DNA of 64,000 nucleotides. It comes from Leuctra nigra (taxonomy: Eukaryota > Arthropoda > Insecta > Plecoptera > Leuctridae). Positions 1-64,000 of the stretch are shown here, piece after piece. A model generated the notes under the pieces. That model saw only the letters and a list, made by a program, of their open reading frames with translations. It ran no database searches and had not been told where the DNA came from. The position numbers and the translations under genes are program-made. Numbering within the stretch: position 1 is the stretch's first letter; each line of letters begins with the position of its first letter. The DNA is taken from contig OW203762.1 of the NCBI GenBank assembly GCA_934045905.1, positions 39,719,702 to 39,783,701 of the forward strand, written 5' to 3'.

Positions 1-1961
1 CCTGTACCGAGTCATATGAGTATGACTGCTAAATTCATCTAGTATGGATGCTTTTGCAAACCTACTTCAGTGAGACGGCCAAGTGTTAAATGTCTACATC
101 TGGTTAAGTAGTCTCACAATTTCCAAATGGATTCTAAACAATATCAAATTTCTGGTCAGGCTTATCTTGTGAAAAGTGCAATACAAATACTATAAAGTCA
201 TAGTAATCTAGCTCCATACTACAAATTAATGAACGCACAAATATTAAGCTTTTATTACAGTTATGAAGTATAAAAATAAACGTAAGTAATTTCTTAAAAA
301 AAAATACATTGAGATGTTATGTTATAGGATCATAGAGATTCTTGCTAAAAATTGTAATTTATATCGATACGTATATAGCCAATGGATATTGGATGTTTTT
401 ATATTTACTACTTATAAGATCTTCTTAGTAATAATAATGTATGGAAAATGTTGAAACTATATGTTATGCATGTGTTATGTATGATAATTGATAATTCAAC
501 TTGCTCTCTGAATCTAACTGTAACCATTCTGTCAGAACCTACTTTATAGTAGAAATCAACTCGACCAGGCCTTTTACATAACGGAAACATAAAAGAGTGA
601 CTGAACTACAATATTGGATTGCAGTAGTACCGACCATTTGAAATAGATTCCTGGTGGACTTAATTGGGATTTGCATTTTCTTCTATAATACTAATAATAA
701 GTTTGCTCCTTGAAAACAATCTCAATTTTCTAATTGCTTATGAATTTTTCTGGAACGTTGAACCAGCATGAGATCTAATATTGTGTAAGAAACCTCTGAA
801 GCCAGTTCCCTTGCACAATTGATATTGTATCTAGTGTAAAAGCTTCAAATTCATTGTCAATTTACTGCACTCTCTCCAATACACAACCAGTTTTTGGTAT
901 GGTGTGCATGCATTTTTTTCCAATTTTACATTGTTGAACGAATTAATGAATGACAGAACCTCTATCTCGTAGAAATTAGAAGATGATACATTGTTACTCT
1001 AGCTGTTGTTATGAAATTCGGGTGAAAAAAGATACCATATATATATATATATATATATATCCATGAAAATGTAAATACTAAATATAGCTTAATTTAAGTA
1101 ATGTTTTAGTTGTACAACATTTTTACAAAAGTCTATTGTTATGATAATATGTAAAATGTGTGGATTTTATCTGCAGTTATGTCTTAGCATGTTTTATGAT
1201 GCCATTGTTGTTAATTTAGTCTTTTACCTAAAACCTAACTTTACATTGGGGCATGTGCAAACTTAAGGGTCCACACTATTCTAGTATCTAGGATTGCGCA
1301 GTGTTATGGGCTTGTTGTAAACAGGTCCTGCTACTGCCCCGTTAAAGTGAATATGTTGTACACAGCACTGGTCTATCATTTGCTCAGCAAGCACAAATTA
1401 TAACCACATTGGTTCTAGTGGATTTTTTTATATACCTAAACTCGAGTTTTGTATTATGATTATTATTATCATCATCAAATGTTCTACTCCATGTGTGTGA
1501 GGCAGTACAAAGTGTTAAATAATTTTTTTAACAATATAAAAGTCTAAATAAAATATCTGTCATTCGTAATTTATTCCTTTTCCAGAAAGTAATCCTCTGA
1601 AATATACTTTAGGATTCACTACAAGAATGCAGTAGTATTAAGAACTCTCAAATAGAATATAAATTACAAGGCAATGTGAGGTTGGCTACTAGATACCTAC
1701 TCGTGACAAACTTATTTAAATAAATACTCTCGATATCAAGGTCAGGGCAGCTATTCTGTAACTTTAAATATCCGGATTGGGCCAGAATCCGATTCGGTGT
1801 AATGTTAATCCATTTGGATTATGGATTATTGATTAAAAATCAATAAAAGTGATTGAGAGAAAAACGTGAAATGTAAATGCATTTTTAATGACAAAAGTAG
1901 TTGTAAAGTATGTATAATAAATCTGCCATTGGCATAAATCATGTCATAAAATGAACATTGG
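1..1961. other. Intergenic / 3' flank, AT-rich, no gene seen
   Basis: No coding exon, RNA gene or recognisable element is seen on either strand. The stretch holds an (AT)12 microsatellite near 1037-1060. The part nearest 1962 should include the 3' UTR of the minus-strand discoidin gene. A TTTATT at 1570-1575 reads AATAAA on the minus strand and is one possible poly(A) signal, but the region is AT-rich and others are possible. Confidence 0.5.
1037..1060. repeat. (AT)n microsatellite
   Basis: Twelve uninterrupted AT dinucleotides. This is a simple repeat and nothing suggests a function. Confidence 0.9.
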
Positions 1962-2591
1962 TCACTGCTTGACTGCTTGTTTTGCATCTATGGGTTGATG
2001 TATGTCTTGAAGGAGATTCTTCATATCTGCGTCCACAGCGTACTGTTTGGGATTCACCAGAAGATCTTCTCTGAAGTTGGTGCCTTCTCCTTCCATGACT
2101 TCTCTCTTGACCACCTTTTTACGTGCAAACCTCTCTCTCTTTCTGCGCTGTTTCTTGCCCTTAAAGTCTTTAAGCAATATGTTGCTATCATCTCGTTTCT
2201 TAATCTCACTTTGTTCATATGCGTCGTCCTTTGCCTTGCCCATTTTTTCAAAGTCGCTGTGTTCAAGGTCAGCTTCTGAAGAGTCGAGGACAAATTTCGA
2301 TGCATCCAGGTCAAGGTCCAAAGGTGACCCGTAGCCTGGTGCTTTCAGATCTTCGATAAGCGTTTTGATTTCCTCGGATGAATCAAGACGAGCTAGGAGT
2401 TGTTGGTGGTTTCCAGGCAGAGCCTCATTAGCTGCAAGTTCATCACTCAATGAGTTGAGGTCGTCTAAGCATTGAGCGGAGTTAATCTGGTCTTCGACAT
2501 CACTATCAGTGTCTTCTGCCAGTGGTCCGTCCAATGACCTGCATTCTGAGTCATCATCACAGCAGGAGTCTTGCTTCTTCAGATCACATGC
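1962..2591 (-). CDS. Discoidin-protein gene, exon 10 (C-terminal tail)
   Basis: The acceptor is ...gactag|GCA and the exon enters in phase 0. It starts ACDLKKQ, supplying the closing Cys of the second discoidin domain, then a CCDDDSEC cluster, a Glu/Asp/Leu-rich acidic stretch and a Lys/Arg-rich block. It ends in a stop at 1962-1964. The highly charged tail resembles no domain I know. An internal ATG-like start is not needed, because splicing keeps the frame open. Confidence 0.75.
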   Translation of the reverse strand, partial: ACDLKKQDSCCDDDSECRSLDGPLAEDTDSDVEDQINSAQCLDDLNSLSDELAANEALPGNHQQLLARLDSSEEIKTLIEDLKAPGYGSPLDLDLDASKFVLDSSEADLEHSDFEKMGKAKDDAYEQSEIKKRDDSNILLKDFKGKKQRRKRERFARKKVVKREVMEGEGTNFREDLLVNPKQYAVDADMKNLLQDIHQPIDAKQAVKQ

Positions 2592-5500
2592 CTAGTCAGA
2601 AACATTACAACAAAGATTACATAAGTACAAAGTAAACAATATTATAATATATCATGACGCCAGCTACATTTCAATACTTGAAGATCATCAACAATACTCT
2701 TTCCATGCTGAAGATAAGCACGGTACTCTTTCCAGGTGCATATTGTGAACAACAATTATTTGTTTAGTTATTTTTAAATACGAGTCTGTTGACCAGAAAC
2801 ATGATATGAAGAGCTACCATTTTGCTGCACATATAAGTAAGTTTTGTCACCTTGATGTCTAGCTTCAACACTGGCCTGTCACCGCACCATGATTGCGGAA
2901 AAATGCGGAGTCCAGTCGTCACAACAAACGGATTCATGGGCAAGCGGCTGGCTTTGTAGTAGCCAGATGCATAGTTGTGAAGCTGCTTCGTGCCGAAGAT
3001 CTGAGGATGAGAAAGTTTAGAAATGAACATCCTGCGCTTTGACATTTATTTCAATATCGTCCATGAACTGGACATGGATTAGTTGCATAGAAATCAATAA
3101 TCATAGTTTTTTACATTGGACCTTTGAAATATAAATAAAATTTACTAAATTCTGAACACATGTTGCAATATTCTTTAATGCCGCAGCTCACTGTTCTGAA
3201 ACTAGTATATCATGTGCTGATATAGTATGGATGGATGGCGAGGAGCTGCCCGGTCCTATTAGCAGGGGAACTTCCCAGCGTTTGCCCCTCCACTGAGAGA
3301 AACTACGAAAATGCCTCAATCAGGATTTTTTGGTCTCAAGAATCAATTGATATATTTAATTATTTATAAACAATTGAAAAAGCAAACCATGAAAAATAGA
3401 ATGAATGGATGTAACTTCTTCGCTGTAACAATCAATTTGTCTATCTTCAACATTAGGGTCACAATAAATTATTTTATGATCCACTGAATCTAATTAGAGA
3501 AGAGTACCTCTAGACTTAATTTGATTTTTCCGGTTAGGTATGCTAAGTGTGTTTAATATGTTGACTTTATTATTTTATAATGTAATAATTATGACAATGT
3601 ACAATGTAATGTAATAATAATAATAATGTAATTTATTGAGCACATAAAATGGTACATAATTGGTCTGTATTCAACAATCGAGTCGTTGATCTTCCATACA
3701 TCCATCTCTTCTCTTCAGCTGCTTCACCTCTTCACCGTTTACCTACTTCTTCTTAATTCATAATAGTCATTAAAATTGTGCTTCAATATCAGTGGTAATA
3801 TTGGAAGAACATCCAAGCATTTGCTTTTTAGCTGAGGGAAAACCACTGAAAAAACATTCTCAGCAGGATGTAATCTTGATTCTTGTCTTCCAATATCATT
3901 ACTTCACGAATTCTCTTTCTTGAATGATAGCGAGTGTATCCTTAACGAGCGTCTTGAAAGCTTTTAAACTTAGGGTCTGCTCTTCTGTTGTTGTTGTGTT
4001 GTATGCTACTGAGGCTGAATAGGAAAAACATTTCTTGAATTTTTTACTTCGATGAGTTCCAAAGTCTAGCTTATCTTTGGACTGCGTGTCTCGTAGGTGA
4101 ATATCATGACGCTTTCTCAACTTATCATTTAAATACTTTGGCTCTCCTGTTCTCAATATCTTGTGCGTTGCGCATGTTAAATGTAGGCTTCTTCTCGCTT
4201 CCATCTTAAGCCAATGAAGTTTTTGAATGTAGGGACTTATATGGTGTCTTCTCTTAATATTGAATACAAACCTAGCACAAGAATTCTGGACTTTTTGAAT
4301 ACGACCTACATCTTTCTTCGAAATACACGGGCCGTAAACAATGTCACAGTAATTCAAATTAGATATTATAAGTGCCTCAACAAGCTTGCTCTTTGTTTGT
4401 AAATGTTTGTACAATGTTTGTACACAATTTTTATTGTTCTTGCAAATAAACCAAAAATACAAATACTCTCTCGAAGAAAGCTGGTGAAGTTTCCTAGACG
4501 TCTATATCCACCCGAAAAAACGAATTTAAATTTGACCCGAACATTAAAAATGTAATAAATTTAATTTCGTGTATTTTTTGGTTTACCCAAAAATAAAATC
4601 ATATTACCTATACACAGGTATAATATGAAAATTTTCTATATTTTCTGTACAACTAAAATTGCGAAATTAATAATTTACCCAAAACTGGCCATTTAGTCTC
4701 AATTTTGTTTTCTATTGTGTTAAAACAATAGAAAAAACGCATACCCCTCTGAATGATACACATTTAGTATCTACCTATACAGAGGAAAATGAGTGATATT
4801 TAATAACGCATACAAAGTATTATCTTTACCTTGTCGCTGTCACAGTTTTCCTCTCGTACGAACACCCATGCGCAATTGTTTTTCTGGTCTTTGTACGCGA
4901 CCTTGAACCTCTGGATCGTGCCCTGGACGTCGCCTATAGTGGCGCCCATGATCTTCAGCGACTTGATAATCTTGGGGTTCTTGAAAGTTACCTCCAGGTA
5001 GTACTTCTTGTTGTCATCAATGTTGGCGGGGAGGTTGGGGAATGTATAACCGCACCGAGAATAGCTGCAGGAAAGTGAGGAGTTTGTCTAACTCTTTCAG
5101 CGGTGGTCGAATGAGGGGGGGGGGGGGGGGGGGGGGGGGGGGTGTGCGACGAATATATTGAAAGTTCCATCCCCCCATGGCCAATTTGTCCACTTAACCA
5201 TCCCCCCCTGAGATATTTACAAACAGCACTTTACATCAAAATAATATAAATTTCGGAGAAATTTTAAAATTTAACGTCTCTAAACGCCATTTGTCTAGAT
5301 ATATAGGCTTAAAAAAGCGTAAAAATCGCGTAAAAACGCACCGAAATCATTTCTGAAATTTTAAAATTGAACTCCCCCCCCCCCTCATTTATCTGCTGCA
5401 AATGTTTTTTTCGAAACAATACACCATCCCCCCATAGACAGCTTAATTAAACTCGACCACTCAGACAGGAGATGATTCCAAAACTAGAATTTTTCAACGT

Positions 5501-8500
5501 CACGTCATCATTAATAGTTAACATTCCATATTTTACTTTTCCTCATGAGGACTCTGATCAGGAGGCCAAGTCTTGAAACTTACGCCTTCAGGACGCAAAC
5601 GCTCTAGGACGTCATAAAGTCCCATTTACTGTAAGAGTGATCGACATTGAAACATAAAGTCAAGCCACTTATTTGATTGTCATCCAGCAATCTATTGTAA
5701 ACAATTTATTAACATTATAATTATTATTACAGATGATATTTAGTCATAAAACCTTATTCAAAATTAAGATAAACAGTTAACAGTAGATTTCAAGGTCGTC
5801 ATTCTTACAGTAAATGGGACTTTATGACGTCCGAGAGCGTTTGCGTCCTGAAAGCGTAAGTTTCAAGACTTGGCCTCCAGGACATCAAATAAGATATTGT
5901 GTACATGTGAATTACGTCAACACGTCATGCCGGAGCAAGCAGTAGGTAATAGTGGAAACTGTTAAAAAACCTTGACTTTGATTTAAACACAGACACTTCC
6001 ATGTCATTTCATGTGGTGAGTGAAATTAGCCCCCCCCCCCCCCCCCCCCCTCCCACCAAATAGATCATGTCATTCTATTCTCCACACATGCCGAGACCCG
6101 TGTTCCAACAAACTCATTTGCTTATCGCACTCACATTGCGTCACCAGCGTGCCCCCCAGCGTTCGAGCGGAACATGCACTCCTTCAGCTGATCGTCTTTG
6201 TCCAACCACACCTCCTCAGAGGCACAGCATGGCGCGTTCGCTGTCGATTAAAACTATTATCAGACACCGAACACTCCGTCAGCCACTTGATTGAATAGGT
6301 AAACACTCACTGGGTGGCTTGGTCTGAGGGACGGGACAGTGCTTCTTCAGCAAGCAGCCCTTGACGCGGACGTGGAGGAGAGGGTGGCGGCCCGTCACCT
6401 CCAGCGGACACAGCATCAGCTCCTGAGCGATCACCGGCTTGTCGAGCATGTGGATGGTCGGGCCCTCGAGCGACTCGTCCACGCAAAATACCTGCAGGAA
6501 CGAGGGAAATAAGTACTTCTCGTACGTAGGTTCTTCATAAGAAGCTTATGATGTAGCAGTGATGAGATGCATGCAGGGTTGTGCCAGTTACTATTAAAAT
6601 GTATCGGTGTTACAGTTACCTATTTGTGCAAAAGTCCAGCACTGTTACAGTTACAGTATTCTAATAGTACCTAACACAGGCAGTTCAAAAACTATATATG
6701 CAAATCTAAACAATTGGCTGACGAGAGATAAGACACGCAAATAATTTTGCTCAGAGGCATTTTGAAAATATTTAGTTTTTGAAACCTTCTAAATACCACT
6801 TTTTGTTGAATTCTGTGGAAAAGAAATTTACATTTTTATCATGCTACATTGCACATTGCAGTTTTATTTAAATAGGTACCTTTCTCAAAATTAGTAACAT
6901 ATTACAAAAAGTAACACACGTTACAGTTACTTTTACTCGAAAAATTTAAGATGCTTACTTTGTATCATTCATGTTATTTCACATCACTGGATGAATGACA
7001 CACTACAGTTTCCCAAGACATAACCATGGAGCGACATGGACGTTAGATCCACTGCGTCTTCGAATAATTAGAAGTTAGTTACGAAACTGACATGCGAGAA
7101 GAAGTGGTGACTGACCTTGGGCGAGCAAGAGGCGCCCTCCTGGAAGGTGGTCCACTGCTCTGTGGTCGGGTTTCTGTAGAGCACGATGTATTGGATGATG
7201 TGGCCGTCAGACTTGCCGCTATTGCCGCCGCACAGACTCCAGCCGTCGATGCTGGCAACACCCAGCTGACTGGCGAATTGAATCTGCAAGCCAAGCATCC
7301 GGACTGCATGATCATTTGCCCCACTCCAGTCCTCTCTTACAGAGAGGATTTTTTTTCTGAATCATTGCTCCGTTATGGACCAATGCGGGTGCCTAAATTG
7401 AATCAGTGCTCAAACCAACCAGTACATTTTGTTTGCTCACTAAAAACTAAAACAAGTACATAGGTAGTACCTTAGACTAAATAACTGTGCCTGTTATTTA
7501 GTCTAAGGTAGTACCTATTCATGTTTTCGGTAAGGTACCCTAGCTCTTTTTGCCGTAGAAAAGAGAAAAGTTCTTTTCGATATTGAATTTTCAATACGAC
7601 CAAAATAAACAATGCGTAAAATATTCAACATTTACGGCTCAAACAAAACCGATATTCTTAGGACGGTTCATAAACTTAAGTTTTTATTAAATTACCTATC
7701 TCAATATTTCGATCTCTTATAAGCGAACTTTATCGGGAGAAGGAAGACCGAAACACTTGTACAAACTGTCTACAAACTGTCTATGCTAAAGTTTACTCCA
7801 AAATGTGCTCTACAAACTGTCTTGAACAATAATCTTTGCAGATTGACAGAATAACACGCTCCAATGACTATAACTATATTCGAACGAATATATAATTCAT
7901 TCCTGTTCGAAATATTCAATATAATATTGAATATTTCGAACAGGTTGTTTTGAAACAAAACAATGAAACTTGAAGATGAAACGCCTCGTGTGTCGTCTCG
8001 TACCTTGAGACAGTTGTACTCGTTGGTCGCTTTGCACTTCTCAATCAGCAGGTCTCCTTGAATCCACTTGGTGGCAGGAGTTGGCGGATCCGAGCTCTTG
8101 ACCAGGGCTTCAGGAGGCAGCCAACATGACTGCGTCGGACAGTAATAACCTGAGCCGCATCCAGTCGAGCCTGATGCATTCGTAGGATTAGATCATTAGA
8201 TTTACACACACTACACTTCACTTCATCACTTCATTGTCTTGCTCTCTGTGTCGTCATAAGTTATAACAATGATATTAATCGAAGGGTTCAGAAGCAAAGT
8301 GGACCATCCCCACTTTTTGCAAATTTGAGAAACGAAGAAATAATGTTAAGTATAATATGTGCAAATGTTCCTAAGTGCCCAACTTTTTCGCGCAATGCAG
8401 AGTTTAGGTGACTGTGGAAGCTTAGTCCACTTTGCTTTTTAAAATTAGTATGAAACATTCAAAACATGATGGTCTGAAAAGAAAACCTTGGCTAAGCTCT

Positions 8501-10980
8501 GGTCCACTTGCTTCTGAACCCTTCGTACATTTCTAAATTGTTTTTCAAAGATTCTTACTAAGGTATGGTATACCTAAGGAAGAGTAAATATTTAAAATTT
8601 GGCAAACGGCAGGGGATATGAGTTATTTTCTTTAACAGCAATACAAATAGATCCTGTTATTTTATTATTACGCAAAAACAAGCAAACCATCTTGAATTTT
8701 ACAGTGGTGGCATATGTGGGATTTTTATTTTAACAACATTTACTTGTTTAAAACACGATGATGTTAAGTGTGAAAAACAAAGTAACTACCTAGTGTTTTT
8801 TGTATAGGTATATTTATTTGTTGGATATTTCGAAAAACCGTTTCGGGTCAGGCATTTGCTAGGAATTCAATGAAATTGTAACAATTATCTACTGAAACAA
8901 TCAGTTTTAGAACTGAGTTCTGAACTTAAGTACTCGCTGAAATTTTGAAAGGTAAATAAAGCGTATAATTACATGTCGTTGGATTGCATTCGCCACAGCT
9001 CTTTTCTGTAGTAGAACACTTCGTTCCGCACTTGATGCATGCTGAGGGGAAGAACTAGGTCAGTGGACAATTAGGTACTTACAAATGATAGGTACATAGA
9101 GTAAATATGTAAGTCATGATTACCGTCTGGGGTAGTACATCTTTCAGTTGTCGTGGGGCATGTGGTTGGGCATCCTACAAATGAGCAAGATTTTGTTGAA
9201 TATTGGGATCTAACAAGTAAGATAGAACTCTAAGATCTGACGATAGATGCATCAAGACTACACAATACTGGAACTGTGACAAAGAGTATTAATTAATTGC
9301 ATTTGCACTCATTGTAGTAGGTACCTAGGAAGGTAGATTTAGCTTTGCTGGCAAATCTGTCTGCATGGTGTATGATAATAATGTGAAATAATCAAGCACG
9401 TTTACCCTCAGTGCAGCTCGTGGTCACGTCGCAAGAGTCACATTCCAGTCTAGGCTGTTTAGTCGTCTGCTTGCTACCTGCAGGTAAACACGTAAATACC
9501 GTTTTATTTGTTGCTAGCTGTAAATGTGAATTTTTCATTTTTAGGCTTCAGATTGATTTAAAGATCTTTATTTCAATTATAATTAGTCGGAACAGAACAG
9601 ATTGGACATTCTCCTGCTCCTTTGACAACCTACCTCTGAGCAGATTTACCCACCTACCATGAAGAATACTGAATACTGCCTGTGGCATATCTACTTAAAA
9701 TACTATTAGTAATATTTTGAACTGTTGTTTCGGCTTCCTCAAACTCCCCAATAAAATTAATAAAAAAATAAAAAATAAAGCTTTCTCATTAATATGCACC
9801 GGCCACGAACTTCTGTTTTATTCTTCTTCTATACTAGTACCTACTTTATCTTCTTGTGATACCTACCCTCTTTTAATCGCAATGCGCCAAGTTTATGTTT
9901 TTTATATTTTTTTAAATTATTTCGATTTTTTGATTATTGATTTGTTAATTACGGTTAATGTTTGAAATTTGGAAGCTCATTTTATGCCATATTCAAGCAC
10001 ACAGATAAGAGCTGGCAGTATCTGGGCAAAATGATTTCACGAATTTTAAGTGCGAACATGTTAACGAAATTTTGCTCGGCCCTCCTTTTACATCTCACAA
10101 CGTTTAGTTGGAAAGGTGCTTGGCAGTTGTACAGCATCTATCATTACAATAGGTACTAGGTAGGTACTAGCCTTCCTTGGGTACTATAGCATTACTAGCC
10201 TCTAGGACGTCAGTTACAGCACATAGTAAGCTACTTAGCCTACAGGTAGCTATGGTATTTTTCACATGCGAATGTATTATTGCACTATTTTGTACATCCC
10301 TCAGAATGGTGGAGAGGGGAAGGTCGGTCACGGGAAATCCAGGTAGCTGTCAGCGAATACAATGGAATGGATGATAAAAACGAGGGGTTCTGACCATTTT
10401 TCCAAGCTTGGAATAATACCTGTACGTTGGGAGAGAAAAATACCATAGGTATGTATAGTCAAGGAAACTAGATGGTTCATACTCTATCTCTCTCTGCTCC
10501 ATATAAAAACATGTTTATGTTATGGGTCAGAGAGAGGCAGAGTAAGAACTATCTATTATAGTTTCCCTGACTGTACTTCACCAGGTAGTAGAAGATTAAC
10601 AGTTGTGGCAACTTACAACTTGCACCGCACGAATCTTGTTTTTGTTGCTGTGGCCTTGGCGTGCACCTAGAGATCTTATTGGCAACTTTTGATCTGGCAA
10701 GTTTCACTGCATCGATAGGTGACCCATCTATTTCTTGATCTTGGATCAGGCCTGCCGGAGGCTTGTTCTCTCTATCGACGACATCGTTGCTGTCGTTGCT
10801 GTCATTGATGTCGTTGTCTTGTTCAGGAGCTGCTTGAGGCTCTTCGTGGTGTAATTTAACTGAACCGGAGTGACCGTGCGATCGACCGAAATGGTGCAAT
10901 GACTTGGCTTCCAAGTTGTTCACACAGAGAAGTATTGAACAGAGAGCAACTAGTAGAGACGTCATGCAAAACCGATTCAT
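1962..10980 (-). CDS. Secreted Cys-rich protein with two F5/8 type C (discoidin) domains (whole gene, spliced)
   Basis: Ten minus-strand exons join with GT-AG introns: 10980-10617, 9477-9406, 9174-9124, 9041-8973, 8170-8004, 7283-7116, 6491-6307 (or 6311), 5064-4830, 3000-2851 and 2591-1962. With the 6307 donor the sum is 2091 nt, giving 696 residues. Residues 1-25 are a signal peptide (MNRFCMTSLLVALCSILLC...). Residues 26-115 are His/Asp/Asn-rich. Residues about 118-201 are Cys/Thr-rich. Residues about 201-343 and 363-489 are two discoidin domains, recognised by LQ/LEV-like beta strands, GW/ATIGD turns and Cys-closed C-terminal strands (HVRVKGC, KLDIKAC). Residues 490-696 are acidic and then strongly basic (KGKKQRRKRERFARKK). 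No membrane segment follows. Discoidin domains bind glycans or phospholipids outside the cell, so an adhesive, matrix or immune lectin role is inferred. Upstream UTR exons cannot be excluded. Confidence 0.75.
2851..3000 (-). CDS. Discoidin-protein gene, exon 9 (end of second F5/8C domain)
   Basis: Fifty codons, phase 0 at both ends (ctcag|ATC ... AAG|gtgaca). The exon encodes the last beta strands of the discoidin fold, including the LRIFPQSWCGDRPVLKLDIK segment. This matches the usual 'aRyiRl.P..w.....lrvel.gC' ending of F5/8C domains. Confidence 0.75.
3228..3325 (-). mobile_element. SINE fragment (same family as 49.4 kb and 59.9 kb)
   Basis: The segment reading TTCCCAGCGTTTGCC, followed by an ACTGAGAGAAACTACGAAAA stretch, aligns by eye with the middle of the SINEs at 49436-49665 and 59895-60160. 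Both ends are missing. It lies in the intron between exons 9 and 8 of the discoidin gene. Confidence 0.55.
3600..4462 (-). mobile_element. 5'-truncated LINE, reverse-transcriptase C-terminal part
   Basis: A minus-strand open frame (4462-3899, 187 codons) carries the region downstream of the RT palm of jockey/RTE-like LINEs: SNLNYCDIVYGPCI, IQKVQNSCARFVF, SPYIQKLHWL and a Lys-rich end. The catalytic YADD box is absent, so the copy is 5'-truncated and dead. Its 3' tail probably runs into the (TAA)n-like stretch near 3610-3640. It sits in the intron between exons 9 and 8 of the discoidin gene, in the same orientation as the gene. Confidence 0.75.
4830..5064 (-). CDS. Discoidin-protein gene, exon 8 (start and core of second F5/8C domain)
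   Basis: The acceptor is cctgcag|CTA and the donor AAG|gtaaag. The exon reads YSRCGYTFPNLP, then KKYYLEVTFKNPKIIKSLKI, MGATIGDVQGTIQRFKVAYK and WVFVREENCDSDK. This is the typical discoidin order of Cys, hydrophobic 'ylqvdl' strand, 'v.gi.t.G' strand and 'f.v.ys.d...W' strand. It needs two bases carried over from exon 7, which the strongest donor of exon 7 does not give. Confidence 0.7.
5103..5460. mobile_element. Putative MITE with poly(G)/poly(C) tracts
   Basis: The ends are an 8-bp inverted repeat, GTGGTCGA at 5103-5110 and TCGACCAC at 5453-5460. Inside are a 28-G run (5115-5142) and several C7-C12 runs set in AT-rich DNA. The target-site duplication is unclear. The element lies in the intron just upstream of exon 8. 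The short TIR makes the mobile-element call tentative. Confidence 0.4.
5115..5142. repeat. Poly(G) tract, 28 nt
   Basis: This is the longest of a set of G/C homopolymers in the window. Its true length is unreliable in most sequencing chemistries. Confidence 0.85.
5561..5878. mobile_element. Fold-back element with 76-bp arms
   Basis: The left arm 5561-5636 and right arm 5803-5878 are inverted copies with about two mismatches (GGAGGCCAAGTCTTGAAAC... / ...GTTTCAAGACTTGGCCTCC). They flank about 166 bp of AT-rich DNA. Long arms and small size fit a fold-back or MITE insertion. It sits in the intron between exons 8 and 7 of the discoidin gene. No clear target duplication was found. Confidence 0.75.
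6030..6050. repeat. Poly(C) tract, 21 nt
   Basis: An uninterrupted C run in an intron of the discoidin gene. See the other G/C homopolymers. Confidence 0.85.
6307..6491 (-). CDS. Discoidin-protein gene, exon 7 (end of first F5/8C domain)
   Basis: The acceptor is ttcctgcag|GTA in phase 0. The exon encodes VFCVDESLEGPTIHML, then VIAQELMLCPLEVTGRHPL and LHVRVKGC, the closing strands of a discoidin domain, followed by a linker CLLKKHCPVPQTKPPS. The best donor, A|gtgagt (exon end 6311), leaves one base and breaks the frame into exon 8. A weaker donor four bases on, GA|gtgttt (exon end 6307), keeps it. A missed micro-exon is the other explanation. Confidence 0.65.
7116..7283 (-). CDS. Discoidin-protein gene, exon 6 (core of first F5/8C domain)
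   Basis: Fifty-six codons, phase 0 at both ends (cttgcag|ATT ... AAG|gtcagt). The exon encodes IQFASQLGVASIDGW, CGGNSGKSDGHIIQYIVLY and EQWTTFQEG. These are the first strands, the GW loop and the Y-containing strand of F5/8C domains. Confidence 0.75.
7460..7517. repeat. Intronic hairpin, 26-bp arms
   Basis: The arm ATAGGTAGTACCTTAGAC... at about 7460-7485 pairs with 7492-7517, with one mismatch in 26 and a loop of about 6 nt. It is in the intron between exons 6 and 5 and is probably a MITE remnant. Confidence 0.7.
7902..7944. repeat. Perfect palindrome, 21-bp arms
   Basis: Left arm 7902-7922 (CCTGTTCGAAATATTCAATAT) and right arm 7924-7944 are perfect inverted copies around a single base. 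It is intronic. Confidence 0.85.
8004..8170 (-). CDS. Discoidin-protein gene, exon 5 (end of Cys-rich region, start of first discoidin domain)
   Basis: The acceptor is atcag|GC and the one base carried from exon 4 completes a Cys codon. The exon reads STGCGSGYYCPTQSCWLPPE and continues to NEYNCLK, where it joins exon 6 in phase 0. Confidence 0.7.
8973..9041 (-). CDS. Discoidin-protein gene, exon 4 (Cys-rich)
   Basis: A short exon encoding CIKCGTKCSTTEKSCGECNP (acceptor ccctcag|CA, donor CAT|gtaatt). The dense, evenly spaced cysteines suggest a disulfide-rich extracellular module. No named family is recognised. Confidence 0.6.
9124..9174 (-). CDS. Discoidin-protein gene, exon 3 (Cys/Thr-rich)
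   Basis: A micro-exon of 51 nt (ttgtag|GA ... G|gtaatc) encoding CPTTCPTTTERCTTPD. The Thr runs could be O-glycosylated. The call rests on phase agreement with both neighbours. Confidence 0.55.
9406..9477 (-). CDS. Discoidin-protein gene, exon 2
   Basis: A 72-nt exon (cctgcag|GT ... G|gtaaac) encoding SKQTTKQPRLECDSCDVTTS and then CTE. Phases match exons 1 and 3. Confidence 0.55.
10456..10573. mobile_element. Small palindromic MITE flanked by TA
   Basis: The 118-bp element has inverted ends (TAGTCAAGGAAACTA... / ...TAGTTTCCCTGACTG) and TA on both sides (10454-10455 and 10574-10575), as in Tc1/mariner-derived MITEs. It lies about 40 bp inside the first intron, next to the exon 1 donor of the discoidin gene. 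Confidence 0.65.
10617..10980 (-). CDS. Discoidin-protein gene, exon 1 (signal peptide and acidic/His-rich linker)
   Basis: ATG at 10980 opens MNRFCMTSLLVALCSILLC, a clear signal peptide with predicted cleavage near LEA|KS. A His-rich patch and an Asp/Asn/Ser-rich acidic stretch follow. The donor is AGTT|gtaagt, after SCGASC. The carried T plus GT of exon 2 makes the next Cys. Confidence 0.8.
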
Positions 10981-11700
10981 TGTTTAAAATACCTTATCTC
11001 CTTTCAGCAGATCGTAAACATTAGGTACAAAACAAGTAATGGATTTCAACTATAAAATAAATATTATATTAATTATTTTTCTTCGTACATTTGATAACAA
11101 TAATAAAACAAACCCACGAACGTTATTTGCGATTGATACTCCACCGCACACTGAAATAGAGTAATATACTTCAGAAGGCTTTGACAAACCAGAGTCAATA
11201 GTTAACCCCCACCCATAATATAGTAAAAATTAAATGTTAATTAAGCTTTAAATATAGGCAGTAATAGCGTAAAAATGACCGTTTCAAGGAAAAATTGGAA
11301 ATAGTGCATAATCGGGATAGTGTTAGAAAACGTGTAAAATCTAAACGACACAAAATTAGAACATCGCCTCTGTAATGAAACTTTTAGAGGTATTTTAAAT
11401 TCAATTTTCTTGGTTCACTCACTGAAAATTTAAGAACATTATGAACATTAATCATATGTATCCATCATTTTTCATATGTTTCATGAACTGTTTTATTTTT
11501 CATATATTTCATGAAGTATATGAATATAATTTTTTTCCTTTATTTTGTTTAAAGTAAACCAAGAAAATGGGTATTAAACCTACCTCCCAAAGGTGCATTA
11601 CAGTGCATTAAAAAAAATGCCTAGATGCGATGTTTGAATTTTAAGAAAATTTGACGCAGACATCGTTTTCTACACGGCTGTTTTTTTCGCACTATTTTAG
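10981..11700. other. Intergenic, between discoidin gene start and esterase pseudogene
   Basis: AT-rich DNA with no gene seen. It should contain the minus-strand 5' UTR and promoter of the discoidin gene. I could not place a TATA box or start site with confidence. Confidence 0.4.
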
Positions 11701-13721
11701 GTTCAAGACTCAAGATGTGTTCATGGGAGGTCGCGCTCTGGGTGGACACAACATTGTGTGGGATGGAAGCTGGAGCCAACAGCTACATCCTCAAAGATCC
11801 GGCCGAGATTCTGCTCAAGGGGGACTTCATGCACATGCCAATGATCGCTGGAGTCACCAAACCCGAAGCAACAGGGTTCTTTGCCGGTGAGTCTCTCGTG
11901 AAGCAGTAATGCGCTATTCGACGAGCGCCATCCCGTTTGATACTCTAGGATTTCTTGCAAATGAGACGTGGTAAAATTGTACGTAATTTGATAGAGGTAA
12001 TAGATCTATTGCGTTTCTTTAGTTGGTCCAGCGATGTTCGTATGCTATTTACTTCCTACTTTCAATGATTCCAGATAATATATACCTATTGATACTAGAA
12101 TTAAAATAAAGAAATTAATATTCAAGAGTTCGTTTTACATTACAATATTTAGCTGTACAAAGGTCACAATCAATTTAAATGGAGAGGTCCATCCATATCC
12201 ATATCCAGGTCAATTGCTCATATCCAGATCAAATTTAGAACATACAAATGTTACACATTTTTTAGTTGGCTGACTTCCTCATCAAGCCACTCTGCCTGGA
12301 CACAAACGTTGAATGCAGAAAAGAGCTGTGAAGCAGATTCTGGACTGCTCAGGTGAGCTCGTGTTTCAAGATGTGTATTATGGCCAGTCTTGAAACCCTG
12401 ATGAATCATTTCTCTTCTCGACTCTCCAGGTATCGAGGACCAGACCGAATACATGAGATCATTGACCCGAGAGAAATACTTCCCGAACGCCGAGCTGTGA
12501 AACTTCACCCAGATGATCCCCGGGATGATCGACGGGAGTTGCTTCATCTCTTCTGTTACCGAATTACCTCTAGCCAAAGTTCTGAATAGCTATAACTAGC
12601 TAACGGATAATGTAGCTATAGCACCCACATTTCTCTACTAGCTAACGCCAGCTAGAAGTTGAAGGACAAGATAAATGCGTCTGAACAGTGAAATCCCTAT
12701 GCTAATACATTGACAGCCTACGTCTAAATACCTATCTACTTATATATTTTATTTAATCATATTTTGAAATCTCATACAATCCACCTCATTTCCTAAAAAA
12801 TGTACCTTCGAGTAACGTTCTTCCCCTTCGCCTTTCAAGTCTTATTTTGATAATCAATAGTCAGTAGCATTACTCTTGTTTTGTACTATTGTTGTCAAAC
12901 ATATTGTATAATCTGGAAAATCCAACAGCATGTGAAATTTTTTGAAAAACCATTTTGCTCCAATATTTTCTGAATTGGTCAAATCCCTTCTCTCTCTCGA
13001 TCACACACAGCATCTTCCACAATTACCATGTCGAATGAGAACAAAAACAGTCATCTGTTCTCAATTGTTGTTTTATGCTGAAAACTATCCAATCTGCTAT
13101 TTCAGATCTTGGGAGTTGGTCTACTGAAGGCAACTAAACTAATACAGTTGCAGCAGAGATGAGCCTCTACGCCCCCACATACTTCTACACATTAAGAACT
13201 TCAACTTTACCTAGTGGTGATCGCTACCCGTTCGAAGGAAGCGAGATCATAAAGAAAGGCTTCTAGAAAAAAATGAACATCAAGTTCATCAATCGCCAAT
13301 AAAAAAAACACGATTATGAAATAATGATAAGATAACTTGATCGTTGAGAATTGAATTGTCAGACGTTCACAGAACTAAAAACTGTATTAATTACAATGAA
13401 GATGAACAACTCTATGCCACAAGCCGCATAAGATTATGTAATTGTTAATTGATTATTGAATGATAAATAGGGCCGAGTTCATCACAGACTCGAAAGTAAT
13501 TTTATGTTAAATAAGTCTACTTTAAACCCAGCGGCTGGTGTATTGGAAGGAATATAAGGATTATTATTGGATACCTACCAATGTTCTCGAAAGCGAGGTC
13601 AGTACTTGGTAGGATGTCTGGTCAAGTCTGGTGTCATAGAGCCTGAGATAAGTGGTGTTTAAGGGGATAGTGTGACATCAGTGTCACCCTCCACCTAATA
13701 TCAGTATCTCGAATGGAATTC

Positions 13722-14010
13722 CTTCCTCGAGATGAGACGCTCAGAGTGCCAACTACACCTTCTCATTCACATTCACATAATATTCACTATAACGTATGTG
13801 ATAAGAGTGTTGTTCTTTTAGGCATCATAGACATTTATACTCACTCAGTGAGTATAAATGTCTATGTAGGCATCAATCACTCCGTCGTTTTAGGCATTCA
13901 TTCCTCGAGATGAGACGCTCAGAGTGCCAACTACACATTCTCGTTCACATTCACATAATATTCACTATAACGTATGTGATAAGAGTGTTGTTCTTTTAGG
14001 CATCAATCAC
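13722..14010. repeat. Direct duplication of about 100 bp inside the esterase pseudogene
   Basis: About 13722-13825 and 13901-14004 are near-identical. Both run from TTCCTCGAGATGAGACGCTC to TTGTTCTTTTAGGCATCA, so the splice acceptor of the fourth exon remnant was copied. Only the second copy is followed by a usable exon. Confidence 0.75.
13826..13866. repeat. Perfect hairpin, 19-bp arms
   Basis: CATAGACATTTATACTCAC, TCA, then its exact inverse complement. It lies precisely at the break between the duplicated copies. Confidence 0.85.
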
Positions 14011-14805
14011 TCCGTCGACTTGTTCTACTTTTCCGATTTGGTTGCGAGCTCAACGCTGAAGAAGAAATGATGCCAAATCAGATGGTGGTAATGTGGACCA
14101 ATTTCGCCTACTTCAGGTTTGTATATCTCTAAATTTGTACAGAGATTGGAATACAGCTAGGAAAACTCTTGAAAAAACTCTTGTAATAAAAATTTTGGCA
14201 GGTTATTAGAAATAAATAGCCTTAATTGTCAATAAGCCTTTGTTCTTGACCAATCTGGCTGAAAATGTGTAAAATATGAGGATAATGTTGGAACAAAATG
14301 CAAAATTTTAACTGATTCAGTAACATTGTCATTTTACAACTAATCAGAACATCTATTTTTTAGGGTGCCATTTATCATCGATTTATCACATTTATCATTT
14401 ACACATTTGCCATTCATCACATCGTTCAGGGAAACGGCGTGACCTAGATCGCGCCTTAAACAGACAAAAAGAGACACAGCGATGCGAACCAAAAAGAATA
14501 TTGTTCGTTGGTTCAATAACTTTTTATGTCATCTGTCTCAGGACACCAACTGCTGCAGAAGTCCCCGAATGTGGAGTGTGTGGTGTTCGACTGAGACTCC
14601 ACACATTGCATCCAGCAAGACTTCATCAACGACCAGTACATGATCGCCATCAAGGAGGGTCTCTCACCCCCCACGGACCCTAATGAGTCCACTACTCCTG
14701 CACCCCCGACCACAACTACAGAATTCAACAACGCCTACTACAACAATCGTAAAGCCAGGACTAACAGACAATCCTGGAGGAGCATCAATTCAGCAAATCC
14801 ATAGT

Positions 14806-16237
14806 TACACTTACTGTTGTCATATTGTGGTACATATACCGGGTGGCGCAAAAAATCACTTTGTTTGAGAGGACACTACATCAAAACTATAAAAATAATG
14901 GGCTGAAACTTTCAAAAGTTATGGAAAAAATATGAAAATTTAGTGTAATTTCCAGAAATATTCGAGTACTGTGAAAAAAGTTACATGACTTTGATTTCAA
15001 AATAAATTTTTTAAAACTTGGGTACTTGTAGATCTATTTTTTCTTCCAAACTGAGATGCTTTAGGCGTCGTCGAGAACCAGGGTTATCATGGTAAACCAT
15101 AATCAGGATAATCGGTCTATTAATTATTACATAATCTTCTTACAAGATTATTCATGTGTTATTACGTATTTTTTTCTGATTACGTGTCAATTACTACAAA
15201 CACTTGAGAATTAGAGAATTAGGATATCAGTGGAATTAGGTTACGAACCTGGTATACGTTCAAGAATTTTACCTAAAAATAAATGCAACTAACAAAATGG
15301 TTTATTCAGCATCAATATTAAAAGTTATACAAATTATAATTAATACAAAATTTTATATACCATCAAATAGCAAATGGAATAATCAACAAAACAAGCATTT
15401 AGCTCTCAGCTTAGAAATGCGATACAGTCTAAGAAATAGGCAGTTTATGAAATTGTAATTAAACGTGTAATTCAAAAACCAAACAAATAAAATATTCATC
15501 ATGTATAAAAGGCAAATAACATAATATGGCATAAATAAGGCTTCTTTGTTAGTTAGGAAGCAACACCTATAGCAAACAATGTCTCAATACAAATTTATAT
15601 TGACTATTGATACCCCTTGACATTATATGTACCTCTACCATTTGATTTGCTATATTATATTGCATGTAAAAATATATTAGATTTAATTTTAACATTTCGG
15701 TAAAGAACACTTCAGTAACAACAATATTATAAAATTTTCATCTGTACTCAATATCAAAACAAAATTATAAGCAAATGGAATCTATTAAGCCCCATTTACA
15801 CGGTGCAATTTCTTGAACAACTTCTGTGCCACAGTTTATCTGCTCGTGCGCAGTATCACTTTTGAGATGATAAAGGAAATCTGCACATGTGCAGAACTTT
15901 TGTGACTCAGAAGTTGTACAAGAAATTGCATCGTGTAAATGGGGCTTTAGACTCCCTATTTTATTTGTGTCCTCAATTCCTCAAAATAATTATTATGTTA
16001 ACAATTTTATGGACGGCATATTATGCTATTACGGATTATCTATCACAGGGAAGGTTAGTTTGCCTACATAATTATTGAATAAGCTCCCCTTCTTTCTACA
16101 ATAAACGTATACATTTTTAAAAAATCTCATGTTACAAGAGATTTACTTTTTAGAGAGACAGTCTAAATTTAAAATTCAAATTGACAGTTGATCAGGACTG
16201 ATTGATAGAATTTCTGTCTTATCTTTTCCGATGGATG
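14806..16237. other. Intergenic and 3' UTR of the giant gene
   Basis: No coding exon is seen. A CCGGGTGGCGCAAAAA motif near 14840 resembles ends of dispersed repeats. Minus-strand AATAAA signals (TTTATT on the plus strand) occur at 15960-15965, about 275 bp past the giant gene's stop, and near 15300-15305. The transcript end is undetermined. Confidence 0.4.
15788..15946. mobile_element. PIF/Harbinger-like MITE with TTA duplication
   Basis: The 159-bp element has 39-bp terminal inverted repeats differing at two positions (AGCCCCATTTACACGGTGCA... / ...TGCATCGTGTAAATGGGGCT). TTA flanks it on both sides (15785-15787 and 15947-15949), the target preference of PIF/Harbinger elements. It lies about 290 bp beyond the stop codon of the giant gene, possibly inside its 3' UTR. 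Confidence 0.8.
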
Positions 16238-19200
16238 TTAGTTTGAGACTTTTGGCAAGTAAAACTTGTGCTTAGTCGTGTCTCGCTTATGCTGGAAGGG
16301 AGACTGTTTCGTCTCCAGCAGGGTGGCTGGACAAGGTCCCGAGTGTCTTGGCACGAACTCCGTCTTGTAAGACGATGTCGACTGCAGGGCAGATGCGGAG
16401 GAATATTCTCCCAAACATACTTGAGACTTTGTGACTCTTTGGGTCGTGTCACTCTGTCCATAGAATGAGCTGCCGCCGACCTGAAGATTGTCACGTCGCA
16501 CCACCTTCTCTGCTGGACGAGGCTGTTGGTACGAAGACGACCAAGCTGTGGCCCTTCTCGACGACGCCCCCGACTCAGTCCTCTGCTGCACCTCTTGCCG
16601 ATGTAATGCAGTTAGACTCTTACGATCGTGACTCTGAGATGAGTTGCTGATGTATTGGCCAGTCTGGCACAGATTCGAGAGACTTTTCCGAGCTGCAGAT
16701 GATACAGTGTGCAATGCATCTGATGAGGTTGTCATACCCTTGCGATGAAGTACCGAGTTGTTCATTTCAGCGGTAGAAGAAGAGATAATATTCTTACGGT
16801 GATGAGCTCCTGAGGATTCTGCAGTGGCACGAGCTTCACTTACTCTCGAGTCAGTTTGCTGCTTCGTCTCTCCACTTAGTGCTTGTCGGAATTCGCTGGT
16901 TGATGCCATCATGCTGTGCCGCTGTTGGCGCAACTCCGAGCTTGACAAGGTTGCTTGTTGTACACTCCTCGACGTCGCCGAGTCCGAAGACACAATCGAC
17001 TGGCGACTTGAAGTTGACTTGTCAGATTCCGTGTGAAGGACAGAGCTGGGTGGACGTGAATCAATAGGACTAGAGCTGGGATGGGACAAGGAAGATCTCT
17101 TGGAAGAGATTTGCGATGATATTGATGAGGCTTCCAAGGATTTTGATGCTACTGATTCGGCCTGATGACCTGACACAATATTTGTTACTTCTCTGGTGAT
17201 TGTTACAGTGCTTCCATCTGCCAATACCTTGGTCTCAGTTGTAACATTCTTCTTGCTGTCTTGATGCCGGCTTTGATTGTTCTTGTTCTGCTCAGAGGTT
17301 CTTTGTGATGTTTTATAACTACCCCTGCTGATTGCTGTACTGTCATCACCCAGGAAAATAGACGATTCAACATGCTTTCTCTTGTTCATAGATGAAGTTG
17401 TTTGCTCGACCACATTCTGTTTTCTTTGGCCGATGAAAGACTCTTTGCTTGTTGTTTTCATATCCATACTGCCAGATCCTACCAGTAAAGAGTCCGCATG
17501 TTTCTTCTGTATTACACGCTCGCCAGTAACGGCTGTAAACTGAGATTTGGATGACGACACTCCAGTGAAACGACCCCCACCAACACTCAGATTGTCGTTA
17601 GGCTTTTGTATTGGTGCACGGTCACCCTTGGCGACAGGGAAGTCGTCTTTGGAATGGACATGCCTGTCAAATTCACCTTCAAGAACCAAATTGTCTGGGT
17701 GAATTTTTATTGGTGACCTCTCTCCCTTAACAATCCCCACACTTTCTGAAACATGTGTGTGTGAAAATTCCCCTTCGAGTTTAAGATTGTCTTCACGTCT
17801 TTTAATAACAACTCTCTCACTTGATTGTGCAACAGAACTTTTCCCACTGCGACGATAGTCTACTTGGCCTTCCAACTTTAAGTTATCTGCATGTTTCACC
17901 GGAGTTGCTCTTTGGCCAGGTCCAACATCAGGTTTGTGCGGTCCCTTGGTTGTAGCCCTTGTGCGGTCAAAATTACCCTCAAGTTTTAGATTGTCATTAT
18001 GCTTGACGATGTCAGCTCGTTCTCCCTTCTTAAAAGCCGCCGGAGTGGGTCTATCAAAATTGCCCTCCATCTTCAGATTATCTGGATGTTTAACTATTGG
18101 AGCCCTTCCACCCGGACCAACATTCGATGGTGAAGGCCAATCAAAATCACCCTCAGGTTTCAAATTGTCCTTAACTTTCTTCACGTCAGCACGCTCACCC
18201 GGTCTAAATTCAGGTTTTGATGGTCTTTCAAAGTTTCCTTCAGGTTTCAGGTTGTCGTCGTATTTCTTCACCTTTGACCGTTCTCCCGGAGAATATTTAG
18301 TCTCTTCAGGACGAACAAACTCACCTTCCGGATGAAGATTATCAACAGGTTTTGTTGCGACTGGTCGTTGCCCAGGTGAGTACTTCTCACGCTCTGGCCT
18401 CTCAAATTCTCCCTCTGGTTTTAGATTATCCTTTGGCTTCTTAACATCAGCCCTTTCTCCTAGCCCACAATCCGGTTGTTTCGTTGGTCTATCAAACTCG
18501 CCTTCTGGTTTAAGATTGTCTGAAGGCTTCTTAATGTCAGCGCGTTCCCCTTTGACAACCTTAAAGTCATCCTTGTATCTTAGGTCTACAAACTGGCCTT
18601 CGATTCGGAGGTTGTCTTCGTGTCTTTTCACTTCAACACGCTCAGACATCATAGCCGAATAATCATCACGGCTGCGGTGAACTTCCCATTCGCCTTCCAT
18701 CCTGAGATTATCCTCATGCTTGGTGATAACACTACGTTCAGCAGGTTTAAACTCTACAGGTTGCGAAGGTCGTACAAACTCTCCTTCGGGTCTTAAATTA
18801 TCTGAAGGCTTCCTAATATCAGCCCGTTCACCCTTTACAACCTTAAAGTCATCCTTGCATCTTAGGTCAACAAATTGCCCTTCGACACGCAGGTTGTCTT
18901 CATACCGCCTGACTTCACATCGTTCAGATGAAACAGCAGAGTAGTCATCCCTTCGGCGAATGTCCCATTCTCCATCCATTCGCAGATTATCTTCATGCTT
19001 GGTAATAATACTTCGTTCTGCTGGCTTAAACTCAGCGGTATGGGCTGGACGTTCGAACTCTCCTTCTGGCTTTAGGTTGTCTTTTGGCTTAACCACATCA
19101 GCTCGATCACCTGGAAGGTACTTAGCTGGTTCTTGTGGCCTAACAAATTCACCTTCAGGCTTTAAGTTGTCTTTCGGGATCTTCTGTTTCGGTCTCTCAG

Positions 19201-22200
19201 CTGGAACGAAATCTGTATGTTCTGGTCTTTCGAAGTCACCCTCCGGCCTCAGATTATCAGACGGTTTCTTGACATCCGACCTCTCGCCCGGTCGATACTT
19301 ATACGTTTCTGGACGATCAAATTCTCCTTCAGGATAAAGATTATCAAGTGGTTTCTTAATATCAGCACGTTCACCTTTGACAACCTTGAAATCATCCTTA
19401 TACCGCATGTCAACAAACTGACCTTCAATACGCAGGTTGTCTTCGTGTCGTTTTACTTCAACTCGTTCAGAGGTGACGGAGGAATAATCATCACGGGAAC
19501 GGTGCACTTCCCATTCTCCTTCCATCCGAAGATTGTCTTCATGCTTCGTGATAACATTTCGTTCAGCTGGAATAAATTCACCTTGTTTGGTTGGACGCTG
19601 AAATTCTCCTTCTGGTCTCAAATTGTCCTTTGGCTTCTTCACTTCAGCTCGTTCTCCAGGCTTGTATTTCTCAGGCTCCCGAGGTCTCTCAAACTCTCCC
19701 TCAGGCTTCAAGTTGTCTTTGGGCCTCTTCACTTCAGGTCGTTCAGCTGGACGATACTTAGCAGATTCGGGCCTTTCGAAATCTCCTTCAGGACGCAAAT
19801 TATCACAAGGCTTCACAGGTTCTGGTCGCTTACTTGATGAATACTGACCTGGTTCTCTCTTTGTAAACTCTCCCTCTGGATATAAGTTATCCTGAGGAAT
19901 CTTTTGCTTTGGTCTCTCTCCTGGGATAAACTCACAAGGCTCTGGTCTTTCAAAGTGACCTTCTGGTTTCAGATTGTCTATTGGTTTCTTAGCCTCAGGA
20001 CGCTCGCCCGGACTGAACTTTTGTGATACTGGACGTTCAAACTCGCCTTCAGGTTTAAGATTGTCTTTTGGCTTCTTGACCTCAGGCCTATCAGCCGGCC
20101 GGAACTTCTGGGATTCTGGACGTTCAAACTCTCCTTCTGGTTTGAGATTGTCTCTAGGTTTCTTCTGTTCTGGTCGCTCAGCTGGGCGATACGTCGGATG
20201 ATCTGGACGCTCGAACTCTCCCTCAGGACGTAGATTATCCCTGGGAACAGTTTGCTTTGGTCTCTCTGCAGGAACATAATCCTTTTGTTCCGGCCTCTCG
20301 AATTTACCTTCAGGATGTAAGTTATCTTTAGGAATCTTCTGTTTCGGACGTTCTCCTGGAATAAACTCGGACTGCTCTGGACGCTCAAACTGTCCTTCTG
20401 GTCTCAGATTATCTTTCGGCTTCTTCTGGGTTGGCCTTTCAGCTGGCGTGAATGGTGACTTTTCTCGCTTCTCAAACTCTCCTTCTGGTTTCAAATTGTC
20501 TTTCGGTTTGGTAACTTCTGGTCGCTCTGCAGGACGGTACTTCGCTGATTCAGGCCTCTCAAATTCACCCTCTGGTTTAAGATTATCATGCGGTTTGGTA
20601 GGTTCTGGTCGCTTTGTGGACGTATATTGCTCGTATTCTCTCTGAGCAAACTGTCCTTCTGGATACAAGTTGTCCTTCGGGATCTTCTGTTTCGGTCTCT
20701 CAGCTGGGACAAACTCAGATTGTTCTGGTCTATCAAAGTGACCCTCCGGTCTCAAGTTGTCTTTTGGTTTCTTCTGCTCAGGTCGATCAGCAGGTTTAAA
20801 TGGAGACTTCTCGGGTCTGTCGAACTCACCCTCTGGTTTAAGATTGTCCTTCGGTTTCGTTGCTTCTGGTCGTTCTGCTGGTCGATACTTGGCAGATTCA
20901 GGTCTCTCGAACTCCCCTTCAGGACGCAGGTTGTCATGTGGTCTAGTTGGTTCTGGCCGCTTACTCGGAGAGTATTGATCTGGTTCTCTCTTAGTAAACT
21001 CTCCCTCAGGATACAGGTTGTCTTGCGGAATCTTCTGTTTCGGTTTTTCAGCAGGAATGAATTCAGTATGCTCTGGTCTTTCAAAGTGACCCTCAGGTTT
21101 GAGATTATCTTTCGGTTTCTTGACATCTGGCCGTTCGGCAGGACGGAACTTCTGTGATTCTGGTCGGTCGAACTCTCCTTCAGGTCTTAGATTGTCTCTT
21201 GGTTTCTTCTGCTCAGGTCGCTCAGCTGGGCGATACTCAGGATGGTCAGGACGATCAAATTCACCTTCCGGACGAAGATTATCCTTTGGAACATTCTGCT
21301 TGGGCCGTTCAGCAGGAACAAACTCAGACTGCTTAGGACGATCGAACTGTCCTTCCGGTTTGAGATTGTCTTTTGGTTTCTTAGCTTCGGGCCGCTCACC
21401 TGGTCGATACTTGCTTGAAACAGGTCTCTCAAATTCACCTTCAGGACGCAGATTATCACAGGGTTTCATTTGTTCTGGACGTTTACTTGGTGAGTATTGT
21501 TCTGGCTCTCTCTTGGTAAACTCTCCTTCAGGATGTAGGTTGTCTTTCGGTATCTTCTGTTTAGGTCTATCAGCTGGGACGAATTCTGAATGTTTTGGTC
21601 TGTCGAAATGCCCTTCTGGTTTTAGATTATCTTGAGGCTTCTTAGCTTCAGGACGCTCACCTGGCCGATACTTTTGGGAGACCGGTCTGTCAAACTCTCC
21701 TTCCGGTTTGAGATTATCTTGAGGCTTCTTCTGTTCTGGTCTTTCAGCGGGACGATATTGCGGATGCTCTGGACGATCAAATTGTCCCTCTGGGCGCAAG
21801 TTATCCTTGGGAACCGTCTGTTTTGGTCTTTCAGCCGGAACAAACTCAGAATGTTTAGGTCTGTCAAACTCTCCTTCTGGTTTCAGATTGTCCTTATGTT
21901 TTTTCATCACTGGTCTTTCACCTGGAGAGTATTTTGTGTACTCAGGTCGGCTGAACTCTCCCTCGGGCTTCAGGTTATCAATCGGTTTTGTTGCTACTGG
22001 CCGTTCAGAAGGTTGATACTTTTCTCGTTCCGGTCGATCAAAGTCACCTTCAGGTCTAAGATTGTCACAGGGTTTCCTTACATCTGCTCGTTCTCCCTTC
22101 ACCACCTTGAAGTCGTCTCTGTATCTAAGGTCAACAAATTGACCTTCAATCCGTAGATTGTCTTCGTGTCGTTTTACTTCAACTCGTTCAGTAGTGACAG

Positions 22201-25200
22201 AAGAATAATCATCCCGAGAACGGTGCATTTGCCATTCTCCCTCCATCCGGAGATTGTCTTCATGCTTGGTGATGACATTTCGTTCAGCTGGTATGAATTC
22301 GACATGTTTAGTTGGACGCTGAAATTCTCCTTCTGGTCTCAAGTTGTCCTTCGGCTTCTTCACTTCAGCGCGTTCTCCAGGCTTGTATTTCTCAGGCTCC
22401 CGAGGTCTCTCAAACTCTCCCTCAGGCTTCAAGTTGTCTTTGGGTTTCTTCACTTCAACGCGTTCTGCAGGACGATACTTCGCTGATTCTGGTCTCTCGA
22501 AGTCGCCTTCTGGTCGCAAGTTGTCATGTGGTCTGGATGGTTCTGGTCGCTTGCTCAGAGAGTATTGTTCCGGTTCTCTCTTGGTGAACTCTCCTTCTGG
22601 ATACAAGTTGTCTTGTGGAATCTTTTGCTTCTGCCTCTCACCTGGGACAAACTCACAAGGCTCTGGTCTTTCAAAGTGACCCTCGGGTTTAAGATTGTCT
22701 TTTGGCTTCTTGGCCTCAGGCCTATCAGCAGGGCGGAACTTCTGTGATTCTGGACGTTCAAACTCTCCTTCTGGTTTGAGATTGTCTCTAGGCTTCTTCT
22801 GTTCTGGTCGCTCAGCTGGACGATACTTCGGATGATCTGGACGCTCGAACTCTCCCTCGGGACGTAGATTATCCCTTGGAACAGTTTGTTTTGGTCTCTC
22901 TGCAGGAACATAATCCTTTTGTTCCGGCCTCTCGAATTTACCTTCAGGATGTAAGTTATCTTTAGGAATCTTCTGTTTCGGACGTTCTCCTGGAATAAAC
23001 TCGGACTGCTCTGGACGCTCAAACTGTCCTTCTGGTCTCAGATTATCTTTCGGCTTCTTCTGGGTTGGCCTTTCAGCTGGCGTGAATGGTGACTTTTCTC
23101 GCTTCTCAAACTCCCCTTCTGGTTTCAAATTGTCTTTCGGCTTAGTAACTTCTACTCGCTCCGCAGGACGGTACTTGGTAGATTCAGGCCTCTCAAATTC
23201 ACCCTCTGGTTTGAGATTATCATGGGGTTTGGTTGCTTCTGGTCGCTTTGTGGATGTATATTGCTCGTATTCTCTCTGAGCAAACTGTCCTTCTGGATAC
23301 AAGTTGTCCTTCGGGATCTTTTGCTTCGGTCTTTCAGCTGGGACAAACTCGGATTGCTCTGGTCTATCAAAGTGACCCTCTGGTCTCAAGTTGTCTTTTG
23401 GTTTCTTCTGCTCAGGTCGATCAGCAGGTTTAAATGGAGACTTCTCGGGTCTGTCGAACTCACCCTCTGGTTTAAGATTATCTTTCGGTTTCGTGGCTTC
23501 TGGACGTTCAGCTGGTCGATACTTGGCAGATTCAGGTCTCTCGAACTCTCCTTCAGGACGCAGGTTGTCATGTGGTCTGGTTGGTTCTGGCCGCTTACTT
23601 GGAGAGTATTGATCTGGTTCTCTCTTAGTAAACTCTCCCTCTGGATACAGGTTGTCTTGTGGAATCTTTTGTTTCGGTCTCTCAGCAGGAATGAATTCAG
23701 TATGTTCTGGTCTTTCAAAGTGACCCTCGGGTTTGAGATTATCTTTCGGTTTCTTGACGTCTGGCCGTTCGGCAGGGCGGAACTTCTGTGATTCTGGTCG
23801 GTCGAACTCTCCTTCAGGTCTTAGATTGTCTCTTGGTTTCTTCTGCTCAGGTCGCTCAGCTGGGCGATACTCAGGATGGTCAGGACGATCAAATTCACCT
23901 TCCGGACGAAGATTATCCTTTGGAACCTTCTGCTTGGGCCGCTCAGCAGGAACAAACTCAGACTGTTTTGGACGATCGAACTGTCCTTCCGGTTTGAGAT
24001 TGTCCTTAGGCTTCTTCTGTTCAGGTCGTTCAGCTGGTCGATACTTGGCTGATTCAGGTCTCTCAAACTCCCCTTCGGGTCGTAAGTTGTCATGTGGTCT
24101 GGATGGTTCTGGTCTCTTGCTCGGAGAGTATTGTTCCGGTTCTCTCTTGGTGAACTCTCCTTCTGGATACAAGTTGTCTTGTGGAATCTTTTGCTTCTGC
24201 CTCTCACCTGGGACAAACTCACAAGGCACTGGTCTTTCAAATTCACCCTCGGGTTTAAGATTGTCTTTTGGCTTCTTGGCCTCAGGCCTATCAGCAGGGC
24301 GGAACTTCTGTGATTCTGGACGTTCAAACTCTCCTTCTGGTTTGAGGTTGTCTCTAGGTTTCTTCTGTTCTGGTCGCTCAGCTGGACGATACTTCGGATG
24401 ATCTGGACGCTCGAACTCTCCCTCGGGACGTAGATTATCCCTTGGAACAGTTTGTTTTGGTCTCTCTGCAGGAACATAATCCTTTTGTTCCGGCCTCTCG
24501 AATTTACCTTCAGGATGTAAGTTATCTTTAGGAATCTTCTGTTTCGGACGTTCTCCTGGAATAAACTCGGACTGCTCTGGACGCTCAAAATGTCCTTCTG
24601 GTCTCAGATTATCTTTCGGCTTCTTCTGGGTCGGCCTTTCTGCTGGCGTGAATGGTGACTTTGCTTGCTTCTCAAACTCCCCTTCTGGTTTCAAATTGTC
24701 TTTCGGCTTAGTAACTTCTACTCGCTCCGCAGGACGGTACTTGGTAGATTCAGGCCTCTCAAATTCACCCTCTGGTTTGAGATTATCATGGGGTTTGGTT
24801 GCTTCTGGTCGCTTTGTGGATGTATATTGCTCGTATTCTCTCTGAGCAAACTGTCCTTCTGGATACAAGTTGTCCTTCGGGATCTTCTGTTTCGGTCTTT
24901 CAGCTGGGACAAACTCGGATTGTTCTGGTCTATCAAAGTGACCCTCCGGTCTCAAGTTGTCTTTTGGTTTCTTCTGCTCAGGTCGATCAGCAGGTTTAAA
25001 TGGAGACTTCTCGGGTCTGTCGAACTCACCCTCTGGTTTAAGATTATCTTTCGGTTTCGTGGCTTCTGGACGTTCTGCTGGTCGATACTTGGCAGATTCA
25101 GGTCTCTCGAACTCTCCTTCAGGACGCAGGTTGTCATGTGGTCTGGTTGGTTCAGGCCGCTTACTCGGAGAGTATTGATCTGGTTCTCTCTTAGTAAACT

Positions 25201-28200
25201 CTCCCTCAGGATACAGGTTGTCTTGTGGAATCTTCTGTTTCGGTCTCTCAGCAGGAATAAATTCAGTATGCTCTGGTCTTTCAAAGTGACCCTCAGGTTT
25301 GAGATTATCTTTCGGTATCTTGACATCTGGCCGTTCGGCAGGACGGAACTTCTGTGATTCTGGTCGGTCGAACTCTCCTTCAGGTCTTAGATTGTCTTTT
25401 GGTTTCTTCTGCTCAGGTCGCTCAGCTGGGCGATACTCAGGATGGTCAGGACGATCAAATTCACCTTCCGGACGAAGATTATCCTTTGGAACATTCTGCT
25501 TGGGCCGTTCAGCAGGAACAAACTCAGACTGCTTAGGACGATTGAACTGTCCTTCCGGTTTGAGATTGTCTTTTGGTTTCTTAGCTTCGGGCCGCTCACC
25601 TGGTCGATACTTGCTTGAAACAGGTCTCTCAAATTCACCTTCAGGACGCAGATTATCACAGGGTTTTATTTGTTCTGGACGTTTACTTGGTGAGTATTGT
25701 TCTGGCTCTCTCTTGGTAAACTCTCCTTCAGGATGTAGGTTGTCTTTCGGTATCTTCTGTTTAGGTCTATCAGCTGGGACGAATTCTGAATGTTTTGGTC
25801 TGTCGAAATGCCCTTCTGGTTTTAGATTATCTTGAGGCTTCTTAGCTTCAGGACGCTCACCTGGCCGATACTTTTGGGAGACCGGTCTGTCAAACTCTCC
25901 TTCCGGTTTGAGATTATCTTGAGGCTTCTTCTGTTCTGGTCTTTCAGCGGGACGATATTGCGGATGCTCTGGACGATCAAATTGTCCCTCTGGGCGCAAG
26001 TTATCCTTGGGAACCGTCTGTTTTGGTCTTTCAGCCGGAACAAACTCAGAATGTTTAGGTCTGTCAAACTCTCCTTCTGGTTTCAGATTGTCCTTATGTT
26101 TTTTCATCACTGGTCTTTCACCTGGAGAGTATTTTGTGTACTCAGGTCGGCTAAACTCTCCCTCCGGCTTCAGGTTATCAATCGGTTTTGTAGCTACTGG
26201 CCGTTCAGAAGGTTGATACTTTTCTCGTTCCGGTCGATCAAAGTCACCTTCAGGTCTAAGATTGTCACAGGGTTTCCTTACATCTGCTCGTTCTCCTTTC
26301 ACCACCTTGAAGTCGTCTCTGTATCTAAGGTCAACAAATTGACCTTCAATCCGTAGATTGTCTTCGTGTCGTTTTACTTCAACTCGTTCAGTAGTGACAG
26401 AAGAATAATCATCCCGAGAACGGTGCATTTGCCATTCTCCCTCCATCCGGAGATTGTCTTCATGCTTGGTGATGACATTTCGTTCAGCTGGTATGAATTC
26501 GACATGTTTAGTTGGACGCTGAAATTCTCCTTCTGGTCTCAAGTTGTCCTTCGGCTTCTTCACTTCAGCGCGTTCTCCAGGCTTGTATTTCTCAGGCTCC
26601 TGAGGTCTCTCAAACTCTCCTTCAGGCTTCAAGTTGTCTTTGGGTTTCTTCACTTCAACGCGTTCTGCAGGACGATACTTCGCTGATTCTGGTCTATCGA
26701 AGTTGCCTTCTGGTCGCAAGTTGTCATGTGGTCTGGATGGTTCTGGTCTCTTGCTCGGAGAGTATTGTTCCGGTTCTCTCTTGGTGAACTCTCCTTCTGG
26801 ATACAAGTTGTCTTGTGGAATCTTCTGTTTCGGTCTCTCAGCAGGAATGAATTCAGTATGCTCTGGTCTTTCAAAGTGACCCTCGGGTTTAAGATTGTCT
26901 TTTGGCTTCTTGGCCTCAGGCCTATCAGCAGGGCGGAACTTCTGTGATTCTGGACGTTCAAACTCTCCTTCTGGTTTGAGATTGTCTCTAGGTTTCTTCT
27001 GTTCTGGTCGCTCAGCTGGACGATACTTCGGATGATCTGGACGCTCGAACTCTCCCTCGGGACGTAGATTATCCCTTGGAACAGTTTGTTTTGGTCTCTC
27101 TGCAGGAACATAATCCTTTTGTTCCGGCCTCTCGAATTTACCTTCAGGATGTAAGTTATCTTTAGGAATCTTCTGTTTCGGACGTTCTCCTGGAATAAAC
27201 TCGGACTGCTCTGGACGCTCAAACTGTCCTTCTGGTCTCAGGTTATCTTTCGGCTTCTTCTGGGTCGGCCTTTCAGCTGGCGTGAATGGTGACTTTTCTC
27301 GCTTCTCAAACTCCCCTTCTGGTTTCAAATTGTCTTTCGGCTTAGTAACTTCTACTCGCTCCGCAGGACGGTACTTGGTAGATTCAGGCCTCTCAAATTC
27401 ACCCTCTGGTTTGAGATTATCATGGGGTTTGGTTGCTTCTGGTCGTTTGGAAGATGTATATTGCTCGTATTCTCTCTGAGCAAACTGTCCTTCTGGATAC
27501 AAGTTGTCCTTCGGGATCTTTTGCTTCGGTCTCTCAGCTTGGACAAAATCGGATTTTTCTGGTCTATCAAAGTGACCCTCCGGTCTCAAGTTGTCTTTTG
27601 GTTTCTTCTGCTCAGGACGATCAGCAGGTTTAAATGGAGACTTCTCGGGTCTGTCGAACTCACCCTCTGGTTTAAGATTGTCCTTCGGTTTCGTGGCTTC
27701 TGGACGTTCTGCTGGTCGATACTTGGCAGATTCAGGTCTCTCGAACTCCCCTTCTGGACGCAGGTTGTCATGTGGTCTGGTTGGTTCTGGCCGCTTACTC
27801 GGAGAGTATTGATCTGGTTCTCTCTTAGTAAACTCTCCCTCAGGATACAGGTTGTCTTGTGGAATCTTCTGTTTCGGTCTCTCAGCAGGAATGAATTCAG
27901 TATGTTCTGGTCTTTCAAAGTGACCCTCAGGTTTGAGATTATCTTTCGGTTTCTTGACATCTGGCCGTTCGGCAGGACGGAACTTCTGTGATTCTGGTCG
28001 GTCGAACTCTCCTTCAGGTCTTAGATTGTCTCTTGGTTTCTTCTGCTCAGGTCGTTCAGCTGGGCGATACTCAGGATGGTCAGGACGATCAAATTCACCT
28101 TCCGGACGAAGATTATCCTTTGGAACATTCTGCTTGGGCCGTTCAGCAGGAACAAACTCAGACTGCTTAGGACGATCAAACTGTCCTTCAGGTTTGAGAT

Positions 28201-31200
28201 TGTCCTTAGGCTTCTTCTGTTCAGGTCGTTCAGCTGGTCGATACTTGGCTGATTCAGGTCTCTCAAACTCCCCTTCGGGTCGCAAGTTGTCATGTGGTCT
28301 GGATGGTTCTGGTCGCTTGCTCGGAGAGTATTGTTCAGGTTCTCTTTTAGTGAACTCTCCTTCTGGATACAAGTTGTCTTGTGGAATCTTCTGTTTCGGT
28401 CTCTCAGCAGGAATGAATTCAGTATGCTCTGGTCTTTCAAAGTGACCCTCGGGTTTAAGATTGTCTTTTGGCTTCTTGGCCTCAGGCCTATCAGCAGGGC
28501 GGAACTTCTGTGATTCTGGACGTTCAAACTCTCCTTCTGGTTTGAGGTTGTCTCTAGGTTTCTTCTGTTCTGGTCGCTCAGCTGGACGATACTTCGGATG
28601 ATCTGGACGCTCGAACTCTCCCTCGGGACGTAGATTATCCCTTGGAACAGTTTGTTTTGGTCTCTCTGCAGGAACATAATCCTTTTGTTCCGGCCTCTCG
28701 AATTTACCTTCAGGATGTAAGTTATCTTTAGGAATCTTTTGTTTCGGACGTTCTCCTGGAATAAACTCGGACTGCTCTGGACGCTCAAACTGTCCTTCTG
28801 GTCTCAGATTATCTTTCGGCTTCTTCTGGGTTGGCCTTTCAGCTGGGGTGAATGGTGACTTTTCTCGCTTCTCAAACTCCCCTTCTGGTTTCAAATTGTC
28901 TTTCGGCTTAGTAACTTCTACTCGCTCCGCAGGACGGTACTTGGTAGATTCAGGCCTCTCAAATTCACCCTCTGGTTTGAGATTATCATGGGGTTTGGTT
29001 GCTTCTGGTCGTTTGGAAGATGTATATTGCTCGTATTCTCTCTGAGCAAACTGTCCTTCTGGATACAAGTTGTCCTTCGGGATCTTTTGCTTCGGTCTCT
29101 CAGCTGGGACAAACTCGGATTGCTCTGGTCTCTCAAAGTGACCCTCCGGTCTCAAGTTGTCTTTTGGTTTCTTCTGCTCAGGTCGATCAGCAGGTTTAAA
29201 TGGAGACTTCTCGGGTCTGTCGAACTCACCCTCCGGTTTAAGATTGTCCTTCGGTTTCGTGGCTTCTGGACGTTCTGCTGGTCGATACTTGGCAGATTCA
29301 GGTCTCTCGAACTCTCCTTCAGGTCGCAGGTTGTCATGTGGTCTGGTTGGTTCTGGTCGCTTACTCGGAGAGTATTGATCTGGTTCTCTCTTAGTAAACT
29401 CTCCCTCAGGATACAGGTTGTCTTGTGGAATCTTCTGTTTCGGTCTCTCAGCAGGAATGAATTCAGTATGTTCTGGTCTTTCAAAGTGACCCTCAGGTTT
29501 GAGATTATCTTTCGGTTTCTTGACATCTGGCCGTTCGGCAGGACGGAACTTCTGTGATTCTGGTCGGTCGAACTCTCCTTCAGGTCTTAGATTGTCTCTT
29601 GGTTTCTTCTGCTCAGGTCGTTCAGCTGGGCGATACTCAGGATGGTCAGGACGATCAAATTCACCTTCCGGACGAAGATTATCCTTTGGAACATTCTGCT
29701 TGGGCCGTTCAGCAGGAACAAACTCAGACTGCTTAGGACGATCAAACTGTCCTTCAGGTTTGAGATTGTCCTTAGGCTTCTTCTGTTCAGGTCGTTCAGC
29801 TGGTCGATACTTGGCTGATTCAGGTCTCTCAAACTCCCCTTCGGGTCGCAAGTTGTCATGTGGTCTGGATGGTTCTGGTCGCTTGCTCGGAGAGTATTGT
29901 TCAGGTTCTCTTTTAGTGAACTCTCCTTCTGGATACAAGTTGTCTTGTGGAATCTTCTGTTTCGGTCTCTCAGCAGGAATGAATTCAGTATGCTCTGGTC
30001 TTTCAAAGTGACCCTCGGGTTTAAGATTGTCTTTTGGCTTCTTGGCCTCAGGCCTATCAGCAGGGCGGAACTTCTGTGATTCTGGACGTTCAAACTCTCC
30101 TTCTGGTTTGAGGTTGTCTCTAGGTTTCTTCTGTTCTGGTCGCTCAGCTGGACGATACTTCGGATGATCTGGACGCTCGAACTCTCCCTCGGGACGTAGA
30201 TTATCCCTTGGAACAGTTTGTTTTGGTCTCTCTGCAGGAACATAATCCTTTTGTTCCGGCCTCTCGAATTTACCTTCAGGATGTAAGTTATCTTTAGGAA
30301 TCTTTTGTTTCGGACATTCTCCTGGAATAAACTCGGACTGCTCTGGACGCTCAAACTGTCCTTCTGGTCTCAGATTATCTTTCGGCTTCTTCTGGGTTGG
30401 CCTTTCAGCTGGGGTGAATGGTGACTTTTCTCGCTTCTCAAACTCCCCTTCTGGTTTCAAATTGTCTTTCGGCTTAGTAACTTCTACTCGCTCCGCAGGA
30501 CGGTACTTGGTAGATTCAGGCCTCTCAAATTCACCCTCTGGTTTGAGATTATCATGGGGTTTGGTTGCTTCTGGTCGTTTGGAAGATGTATATTGCTCGT
30601 ATTCTCTCTGAGCAAACTGTCCTTCTGGATACAAGTTGTCCTTCGGGATCTTTTGCTTCGGTCTCTCAGCTGGGACAAACTCGGATTGCTCTGGTCTCTC
30701 AAAGTGACCCTCCGGTCTCAAGTTGTCTTTTGGTTTCTTCTGCTCAGGTCGATCAGCAGGTTTAAATGGAGACTTCTCGGGTCTGTCGAACTCACCCTCC
30801 GGTTTAAGATTGTCCTTCGGTTTCGTGGCTTCTGGACGTTCTGCTGGTCGATACTTGGCAGATTCAGGTCTCTCGAACTCTCCTTCAGGTCGCAGGTTGT
30901 CATGTGGTCTGGTTGGTTCTGGTCGCTTGCTCGGAGAGTATTGATCTGGTTCTCTCTTAGTAAACTCTCCCTCAGGATACAGGTTGTCTTGTGGAATCTT
31001 CTGTTTCGGTCTCTCAGCAGGAATGAATTCAGTATGTTCTGGTCTTTCAAAGTGACCCTCAGGTTTGAGATTATCTTTCGGTTTCTTGACATCTGGCCGT
31101 TCGGCAGGACGGAACTTCTGTGATTCTGGTCGGTCGAACTCTCCTTCAGGTCTTAGATTGTCTCTTGGTTTCTTCTGCTCAGGTCGTTCAGCTGGGCGAT

Positions 31201-34200
31201 ACTCAGGATGGTCAGGACGATCAAATTCACCTTCCGGACGAAGATTATCCTTTGGAACATTCTGCTTGGGCCGTTCAGCAGGAACAAACTCAGACTGCTT
31301 AGGACGATCAAACTGTCCTTCAGGTTTGAGATTGTCCTTAGGCTTCTTCTGTTCAGGTCGTTCAGCTGGTCGATACTTGGCTGATTCAGGTCTCTCAAAC
31401 TCCCCTTCTGGTCGCAAGTTGTCATGTGGTCTGGATGGTTCTGGTCGCTTGCTCGGAGAGTATTGTTCCGGTTCTCTTTTAGTGAACTCTCCTTCTGGAT
31501 ACAAGTTGTCTTGTGGAATCTTCTGTTTCGGTCTCTCAGCAGGAATGAATTCAGTATGCTCTGGTCTTTCAAAGTGACCCTCGGGTTTAAGATTGTCTTT
31601 TGGCTTCTTGGCCTCAGGCCTATCAGCAGGGCGGAACTTCTGTGATTCTGGACGTTCAAACTCTCCTTCTGGTTTGAGGTTGTCTCTAGGTTTCTTCTGT
31701 TCTGGTCGCTCAGCTGGACGATACTTCGGATGATCTGGACGCTCGAACTCTCCCTCGGGACGTAGATTATCCCTTGGAACAGTTTGTTTTGGTCTCTCTG
31801 CAGGAACATAATCCTTTTGTTCCGGCCTCTCGAATTTACCTTCAGGATGTAAGTTATCTTTAGGAATCTTTTGTTTCGGACGTTCTCCTGGAATAAACTC
31901 GGACTGCTCTGGACGCTCAAACTGTCCTTCTGGTCTCAGATTATCTTTCGGCTTCTTCTGGGTTGGCCTTTCAGCTGGGGTGAATGGTGACTTTTCTCGC
32001 TTCTCAAACTCCCCTTCTGGTTTCAAATTGTCTTTCGGCTTAGTAACTTCTACTCGCTCCGCAGGACGGTACTTGGTAGATTCAGGCCTCTCAAATTCAC
32101 CCTCTGGTTTGAGATTATCATGGGGTTTGGTTGCTTCTGGTCGTTTGGAAGATGTATATTGCTCGTATTCTCTCTGAGCAAACTGTCCTTCTGGATACAA
32201 GTTGTCCTTCGGGATCTTTTGCTTCGGTCTCTCAGCTGGGACAAACTCGGATTGCTCTGGTCTCTCAAAGTGACCCTCCGGTCTCAAGTTGTCTTTTGGT
32301 TTCTTCTGCTCAGGTCGATCAGCAGGTTTAAATGGAGACTTCTCGGGTCTGTCGAACTCACCCTCCGGTTTAAGATTGTCCTTCGGTTTCGTGGCTTCTG
32401 GACGTTCTGCTGGTCGATACTTGGCAGATTCAGGTCTCTCGAACTCTCCTTCAGGTCGCAGGTTGTCATGTGGTCTGGTTGGTTCTGGTCGCTTGCTCGG
32501 AGAGTATTGATCTGGTTCTCTCTTAGTAAACTCTCCCTCAGGATACAGGTTGTCTTGTGGAATCTTCTGTTTCGGTCTCTCAGCAGGAATGAATTCAGTA
32601 TGTTCTGGTCTTTCAAAGTGACCCTCGGGTTTGAGATTATCTTTTGGTTTCTTGACATCTGGCCGTTCGGCAGGACGGAACTTCTGTGATTCTGGTCGGT
32701 CAAACTCTCCTTCAGGTCTTAGATTGTCTTTTGGTTTCTTTTGCTCAGGTCGCTCAGCTGGGCGATACTCAGGATGGTCAGGCCGATCAAATTCACCTTC
32801 TGGGTGAAGATTATCTTTCGGTATTTTTTGTTTAGGTCTTTCGGCAGCTACGAATTCTGTCTGTTTTGGCCGATCAAACTGACCTTCCGGCTTCAGATTG
32901 TCTTTTGGTTTTTTGACTTCTGGACGTTCCCCTGGTCTGTATTTTGCGGACTCAGGCCGCTCAAATTCACCTTCAGGGCGAAGATTGTCATGTGGCTTGG
33001 ATGGTTCAGGTCGCTTACTCGGTGAATAAGATTGGGGTTCTCTCTTTGCAAACTCCCCTTCTGTCCTTAAATTGTCTTCCGGTATCTTCTGCTTCGGTCT
33101 CTCCGCTGGTATGAACTCTGATTGTTTAGGTCGGTCAAATTGGCCTTCCGGTTTAAGATTGTCTTTTGGTTTTTTCTGCTCCGGTCGCTCTGACGGACGA
33201 TACTTCGGATGATCCGGCCGATCAAACTCTCCCTCAGTTCGCAAATTGTCTTTTGGAATTGTTTGTTTAGGTCTCTCTGCTGGAATATACTTTTGATGTT
33301 CTGGTCTTATAAATTCACCTTCAGGTTTGAGGTTGTCCTCATGTTTCCTTACTTTTGGACGTTGTCCTGGAGAGTATACTACATTCTCGGGACGTATGAA
33401 TTCGCCTTCTGGGTAGAGATTATCGACAGGTTTTGTTGCTACCGGACGATAACCTGGTGAGTACTTTTCTCTCTCTGGCCGTTCAAATTCTCCCTCTGGT
33501 TTAAGATTGTCTTTTGGTTTCTTAACATCAGCTCTCTCACCTGGCTTAAATTCAGACTGTCTTGTCGGTCTCTCAAAGTTTCCTTCTGGCCTCAAATTGT
33601 CAATCGGCCTCTTGACATCAGCCCGTTCTCCTCTGACGACCTGGAAGTCATCCTTATATTTCATGTCAACAAATTGACCTTCAATACGTAAGTTATCTTC
33701 ATGTCTTCTCACCTCAACTCTTTCAGACTTCACAGCACAATAATCATCTCGACTTCGATGCACCTCCCATTCCCCCTCCATCCGGAGATTATCTTCATGC
33801 TTAGTGATAACACTGCGTTCAGCTGGTCTAAACTCTACTTGCTTAGATGGGCGCTCAAACTCTCCTTCGGGCATAAGATTGTCCTTAGGTTTCTTTACTT
33901 CCGCTCTTTCTCCAGGTCTGAATATGGATGGTTTTTCCGGTCTTTCAAATTCACCTTCTGACTTCAAATTGTCTCTAGGTTTCTTTACTTCCAGTCTTTC
34001 AGCTGGACGATACTTAAGTGACTCTGGTCTATCGAATTCCCCTTCTGGTTTCAAATTGTCAACGTAACGCTTCTGCTTTGGTCGCTCAGCAGGCTTGTAT
34101 TCTGGATGACCTGGTCTTTCAAACTCTCCCTCAACCCATAAGTTGTCTTTTGGTTTTGTTGGCTCTGGGCGTTTTCCAGGAGAGTACTGGTCAGGTTGTC

Positions 34201-34966
34201 GCTTTTGAAACTCTCCTTCTGGTCGCAGATTGTCCTTAGGAATCTTTTGTTTCGGTCTTTCAGCTGGAACGTATTCTGAATGTTGAGGCCTATCGAATTG
34301 ACCTTCAGATTTAAGATTATCTTGTGGTTTCTTGATATCATGTCTTTCCCCTGGTCGATACGGCAGTTTTTCAGGACGGTTAAATTCACCTTCAGATTTC
34401 AGATTATCTTTTGGCTTTGTTTGCTGCCGTCGCTCTGCTGGCTTGTATTCTGGATGGTCTGGTCTCTCGAACTGGCCTTCTGGTCGCAAGTTGTCCTTCG
34501 GGATTTTCTGCTGTGGTCTTTCAGCAGGGACATACACGTCAGGTTTATGCCTTTGAAATTCACCCTCTGGTCTCAAGTTGTCTCTGGGTATTTTCTGGCT
34601 CCTTGAGAAAATCTCCTCTTGCTTCAAATGCTGTAATTTCCATGCTTCTTCAAACATAGCTAATTCTGCACTGGATGAAATAGTCTGCTTCTCTTGACTT
34701 GATGTGCGTGTGGATGTTGACTCCAAATACTTCTCTGCATCTTGTTTTGTCCATGTACGACGTCTTTCGGTTTTCTCGCTCTGGTCAACCTCTAAGCCCT
34801 GCATTTTATTGTCATTTATTGTACCTTTCTGAACACTTGCTGAATGTTGAGTTACGTCACTGGAGGTAGACGATCGTTGCACCTGGAAGTTTTGCGACGA
34901 CGTTTGTGATGTCATCACTTGATGCTCGCGACTTTGACTGTTGGTGATTTGTGTATTGGTTGAGCT
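16238..34966 (-). CDS. Giant SAXO-like gene, exon 5 (18.7-kb exon with the 29-residue repeat array and C-terminus)
   Basis: The acceptor is tttttcag|AGC in phase 0. The frame stays open for 6242 codons to a TAA at 16238-16240. The first 110 or so residues are Ser/Gln-rich with RRRTWTKQDAEKYLEST, a relic of the module seen in exon 4 (RRNTWTKMEGEM). About 195 modules follow with D-N-L-x-x-E-G-x-F invariant, x-Y/F-x-P-x-E-R-P in the middle and K-K-P-x before the next DNL. Charged and proline residues dominate, so an extended, non-globular chain is expected. Six places carry a distinct cassette (EGEW.(V/M)HRSRDDY ... EGQFVD....DDF). The last 406 residues lose the periodicity. A single exon of this size is exceptional, and near-identical repeats raise the usual assembly caveat. 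Confidence 0.85.
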   Translation of the reverse strand, partial: SSTNTQITNSQSREHQVMTSQTSSQNFQVQRSSTSSDVTQHSASVQKGTINDNKMQGLEVDQSEKTERRRTWTKQDAEKYLESTSTRTSSQEKQTISSSAELAMFEEAWKLQHLKQEEIFSRSQKIPRDNLRPEGEFQRHKPDVYVPAERPQQKIPKDNLRPEGQFERPDHPEYKPAERRQQTKPKDNLKSEGEFNRPEKLPYRPGERHDIKKPQDNLKSEGQFDRPQHSEYVPAERPKQKIPKDNLRPEGEFQKRQPDQYSPGKRPEPTKPKDNLWVEGEFERPGHPEYKPAERPKQKRYVDNLKPEGEFDRPESLKYRPAERLEVKKPRDNLKSEGEFERPEKPSIFRPGERAEVKKPKDNLMPEGEFERPSKQVEFRPAERSVITKHEDNLRMEGEWEVHRSRDDYCAVKSERVEVRRHEDNLRIEGQFVDMKYKDDFQVVRGERADVKRPIDNLRPEGNFERPTRQSEFKPGERADVKKPKDNLKPEGEFERPEREKYSPGYRPVATKPVDNLYPEGEFIRPENVVYSPGQRPKVRKHEDNLKPEGEFIRPEHQKYIPAERPKQTIPKDNLRTEGEFDRPDHPKYRPSERPEQKKPKDNLKPEGQFDRPKQSEFIPAERPKQKIPEDNLRTEGEFAKREPQSYSPSKRPEPSKPHDNLRPEGEFERPESAKYRPGERPEVKKPKDNLKPEGQFDRPKQTEFVAAERPKQKIPKDNLHPEGEFDRPDHPEYRPAERPEQKKPKDNLRPEGEFDRPESQKFRPAERPDVKKPKDNLKPEGHFERPEHTEFIPAERPKQKIPQDNLYPEGEFTKREPDQYSPSKRPEPTRPHDNLRPEGEFERPESAKYRPAERPEATKPKDNLKPEGEFDRPEKSPFKPADRPEQKKPKDNLRPEGHFERPEQSEFVPAERPKQKIPKDNLYPEGQFAQREYEQYTSSKRPEATKPHDNLKPEGEFERPESTKYRPAERVEVTKPKDNLKPEGEFEKREKSPFTPAERPTQKKPKDNLRPEGQFERPEQSEFIPGERPKQKIPKDNLHPEGKFERPEQKDYVPAERPKQTVPRDNLRPEGEFERPDHPKYRPAERPEQKKPRDNLKPEGEFERPESQKFRPADRPEAKKPKDNLKPEGHFERPEHTEFIPAERPKQKIPQDNLYPEGEFTKREPEQYSPSKRPEPSRPHDNLRPEGEFERPESAKYRPAERPEQKKPKDNLKPEGQFDRPKQSEFVPAERPKQNVPKDNLRPEGEFDRPDHPEYRPAERPEQKKPRDNLRPEGEFDRPESQKFRPAERPDVKKPKDNLKPEGHFERPEHTEFIPAERPKQKIPQDNLYPEGEFTKREPDQYSPSKRPEPTRPHDNLRPEGEFERPESAKYRPAERPEATKPKDNLKPEGEFDRPEKSPFKPADRPEQKKPKDNLRPEGHFERPEQSEFVPAERPKQKIPKDNLYPEGQFAQREYEQYTSSKRPEATKPHDNLKPEGEFERPESTKYRPAERVEVTKPKDNLKPEGEFEKREKSPFTPAERPTQKKPKDNLRPEGQFERPEQSEFIPGECPKQKIPKDNLHPEGKFERPEQKDYVPAERPKQTVPRDNLRPEGEFERPDHPKYRPAERPEQKKPRDNLKPEGEFERPESQKFRPADRPEAKKPKDNLKPEGHFERPEHTEFIPAERPKQKIPQDNLYPEGEFTKREPEQYSPSKRPEPSRPHDNLRPEGEFERPESAKYRPAERPEQKKPKDNLKPEGQFDRPKQSEFVPAERPKQNVPKDNLRPEGEFDRPDHPEYRPAERPEQKKPRDNLRPEGEFDRPESQKFRPAERPDVKKPKDNLKPEGHFERPEHTEFIPAERPKQKIPQDNLYPEGEFTKREPDQYSPSKRPEPTRPHDNLRPEGEFERPESAKYRPAERPEATKPKDNLKPEGEFDRPEKSPFKPADRPEQKKPKDNLRPEGHFERPEQSEFVPAERPKQKIPKDNLYPEGQFAQREYEQYTSSKRPEATKPHDNLKPEGEFERPESTKYRPAERVEVTKPKDNLKPEGEFEKREKSPFTPAERPTQKKPKDNLRPEGQFERPEQSEFIPGERPKQKIPKDNLHPEGKFERPEQKDYVPAERPKQTVPRDNLRPEGEFERPDHPKYRPAERPEQKKPRDNLKPEGEFERPESQKFRPADRPEAKKPKDNLKPEGHFERPEHTEFIPAERPKQKIPQDNLYPEGEFTKREPEQYSPSKRPEPSRPHDNLRPEGEFERPESAKYRPAERPEQKKPKDNLKPEGQFDRPKQSEFVPAERPKQNVPKDNLRPEGEFDRPDHPEYRPAERPEQKKPRDNLRPEGEFDRPESQKFRPAERPDVKKPKDNLKPEGHFERPEHTEFIPAERPKQKIPQDNLYPEGEFTKREPDQYSPSKRPEPTRPHDNLRPEGEFERPESAKYRPAERPEATKPKDNLKPEGEFDRPEKSPFKPADRPEQKKPKDNLRPEGHFDRPEKSDFVQAERPKQKIPKDNLYPEGQFAQREYEQYTSSKRPEATKPHDNLKPEGEFERPESTKYRPAERVEVTKPKDNLKPEGEFEKREKSPFTPAERPTQKKPKDNLRPEGQFERPEQSEFIPGERPKQKIPKDNLHPEGKFERPEQKDYVPAERPKQTVPRDNLRPEGEFERPDHPKYRPAERPEQKKPRDNLKPEGEFERPESQKFRPADRPEAKKPKDNLKPEGHFERPEHTEFIPAERPKQKIPQDNLYPEGEFTKREPEQYSPSKRPEPSRPHDNLRPEGNFDRPESAKYRPAERVEVKKPKDNLKPEGEFERPQEPEKYKPGERAEVKKPKDNLRPEGEFQRPTKHVEFIPAERNVITKHEDNLRMEGEWQMHRSRDDYSSVTTERVEVKRHEDNLRIEGQFVDLRYRDDFKVVKGERADVRKPCDNLRPEGDFDRPEREKYQPSERPVATKPIDNLKPEGEFSRPEYTKYSPGERPVMKKHKDNLKPEGEFDRPKHSEFVPAERPKQTVPKDNLRPEGQFDRPEHPQYRPAERPEQKKPQDNLKPEGEFDRPVSQKYRPGERPEAKKPQDNLKPEGHFDRPKHSEFVPADRPKQKIPKDNLHPEGEFTKREPEQYSPSKRPEQIKPCDNLRPEGEFERPVSSKYRPGERPEAKKPKDNLKPEGQFNRPKQSEFVPAERPKQNVPKDNLRPEGEFDRPDHPEYRPAERPEQKKPKDNLRPEGEFDRPESQKFRPAERPDVKIPKDNLKPEGHFERPEHTEFIPAERPKQKIPQDNLYPEGEFTKREPDQYSPSKRPEPTRPHDNLRPEGEFERPESAKYRPAERPEATKPKDNLKPEGEFDRPEKSPFKPADRPEQKKPKDNLRPEGHFDRPEQSEFVPAERPKQKIPKDNLYPEGQFAQREYEQYTSTKRPEATKPHDNLKPEGEFERPESTKYRPAERVEVTKPKDNLKPEGEFEKQAKSPFTPAERPTQKKPKDNLRPEGHFERPEQSEFIPGERPKQKIPKDNLHPEGKFERPEQKDYVPAERPKQTVPRDNLRPEGEFERPDHPKYRPAERPEQKKPRDNLKPEGEFERPESQKFRPADRPEAKKPKDNLKPEGEFERPVPCEFVPGERQKQKIPQDNLYPEGEFTKREPEQYSPSKRPEPSRPHDNLRPEGEFERPESAKYRPAERPEQKKPKDNLKPEGQFDRPKQSEFVPAERPKQKVPKDNLRPEGEFDRPDHPEYRPAERPEQKKPRDNLRPEGEFDRPESQKFRPAERPDVKKPKDNLKPEGHFERPEHTEFIPAERPKQKIPQDNLYPEGEFTKREPDQYSPSKRPEPTRPHDNLRPEGEFERPESAKYRPAERPEATKPKDNLKPEGEFDRPEKSPFKPADRPEQKKPKDNLRPEGHFDRPEQSEFVPAERPKQKIPKDNLYPEGQFAQREYEQYTSTKRPEATKPHDNLKPEGEFERPESTKYRPAERVEVTKPKDNLKPEGEFEKREKSPFTPAERPTQKKPKDNLRPEGQFERPEQSEFIPGERPKQKIPKDNLHPEGKFERPEQKDYVPAERPKQTVPRDNLRPEGEFERPDHPKYRPAERPEQKKPRDNLKPEGEFERPESQKFRPADRPEAKKPKDNLKPEGHFERPEPCEFVPGERQKQKIPQDNLYPEGEFTKREPEQYSLSKRPEPSRPHDNLRPEGDFERPESAKYRPAERVEVKKPKDNLKPEGEFERPREPEKYKPGERAEVKKPKDNLRPEGEFQRPTKHVEFIPAERNVITKHEDNLRMEGEWQMHRSRDDYSSVTTERVEVKRHEDNLRIEGQFVDLRYRDDFKVVKGERADVRKPCDNLRPEGDFDRPEREKYQPSERPVATKPIDNLKPEGEFSRPEYTKYSPGERPVMKKHKDNLKPEGEFDRPKHSEFVPAERPKQTVPKDNLRPEGQFDRPEHPQYRPAERPEQKKPQDNLKPEGEFDRPVSQKYRPGERPEAKKPQDNLKPEGHFDRPKHSEFVPADRPKQKIPKDNLHPEGEFTKREPEQYSPSKRPEQMKPCDNLRPEGEFERPVSSKYRPGERPEAKKPKDNLKPEGQFDRPKQSEFVPAERPKQNVPKDNLRPEGEFDRPDHPEYRPAERPEQKKPRDNLRPEGEFDRPESQKFRPAERPDVKKPKDNLKPEGHFERPEHTEFIPAEKPKQKIPQDNLYPEGEFTKREPDQYSPSKRPEPTRPHDNLRPEGEFERPESAKYRPAERPEATKPKDNLKPEGEFDRPEKSPFKPADRPEQKKPKDNLRPEGHFDRPEQSEFVPAERPKQKIPKDNLYPEGQFAQREYEQYTSTKRPEPTKPHDNLKPEGEFERPESAKYRPAERPEVTKPKDNLKPEGEFEKREKSPFTPAERPTQKKPKDNLRPEGQFERPEQSEFIPGERPKQKIPKDNLHPEGKFERPEQKDYVPAERPKQTVPRDNLRPEGEFERPDHPTYRPAERPEQKKPRDNLKPEGEFERPESQKFRPADRPEVKKPKDNLKPEGEFERPVSQKFSPGERPEAKKPIDNLKPEGHFERPEPCEFIPGERPKQKIPQDNLYPEGEFTKREPGQYSSSKRPEPVKPCDNLRPEGDFERPESAKYRPAERPEVKRPKDNLKPEGEFERPREPEKYKPGERAEVKKPKDNLRPEGEFQRPTKQGEFIPAERNVITKHEDNLRMEGEWEVHRSRDDYSSVTSERVEVKRHEDNLRIEGQFVDMRYKDDFKVVKGERADIKKPLDNLYPEGEFDRPETYKYRPGERSDVKKPSDNLRPEGDFERPEHTDFVPAERPKQKIPKDNLKPEGEFVRPQEPAKYLPGDRADVVKPKDNLKPEGEFERPAHTAEFKPAERSIITKHEDNLRMDGEWDIRRRDDYSAVSSERCEVRRYEDNLRVEGQFVDLRCKDDFKVVKGERADIRKPSDNLRPEGEFVRPSQPVEFKPAERSVITKHEDNLRMEGEWEVHRSRDDYSAMMSERVEVKRHEDNLRIEGQFVDLRYKDDFKVVKGERADIKKPSDNLKPEGEFDRPTKQPDCGLGERADVKKPKDNLKPEGEFERPEREKYSPGQRPVATKPVDNLHPEGEFVRPEETKYSPGERSKVKKYDDNLKPEGNFERPSKPEFRPGERADVKKVKDNLKPEGDFDWPSPSNVGPGGRAPIVKHPDNLKMEGNFDRPTPAAFKKGERADIVKHNDNLKLEGNFDRTRATTKGPHKPDVGPGQRATPVKHADNLKLEGQVDYRRSGKSSVAQSSERVVIKRREDNLKLEGEFSHTHVSESVGIVKGERSPIKIHPDNLVLEGEFDRHVHSKDDFPVAKGDRAPIQKPNDNLSVGGGRFTGVSSSKSQFTAVTGERVIQKKHADSLLVGSGSMDMKTTSKESFIGQRKQNVVEQTTSSMNKRKHVESSIFLGDDSTAISRGSYKTSQRTSEQNKNNQSRHQDSKKNVTTETKVLADGSTVTITREVTNIVSGHQAESVASKSLEASSISSQISSKRSSLSHPSSSPIDSRPPSSVLHTESDKSTSSRQSIVSSDSATSRSVQQATLSSSELRQQRHSMMASTSEFRQALSGETKQQTDSRVSEARATAESSGAHHRKNIISSSTAEMNNSVLHRKGMTTSSDALHTVSSAARKSLSNLCQTGQYISNSSQSHDRKSLTALHRQEVQQRTESGASSRRATAWSSSYQQPRPAEKVVRRDNLQVGGSSFYGQSDTTQRVTKSQVCLGEYSSASALQSTSSYKTEFVPRHSGPCPATLLETKQSPFQHKRDTTKHKFYLPKVSN

Positions 34967-37900
34967 CTGAAAAATTAAGAATGCTGTTATACTAGAGTTA
35001 TTCTAGCATTAAAGACTCCTACTGAAAATAAGGATGTAATAAAAAAAAAAAATCAAGTAGGCCCACACATCCTCTCATCTTACCCAGTAATTTAATTTTC
35101 TTTTGCAATACATTGTATAGCGATTAACTTAATTGAATTGTCTGATGATACTGAGCTCAAGTCTGACATCAGAACCATGCAAAAAATAAAAGCTACTGAT
35201 GATCATTTTGTATATCAAAGTATCACAATTATCATGAACTTTTCTTGGTAAATACGTGTCAAAGGTTGACATTTAATACCATATTTTGAGAGTTATAGAC
35301 TTATTAATACTAATTATTAATGGAATGAAAACTACAACTTCAACAACTTTCAACAACTTGTTGAACTTAGGACATTCAGACGAATTAATTTTGATATGAA
35401 AGGACGTGTGAAGTGAAAACAATCCCGCCGAACTATGTTTTGAACCTGGGACTTGACCAATTAGAGCTCTACAAACTGCACTACCACCAGGATGATAGGT
35501 AGGAACGTTTTAATTAGAATATTGAGTCCAGATAAGCTCAAATATGTATACATTTCAACCATCTGGAATGACTCCACTGCACAATTAATTCACCCAATAA
35601 ACATTAAAAATCTTTAAGAATACGTAGGTACTAGAATATTTTCACAATTAGGAATGAACATTGAATTCATTCCTGAATGCAACTACATAGTTGAAACAAA
35701 CTTTGAGCACTTTGACTATCATCACATAAACGGATATTTCCCTATGATACTGTGTTACCCCATTAATCGTTTATAAAACAATGTAACAATTATTAATGAA
35801 AATTTAATTTTGCAATTCACTCACTTGAAATTGTCCGCCCACCGTGAGATTGTCACTGTGTCGCTCGGCTTGTTGTGTGCGCACCACGTGACTGTGCTGC
35901 TTCAGCTCAGCCCGACTGGTAGTCTCCATGTGCATCTCACCCTCCATCTTGGTCCACGTATTTCGACGGATCATCGGTGATCGCTCGCCGGTCTCGCCCG
36001 TAAACTCGGCAGCAGATGTTGTCAAACCTTAAAAATTTACATTGTTATTGTCAGTGTCTATGCAGAGGTTGACTGGGTGGACTGGCCCAGGTGAGGTCAA
36101 TTCTTGTTTTGAAAATCGCTTTTGAAATCGTTTACTAGGTCTTTGAAAACTTGAAAACGTTGAAGGCTAATGCCTAATTATCAACTTTTAAGTGTGAACG
36201 ATTTCAAAACGTGGAGCTCAAGAGTTGATCTTCATGACATTTTTACATGTTCTACAAACGTAGAATCTGAATTACCTACATTAGAAATTATAAAGGACAC
36301 TCGTCATTAAAAAAAGAGTTATAACTTGGTGGTCCCATGGCAATTGAGGCATTGTGAATGCATGAACTATGAAAGAGGTGACAAGGTTTGCCTGGTAATT
36401 ATTTATTGCCATTTCAGATCTTCTTTCCCGTTTCTGAATTTAATCTTTAATTGAATAGTATGTACCTGGCTTCAAGACTTGTTTTAACCCTTAGTCCTCC
36501 CTTTCCACATTTGAATGAGGTGGGGGGTGAATGGAGGGATAACATTTCACTTGCGGCCCACTGTACAAGAACAAGACTGTCTTGCATATAAGAAAATAAT
36601 TAATAAATGCAATATTGGGAGTGTAATTGATGTTAACATACCTGTGAATGTCCCGCCAGTAATGAGATTGTCATCACAACGTCGAATTTGTTCCCTTCTT
36701 TTTGTTGTCTCGCCAGAAAACTCACTTTTCCTTTGTCCAGTAAATTCACCCTCCATACGTAGATTATCCTTGGGTTTGATAGCATCAGGGCGTTTCTCTG
36801 GAGTAAACTCTGAAGTGTGTCGTTTGGCAAACTCCCCTTCCGGTTTTAGATGATCTGGATGTTTAACAATCTCTGCCCTTTCTCCGCGTTTTGAAGTGAA
36901 CTCATCTCTCCTAAATCCAGAAAATTCCCCTTCAAGTTTCAGATGATCTCCATGCTTCACAATTTCTGCTCTTTCTCCTCGAACTGCAGTGAATTCGTCT
37001 CTCCTAACTCCAGAAAAGTCCCCTTCAAGTTTCAGATGATCTCCATGCTTCACAATCTGTGCCCTTTCCCCTTTTGTTGCTGTGAACTCATTCTTCCTCA
37101 CTCCGGTAAAATCTCCCTCAAGTTTGAGTTGGTCCTTCAGCTTCCGCACTTCGACTCTCTCGCCACGGACCACGGTGTAGTCATCGTGATGTTGACTGTG
37201 GCCTTGAAAATCTCCCTCCAGTCGAAGATTGTCCTCGTGCTTGACGATGGCAGCTCGCTCGCCGCGCTCGATGTGCCGGAACTCTTCGTGGGTGCGATGG
37301 GTTCCGTAGAACTCACCTTCTGAGTGAAGGTGGTCCTCGTATTTGTATCTGGAATTTCAATCATTTTTATTAAGTATTTAATCAATGATGAATATGGTCA
37401 CTTGATCAAATCTACCATCAGTTTTCATTATTTATCATTCCCTCTACTACTGGCCTGTGACATTGCAATGGGTGGAGTGAGTGTTGGAGTGTTGGCTACC
37501 TTGGTTCGGTAAGATTGCACTTGCACCGAGGTTAATACTTAATGGGTTCCAACATAATTATTCATAGTAGGTAGTTCATGCCATTTTCAGAGGCTGAGAT
37601 GGTTGGGTGTAGTGTGGTGAAGAGAACTCCACCTATACAGTCACTTCAGTCAATGGTCTTAGAAGGGTGGAGGAAGCCTGTAATGTAATATTATTAGATA
37701 ATACATAACCAGGGGCCCCTGGGATGTTTTGAATGGAGTCAATAGGTATGTAGGTACCAACTTCCCTATACAAATGTCAGGTTTCCTCTCCACTCCACCC
37801 TTCTAAATCGTCATCATTGCCGAATTAGATTTTACTGGTAACATTATCATTTAAATAATTAACAATCAATGCTGACTATGTACTACTACACAAACAATGT

Positions 37901-40900
37901 CAATTGACAAGCTTACAGCTCGTAGGTACGGTCATGGAAATAAGTTCCTGTATTGTATTGTATTGTATTTTATTATCATCCCGTGGACAAGTACATTATA
38001 CATGTATGGGTATCGTCAGTTGTTGAGTAAGATATAAGATATAAGATGTACAAGTTATAACAAAATATTTACAAGTCAGAACATTGACAGTTTTATGTAC
38101 AGTTATAAATAAATAAAACTGATAAAAATTAATAATAATGAAACTAACATATAGAAAGATAAATAAAACTAGTACTAGTAGAACTAAAGATGATTGACAC
38201 TGAAGAGTTGGTGTCGCCCTCCTTTCCCCTTTCCATGCATTTACGTTAGTTTAGTTTATGCATGCCCCTGCCCCTCCAGTAAAAAGTGTGAAAATAAACC
38301 ATAAATTTATAAAGCAAGAATGGATTTCACCAGGAATTAAAAATTCGGCAAAGAACCTAAAATTTCTTTATCAGCTACAGCTTCACTACAAAACTGAAAA
38401 ATTAATAACAAAATACAAACTCTATAAAAAAATTTACAAAAAAACTATAAAAGCAGCAAAACGACTGATAATAAACAAAAAAATAAAGGAGAAATCAGGT
38501 ATTGATAGAACAAAAACCATATGGGAGATAGTGAAAAGGCACACTAATAAGTCAAAGATTCAACAAAACAAAAACATTGTCATAAATCATGAAAACCAAA
38601 CTATCAAAGATCCCATAAAAATTGCTAATATTCTAAATAAAGACTTCGCTAACATAGCCCAAAACCTTGATGTAAATTCTTCAGAAAATGCGTTTAATAG
38701 GCATTTAACTAAAGCAAAGCGACCCGTAAATTCATTTTTCATGGACAGTACATGCGATACAGAAATAATTCAAATTACATCAAAGCTAAAAAACAAAAGG
38801 TCAGCTGGAGTAGACAACCTCCCAACTTGTATATTAAAGAAAATTGTTACGAATATCTCTCTACCGCTAGCACATATTTTTAACGACTGTATTGATAAGG
38901 GAACCTTTCCAAAAAAACTAAAAATAGGTAAAATCACACCGTTGTTTAAGAAAGGGGATAGAAATAAGTCGGAAAACTATCGACCGATATCAATTCTACC
39001 CAGTATATCAAAAATTTTTGAAAAATTAATTCACACTAGAATAATAACATACCTTGAGAGGGAAAAACTTCTTACAGAAAGCCAGAGCGGATTTCGGAAA
39101 AATAAATCGACGACTAACACAATAGATAACTTCATTCAAAACACTATAAAGGGATTAGAGGATGGTGAACAAACCATTGGAGTTTTTTGCGACCTGGCAA
39201 AGGCCTTTGACAGTATTAACCATAAAATACTATTAAGTAAACTGGAATATTACGGAGTCAGAGGACCTGCCCTAGATCTACTCAAATCATATATGCAAGA
39301 TAGGGTGCAACAAGTTGAAATTACACATATGAATGAAAAGAGAGAGGAAATAAAACATTTATCAAATCCAGAACCTATAATAAATGGTGTTCCACAAGGT
39401 TCAATCCTAGGTCCACTTTTATTTATAATTTACATTAATGACCTCCCCGACACAATTGTAGCTTCAGAAATCTACGCAGATGACACAAATATTACAATTA
39501 CAGGCAAAACCAAGCTAAATCTTGAAGAAAATGCAAAATGTACTCTGTCAAATGCAACAAAATGGTTTTATGATAATCATCTGCTAATTCAAGAAACAAA
39601 AACAAATTATATGCATTTCAAATTAAAAAATGTAATAAATGAAACACCATTAAAAATTGTTATGTCAAATAAAAACGAAACTAATTATCTAAGGGGAGTT
39701 GAGCAAACTAAATTTTTAGGAATCATTATCGATAAAAATCTAAACTGGAAAAGTCACTGCCAAAACTTGTTAAGTAAACTCAACTCGGCATATTTCTCTT
39801 TAAAAACCATCGTAAATTTAACAAACACTAAAACGGCGAAATTAGTATATTATGCAAATATCGAATCACATATACGGTATGGGATTCAGTTCTGGGGCAA
39901 CTCAACTGATGCATCCAAAATATTTATACTTCAAAGAAAAGCAATTCGGGCTCTATTTGGACTCAAATACAAAAATAACACTTACATCAAGCCAGATTGC
40001 AAACAACATTTTGTAAAACATAAAATTTTAACGATGCCTTGCTTATACATTCTAGAGTCGATACTTGCAATTAGGTCCCAAGAAGAATTAATACAAAACA
40101 ACAGTGATATTCATAAATACAACACCCGACAGAAAAATAACTTTCATGTAGATAGGCACAGGTCAACATGTACTCAAAAAAACTCTCTATTTTTCAAAAC
40201 AAAAATGTATAATGCCCTGCCTAAAAATTTAAGAGATATACAAAAATACTCGCTGTTCAAAAAGCAAGTGAAAGAACTGTTAGTAAGTAAGGTATATTAT
40301 TCGGTAGATGAGTTCCTGCTAGACAAATAAAAATAAACATATGTTTAATAATAACAACAATAATATTATTGTCATTATATTATTATTATTATTAAAATTA
40401 TTAATTATTAATATTATTGTGTACCTGTCTAATTTCATTTTTTGACATTGAATCTCGTGAATGTGTAATAAATAATACTATGTAACTAGATTTAAAATAT
40501 AACTGTAGCATGTAGATGTTAATTTATTTTATTTTTTTAATTGCAATGCTATTAAATATGTACTAGGTTACTAGATTTAGTTCGATGTAACCTTTCCACA
40601 TACTCCACTGAATGGTGTCGACCATAGGAGTCCTTTCAAATGTATGTACCTCTTTAAAATGTACTCATTGAATATGGAAATAAAACTGAACTGAACTGAA
40701 CTGAACTCGACCCTTGTCACTGGAAAAGTTGCTTGAATGTGGAGTGGTTAGGGGAGAGGGTGGTGGGGATGGGGAGGGGGGGGGGGGGTTGAACGAGATC
40801 ACCCGACACCCATTAGCCTAGTAGCAGAGCATACTAGTATATTATACCACATAAAAGTTGCCATTGTCAAAGTTTAGTCAATCGAACCATTTACCCATTG

Positions 40901-43900
40901 CCCGATATGCCTGCTGTGCTGCCTAGTTCTTTTGCCTGGTCGAAGCTAGGAGAGTTGTGACCCTGACACCTCAATGGTGTCACTAACCACACTTCTTCAA
41001 AATATGATCTGGACACTCACCTCGTTTGCCTGTCAGCATGTTTCTCGTCGTAATCGGTTCTGTAGGCAGTGGACGTCTCGATGTCACCCTCTGGTCTGCC
41101 GATGGCGCTGTGTAAGCGCTGCATCTGCGGCCGGGTGACATCTTGATGTGCGGGAAAAGAAGCGTGTGTACTCGACGTGAGGCCGACGAAACTCGAGTCT
41201 GATTGGTCGAACGGAGCTACATCGGCGCCTTTCGCGTGAATACAACGATGACGTCTAGAAAGCGGCGTGGGAAACACGTGTGAAAACATTGTTGACAAGT
41301 GGATGACAACAGTTGATAAGCAGTGTCGGACTGGGGCAAAATGTCTTACCGGGCAACAGATTAGAAACCGGCCCACGGAAAAAAGCGGCCCATTTTCAGA
41401 AAGAACTTATTTTGGCAAAACTATGCTATAAACCAGCGGCAGGCGCGTAGGAACTTTGTTTTGAGTGGGGGGATTAAAATTATCGGTAATCGATGTATGT
41501 GAGGAAAGGGGGACTGGGAGGGACATCCCCTCAGATAGCCCCGCAGGGCATTTTTTAAATTTTGGATATATAATAATCGAATTTGAAGCTATTTTGGCAA
41601 TTTATTCAAAGAAATTTAAATTGTGTTATGTATGCAATACTCTTGGGAAAACCAAGGGAAAACTTTAGACAAAATGCAATATAATCTGCAAATTTTGTTA
41701 TTTGAACAAATCCCCAATTGCTCCGCAGGTCATATTTTGAGTTTTGATATAAAAGAATCTAGTTTGAAGCTATTTAGGTATATTTCAAATAAATGTAAAA
41801 TGTGTGATATGCATTTTCCTGTGGAATCTTTAGATAAATGTGATATAATCTAAAAAAAGGTGTCTTAATAGAAACCTCTTTGGCCCCGCAGGGCATATTT
41901 TGATTTTTTGATACAAAATAATCGAATTTGAAGCTATTTTGGCATCCATTTCAAAGAAATGAAAAATGTGTGATATGCATTTTCCTGTGGAAACTTTTAC
42001 AAATGTGATATAATCTGTAACCTGTTGTCTTAATAGAAACCCCATTGGCCCCGCAGGGCATTTTTTGAGTTTTTGATACAAAAGAATTAAATTTAAAGCT
42101 ATTTTGGCATCCATTTCAAAGATTTTAAATTTGTGATATTCATTATCCTGTGGAAACTTTAGACAAATGTGATATAATTTGAAACTTTTTGTTTTACAGA
42201 AACACAATTGGCCCCGCAGGGAATTTTTTGATTTTTTGATACAAAATAACCGACTTTGAAGCTATGTTGCATCCATTTCAAAGAAATTTAAAATGTGTGA
42301 TATGCAATATTCTTGGGAAAACTTTAGTCAAATGCAATATAATCTGCAAATTTTGTTATTTGATCAAATCTCTAATGGCCCCGCAGGGAATTTTTTTTCG
42401 TACTTTCTGTACCTACGAAAGTCAATTTGTGAATTTTCCTTTCGTTTTCACCAAAAACTGTCTTCGATTTTAGTAGTCATTAGGAATTTTCTGGTCCTTC
42501 TACCTAAACCGCCAATGTATAAACAGTCCATTGCAGTGCGGTTCGGTCCGAACTTGAAGAACCGTTTGAGCTGCCCAGACAGACGAGGTCCGATATCATA
42601 TTATAAGTATACAATACTCTAAGATAAGAACACCTTGCAATTGAAGTAGATGGTGTATTGCTTAATGGGATGTGCTCTACGTAACATTGTAATTCTAGAC
42701 TATGAATTAAGTAGAGATATTTTATGGAAGTCGACACCGGCTCTTTTCTACAAGTCGATCGGCCCATTTTGAACCGGCCCACCGGGCATTGCCCGGTTGC
42801 CCGGCGGCCCAGTCCAACACTGTTGATAAGTAAGTAAGTAAGAAGAAGTTGAGAACAATTGCGTAAATCTACAGTAAAAAGATCGTAGCATCACCCACTA
42901 AATTCGTACAATCGTTTTGGAACTGAATACCTAATTGATTGATACCGATACCTTTTTTATTTTTATACTTAGATTGCATATTTTTGTAAAGTGTATTATT
43001 TCAGAAATTAATCAAGCAAAGTGTAGGCAGCAGTGTAGGCAGCAGCAGCTTTCTACAGGGAACAATCAAAGCAACAAACTTTAAACTTCAAAGTAAATAG
43101 CTTACATTAATCTACATTCGCCCGAATGACTTATAATTGTTCAGGTTTGCTATATTTATAGGCAATTAATTTGCAATTAATGTCGAGTCCGTCCCACATT
43201 CCGATTGTCTCATTGCAATGCAAGCAGGATGCAATGACACCTGCATTCAAATGCAACAGGTGTCATTTGATACTTGTTATCAGTCTGTTCAACTAGCGGC
43301 GAAATAGACAGAAACAGGAAATGTGGATCCAAATAATTACAAGTGAAGACTGAATCATCAACAATAATCTAGTGGAGCGGTCGCTCCACCCAGCCAAGTC
43401 GTACCGTACACTCACACGCACTCAACATACCGTAAATGCCTATAATAAACTGAGGAGCAGACCAACCACTTTTACTGTAAGCAACAACATGGCATTTTCG
43501 GCCTACTGGATCATAAAATTGGAAAATCTCACATTGTTGTGAAATATCTAAATTTCGAGCTATGGCCCACCCCACTCCATATACTAAATTTGGGAACAAT
43601 AGGTTATGCCATTTGCGTGCTAGAGGGCCGTGAAAACAGTGAAATTACACCCCTTTTAAAACCTATCTGATGATGATGATAATGATATCAGGAAACACCG
43701 CTATCACCGCCACAGCCTAAACGGCTTAGCCGATCGATCTGAAATTTTTACCACATGTGCACTTTTGGCGTCTGAGGTGCCTTTTTATAAATCAAACCGG
43801 TAGTCGCCATTTTGAAACCGGAAGTGACGTCATATATCAAAAACGGCTGGACCGATTAGAACGAAATTAGCGCCATTCGATTTAGAAGGTCATCTATGTG

Positions 43901-46900
43901 GAATATCAATAGTTGAAATAGAATTGTACTATTACCGAAACCGGAAATGACGTAATAAAAATAAAAAACATACTAATCACCTCTTCATGCAATAAAAAAA
44001 CATATTCAGAAGGCTTATAATGATACATAACATTTATAGAAACAAATTTTATGTGGCAGTGATGTCAACCGCCATTTTGAAAACCGGAAGTGATGCCGTA
44101 ACTCGAGAACGGCTGGACCGATTGGAACGAAACTTTTGCTATACTTTGTAACATATTATTTATAGCATTAACACAGTAACAAGCACAACTTTTCTTAGCA
44201 ACCAAAGAACAAAATCTTATTTTTTAAAAGAATTATAATCTTTGGTGCCACAATATGTTACAAGTTGTAATAATAAACTGAAAAAAGGAGTGATATCCCC
44301 ATAAAAAACACTCCGTGTAAAAATACCAGCCAAGTCTCTTCAATTAAAAAAAAATAGAAGAAATCTAAAAATTCAGCACTGAAAAGTAGTGATATCAAAA
44401 AATTGGCCAAGTCAAAACTTTTCAAAAAATACTTGGCGCATCGTTTTTTTAGGACATGTGTAGATGAGTACATTTCATTTCCTGCCTACTTCTATACTAT
44501 TTATATGAACGATGCGCCAAGTATTTTTTGAAAAGTTTTGACTTGGCCAATTTTTTGATATCACTACTTTTCAGTGCTGAATGTTTAGATTTCTTCTATT
44601 TTTTTTTAATTGAAGAGACTTGGCTGGTATTTTTACACGGAGTGTTTTTTATGGGTTGATTACTAATGTACAAAAATTGCATTTTCCAGTGATTGTCATG
44701 GATTGACAGAAAAACTGACCTCGAGTGAATAACTAATTGGTACAATACACACACCTGTTGCAAACAAATTTGTTCCAATGCATTTATTCCCCATGCTGGA
44801 AATTGCAATTTAAATTCATACTCCACGTGACAGTTTCCGCCAATCACCGACCATGCAGACGTCTCTCAGACTCTCAGATTCATTTGTCCAATCAGATTAC
44901 GTGCGGAACAATAACATTGCAACAAGTACAAAACAATTAAAATTGCTGTTGGTTTGTGACGTACCTTATTAAATAAGTAGTTAAATAGTATAGAGCTGTC
45001 AGTGCAAACATTTCAGCCGGCAAATCAAGTCGGCAATCAACTGTCAAGTATTTTCAATTACTACCTACATCGTTATCTTCCAAAACTTCTTCTATCTGTT
45101 ATCAGTTTATTGAGGATTGTCAAGGAATTTAGTTTTACAACTAGATAATTATGTAATAATATTATGTCAGATATATATTGAAAGGGAACATTTTTTTCAT
45201 GAGAGCGATGGGCTTCAGATAGTTTTAAAATAAATAGAAACAATGCTCCAGTTGAATTGCAGTAATTCAAGGTGAATTAAAACCTCATTGCGGTTGCCGA
45301 CCTGACTGATTTAATATGTTTGTTTTTTTAATTTACGTAGTACAGAAAATATTTTATTTTGACTTTTGAGCTACAATGTAATGAACTGCATTTGCCGTAA
45401 AATGTCTAATATGGACGAAACAAACGCAGTGAACGGAGAAACTGACTCTTTGACAAGTAGAACTGAAGAAGTGGATGAGTAACAACTTCTGACAACCGAC
45501 TATATGGAAAAGCTCCGCAAGAAAACATCCAACATTATGATTCTTGTCCCGATATCAAAGCTGATCGGCCAGGAATGTGCACGGATGCAAGTAGAATGAA
45601 ACACCATGGATGTGGAGTCGGAGCTAATCTACCGTGGGCGAGTTGCTATCTGTTCACTGCACAAACTGGCAGAAGCTTCAGAAGCGGCCTTCAATCACAA
45701 GTAATTAACTTAGAGCGTAATTAGCATGTCATGTCACGGGCGTGCTCGGCGTGCGGCATAATGAGCAGGGGCAGCTGTCACATTAGGCCGGTAATCGATT
45801 CGATTTCGTGGTTGGTGATTTACTTGTTTTACGAGTATACAGGTAAATGCTTTTATCGATCAGCATGCAACTTCTCAACTACCTCTCCATGAAAAGCGAA
45901 TGAAGGTTTTTAATCATCATTAAATCCACCTTAAAACTGATTCTTAAGATGTGTGACGTAATGAATATGACGTCATCGATGCTTTTATCAAATGACTTCA
46001 ATGAAAGGTTCCGACTCTGTTGAATGAATACTCAAACATACTGCTAATTCCATGCCTTCATATGCAGGAGTGGGGGAGTACTGAGGAGGTTAGAGCTCCC
46101 AAACCCACCCAGAAATCACAATTTTAAATAAATTACTAAACGTTTAGAAGAACTGTCATGATTTTTTTCTATTATATCTTTGAAGGTATTTATGTACTTA
46201 TTATTCATTTATTTCAGCTTTGCTATGTCTCCATAGCTGTATGTTACGACAATGTTAACAATTTCCCTGCGATTGGTTGTATTATTTTTATAATTTGTGA
46301 TGCGAAACTTTAAAAATGGTTGATGATGGTGATAACACACTGATTGGTTAAACATCTATTTATCACAATAAGAGAAAGAGAGCAGTTATTATTGAGGATG
46401 CATATAATGTGTTCCAACACTTGTGCAAGCAACGTTGCAACTGCACTTGAAGCACCGTGCGGTCACGTGAGGTAATTATCTGCATCAGCGCTGCAGTCTA
46501 CCGGTTCTTCTGTGCAATCTGACAGCCTCCAGCCTCAAGCAAACCACCGGCCAGGGACAATAGTTGACTCCCATCAAGTTATCATTGAAGGCATGAATAA
46601 TAATCAAGTTTATACTTGGAAATGAGGCGACGTTGTGTGGATGAGACAAATGGACAGTGGGAAGAAGACGGCCGTCGTGTCCTATAATTGGTCAACAAAT
46701 CCAATTGATTTGTACTTCGAACCCCGTACTTCTGGTAAATAGGTATGCTCGTCGCCGACGTCTTAGACAAAAAGCCGACATGGAAAAGACTACTTGGAAA
46801 TCTGGTTTCTCAACAAGGTGTGTAAATATTTATGCACCTTCTCAACATTTTACTTATTTTCCCCCGTCTCCATAAAGCTATAGTAATGACTAATGAGCAC

Positions 46901-49900
46901 CAAACGCAAATGTTGAGTCAAGTGTCGAGTCGAACAATGTCGGAGTAATTAGGCTCGCTTTATGCAGAGCAGTGGGACTGGGTTGATTGTGATCCTCAAG
47001 CATATACCTACGGCCCTGCCCTTGGCTCTGATTCTGCCAGGTTTAAAAATAAAGTAATTTTGATTGTTTGTGGCTTGGTAAACTTCTTCGATCTTGCGAT
47101 ACATCAAAGCAAATTGCTTCAGCCTCCATATTGTGTTGCCAAAACGCCCAAATACAGTCTTCGGACCACGATCACGACTAGAACCCGTAAAGGAGGAATA
47201 TTCTCTTGGACCGCTCTAGGGACACGTTGGGTTATTTATTAAATAATTGCCGAACTTTAAACACTATCACGATCTACAGACTACAGTAAATAAGAGGAGA
47301 ACATTGTTGTCATGTTGCTTGTCATGTATAAAAGTGGTCCTATAAAACTTTGAAAGTACTCTGCACGTTTTTTATAATTACAGATAGGGCTCGATTCCCG
47401 GCCAAAGTTTTTATTTGCATTTTTTTCCCCCTGACATGAAATTTGAAAACAATAAATATAACAACCTCCATATTTCATGCCCACGATTTCCGATCAATCC
47501 TCTTTCAATTCTTCCCATGATCACTCGCCGACACATGAATTTGCTGCTTGCATATTGCAGTAGGTATGCATAACATTGCATTTTGCGCCCACGGTAAAAT
47601 GGTATTTTGTTGTATATTTGAAAACAATAGTGTTTAAAATGTGTTTTGGTTTTCCTCAAGGTTATAACCTCGATTGGGTAACAAAAAATGCGTTAATGAA
47701 TGATACTTACATAATTATAAACACATTCGCATTAGGTCTTATAGGACAGAATCGTAACAAAACCTTTTTTGCTTTCAAAACAATGAGAGGAAGCCAATAC
47801 TTATTTCATGCATAATTTGGGAGAAACGTCATGGATTTACTCTGCTAGGGGCCAGCACTGATGTTGAGATCTGATAATTGTCTCTGTGTTGTGTTCAGTT
47901 GGGGGGGGGGGGGGGGGGGGGTATTTTGACAGATTGCCCAAAGCGCCCCCTTGTCTTTAAGCTCTGAATAGATCTTTGCAGACTATAAGTGGCAGATAAT
48001 AAGTATGTTTGCATGAGATAGATTGTGCTGAGGGCAGTTGAATTCACTGCTCTGTAATTATGTCGTCTAGGTGTGAGTGTGATTGTAATGAGCTAGATGA
48101 AGGCTTTAGACTCTGCGCGCTGGTCTGGAACCAATCAGACCATCCCGGTTCGAACCCAGTTCACGCCGCTTTCATTAGTTCAGCCTCGATAAGTGATGTG
48201 TTATCACTTATCAGCTATCACAGAGGCGAGTTCATCATCCAAACACGTTGTGAAAGTCACAGTCTTGTTGTTTTTATTTGTTTTTCAGATTCTCGGATGT
48301 TCGGTTGGTGGATCTTTTTCAAAATGTATGTGTATACATAGTTCATAAGGCATCAACTTTCCACCAACCAAGCCATTACCATTCCGTTACATTTTCACTT
48401 ATTTCATACATACCACGAGGAGAATGTCTACTTAGGTATATTTTTCTACTTTTTAGATTTCAATTTTGCCATCATTATTCTCTTCATTTATGTTAGCTTC
48501 CAAATTTACTTGTGATTTTCATTTTTTCGTAATTGTGTGTGTCTTTCTATAAGTTTTGATTTTCATTGCTATTGTTGTCTTTATCTTGACTAAATTATTC
48601 ATCGTTTTGTGTTTATTCTGATGGTATTTTTATTCATTTCCATGAGATACGATATATTAATTTTATATCAATTTTTCAAATCGCACGCTGACTGAATTAC
48701 TGTTCACCCTCTTGGTTTTACATCTGACTGTCCAGGACAATAGCTAAGTAATAAGACGTATCACGTATCGCGTAGTGTATACCGATCACATGCAATGTGC
48801 CTGATGTACCTATACAGAGACTGTCCATGCACAGACCATTCATAACCCTTCGCATTCCTGTCAAGAGAGAGCGGATGCTGTACTGTACCTCGACTATTAT
48901 GTAAAATCCACGTATTATTTAGTCAGTATCACGTGACGATGACGTCAGTGCGATCTTCCACTTGATCCAATCAGAGGACAATAATATGAGAAGACATCAA
49001 TTATGCTATAATCATGACAAGTGGAAGTGTGTATGACTTTACGTCTTAGTTTCATGGTCGAAAGATAACTTCATCAACTGCCGCCCTCGACAATTTGATG
49101 CAATGAGATGTTGCAGCTGCCAGGCAGTAATTAGATGCAATGGAGGAAAGCCGGTTGCAAAGGTAACCAGGTTGCGGGGGGGGGGGGGGGGGGGGGTTGC
49201 ATAGGGAACCCGGTTGCATAGTGGGCCGGTTGCTTAGTGGGCCCGGTTGAATGTGTTCCAATATCCCTCATCTCTCTTTATGTGTAGAATTTTTGTGTAA
49301 TTGAATTTATTTTATGTTCATTTGTTATCCTATCAAACTGCACAAAGAAATGCTAATTAGCCAGTCTGGAGATGCGTCCCAAAGGATGTTGATATTTCAA
49401 CAACAACAAAAAATTATTGGTTTTCCATAACAAAACACATTTTTTTGTCTGGGGCTTAACGTCGCACTGTTCTGCAGCGAGGCTAATGGCGACGGATGAA
49501 TGATTATGAGGATGAATGGGAGATGATGGTGAAGAGTAGGTAAGGATGGAAGGTGGGAAGGAGGCGGTCGTGGCCTATTAGTAGGGTACCTTCCCAGCAT
49601 TTGCCTGTCGACTGAGGGAAAACCACGAAAAACCCCCAGTCAGGAAGGACGGCCGAAGGAGGGCGTGATTTAGAATAAACAGAAAAAATTATTTTCAGGA
49701 AAATCTGTGGGCTAAGTCGTAGGGGGGGGGGGGGGGGGGGGTGTTGCTATTATAGCCATCGCATCGTTGAATTAATTTGATTTGATTTTCCATAATTTCG
49801 AACAAATGCCGGTCTTTAAACTCAATTTTGACTGTCTGCTCACTTCATTATCGTCAATGTCGTGAGTGAACGGCTAGCCGATATAACCAGAGAGAAAACG

Positions 49901-52900
49901 AACGTTATCCCTAACCTAGATGCATATAAGTGAGTCCATAAACAGAAATACACACATTACGTGTTTCTAAATTCTTCGAAAAATTTGTTATTTAAATACG
50001 AGAATTATCTAATGACCATTTTCGCGAGTGGTGTACTTGGTATATGTCGCAATGATGCCAGAAGAAGCAGACTTGACCGTATTAGCGTCCGCCAAGTGCT
50101 TCGAGATCTCGTCGTCAGAATACCAATACTTCGTGATGCTGCGGTGGAATACACCTACCTAACCTATAATACCTATATTCATACCGAGTAGTCTCGGCTG
50201 CTTTATGGTCGGCCATCCAAATAAGGTGTAGTCTTGGAGATCTACTTTCCCATTGGCTACAGACCGGCCTGGCAACCAACTTGTCTTGTATTTACGACCC
50301 ACTTTGCAATTCCTCAGCGAGGATGTTTTTGCCGGCCGGCTTTTCCTTCTTGTCTGGCTCTGTGATGTTTAAAGCGCTTAAAACCCAAGGTTGTCTAAGG
50401 AACTTTAAATGGGATTAAATCCCTGTGTTCCATTGTTTCCCCTCCCTCCGTCAAGCTGAAAAGTTGTAAATCAAAGCTAACCAGATATGATTCATGGCTT
50501 TTGTGGGGAGGTACACGAAGAAAGTTTTTAAATGTACACCCAACAAATCATAAAACGGTATCTGAACGAAACGGATTGGTTGCTGGTGAGGTTCCTTGAC
50601 AATCAATCCTTGTTATTATCAATGAAACCAGAGCTCAACTACTAGAGGTAGATGACGAGTTAGCATAGACTTCATCGGATGATGCCATCACATTTTTTCA
50701 GACAACCTATTTCTTACAAATACCGTTTTATCATTTGTTGAGTGTATACAGCTCAAAGATTAAATTGTCGATGATTCGAAATTTCAGAAAGTCTATTTTT
50801 TGGACGGAGTTGATAGTGGAATAGGTACATTAGAAATTATAATCTCTTCTAATAATCTCTACGGTAATACCAATGGTAATACGGTAGAGATAAGACGTTA
50901 TTTTCTCCCTTTGTACTGAATTTGAGCTATGAACTTTAGAGATGTTTTGAGCTTTTGGCGGTAAGCTGCTAAACGTCAATGAACGACGTAGCTTGGTAAT
51001 GTGTAGGTTGTGTTGAATGGAAGTGGTCAAAATAACTATAATTATAAATCAACCATTGCCTGACAGCATGGACGTGATGATGTGTAACCCATGTTTATAG
51101 GACATCGTTGTACTTTATCCGTTTTGTTTATAAAAAAGTATTAAATGCTCGTGCATGACTGCACTAAATACTTCCTTTCTTGGTATAAGTACAATTGCTC
51201 ATTACTTAAGGATAACTCAAAATTAGCGATGACGTTCACACATTACAGTATTTCTATACATAGTTTATAATCGTGCTTCATTTTTACTTTTTACCTTCCA
51301 TCAATAAAAGTTACTTTACTGATAACTAATCTACTAAAATAATCAACAAATGCAGCTTAAATCTTATTTTTCGTGATAACGAAGCTGATAGTCAGTCTTA
51401 ATCTCACCTTTTATTGATTCAAAAAATTAGATAATTTAGAGACGGGGTCGGCAACCTTTTTGGTGATGGAGCCAATTTCCCAAAAATTATAAATTATAAT
51501 TTATTATAGATAATAATGGGAGCCGCAGTAGGCGCAATCACATTATAATACAGCGACTAGTTTTTCTTGATATTTTGACGAAGCTCCCCAATTGTTGTCC
51601 CGCAGGGCGGCATTTTTTAAAGATTTTCAACAATTTAACAGTGATTCTGGGACTCTAAAATGAACAAACTGAATCAAATAACCTCCCAATTGTTGCCCCG
51701 CTGGACGCCTTTTTCCAAATTTCAAATTTTTCGATTCCAGATTTGTATTCAATAACCACCAAGGAGCCGCAGGTTGGCGACCTCTGATTTAGAGGATTAC
51801 GATAAATTAGCATTCGTGTATAAATATACACAGGCGTTAATTGACCCATAAAGTCAAATCGAGAGAAACTTTGTTTGTATTCTGTTTAAGGTAATGAGTT
51901 TGAGTGACGTGCATGTCAGAGACCCCGGGGGAAAGTGTTGAAGTGTTCTTTACGTTACGTGAGTCCAGGGATTGCGTGTTGCGTGCTGCTAGACACTCAC
52001 CCACAAGTACAAATCTCGCAGACGCATTGTTCCTTGAGCGTCGCGGCGGCGTCCTTGGCCGTCGTCTTAGTCCCCTTCTTCGCCGGCAGGAAGGCGTCGG
52101 TGCGCTGTAGCGTCGCGAGCATCTCGGCGGTGGCGTGACTGACGTCGGTCACGTGGGCGTGTGAAGACTTGGCGTCGACAGCAGACGACTCTGTAGTCTG
52201 AATCGCTGATCCTCCGGAGGTTCTCTTATCCTGGATCGTTGAGAGAGATTCTCCTGTTGAGCTTACACCAACCTGGTGGGAAGTTGAGCTTGAACTCTCC
52301 TGAATTGCTTTACTTGACACAACCTGGCTTGAGCTTGAACTTGAAATCTCCTTGACTGATTTGCTTGAGACAGCTTGACTTGAGCTGGATATCGCCTTGC
52401 TTGACGATGAATGTGATATCTCCTCGCTAGCTTTGCCTGATGCAGCTTGGCTTGAACTGGATATCGCCTGGCTTGATGATGATCGCGATAACTCCTGGAT
52501 TGCTTGGCTGGACGTAGCTTGACTTGAGCTGGATATCGCCTTGCTTGACGAGGAATGCGATATCTCCTCGCTAGCTTTGCCTGATGCAACTTGGCTTGAA
52601 CTGGATATGGCCTTGCTTGACGAGGAATGTGATATCTCCTGACTTGCCTTGCTGGACACCGCTTGACTTGAGCTGGATATCGTCTGGCTTGACGAAGAGC
52701 GTGATATCTCTTGGACTGATTTTCTGGACACAGCCTGGCTTACACTTGAGCTGGATAATTCCTGCACTGAAGATTTACTTGAAACCTTCTGGCTTGAGGA
52801 TTGGCCTCCTACAGTCTGGCTTGACACAATCCTGCTTGAAGATTGGTTTGCCTGGTCCCCAACTAGTTCACTTGAGGACTTGCTAGAAATTAATTCATCG

Positions 52901-53487
52901 TTGGATTTACTGGCAGCGCCGTGACTTACAAACTCACTTGATTTACTCGACTGCACTTGACTGCTTGTGCCACTGGAGACCACCTCGCTGACACTAGAAG
53001 ATGAAACCAAGTTAGACATCATTCCACTCTCAGAGGAACTTTTCCCGGCAATAACATGCTTAGTGCTGTCAACAATCAGTGCAGTGCCATTCGTGCCGTC
53101 AATGATCTGTGTAGTGCCATTAGTGCCATCAATGATGTGCGTCGTGCCATTAGTGCCGTCAACAATAAGCGTCTTCCCCTCGAGGACGCCGCCACCCTCC
53201 GACGTGTGCGCGTCGCCGACATCGTACGTGAACGACGTCGAGACGCCGCCACGCGACGTCGACGCACCGGACCTCTTCGACGACTTCGTCACAGTGTTAG
53301 AACTCGACGACTTGACAAGCGTCGTAAACGCCTGCTTCTGCACCGACGTCGACGTCGTCTTACTCTCTACCAGAGTCTTCCCGACGACCATCTGACAACT
53401 ACCTCCATGACTCGTTCCCGCTTGTGACGTTACTTGAGTCGTCGTACTCTTCGTGCCGGAGCCACTCTTCTTCTTCTTCACCGTCAT
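16238..53487 (-). CDS. Giant SAXO-like (FAM154) microtubule-associated repeat protein, about 7119 residues (whole gene, spliced)
   Basis: Five minus-strand exons (53487-52001, 41254-41021, 37348-36642, 36027-35825, 34966-16238) join in phase with GT-AG introns to 7120 codons including the stop. Residues 1-487 are Ser-rich. The first junction yields CVCEICTCGRHRCIH, the cysteine signature found at the N-terminus of SAXO proteins. Residues 496-573 hold a SAXO-like TSTAYRTDYDEKHADR segment. Residues 574-877 carry divergent modules (ERAEIVKHxDHLKLEGEF). Residues about 1004-6710 hold about 195 modules of 29 residues, consensus KPKDNLKPEGEFERPESxxY and then RPAERPEVK. Residues about 6713-7119 are Ser/Gln-rich with one last module and the end KHKFYLPKVSN. 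Known SAXO proteins line or bind stable microtubules (axonemes, centrioles, protist cortical microtubules) through repeats of about 30 residues. The same is inferred here. Usual members have about 300-500 residues, so this is roughly fifteen times longer. Upstream UTR or coding exons are possible. Confidence 0.8.
17460..34620 (-). repeat. 87-bp coding tandem array with higher-order units (1566, 2634, 4200 bp)
   Basis: The basic unit is 87 bp (29 codons). Eighteen units form a 1566-bp block. Equivalent positions recur at about 20588, 23222, 24788, 27422, 28988, 30554 and 32120, so the spacings are 2634, 1566, 2634, 1566, 1566 and 1566 bp. The 2634+1566 pair is itself duplicated in tandem (4200 bp; compare 21.8 kb with 26.0 kb). 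All lengths are multiples of three. The last 1566-bp blocks are almost identical at the DNA level. Confidence 0.85.
34967..35824 (-). other. Intron 4 of the giant gene, with a tRNA-derived SINE
   Basis: An 858-bp intron (donor CAA|gtgagt at 35824, acceptor tttttcag at 34967). It is AT-rich and its only recognisable element is the SINE head near 35425-35510. Confidence 0.7.
35425..35510 (-). mobile_element. tRNA-derived SINE head (A and B boxes)
   Basis: On the minus strand, GGTAGTGCAGTTTGTAGAGC (A-box-like) is followed about 25 nt later by CCCAGGTTCAAAAC (B-box-like, 35437-35449). No fold into a full functional tRNA is evident. Confidence 0.5.
35825..36027 (-). CDS. Giant SAXO-like gene, exon 4
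   Basis: The acceptor is tttttaag|GT, with one base carried from exon 3 making GGT (Gly). The exon ends at phase 0 (TTTCAA|gtgagt). It encodes EFTGETGERSPMIRRNTWTK, then MEGEMHMETTSRAE and HSDNLTVGGQF: two diverged modules where DNL or EG is still visible. The frame matches exons 3 and 5. Confidence 0.75.
36028..36641 (-). other. Intron 3 of the giant gene
   Basis: A 614-bp intron (G|gtatgt ... tttttaag). No gene or element is recognised inside it. Confidence 0.65.
36642..37348 (-). CDS. Giant SAXO-like gene, exon 3 (divergent, ancestral-looking modules)
   Basis: The acceptor is aattccag|A. The carried AG completes Arg and the frame continues YKYEDHLHSEGEFYGTHR. Eight or nine modules follow, such as RGERAAIVKHEDNLRLEGDF, RGERVEVRKLKDQLKLEGDF and RGERAEIVKHGDHLKLEGEF. 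Sequence differs much more between these than within the exon 5 array. HHDDYTVVRGER resembles the DDY cassette that punctuates exon 5. Confidence 0.8.
38258..40330 (+). CDS. LINE reverse transcriptase (690 codons, uninterrupted)
   Basis: RT motifs appear in order: a fingers/palm region with NYRPISILPSISKIFEK, AFDSINHK (about residue 315), GVPQGSILGPLLF (about 376), IYADDTN (about 405, catalytic aspartates present), KFLGIIID, and the C-terminal ESHIRYGIQFWG and ALFGLKYKN. An apurinic endonuclease domain, expected upstream in jockey/CR1-like ORF2, is absent, so the copy is 5'-truncated although the RT frame is intact. The apparent start codon is where the frame opens, not a demonstrated initiation site. 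The element is antisense inside intron 2 of the giant gene. Confidence 0.9.
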   Translation: MHAPAPPVKSVKINHKFIKQEWISPGIKNSAKNLKFLYQLQLHYKTEKLITKYKLYKKIYKKTIKAAKRLIINKKIKEKSGIDRTKTIWEIVKRHTNKSKIQQNKNIVINHENQTIKDPIKIANILNKDFANIAQNLDVNSSENAFNRHLTKAKRPVNSFFMDSTCDTEIIQITSKLKNKRSAGVDNLPTCILKKIVTNISLPLAHIFNDCIDKGTFPKKLKIGKITPLFKKGDRNKSENYRPISILPSISKIFEKLIHTRIITYLEREKLLTESQSGFRKNKSTTNTIDNFIQNTIKGLEDGEQTIGVFCDLAKAFDSINHKILLSKLEYYGVRGPALDLLKSYMQDRVQQVEITHMNEKREEIKHLSNPEPIINGVPQGSILGPLLFIIYINDLPDTIVASEIYADDTNITITGKTKLNLEENAKCTLSNATKWFYDNHLLIQETKTNYMHFKLKNVINETPLKIVMSNKNETNYLRGVEQTKFLGIIIDKNLNWKSHCQNLLSKLNSAYFSLKTIVNLTNTKTAKLVYYANIESHIRYGIQFWGNSTDASKIFILQRKAIRALFGLKYKNNTYIKPDCKQHFVKHKILTMPCLYILESILAIRSQEELIQNNSDIHKYNTRQKNNFHVDRHRSTCTQKNSLFFKTKMYNALPKNLRDIQKYSLFKKQVKELLVSKVYYSVDEFLLDK
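38258..40707 (+). mobile_element. 5'-truncated jockey/CR1-like LINE with (CTGAA)n tail
   Basis: The RT frame is followed by about 350 bp of AT-rich 3' UTR, an AATAAA at about 40678-40683 and a terminal (CTGAA)4 stretch at 40686-40707, a typical microsatellite tail for this LINE group. The 5' limit is uncertain and may lie slightly upstream of 38258. Confidence 0.8.
40776..40788. repeat. Poly(G) tract, 13 nt
   Basis: A G run in a purine-rich stretch just past the LINE tail, in intron 2. Confidence 0.8.
41021..41254 (-). CDS. Giant SAXO-like gene, exon 2 (second half of the SAXO cysteine signature)
   Basis: The acceptor is tttctag|A. With GG carried from exon 1 it makes Gly and continues RHRCIHAKGADVAPF. 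It later reads RPEGDIETSTAYRTDYDEK and HADRQTR up to the donor AG|gtgagt. T-S-T-A-Y-R-x-D-Y is close to the TTYKxDY core of SAXO Mn modules. The phase agrees with exons 1 and 3. Confidence 0.85.
41321..42822. mobile_element. Non-autonomous hAT transposon, 1502 bp, with 8-bp target duplication
   Basis: The ends are CAGTGTCGGACTGGG (41321-41335) and the inverse complement of CAGTGTTGGACTGGG (42808-42822), one mismatch in 15. TTGATAAG is duplicated exactly on both sides (41313-41320 and 42823-42830). No transposase frame is present. Its interior is a tandem array of about 165-bp units. The left end is only about 65 bp from the splice acceptor of exon 2 of the giant gene. Confidence 0.9.
41538..42400. 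repeat. About 165-bp tandem repeat, about five copies, inside the hAT element
   Basis: The motif GCCCCGCAGGGCATTTTTTG (with variants) recurs at about 41538, 41720, 41883, 42048, 42211 and 42378. It is followed each time by AATCGAATTTGAAGCTATTT, a TTCAAAGAAAT block and ATGTGATATAATCTG. Confidence 0.85.
43680..44150. repeat. Dispersed-repeat segment with a duplicated 'ACCGGAAGTGA' module
   Basis: CGCCATTTTGAAACCGGAAG is followed by AACGGCTGGACCGATT and AACGAAA at about 43810-43870. A second copy, with one extra base in AAAACCGG, is at 44070-44130. Similar wording is common in arthropod transposable elements, but I cannot name the family. Confidence 0.5.
44298..44655. mobile_element. Fold-back element, arms of about 148 bp
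   Basis: Arm 44298-44445 is the near-exact inverse complement of 44508-44655, with a 62-bp loop. Both arms include CACTCCGTGTAAAAATACCA (or its complement) and GATGCGCCAAGTATTTTTTG. It would transcribe into a long hairpin within intron 1. Confidence 0.85.
45402..45704 (+). pseudogene. Possible decayed coding sequence (one frame, two stops)
   Basis: One frame of 101 codons begins MSNMDETNAVNGETDSL and is broken only by a TAA (45480-45482) and a TGA (45597-45599). Between them it reads YMEKLRKKTSNIMILVPISK and then LIGQECARMQVE. Composition looks protein-like, unlike the surrounding AT-rich DNA. I do not recognise the family. It could be a processed pseudogene fragment or chance. Confidence 0.35.
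47901..47921. repeat. Poly(G) tract, 21 nt
   Basis: An uninterrupted G run in intron 1 of the giant gene. Confidence 0.85.
48080..48170 (+). mobile_element. tRNA-related SINE head
   Basis: TGAGCTAGATGAAGG (A-box-like, 48089-48103) is followed by GGTTCGAACCC (perfect B box, 48147-48157). Acceptor-stem pairing and an ordinary anticodon arm are not convincing, so this is called a SINE or tRNA relic, not a tRNA gene. Confidence 0.5.
49176..49196. repeat. Poly(G) tract, 21 nt
   Basis: A G run within a stretch of short CCGGTTGC/CCCGGTTG repeats at 49150-49250. Confidence 0.85.
49436..49665 (-). mobile_element. SINE copy (minus orientation)
   Basis: Read on the minus strand it ends ...GACGTTAAGCCC(C)AGAC then poly(A) (T run on the plus strand at 49440-49446). 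It contains TTTTCCCTCAGTCGACAGGC and the CATTAGCCTCGCTGCAGAAC block shared with 59895-60160. The 5' tRNA-like head is lost. Confidence 0.7.
49722..49741. repeat. Poly(G) tract, 20 nt
   Basis: A G run in intron 1, about 60 bp from the SINE copy. Confidence 0.85.
50537..50744. mobile_element. TA-flanked MITE (Tc1/mariner-like)
   Basis: Its ends are CACCCAACAAATCATAAAAC and, inverted, CACTCAACAAATGATAAAAC, followed by GGTAT. TA lies on both sides (50535-50536 and 50745-50746). A second, inverted copy is at 63183-63367. Confidence 0.75.
51442..51786. mobile_element. hAT-type MITE, 345 bp, with 8-bp target duplication
   Basis: The ends are ACGGGGTCGGCAACCT and, inverted, CAGAGGTCGCCAACCT, the CAGRGGTCGGCAACC type of hAT terminus. 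ATTTAGAG is duplicated on both sides (51434-51441 and 51787-51794). Its middle carries GTCCCGCAGGGCGGCATTTT, similar to the repeat in the hAT element at 41.3 kb. It lies about 210 bp inside intron 1 from the exon 1 donor. Confidence 0.85.
52001..53487 (-). CDS. Giant SAXO-like gene, exon 1 (Ser-rich N-terminus and first half of the cysteine signature)
   Basis: ATG at 53487 opens MTVKKKKSGSGTKS. A short repeat, IIDGTNGTT(Q/H/A), occurs about four times near residues 105-140. Then come about 200 residues of SSSSQAxSSKAxxEISxSSS repeats of about 22 residues. The exon ends EQCVCEICTCG and donor GG|gtgagt. In known SAXO proteins the cysteine motif is at the extreme N-terminus, so the roughly 485 preceding residues are an added, low-complexity extension. 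An acceptor-like TTTCAG lies 11 bases before the ATG, so an upstream exon could exist. Confidence 0.75.
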
Positions 53488-53627
53488 CACTATCACTGAA
53501 ATGTCACCGATTCAAATGAACTTTCACTCTCAACGCGAACTGCTCGGTTCTGCGGCATCTCGCATTCTGAATCTGATTCTACGTGGCCCGAGCAAACAAC
53601 CTTCCTACATCGCTCTCGCAGGCGGCC

Positions 53628-53675
53628 GGCCAATCAGGAGCGCGATGCGAGCGCCCACAGCTGTGTGACGTCACA
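53628..53675 (-). promoter_or_regulatory. Candidate promoter elements of the giant gene: CCAAT box and CRE
   Basis: A CCAAT at 53630-53634 and a full palindromic TGACGTCA at 53666-53673 lie 140-190 bp upstream of the ATG in a locally GC-richer stretch. The sequence motifs are certain. Their use is inferred from position only. Confidence 0.35.
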
Positions 53676-54828
53676 TTAACTTGTCATGCAACAATGGTGG
53701 GATGCTGTGCAATAATGCAGCCGTGTACGAAGATCACTGCCATATTTGGAGCCGGTCTATCGGCGACCCACCCGACAAAACAAACCGAAAAGCCTCCACG
53801 ATAACGATGTCAGGTGACAGAGGTGTCGCCGTCGTCGGTGTTTTATGGTGTCTTTGTAGTCTATGGAACACAGATGTTTCTCTTTCACAAGGATAAACTC
53901 ATTGTTATCTAACTTCATTATCACATTTTCTGTATAATTAACGTCAGTTTCTTGGCCATGGGTTCGAATCTCGTTGAAGGCACTGCGTGGAAGTTTGTCT
54001 CCATTCACCGCACCTCTTAAAACATTTGCTGAACATTATAAAAACATCGTACTCAGTATAATATGTGTGTAATTTTCCGGAGGCATGTAAACCAGTCCTC
54101 CCGCCTCAGCCGACAGCTAAAGGTATCATATCAAAACAACGTGCGAAACAAACATAAGCTAGCTGGACAGGCGTCATCGAGACAATGACGGCATCGCTTA
54201 TTGCAGCGGACTTCGTGTACTTGGCTCATTTAGCAGTAATTGTTGTCGGTCACTTTCGAACTAGAGCGGAAGCATGTTTCAATTTCTACTTACTTATGAG
54301 TTATTGTGCGGTGGGTTGTTCTAAGACAAGTTATTGCCAACTCACATATTTGGTTATAATTATAATTTAGAATTACTTTCTCCTTTTGAATCGCCGTTAA
54401 CAAGTGGTAAATGCATTGACAATGATGCGAGACGGACAAACTGTGAATACATGACGATCTCTCTTGTAGGATAAGAATGTAGAAGAGGAGTTACTTGGCT
54501 GTAACCAACGACGGCCGTGAAGAGTCAAAACGTATGCATTTGATGAAGATAAAGTGAGAGACAAACAAAGGATTTATCCTTCATCGTTTTCTTGCCTTTA
54601 AACCAGATCTACTAATGTTGTTTTGTTTTCTTCGTAATGAAAATCTCGACCGCTGATTGTCCATTCCGTTCGTGGCTTTCTGGTATATTTTATGCAAGAA
54701 TACAGTCGAAGGAAGGCTCCCAGACATTCTCCAATGTAATGTGCAAATGGGCTTTGAGCCTTTGCAACTAAAATATTATGAATAATTACGTATTTTTGTT
54801 CTACTGGATATCCAACTATCTATGGATA

Positions 54829-55016
54829 ACATGGCAGTGGTGACGGTTTGTTCCGTTGGAGGTGCTGGTGGCCCTGATAAGGGCCGTTCGCGACGTTTCG
54901 AAGGATGTACTTCCTTCATCTAGGAGAAGGAGAAGTACATCCTTCGAAACGTCGCGAACGGCCCTTATCAGGGCCACCAGCACCTCCAACGGAACAAACC
55001 GTCACCACTGCCATGT
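54829..55016. repeat. Perfect inverted repeat: 85-bp arms, 18-bp loop
   Basis: 54829-54913 and 54932-55016 are exact inverse complements, containing GGAGGTGCTGGTGGCCCTGA, GTTCGCGACGTTTCGAAGG and TGTACTTC. The spacer is 18 nt. TATCTATGGATA occurs on both sides (54817-54828 and about 55048-55059). It is GC-richer than its surroundings. Confidence 0.9.
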
Positions 55017-55154
55017 CATTACAAGATGGTTCCGAAAACGTCCACGACATTATCTATGGATAGTTTTATTGTTGTTCAGACGGTTCGAGAACTAGATAAT
55101 TTAGCTCTGATAGATAGATGTAGACGCATTTTTATTTTAGCTCTGCAAATAGTC

Positions 55155-55310
55155 TAATTGCGATGGATGTATGATTAGATTATAATGATGATAGGGAGAT
55201 AATGGTGAATAAAAGGTTAGGTTGGAAAGTGCGGTAAAAAAGCGTCCGTGGTATGTTAGCATGTTAAAGATGGACGGATGCGGGATTCGACTCTGGGATC
55301 TCTGGATCCA
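55155..55310 (-). mobile_element. Diverged SINE copy
   Basis: GCGATGGATGTATGATT, GGGAGATAATGGTGAA and GATGCGGGATTCGACTC align by eye with the SINE at 59.9 kb. On the minus strand the last part reads GAGTCGAATCCCGC, a B-box relic. Confidence 0.5.
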
Positions 55311-55317
55311 AGTGCAA

Positions 55318-55450
55318 GTTCAGAGCTCTACTGCCCAAGTTGGAAGATGACCAAGTTCAGACCAAGTTCAGAGCTTTACTGCCCAAGTTGGAAGAAGACC
55401 AAGTTCAGACCAAGTTCAGAGCTTTACTGCCCAAGTTGGAAGATGACCAA
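55318..55450. repeat. 48-bp minisatellite, 2.8 copies
   Basis: GTTCAGAGCTYTACTGCCCA, AGTTGGAAGA and GACCAAGTTCAGACCAA recur at 55318, 55366 and 55414 with few differences. The unit appears to derive from the SINE's 5' part. Confidence 0.85.
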
Positions 55451-55699
55451 GGTAGGAAGGAAGGAGGCGGTCGTTGCCTATTGAATGGAATCCCACACAG
55501 CAATAGATTATTAACTGAGAAAAACTACTTTTACCATAACTATAAGTACCATAATTTCCATCATTCAGGATAAATCTCCATTGTGCCATTTTGTCAATCA
55601 TAATAATTTCAATCATTTATTGCTAGTTTAGACATTATTCTATGTAACTTTTATATTCCCTATTGTATCTTCGCACCTATCTCTATACATTTTGTATCA

Positions 55700-55804
55700 T
55701 GTAATGACCTAACATAAGGTGTCCCACCTTCTCAGAGCAAAACCATGTACAAATGTACACATAACTCTGTAACGAAAAATAAAGACACTTAGTACTTACT
55801 TACT
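55700..55804 (+). mobile_element. LINE 3'-end fragment
   Basis: CAAAACCATGTACAAATGTA, a CTGTAACG block, AATAAA and a terminal (ACTT)n stretch resemble a non-LTR retrotransposon 3' end. No coding part remains. Confidence 0.45.
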
Positions 55805-56274
55805 AAAGGCTAGGCCACAATTGTCGTAATGCATAATGTTTAGTGTTTAATGTTTAATGTCTAAGAGAAATGGATGATAGGGTTTATGTGATAAGGGCCA
55901 CAATATGTTATAGTGATTAGTGTTTAGTCACAGTGGTATAAGAATTGAATAAAATTCATTTCTTACAACAAAACCTTACGACAAGCCAATCAGAATAGAC
56001 TTACTACTACTGCTGCGCGCCGTGGAGAAATTCAGAACTTGTAACTTGTAACTATATGAAATAAGTAACTTACGAACTTTTAAAGCAGATTTTTGTTTCA
56101 AATGAAGGCTGTAAAACTCCAGGAGGCTCTGAAAATTACATGCATTTTGTAGTACTACTAGCGCTCCTGCAGTTGAAATAAGACCCTATTGTGGCCCTCC
56201 TTACACATTAGACATTAAGCACTAAACACTAAACCTTAAACATTAATCATTACGACAATTGTGGCCTAGGCTTT
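55805..56274. mobile_element. MITE with long degenerate inverted ends, about 470 bp
   Basis: AAAGGCTAGGCCACAATTGT at the left and the inverse complement of AAAGCCTAGGCCACAATTGT at the right are followed on both sides by CGTAATG and TTTAGTGTTTA-type repeats. No target duplication was convincing. Confidence 0.7.
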
Positions 56275-58612
56275 ACCTACTTAAAAGCTCAAACAGGAAG
56301 GGTGGATGCGGGAATCGAGTTCTTTGCAATCGGAATTCGTATGGGAGGAGTGCTCGATACTGAGTACTGAGCCAACTTGTTTCGAGTTGCAGACAGAATA
56401 TTATCAAATATTGACGATGCTATCGATCAAATTATGAACAATTGGATTTCAGTAAAAAAGAAACGTTCCATACGAACTTTGGTCTCTTGTGTTTTCCTAA
56501 CACATACTTGGTAATTGTTTTGACACGCGAAAAGGCGATCTTCCTTGACGTTATGATGAACTTGACGATGGAATCATTTGATAACACTCTTGTGTGGCGA
56601 CCGCACGAATTCATTATGGCTGCCAATAGTGTCAAATGATTCATGTATCAAGGTACGTGACTCACAGGTGATTTCTTGGATAGGGCAGGATTTCGGTGGG
56701 CGGGTGACCTTCTTGTCTTTCCTAATCAGGCAACACTTTGCTACATGCAGCATCGAAACCGAACTGTCTGCCCTCTTTTACACAAAATATAATGTCATGG
56801 ATGGTACAGGTAATTTTGTCAGTTTTGGGAGGCGAGGGGTGGGATGAAGGGAAACCAAATAAGGAATTACTTTTCGATACACATTGTGTGTAAAAATATT
56901 ATTGTATTTTTGCTTTTGTTGCTATATCTACTTAGTAGCGAAACGAGCACTTTCGGGTGCCTTAAATTATTGAAAGCATAACTGAATGACAAAATATGAC
57001 ATTAGGTACCTATACGAAAAATTTATTCAAATCTCATTCAATCGATGTTGCTCGAAAAACATAGCAATAGCATGAATGACTTTTATTTTATATACAATTC
57101 TTCGGTAAGGTAATCAATGTATTATCTATTACAATAAACATGAGTAAAGCCATGCAATACTTAATGGATACACGTTTGAGATTCTTCGTGTGTAATTTGG
57201 TAATTATAATAAACACGTCACTTATAGAGAGTGAGAAAACAAGCTGGAAAATCAATTCAAAATTTAAGTGAAACATTTCAATTCTACATATTAATTTTTT
57301 AAGATTTTATTTTTTATCTACTGATCCTTGCCTGTTCTTGCCTATTTCTGATCCTTGCCTATTTCTATAGTTTTGATTATGTGTGAAGGTAGCGCTTGCA
57401 TGAACAATCTCAGCAGGATATTTTCTATTCGAATGCAGAGAAGAGTCGATTAAAGTGGCGCTATATTTAGCAATATGTGATGAGATTCACGCCGAGTCGA
57501 GTGTGTGGTCGTGGGGTCAAGTAGTAGGTGGTATAAGTCAATGGTATAGTTTAGTATAGAAAAGCAGTCACGGCATGATAAGAGACGCACAGATTGTCCA
57601 CGCAAGTCGAGCCCTTGACGTGACCAGTAGAACCTAGGTAAAACTATTCTTAGATCTGCAGTGACCCTTCAGTGACCAGCTCAATTCGGCCAGGGTCAGG
57701 TCAAATCAACATACTTTTTCATCGTTTTAACAAACACATTTGACATTAGAACTGGCACTATTATTCTCTCATTACGTAGTTTCTGTAAATTCAACACGCA
57801 TCAGTACCTATGTAAATTATTTGTATTCATTTATCGATTGCCATACTTCTTCATTCAAAATGAACACTAATCTGAATTAAAGATCCTATTTCAATTATAA
57901 TATTAGGTTTTGATAAAAGTATTTTTAGTCACACATTGTATTGTATTTAACTCGAGTAGTATATAGGTCAATTGAACTTTTAATAAACTAATTTAACGGC
58001 CTCTCAATCTTGATGTATTGGGTAATTGATCTTTGCGCCTTTGAACCGTGCGATTACGATTTAACTTCGATCGAAGATTAGCTTTAGATGCATTACTGGA
58101 GTTTAAGACATCAAGAGGATTAATACTGAAGGTAATAATAATTTATGATACCAAACTAAACAGATTATTTCGTTTCTAAGCATTGCATTCCATATGAAAG
58201 TGCGATAGTGAAGATAACATCTCATGCTTTATACTTAAAAATTAAATAGTTGTCATTGTAATAATTGTCGTATACTCGCCATGCTATCTGATTCCCATTG
58301 CACTGCTCCCACACATCGTTCCCATTCCCCCACCTGTAGCGGACTGTCAGTGAGAAGTAGGAACTCAGTTGGGATCGGGAACGATGAATATTCGAGCTTG
58401 TATATACAGGGTGGTTGGGAAGGGGAGGGGACTCGTTGTCATAGCGATAAGTCCAAACACAGTTCTTATTGTACGGCCTAGATTTCACTTCATTCATAGC
58501 AATCCTTCACTCCGAGCGGCGTTGCAAATGAAATCAATGATAATCTCCGCCATCATGTAATCAACAGTGATTTGTGTCTTGAATAGGAATTACCACCTTC
58601 TTGTTCACTGCA

Positions 58613-58626
58613 GGGGGGGGGGGGGG
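58613..58626. repeat. Poly(G) tract, 14 nt
   Basis: A G run at the start of the duplicated segment at 58.65 kb. Confidence 0.8.
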
Positions 58627-58654
58627 ACAAATATAACGTCTGATTGATGGTTTT

Positions 58655-58935
58655 ATCAAAGTTCAAGGTGGAGTAGGTAAACGAACTTTGTGATTATTAT
58701 GCTGACTTTATTTTCCATAACTGCCGAATATTACAAATCTCCAGCTCTTCTCGACAAATTAATATTATTCAACAAAACGCTGATGATTATCAACGTTCAA
58801 GGTGTAGGTAAACGAACTGTGTGACATTGTAATGGTTTATTATGCTGACTTTATTTTTCATAACCTGCTGAATATTGCAAATCTCCAGCTCTTCTCGACA
58901 AATTAATATCATTCAACAAATCGCTGCTGATTCGA
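58655..58935. repeat. Tandem duplication of about 134 bp (two copies)
   Basis: The first and second copies share GGTAAACGAACT, TTATGCTGACTTTATTTT, CAAATCTCCAGCTCTTCTCG and ACAAATTAATAT. They differ by small indels. Confidence 0.8.
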
Positions 58936-59130
58936 TTACATTTACGACACAGAAATTTACTATTCAACTCTCTCGTTATGTGATTGGTTGGGTACCTACT
59001 TATTAGACGAATAGGTATTTGTCCTTCCTCCTTGGGTATTTTGTAAGCATTGGAGATAACAAAACACCATGATAACTTTTGTTACGGCCGCATATATCAG
59101 TTTGGCACCCCAAAGCACAATTCACATGAG

Positions 59131-59144
59131 CCCCCCCCCCCCCC
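59131..59144. repeat. Poly(C) tract, 14 nt
   Basis: A C run in intergenic DNA. Confidence 0.8.
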
Positions 59145-59894
59145 TCAAAAAAGATAACACCACTGGAATCAGGGGGAGCAAGCAACAAGCACAGCCCTCA
59201 ACCATTGCCTCAACTGGCTCCGCAGCGCAGACCTCTTTTGGATTTGTATATTTTAATAATGTGCTCTTATTTTAAGTGTATAGGTAACGATAGTATGTAA
59301 TCACAGAAATTACCCAAAATGGGATGTCTAACCCGGATAATGAGGGCGTTATTAGGGTACAGACGCCCCCGCATTTTTTTTTTTTTTAGAATGTATATAC
59401 CCTTTTTAGTGTAATAAGCTATTGCCTAATTAGCCTAATGGTAAGGATTTTGTATCATTCAAATTACGATTTTTTTTTCAAATGTCCCAATTGGCAATTT
59501 TTTCATTTTTGAGACGACTATGGGCACACATTTAATGCATTTATAAGGTTGGGTTCATATTGATAGAGTCGACTCAAAAATTAGATACGTTAATTATTTT
59601 CACATTGTTCATAATTTGAGTAATTCTAATAATATGACGATATTTAGAAATGTTTTAAAGCACAAACAGGCTTCCATACTTTCTTCTGAACTGTTTGATC
59701 GATTGTCTTCAAAATTTCACAGATTACAGAGAACAGATTAAATTTCACAGAGAACGTTTTATGGCTTTTTGTGGTTTTCAATATTATTATTAAAATAACT
59801 TACACCGCAGCAGTATATGCACGTAGATATGCAACATGCAACACACAACACACGATTAAATGTCACAAACAATTAATGTCACACACAACCAAAC

Positions 59895-60160
59895 ATATTT
59901 TTTTTGTCTAGGGCTTAACGTCGCACCGTTCTGCAGCGAGGCTAATGGCGACGGATGAATGATTATGATGATGATTGGGAGATGATGGTGAAGAGTAGGT
60001 AAGGATGGAAGGTGAAGAAGGAGGCGGTCGTGGCCTATTATTATTAGGGTAGCTCCCCAGCATTTGCCTGTCGACTGAGGGAAAACCACGAAAAAATCCC
60101 AGTCAGGAATTAGGACGGCCGCGGGAATCGAACCCGGGCCTCCGGAATACAAGTTCAGAA
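59895..60160 (-). mobile_element. tRNA-derived SINE, most complete copy
   Basis: On the minus strand: GAACTTGTATTCCGGAGGCC, then GGGTTCGATTCC (B box, plus-strand 60124-60135). A body shared with three other sites follows, then CTGCAGAACGGTGCGACGTT, AAGCCCTAGAC and poly(A) (plus-strand T run at about 59899-59906). The A box appears degraded. Confidence 0.75.
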
Positions 60161-60904
60161 CAACCAAACATAAACAAATCTTCTAATGCATTTTCTGAAT
60201 TTGTAGGAAATTTTGTACATCGGAATCGCATCATTTCTGCCAGCGAGTTTTATCGGTTTGGCTGGCTGTGCTGGGATAAGTAAGAGGATGATTCAATGGG
60301 ATGGGGTTGGAAAGTTTTGTCGTTTTTACATATTTCGCAAAATAATTAAGTTTACTGATTACCTGCTAGAAAAGGTACTAAACTTTTTTTTTTATATTTA
60401 TTATTTATTAAGATACCTACTATATTTTACTTTTGGTGTCATATGGAAAAAAGTCCCAACACACGGATGTTTTTTTATATTTATTTTTTAGCTTATGCTT
60501 CTCAAATCTTTGGACCTGTCAGGGAATTTGTTTTTACGTGTAATAAATGTGATTACTGATTTGAAATGAAAATAATAAATTTTATTATTCGTATTTATCA
60601 AACTGCAGAGTGTGGTGGTTTTTGGTTTGAGCTCGTAAATGATTCATATTTTGACCCCACCACGCCCACTGCAGAGGTGTCCGTGGGCTGACCCGTTGAC
60701 CTCGAAGTTTGGCCTCGGATGACCGCTCTGCGGCACAAAGTTTGTGTTTACTGTTTATCAGAGAGCTTGATGGTACTCCCGACAGATGGCAGTAGTTGTT
60801 CCATTTCGCCAAGTAGTAGTGTTTCAAATCACCTCGAGGTGGCCAGTGATGGCCATTCGCTCAAAGCCACTCGGAGCGGAGAACACAATCCCAACAGCTG
60901 TTTG

Positions 60905-60945
60905 CAGTGGAATCAGTTTCATTCGTTTCAGTTTCAGTTGTCTAC
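60905..60945 (+). promoter_or_regulatory. Candidate initiator cluster of the ubiquitin E2 gene
   Basis: Three TCAGT[T/C]-type arthropod initiator matches lie within 30 bp (AATCAGTTTC, GTTTCAGTTTCAGTTG), about 280-310 bp upstream of the ATG. They would be consistent with a 5' UTR of that length. This is weak evidence based on a short motif. Confidence 0.25.
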
Positions 60946-61221
60946 AAGATGTCTGCTAGTGTACACTGTGCTCCGTAGACCGTAGCTATAATCTCGCTCG
61001 CTTTCATCTCTTTGTTCTGTGACGAAATATTACATACATTTACATCGTGTTTTTATATACTAATGAATCTAGTGGTGCCGAAACATAGAAAGCGTGTCTA
61101 CGAACAAACTCTTCAGTCACATAGGAATTCTTGCAACTTGGGTGTCTAACGGAGTGTGGGGTCAAAGTAAATTTTCGTGTGATTGGAAAAAAACAGCTTA
61201 AAAATTAGTTTCTCGTATAAA

Positions 61222-61398
61222 ATGGCTCATATGCCAACAAGCAGTGCACTACGGGCACTTGCCATGGAATACAAGAGTCTACAGGATGAACCTGTAGAAG
61301 GATTTCGAGTCAAGCTAGTCAGTGATGACAATTCTTTTGAATGGGAAGTAGCAATTTTTGGTCCTCCTGATACACTCTACGCAGGTGGTTATTTTAAG
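61222..61398 (+). CDS. UBE2R-type E2, coding exon 1
   Basis: The ATG context is TATAAAATGG and the frame opens here after upstream stops. It encodes the N-terminal helix and first strands of the UBC fold up to GGYFK. The donor is AAG|gtaagc. Confidence 0.92.
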
Positions 61399-63678
61399 GT
61401 AAGCTGAAATTCATTCATTTTGTTGGGTCAATAAAGTAGGTAGGTATCATTCTCAACATTGGCCTTCCATTACAGAAGCTTTATTTTCGTCATTTCGATG
61501 GTATTTATAGGAACAGCTGAGATCTAGGTCTCGATCATCTGGTAGGTATGACAAGGCTGGCGTCATTTATGAACATAAAATTGATAAATACGATTCCTTT
61601 TTGTCAAATATGTTATAGATTTCCATCGTGTAGGTTTTCTCATTATTCGAACTCTCTTTCAAATACATTTATTTCAAAACAAAATGGTTTCTGTTTTCTT
61701 ATGCCTCTAAACCCTGACTGTACAGTCGCATCAAAAACACAGCGTTGGTATTGATTTCTCTAATAACCGTGACCCTATTCCGTGTTACCTAGTGGCTACT
61801 GGGCTTCATCTTCTTTGAGGACTTGATCATCTATTTCATGATCATTTTAAAATTGCTTATGACAATATGAACAGTGACAGCTGACGTCTTCTGTAATTCG
61901 ATTAGCTCTTCAGTATGGTTCCCATAGGCATGTTTTGTTTACTTTCACTACCATTGTAGTCTTGATAGCTGGATTTCTACTAGCAGTCCATTATTTACCT
62001 TTTTAATTTATACCTTCATAATACTACTTCCGTGTATTTCCCTTCATTGGATTAACCATAAGTATTTTTGTAGAGTTACCTATAGAAAATTAGCCAGGTT
62101 GCACGAAAGAATGATAACGAAGTATGAAACACCAAGGCTTCATGTAGATAGAAGGACGTTCTGCTGAGGATGTAGGTAGGTAGGTACAGTAGGTACTACA
62201 GGTACGTACAGCCATGGACACATCATCAATTGAGCGTTTTCATCTCTAACTAATGCGCCAGTCACAAGTTCGTGTTTGAGAACCTCTGTGCATTTCACTT
62301 TGAGAAGTAGTTGACATGCGATTCTCATTGACTCAGACAATGTTGTATATACAATTAAAATGTTAAAATCTGCCCCACACGCGAGCCACGGTGGATTTGG
62401 GGATGGAACTATAGCGACTGTTCTTCACATGGACACTAACGCACGAAGGTTTTTACGAAACGTACCTACCTACCTAAAGGCCGTTTAGTTTATTTCCTGA
62501 AAACCCTTTTGAATCCAACGATTGCAATCCAGCCTCGACTCCCAAGGCAAATGTTTCTGGCACGCTCGCGTTAGCGACGAGGTTGGCACACGTGATTTAT
62601 ATGACCACGATCTGAAACAACAACACAATCCCACTTGCAGCATCTTAGTTGACCAACACGGCTCTGAGATGCGAATGCGATGCGCAATATTATCCTCTCT
62701 CGTACTTGATTGGTACAGATGAAGCTTCGCAAGTGACGTGACAACATGTCTATTGCGTAATTTAAAAGATGTCACGCGTTTTGTCAAGTTATAATCCTGT
62801 AGGTAGCATCGAGTAGTTTGACATTGGCACAGTTTCTCTGGATGAATTTAACATCTTGGCTAACTGAATTGACAAAAGTCTAGTGAGAACTTCCAAACAA
62901 ATCGTTTACGTTTATTCCAGTAGGTAAATCAAACCTGATTACCTATCAAAACCGGATAGAATGTAACACATTTCTGACGCAAAAATGCCAATTAAATAAA
63001 TTAATTTGTGCAACAAGGTCTTTATGGATTAAATAGTACCTAACTACCTACATTTAATTGTTTTGTTAGCTGCATACTTCACTCGAGGCCACAATGCGCG
63101 TTAGATTTTTATTGCTGTTTTGGAAATCGCCTGTAGATATAAAATAAGTCGGCTGCGGGTGGTGCATCGAGTTCTCGCTATACACTCAACAATGATAAAA
63201 CGGTATTTGAAAAAAACGGATAGGCTGAAAAAGATATGATGGCATCATCCGGTAAAGTCTGTGCTAACTCGCCGTCTACCTGATTTCATTGATAATATTA
63301 ATAACAAGGATTGATTGTCAAGGATCCTGACCAGCAGCCAATCTGTTTCGTTCAAATACCGTTTTATGTTTACTTCTAGTTTATTTCACATGTAATGTTG
63401 ACGACACATGAAATTGGTCTCGCTGTCAGAACCGACAGAAGTCGCAGCAAACTTCTACTTTGTTCATGATTCTGGTGACGATGGAGACGTGTGTTGCGCT
63501 GCCAGGTTGACCAGTTGGCTCGCAACGTGTTTGCCTGCCACGTGCGTCATCAGCTGTGATTATGAACCATATCTCTCTCTTCTGTTCACAGGCTCACATG
63601 AAGTTCCCGTCTGACTATCCGTACTCACCTCCCAGCATTAGATTCTTATCGAAAGTCTGGCATCCGAATGTTTACGAG
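61222..63678 (+). CDS. Ubiquitin-conjugating enzyme E2 of the CDC34/UBE2R type (partial, first two coding exons)
   Basis: Exon 61222-61398 (59 codons; [27 protein letters not shown]-like [28 protein letters not shown]) joins exon 63592-63678 (29 codons; [26 protein letters not shown]) in phase 0 through AAG|gtaagc ... ttcacag|GCT. E2s of this class carry ubiquitin from E1 and work with SCF cullin-RING ligases on cell-cycle substrates. The start helix, beta sheet, P-Y-S-P-P motif and HPN motif are present. The active-site Cys and the acidic loop and tail that define CDC34 lie in later exons outside the window. The sequence is closer to UBE2R than to other E2s because of the AIFGPPxTLYxGGYFKAHxKFP stretch. 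The donor GAG|gtaagt shows it continues. Confidence 0.93.
61399..63591 (+). other. Intron 1 of the UBE2R-type gene
   Basis: A 2.2-kb intron. It contains many GTAGGTAGGTAC-type short repeats (62170-62210, 62460-62475) and the MITE copy at 63183-63367. No gene is seen. Confidence 0.7.
63183..63367. mobile_element. TA-flanked MITE, second copy (inverted, right end worn)
   Basis: It starts TA|CACTCAACAATGATAAAACG and ends near AATACCGTTTTATG. Internal GATGGCATCATCCGGTAAAG is the inverse complement of the matching part of 50537-50744. Confidence 0.7.
63592..63678 (+). CDS. UBE2R-type E2, coding exon 2
   Basis: Twenty-nine codons from AHMKFP to HPNVYE, with a consensus acceptor (ttcacag|GCT) and donor (GAG|gtaagt). 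It includes the conserved HPN tripeptide that lies just before the active-site loop. Confidence 0.92.
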
Positions 63679-64000
63679 GTAAGTCGATACAGTTGGCATA
63701 GGACAGGACGAATTACCTATGCTTTTGCAATGCGTTTTTGGTGATATTTCAAGTTTTATACTCCAACCTGAAATAGTTCAATTGCACTGTTAGAAGCACG
63801 ACAATCTACTAATTTCTCTGCAACGAGGTGCCTAGAGGTGCATGTGCGTATGCAGGGTGCGAATTGATGGGGGGGATTTCCCCCCCCCCCCCCCCTATGG
63901 TTTTCTCATCCCCGGCTCTGTTTCCCAATAAAGCATCCCAGGGGGGGATAGTTTTTTCCCCCCCTCTGTAAAATGTTGACTTTTAATCTACGAAACAATA
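63679..64000 (+). other. Start of intron 2 of the UBE2R-type gene, with G/C tracts
   Basis: Intronic DNA to the window end. A segment at 63868-63966 has GGGGGG/CCCCCC runs (16 C at 63880-63895) resembling the poly(G) element at 5.1 kb. Confidence 0.6.

Follow-up and report, generated by a model that had tools for sequence, protein, structure and literature searches.

The window, a 64,000-nucleotide stretch of Leuctra nigra DNA analysed at its full length, contains on its minus strand what is probably an insect SAXO-type gene ('SAXO downstream of blistered' in one database entry) that has been enlarged to 7119 residues and whose product would stabilise microtubules through ends made of Mn units. 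Its membership of the SAXO family is supported by sequence features: a cysteine (Cys) motif, Mn units at both ends of the protein and a C-terminal Mn unit with a Cys-Pro motif. The features of the gene are as follows.

52001..53487, minus strand: exon 1, with the start codon, a Ser/Thr-rich N-terminus and the first half of the Cys motif, LKEQCVCEICTCG
41021..41254, minus strand: exon 2, with the second half of the Cys motif, RHRCIH, and the first Mn-like core
41050..41082, minus strand: canonical Mn-like core IETSTAYRTDY (pattern search; N-terminal profile)
36642..37348, minus strand: exon 3, with divergent N-terminal repeats of the DHLKLEGDF type
37177..37209, minus strand: Mn-like core of canonical spacing, FQGHSQHHDDY (pattern search)
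35825..36027, minus strand: exon 4, with the remainder of the Mn unit FTGLTTSAAEF and a RRNTWTKMEGE segment
16238..34966, minus strand: exon 5, 6242 residues and the stop, with the repeat array and a conserved C-terminus
17597..34582, minus strand: array of units of about 29 residues, consensus DNLKPEGEFERPESSKYRPAERPEQKKPK (motif count)
26697..32821, minus strand: nested higher-order duplication with a 1566-bp period (18 units), 99.1% identity over 4559 bp
17537..17569, minus strand: canonical Mn-like core FTGVSSSKSQF, past the array (pattern search)
16355..16387, minus strand: final Mn-like core LQSTSSYKTEF (pattern search; C-terminal profile)
16328..16339, minus strand: GPCP, the Cys-Pro motif that the last Mn unit shares with SPM1 and with published descriptions of SAXO proteins

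The five exons join in frame into 21,360 nt, which is divisible by three, with a single stop at the end. On inspection of the sequence, a GT donor and an AG acceptor are present at all four junctions. The exon 1 ATG is preceded by an in-frame stop 27 bases away, exon 5 sits within an open frame of 6254 codons, and AATAAA/ATTAAA sites are found downstream of the gene's stop codon. The preliminary description had claimed five exons of agreeing phase, a total length divisible by three and 7119 residues, and the GT/AG borders together with the open joined frame uphold that model.

Protein searches recovered 24 distinct relatives of 1713-4437 residues (8, plus 23 of which 7 overlapped), one of these searches covering protein lengths of about 3433-10,923 residues. 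They comprise 21 insect proteins, one protein of the same sequence type (P0008) and two spider proteins (P0024 and P0025); among the 22 insect-type relatives, P0011-P0015 are five isoforms of one gene. One relative, from Kallima inachus (A0A897Q0L2; P0017), is named 'SAXO downstream of blistered'. A start with MTI or MTV, as in the window protein, is seen in 12 of the 22 insect-type relatives, and a CP motif occurs near the C-terminus of 23 of the 24 relatives, the exception being P0020, whose model stops early. A tree of 16 C-termini gives the window protein no firm placement among insects, the nearest relative by path being termite P0028. A segment within exon 2 is common to the phylloxera and psyllid relatives and is lacking in the hymenopteran ones. 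Bee relative P0003 has an extra acidic and KR-rich tail past the SAXO C-terminus (residues 3780-4437), probably because annotation fused two genes; its last 557 residues have no tblastn match in the window.

A third search scored 7984 candidates and returned 25 matches, mostly fragments (from termite, louse, psyllid and others); C.C..C.CG occurs in one of the 25, and some resemble another Mn-repeat family. Three weak matches (P0040, P0043 and P0045) bear LxxEGxxE and PEYxxxF-type repeats and resemble MDM1 proteins. The accessible text of one paper names MDM1 as a Mn-repeat protein (PMC10973386).

The relatives also bear on the splice junctions. Nineteen of their alignments span the exon 1/exon 2 junction with 12 residues covered on each side, the best being gap-free and identical at 10 of 12 and 8 of 12 positions on either side. 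The exon 2/exon 3 and exon 3/exon 4 junctions are likewise crossed, with best identities of 9/12 and 9/12 (termite P0028) and of 6/12 and 8/12 (P0011), respectively, many of the spanning alignments at these two junctions being off-register repeat matches. Local alignment support for the exon 4/exon 5 junction is weak; RRRTWTKxD, which lies just past it in the window protein, recurs in relatives. Searching with the N-terminal parts of the 22 relatives (tblastn, low-complexity filter on) found no further exons in the window. Missing exons in the 10.7-kb intron were considered and rejected, the tblastn search having matched only the end of the known exon 1 there, a search that filtered Ser-rich exons could escape. 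The five-exon splice model with its split Cys motif is confirmed at the level of sequence.

Several other features lie within or near the gene. Intron 2 holds, antisense to it, a 691-residue reverse-transcriptase open reading frame (38255-40330, plus strand; RVT_1, 2e-31), which belongs to an intact-looking element, presumably of the non-LTR type. A 165-bp tandem repeat of about four copies occupies 41656-42396 in intron 1, near exon 2, and a 48-bp tandem repeat (2.9 copies) lies upstream of the gene at 55315-55451. Three further minus-strand pieces, namely a start that by eye resembles a signal peptide (10983-10549), a weak F5/8 type C match (5087-4803; 8e-4, below the cut-off) and a basic KR-rich segment (2591-1962), might be exons of one secreted neighbour gene spanning 1962-10983, although this is a guess.

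Both halves of the Cys motif are unique in the six frames of the window: C.C..C.CG has its single occurrence at first base 52026, and H[RKH]C.H has its own at first base 41250. In 50 base shuffles of the window, C.C..C.CG appeared on average 0.02 times per shuffle. Together they form EQCVCEICTCGRHRC, beginning at residue 488 of the protein and not at its extreme N-terminus. SAXO proteins, according to the accessible text of PMC3280300, carry cysteines in an N-terminal motif (motif 1), Mn-like units in repeated copies, and Cys-Pro in the last of these units. Motif 1 has the pattern [GR][KT]CVC[ESR][LI]CTCGK[HC][KR]C. The window sequence fits this pattern from CVC onward, except for R in place of K; the two preceding residues differ. 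C.C..C.CG is present in 22 of 22 insect-type relatives, followed by H.C.H, unsplit, in 21 (it is missing in P0021), which bears out the earlier claim that a SAXO-like Cys signature forms across exon 1 and exon 2. The full motif is absent in both spiders: P0024 is a partial protein, and P0025 opens with an odd exon holding RHICPH.

Canonical Mn cores were sought with the pattern [FILVMYW].[GDETS].[TS]....[DEQ][FY], written after viewing the sequence and the published syntax. The window protein has five, all in its flanks, three before the array and two after it. Shuffled sequences matched the observed count in 0 of 2000 cases for the N flank, 6 of 2000 for the C flank and 1 of 2000 for the whole protein, figures that are descriptive because the pattern followed inspection of the sequence. 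The core at 41050..41082 bears out the Mn-like core that had been proposed for exon 2. At the C-terminus, STSSYKTEFVPRHSGPCP is a last Mn unit with a Cys-Pro motif, as in SAXO proteins. The protein has a pI of 8.97 and contains 910 P among its 7119 residues, in line with the basic pI and high proline given as a SAXO feature in the same accessible text (PMC3280300). A further SAXO property, that canonical Mn units make up most of the protein, does not hold here, since the pattern search found zero cores in residues 1000-6439. The preliminary description contained neither the C-terminal Cys-Pro Mn unit nor the array's lack of canonical cores.

The space between the flanks is taken up by DNLxxEG units or close variants, 203 in the whole protein and 194 in exon 5, with 165 of the 202 unit-to-unit intervals measuring 29 residues. 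In all 165 units of 29 residues, positions 1, 3, 6, 7 and 9 are D, L, E, G and F, and 164 of these units have Y or F at position 17; this last position can change, the second aromatic often being W in the moth/butterfly type (P0017). The spacing from F to the next F or Y is 8 in 168 units, 9 in 23, 10 in 5 and undefined in 7; the Mn core is therefore two residues shorter in 168 of the 203 units than in spiders or SPM1. Spacing 8 is also the commonest defined spacing in P0002 (26/62), P0003 (31/62), P0011 (25/46) and P0019 (8/16), so a contracted core spacing appears to be common to the window protein and other insect relatives. In P0017 the spacing is undefined in 23 of 33 units because W often occupies the second aromatic position. 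Spider Mn cores (for example, FANESTTKTEY) mostly follow a 33-residue period, and spider units of DNL form mostly have spacing 10 (9/10 in P0024, 6/8 in P0025). Some of the spider cores stand directly after DNLKLEGG, which links the insect unit to a Mn core plus its inter-repeat. The insect array unit thus looks like a shortened Mn-plus-inter-repeat unit, and because residues 1000-6439 hold no canonical core, the tubulin contact made by Mn may be missing from 168 of the 203 units.

The codons of the array point to a translated and selected sequence: third positions are the most variable, and pN/pS is 0.345 among 110 distinct 29-residue units (3000 of 5995 pairs; pS 0.78, saturated), as expected of a translated array that, on this evidence, is under purifying selection. 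AlphaFold2 gave no globular fold for exon 3 (6 sequences; mean pLDDT 50) and no secondary structure for six array units (4 sequences from the window itself; mean pLDDT 65, pTM 0.11), results that are weak evidence because the alignments were shallow.

The array could instead be an elastic, PEVK-like spacer, a charged, proline-rich spring or tether that is titin-like without being titin, the ends alone binding microtubules. Its composition (15.9% P, 15.6% E, 11.7% K and 10.6% R), the missing fold and the loss of canonical Mn cores would suit such a role. A name including 'titin' is shown for 10 of the 22 insect-type relatives, in agreement with the earlier remark that the last exon, annotated alone, would look titin-like. 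However, V accounts for only 2.8% of the array, and the conservation of D, L, E, G and F in 165/165 units and of an aromatic at position 17 in 164/165 exceeds what a spring would seem to need, so the spacer is a somewhat unlikely explanation. Titin itself was rejected: no Pfam match to an Ig, Fn3 or kinase domain was found at E 10 in exon 1, exons 2-4 or two exon 5 pieces, the other approximately 4500 exon 5 residues, outside the scan, being repeats of the array unit.

The array appears to have grown by nested duplication within the last exon, where the 1566-bp period is accompanied by further blocks, 95-98% identical at a 4200-bp offset, outside 26697..32821. Such similarity raises a second alternative, in which the SAXO-like protein is real and the length of its array is inflated by the assembly or varies between individuals. 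The near-identity of the blocks (95-99%) favours this, as does the length of the longest other relative found, 4437 residues; yet the frame stays open across 18.7 kb, the copies are not identical, and relatives with 35-62 units exist, which makes an inflated or variable length unlikely.

Against solved structures, a profile of nine N-termini matches SPM1 (4.3e-9), SAXO1 (8.2e-5) and STOP axonemal protein (0.012), and a profile of 12 C-termini matches SPM1 at 7e-9, the best stretch being its last, CP-bearing repeat. The SPM1 E-values are whole-chain sums over the motif and the repeats, the best single stretches reaching only 0.13 (N) and 0.21 (C); for SAXO1 in the N-terminal profile a single stretch reaches 9.2e-5. 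SAXO1 is not matched by the C-terminal profile, whose sole further matches, near E 1, come from two antibody chains. In the HMM search that had been suggested for the spliced N-terminus, the window piece alone scores below the cut-off of Pfam SAXO1-2 (E 0.0056; 16.2 bits against 26.5), over 18 residues, and NifZ scores better on the same piece (E 0.00043; 20.4 bits, on the repeats). NifZ, which reaches 3.7e-5 with exon 3 alone, is below its own Pfam cut-off and was rejected as surely unrelated; NCBIfam RPE3 on exon 3 (0.0013, under the cut-off) was taken as chance. Three of nine relatives scanned (P0010, P0024 and P0025) pass the SAXO1-2 cut-off. The spider relatives do so over long stretches (3.1e-35 and 5e-26) and the Ceratosolen relative on the Cys motif (1.4e-7), and spider P0024 matches SAXO1 in the PDB at 7.4e-12. 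Exon 5 gave no Pfam match in two pieces scanned (989 and 753 residues) and no PDB match for one piece tried. These array results, the sub-cut-off SAXO1-2 score and the absence of SAXO1 from the C-terminal profile matches count against the reading as a SAXO-type stabiliser, as do the lack of canonical cores in residues 1000-6439 and the lack of secondary structure in the modelled array units. A third alternative, favoured by the sub-cut-off single-sequence Pfam match confined to 18 residues, is that the Cys motif arose by convergence, as a metal-binding or palmitoylated tag attached to a structural repeat protein of cuticle or muscle unrelated to SAXO. It is very improbable, because the N- and C-terminal profiles, the spider relatives and the order of the parts all indicate SAXO.

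If the protein is a SAXO-type stabiliser, its mode of action may be modelled on known Mn proteins, which, in the accessible texts of PMC10973386, PMC8144581 and PMC12228683, stabilise microtubules, their Mn units attaching to the luminal face every 8 nm, at the intra-dimer site of tubulin. The end Mn units would bind tubulin at the site in the lumen that SPM1 uses and would stabilise the microtubule, and the extended array between them would run along or beside the lattice. The D, L, E and G and the two aromatics kept in each unit suggest a modified lattice contact, with roughly one unit to each 8-nm tubulin dimer, and not loose filler; the lost [TS][TS]x4[YF] helix argues against the original Mn contact in the array. 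More speculatively, the protein could act as a microtubule ruler, each contracted 29-residue unit contacting one tubulin dimer and nested duplication of units tuning array length or stiffness, an idea that we consider doubtful and that would give a span of 203 x 8.2 nm, or about 1.66 micrometres. Were the ruler true, a SAXO branch would have left the cilium, replaced the helix that binds the lumen by a contact of extended form and come to serve giant non-ciliary insect arrays.

The likely setting for the stabiliser would be a very stable and possibly non-ciliary microtubule array, such as the transalar arrays of wing intervein cells, a guess based on the butterfly relative's database name and on fly wing biology. 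That name suggests, as a hypothesis, a fly gene, symbol sdb, controlled by blistered. Literature searches gave no match for 'SAXO downstream of blistered' or 'downstream of blistered', and among the matches listed, which covered few subscription journals, no paper describing insect SAXO-type giants was found. A text search of the honeybee 'TITIN' paper (PMC13207407) gave no match for the terms tried.

The preliminary description had regarded a SAXO relative of about 7100 residues as undescribed. Size and unit number are indeed new in this copy, judging by the relatives' sequences (the longest relative found has 4437 residues to its 7119, and no relative counted has more than 62 units to its 203), but large relatives, one of them SAXO-named, are already public. 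The combination of canonical Mn ends with a contracted middle is seemingly undescribed and common to other insect relatives. Judged by sequence, a set of insect proteins often filed as 'titin' would fall within the SAXO family of microtubule stabilisers, which could exceed 7000 residues through duplication of an altered Mn unit. The gene offers a direct test of SAXO action on non-ciliary insect microtubules and of tubulin binding by the contracted unit.

Among known systems, the PEVK segments of titin and projectin share with the window protein units rich in P, E and K, the titin PEVK unit being 28 residues long; the window protein has SAXO ends and, in the pieces scanned, no Ig, Fn3 or kinase domain. 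Toxoplasma SPM1 (7miz) shares the N-terminal CTCGxHxC and a last Mn unit with CP, but it has 351 residues with six repeats bearing canonical cores and has been shown in the microtubule lumen. SAXO1 and SAXO2 (FAM154; Pfam PF05217) share the Cys motif and the Mn cores of the flanks; the PDB chain of SAXO1 has 477 residues, and the array pieces scanned here are without a Pfam or PDB counterpart. Closest are the insect-type relatives P0002-P0023, with which the window protein shares the Cys motif, a nearby Mn core, DNLxxEG units, the C-terminal CP unit and the contracted spacing. The N-terminal half of the hymenopteran relatives is longer and contains KPGxSTWDGxF repeats, of which there are none in window exon 1, and the window protein exceeds all the insect-type relatives in length (7119 against 1713-4437 residues) and in units (203 against 1-62).
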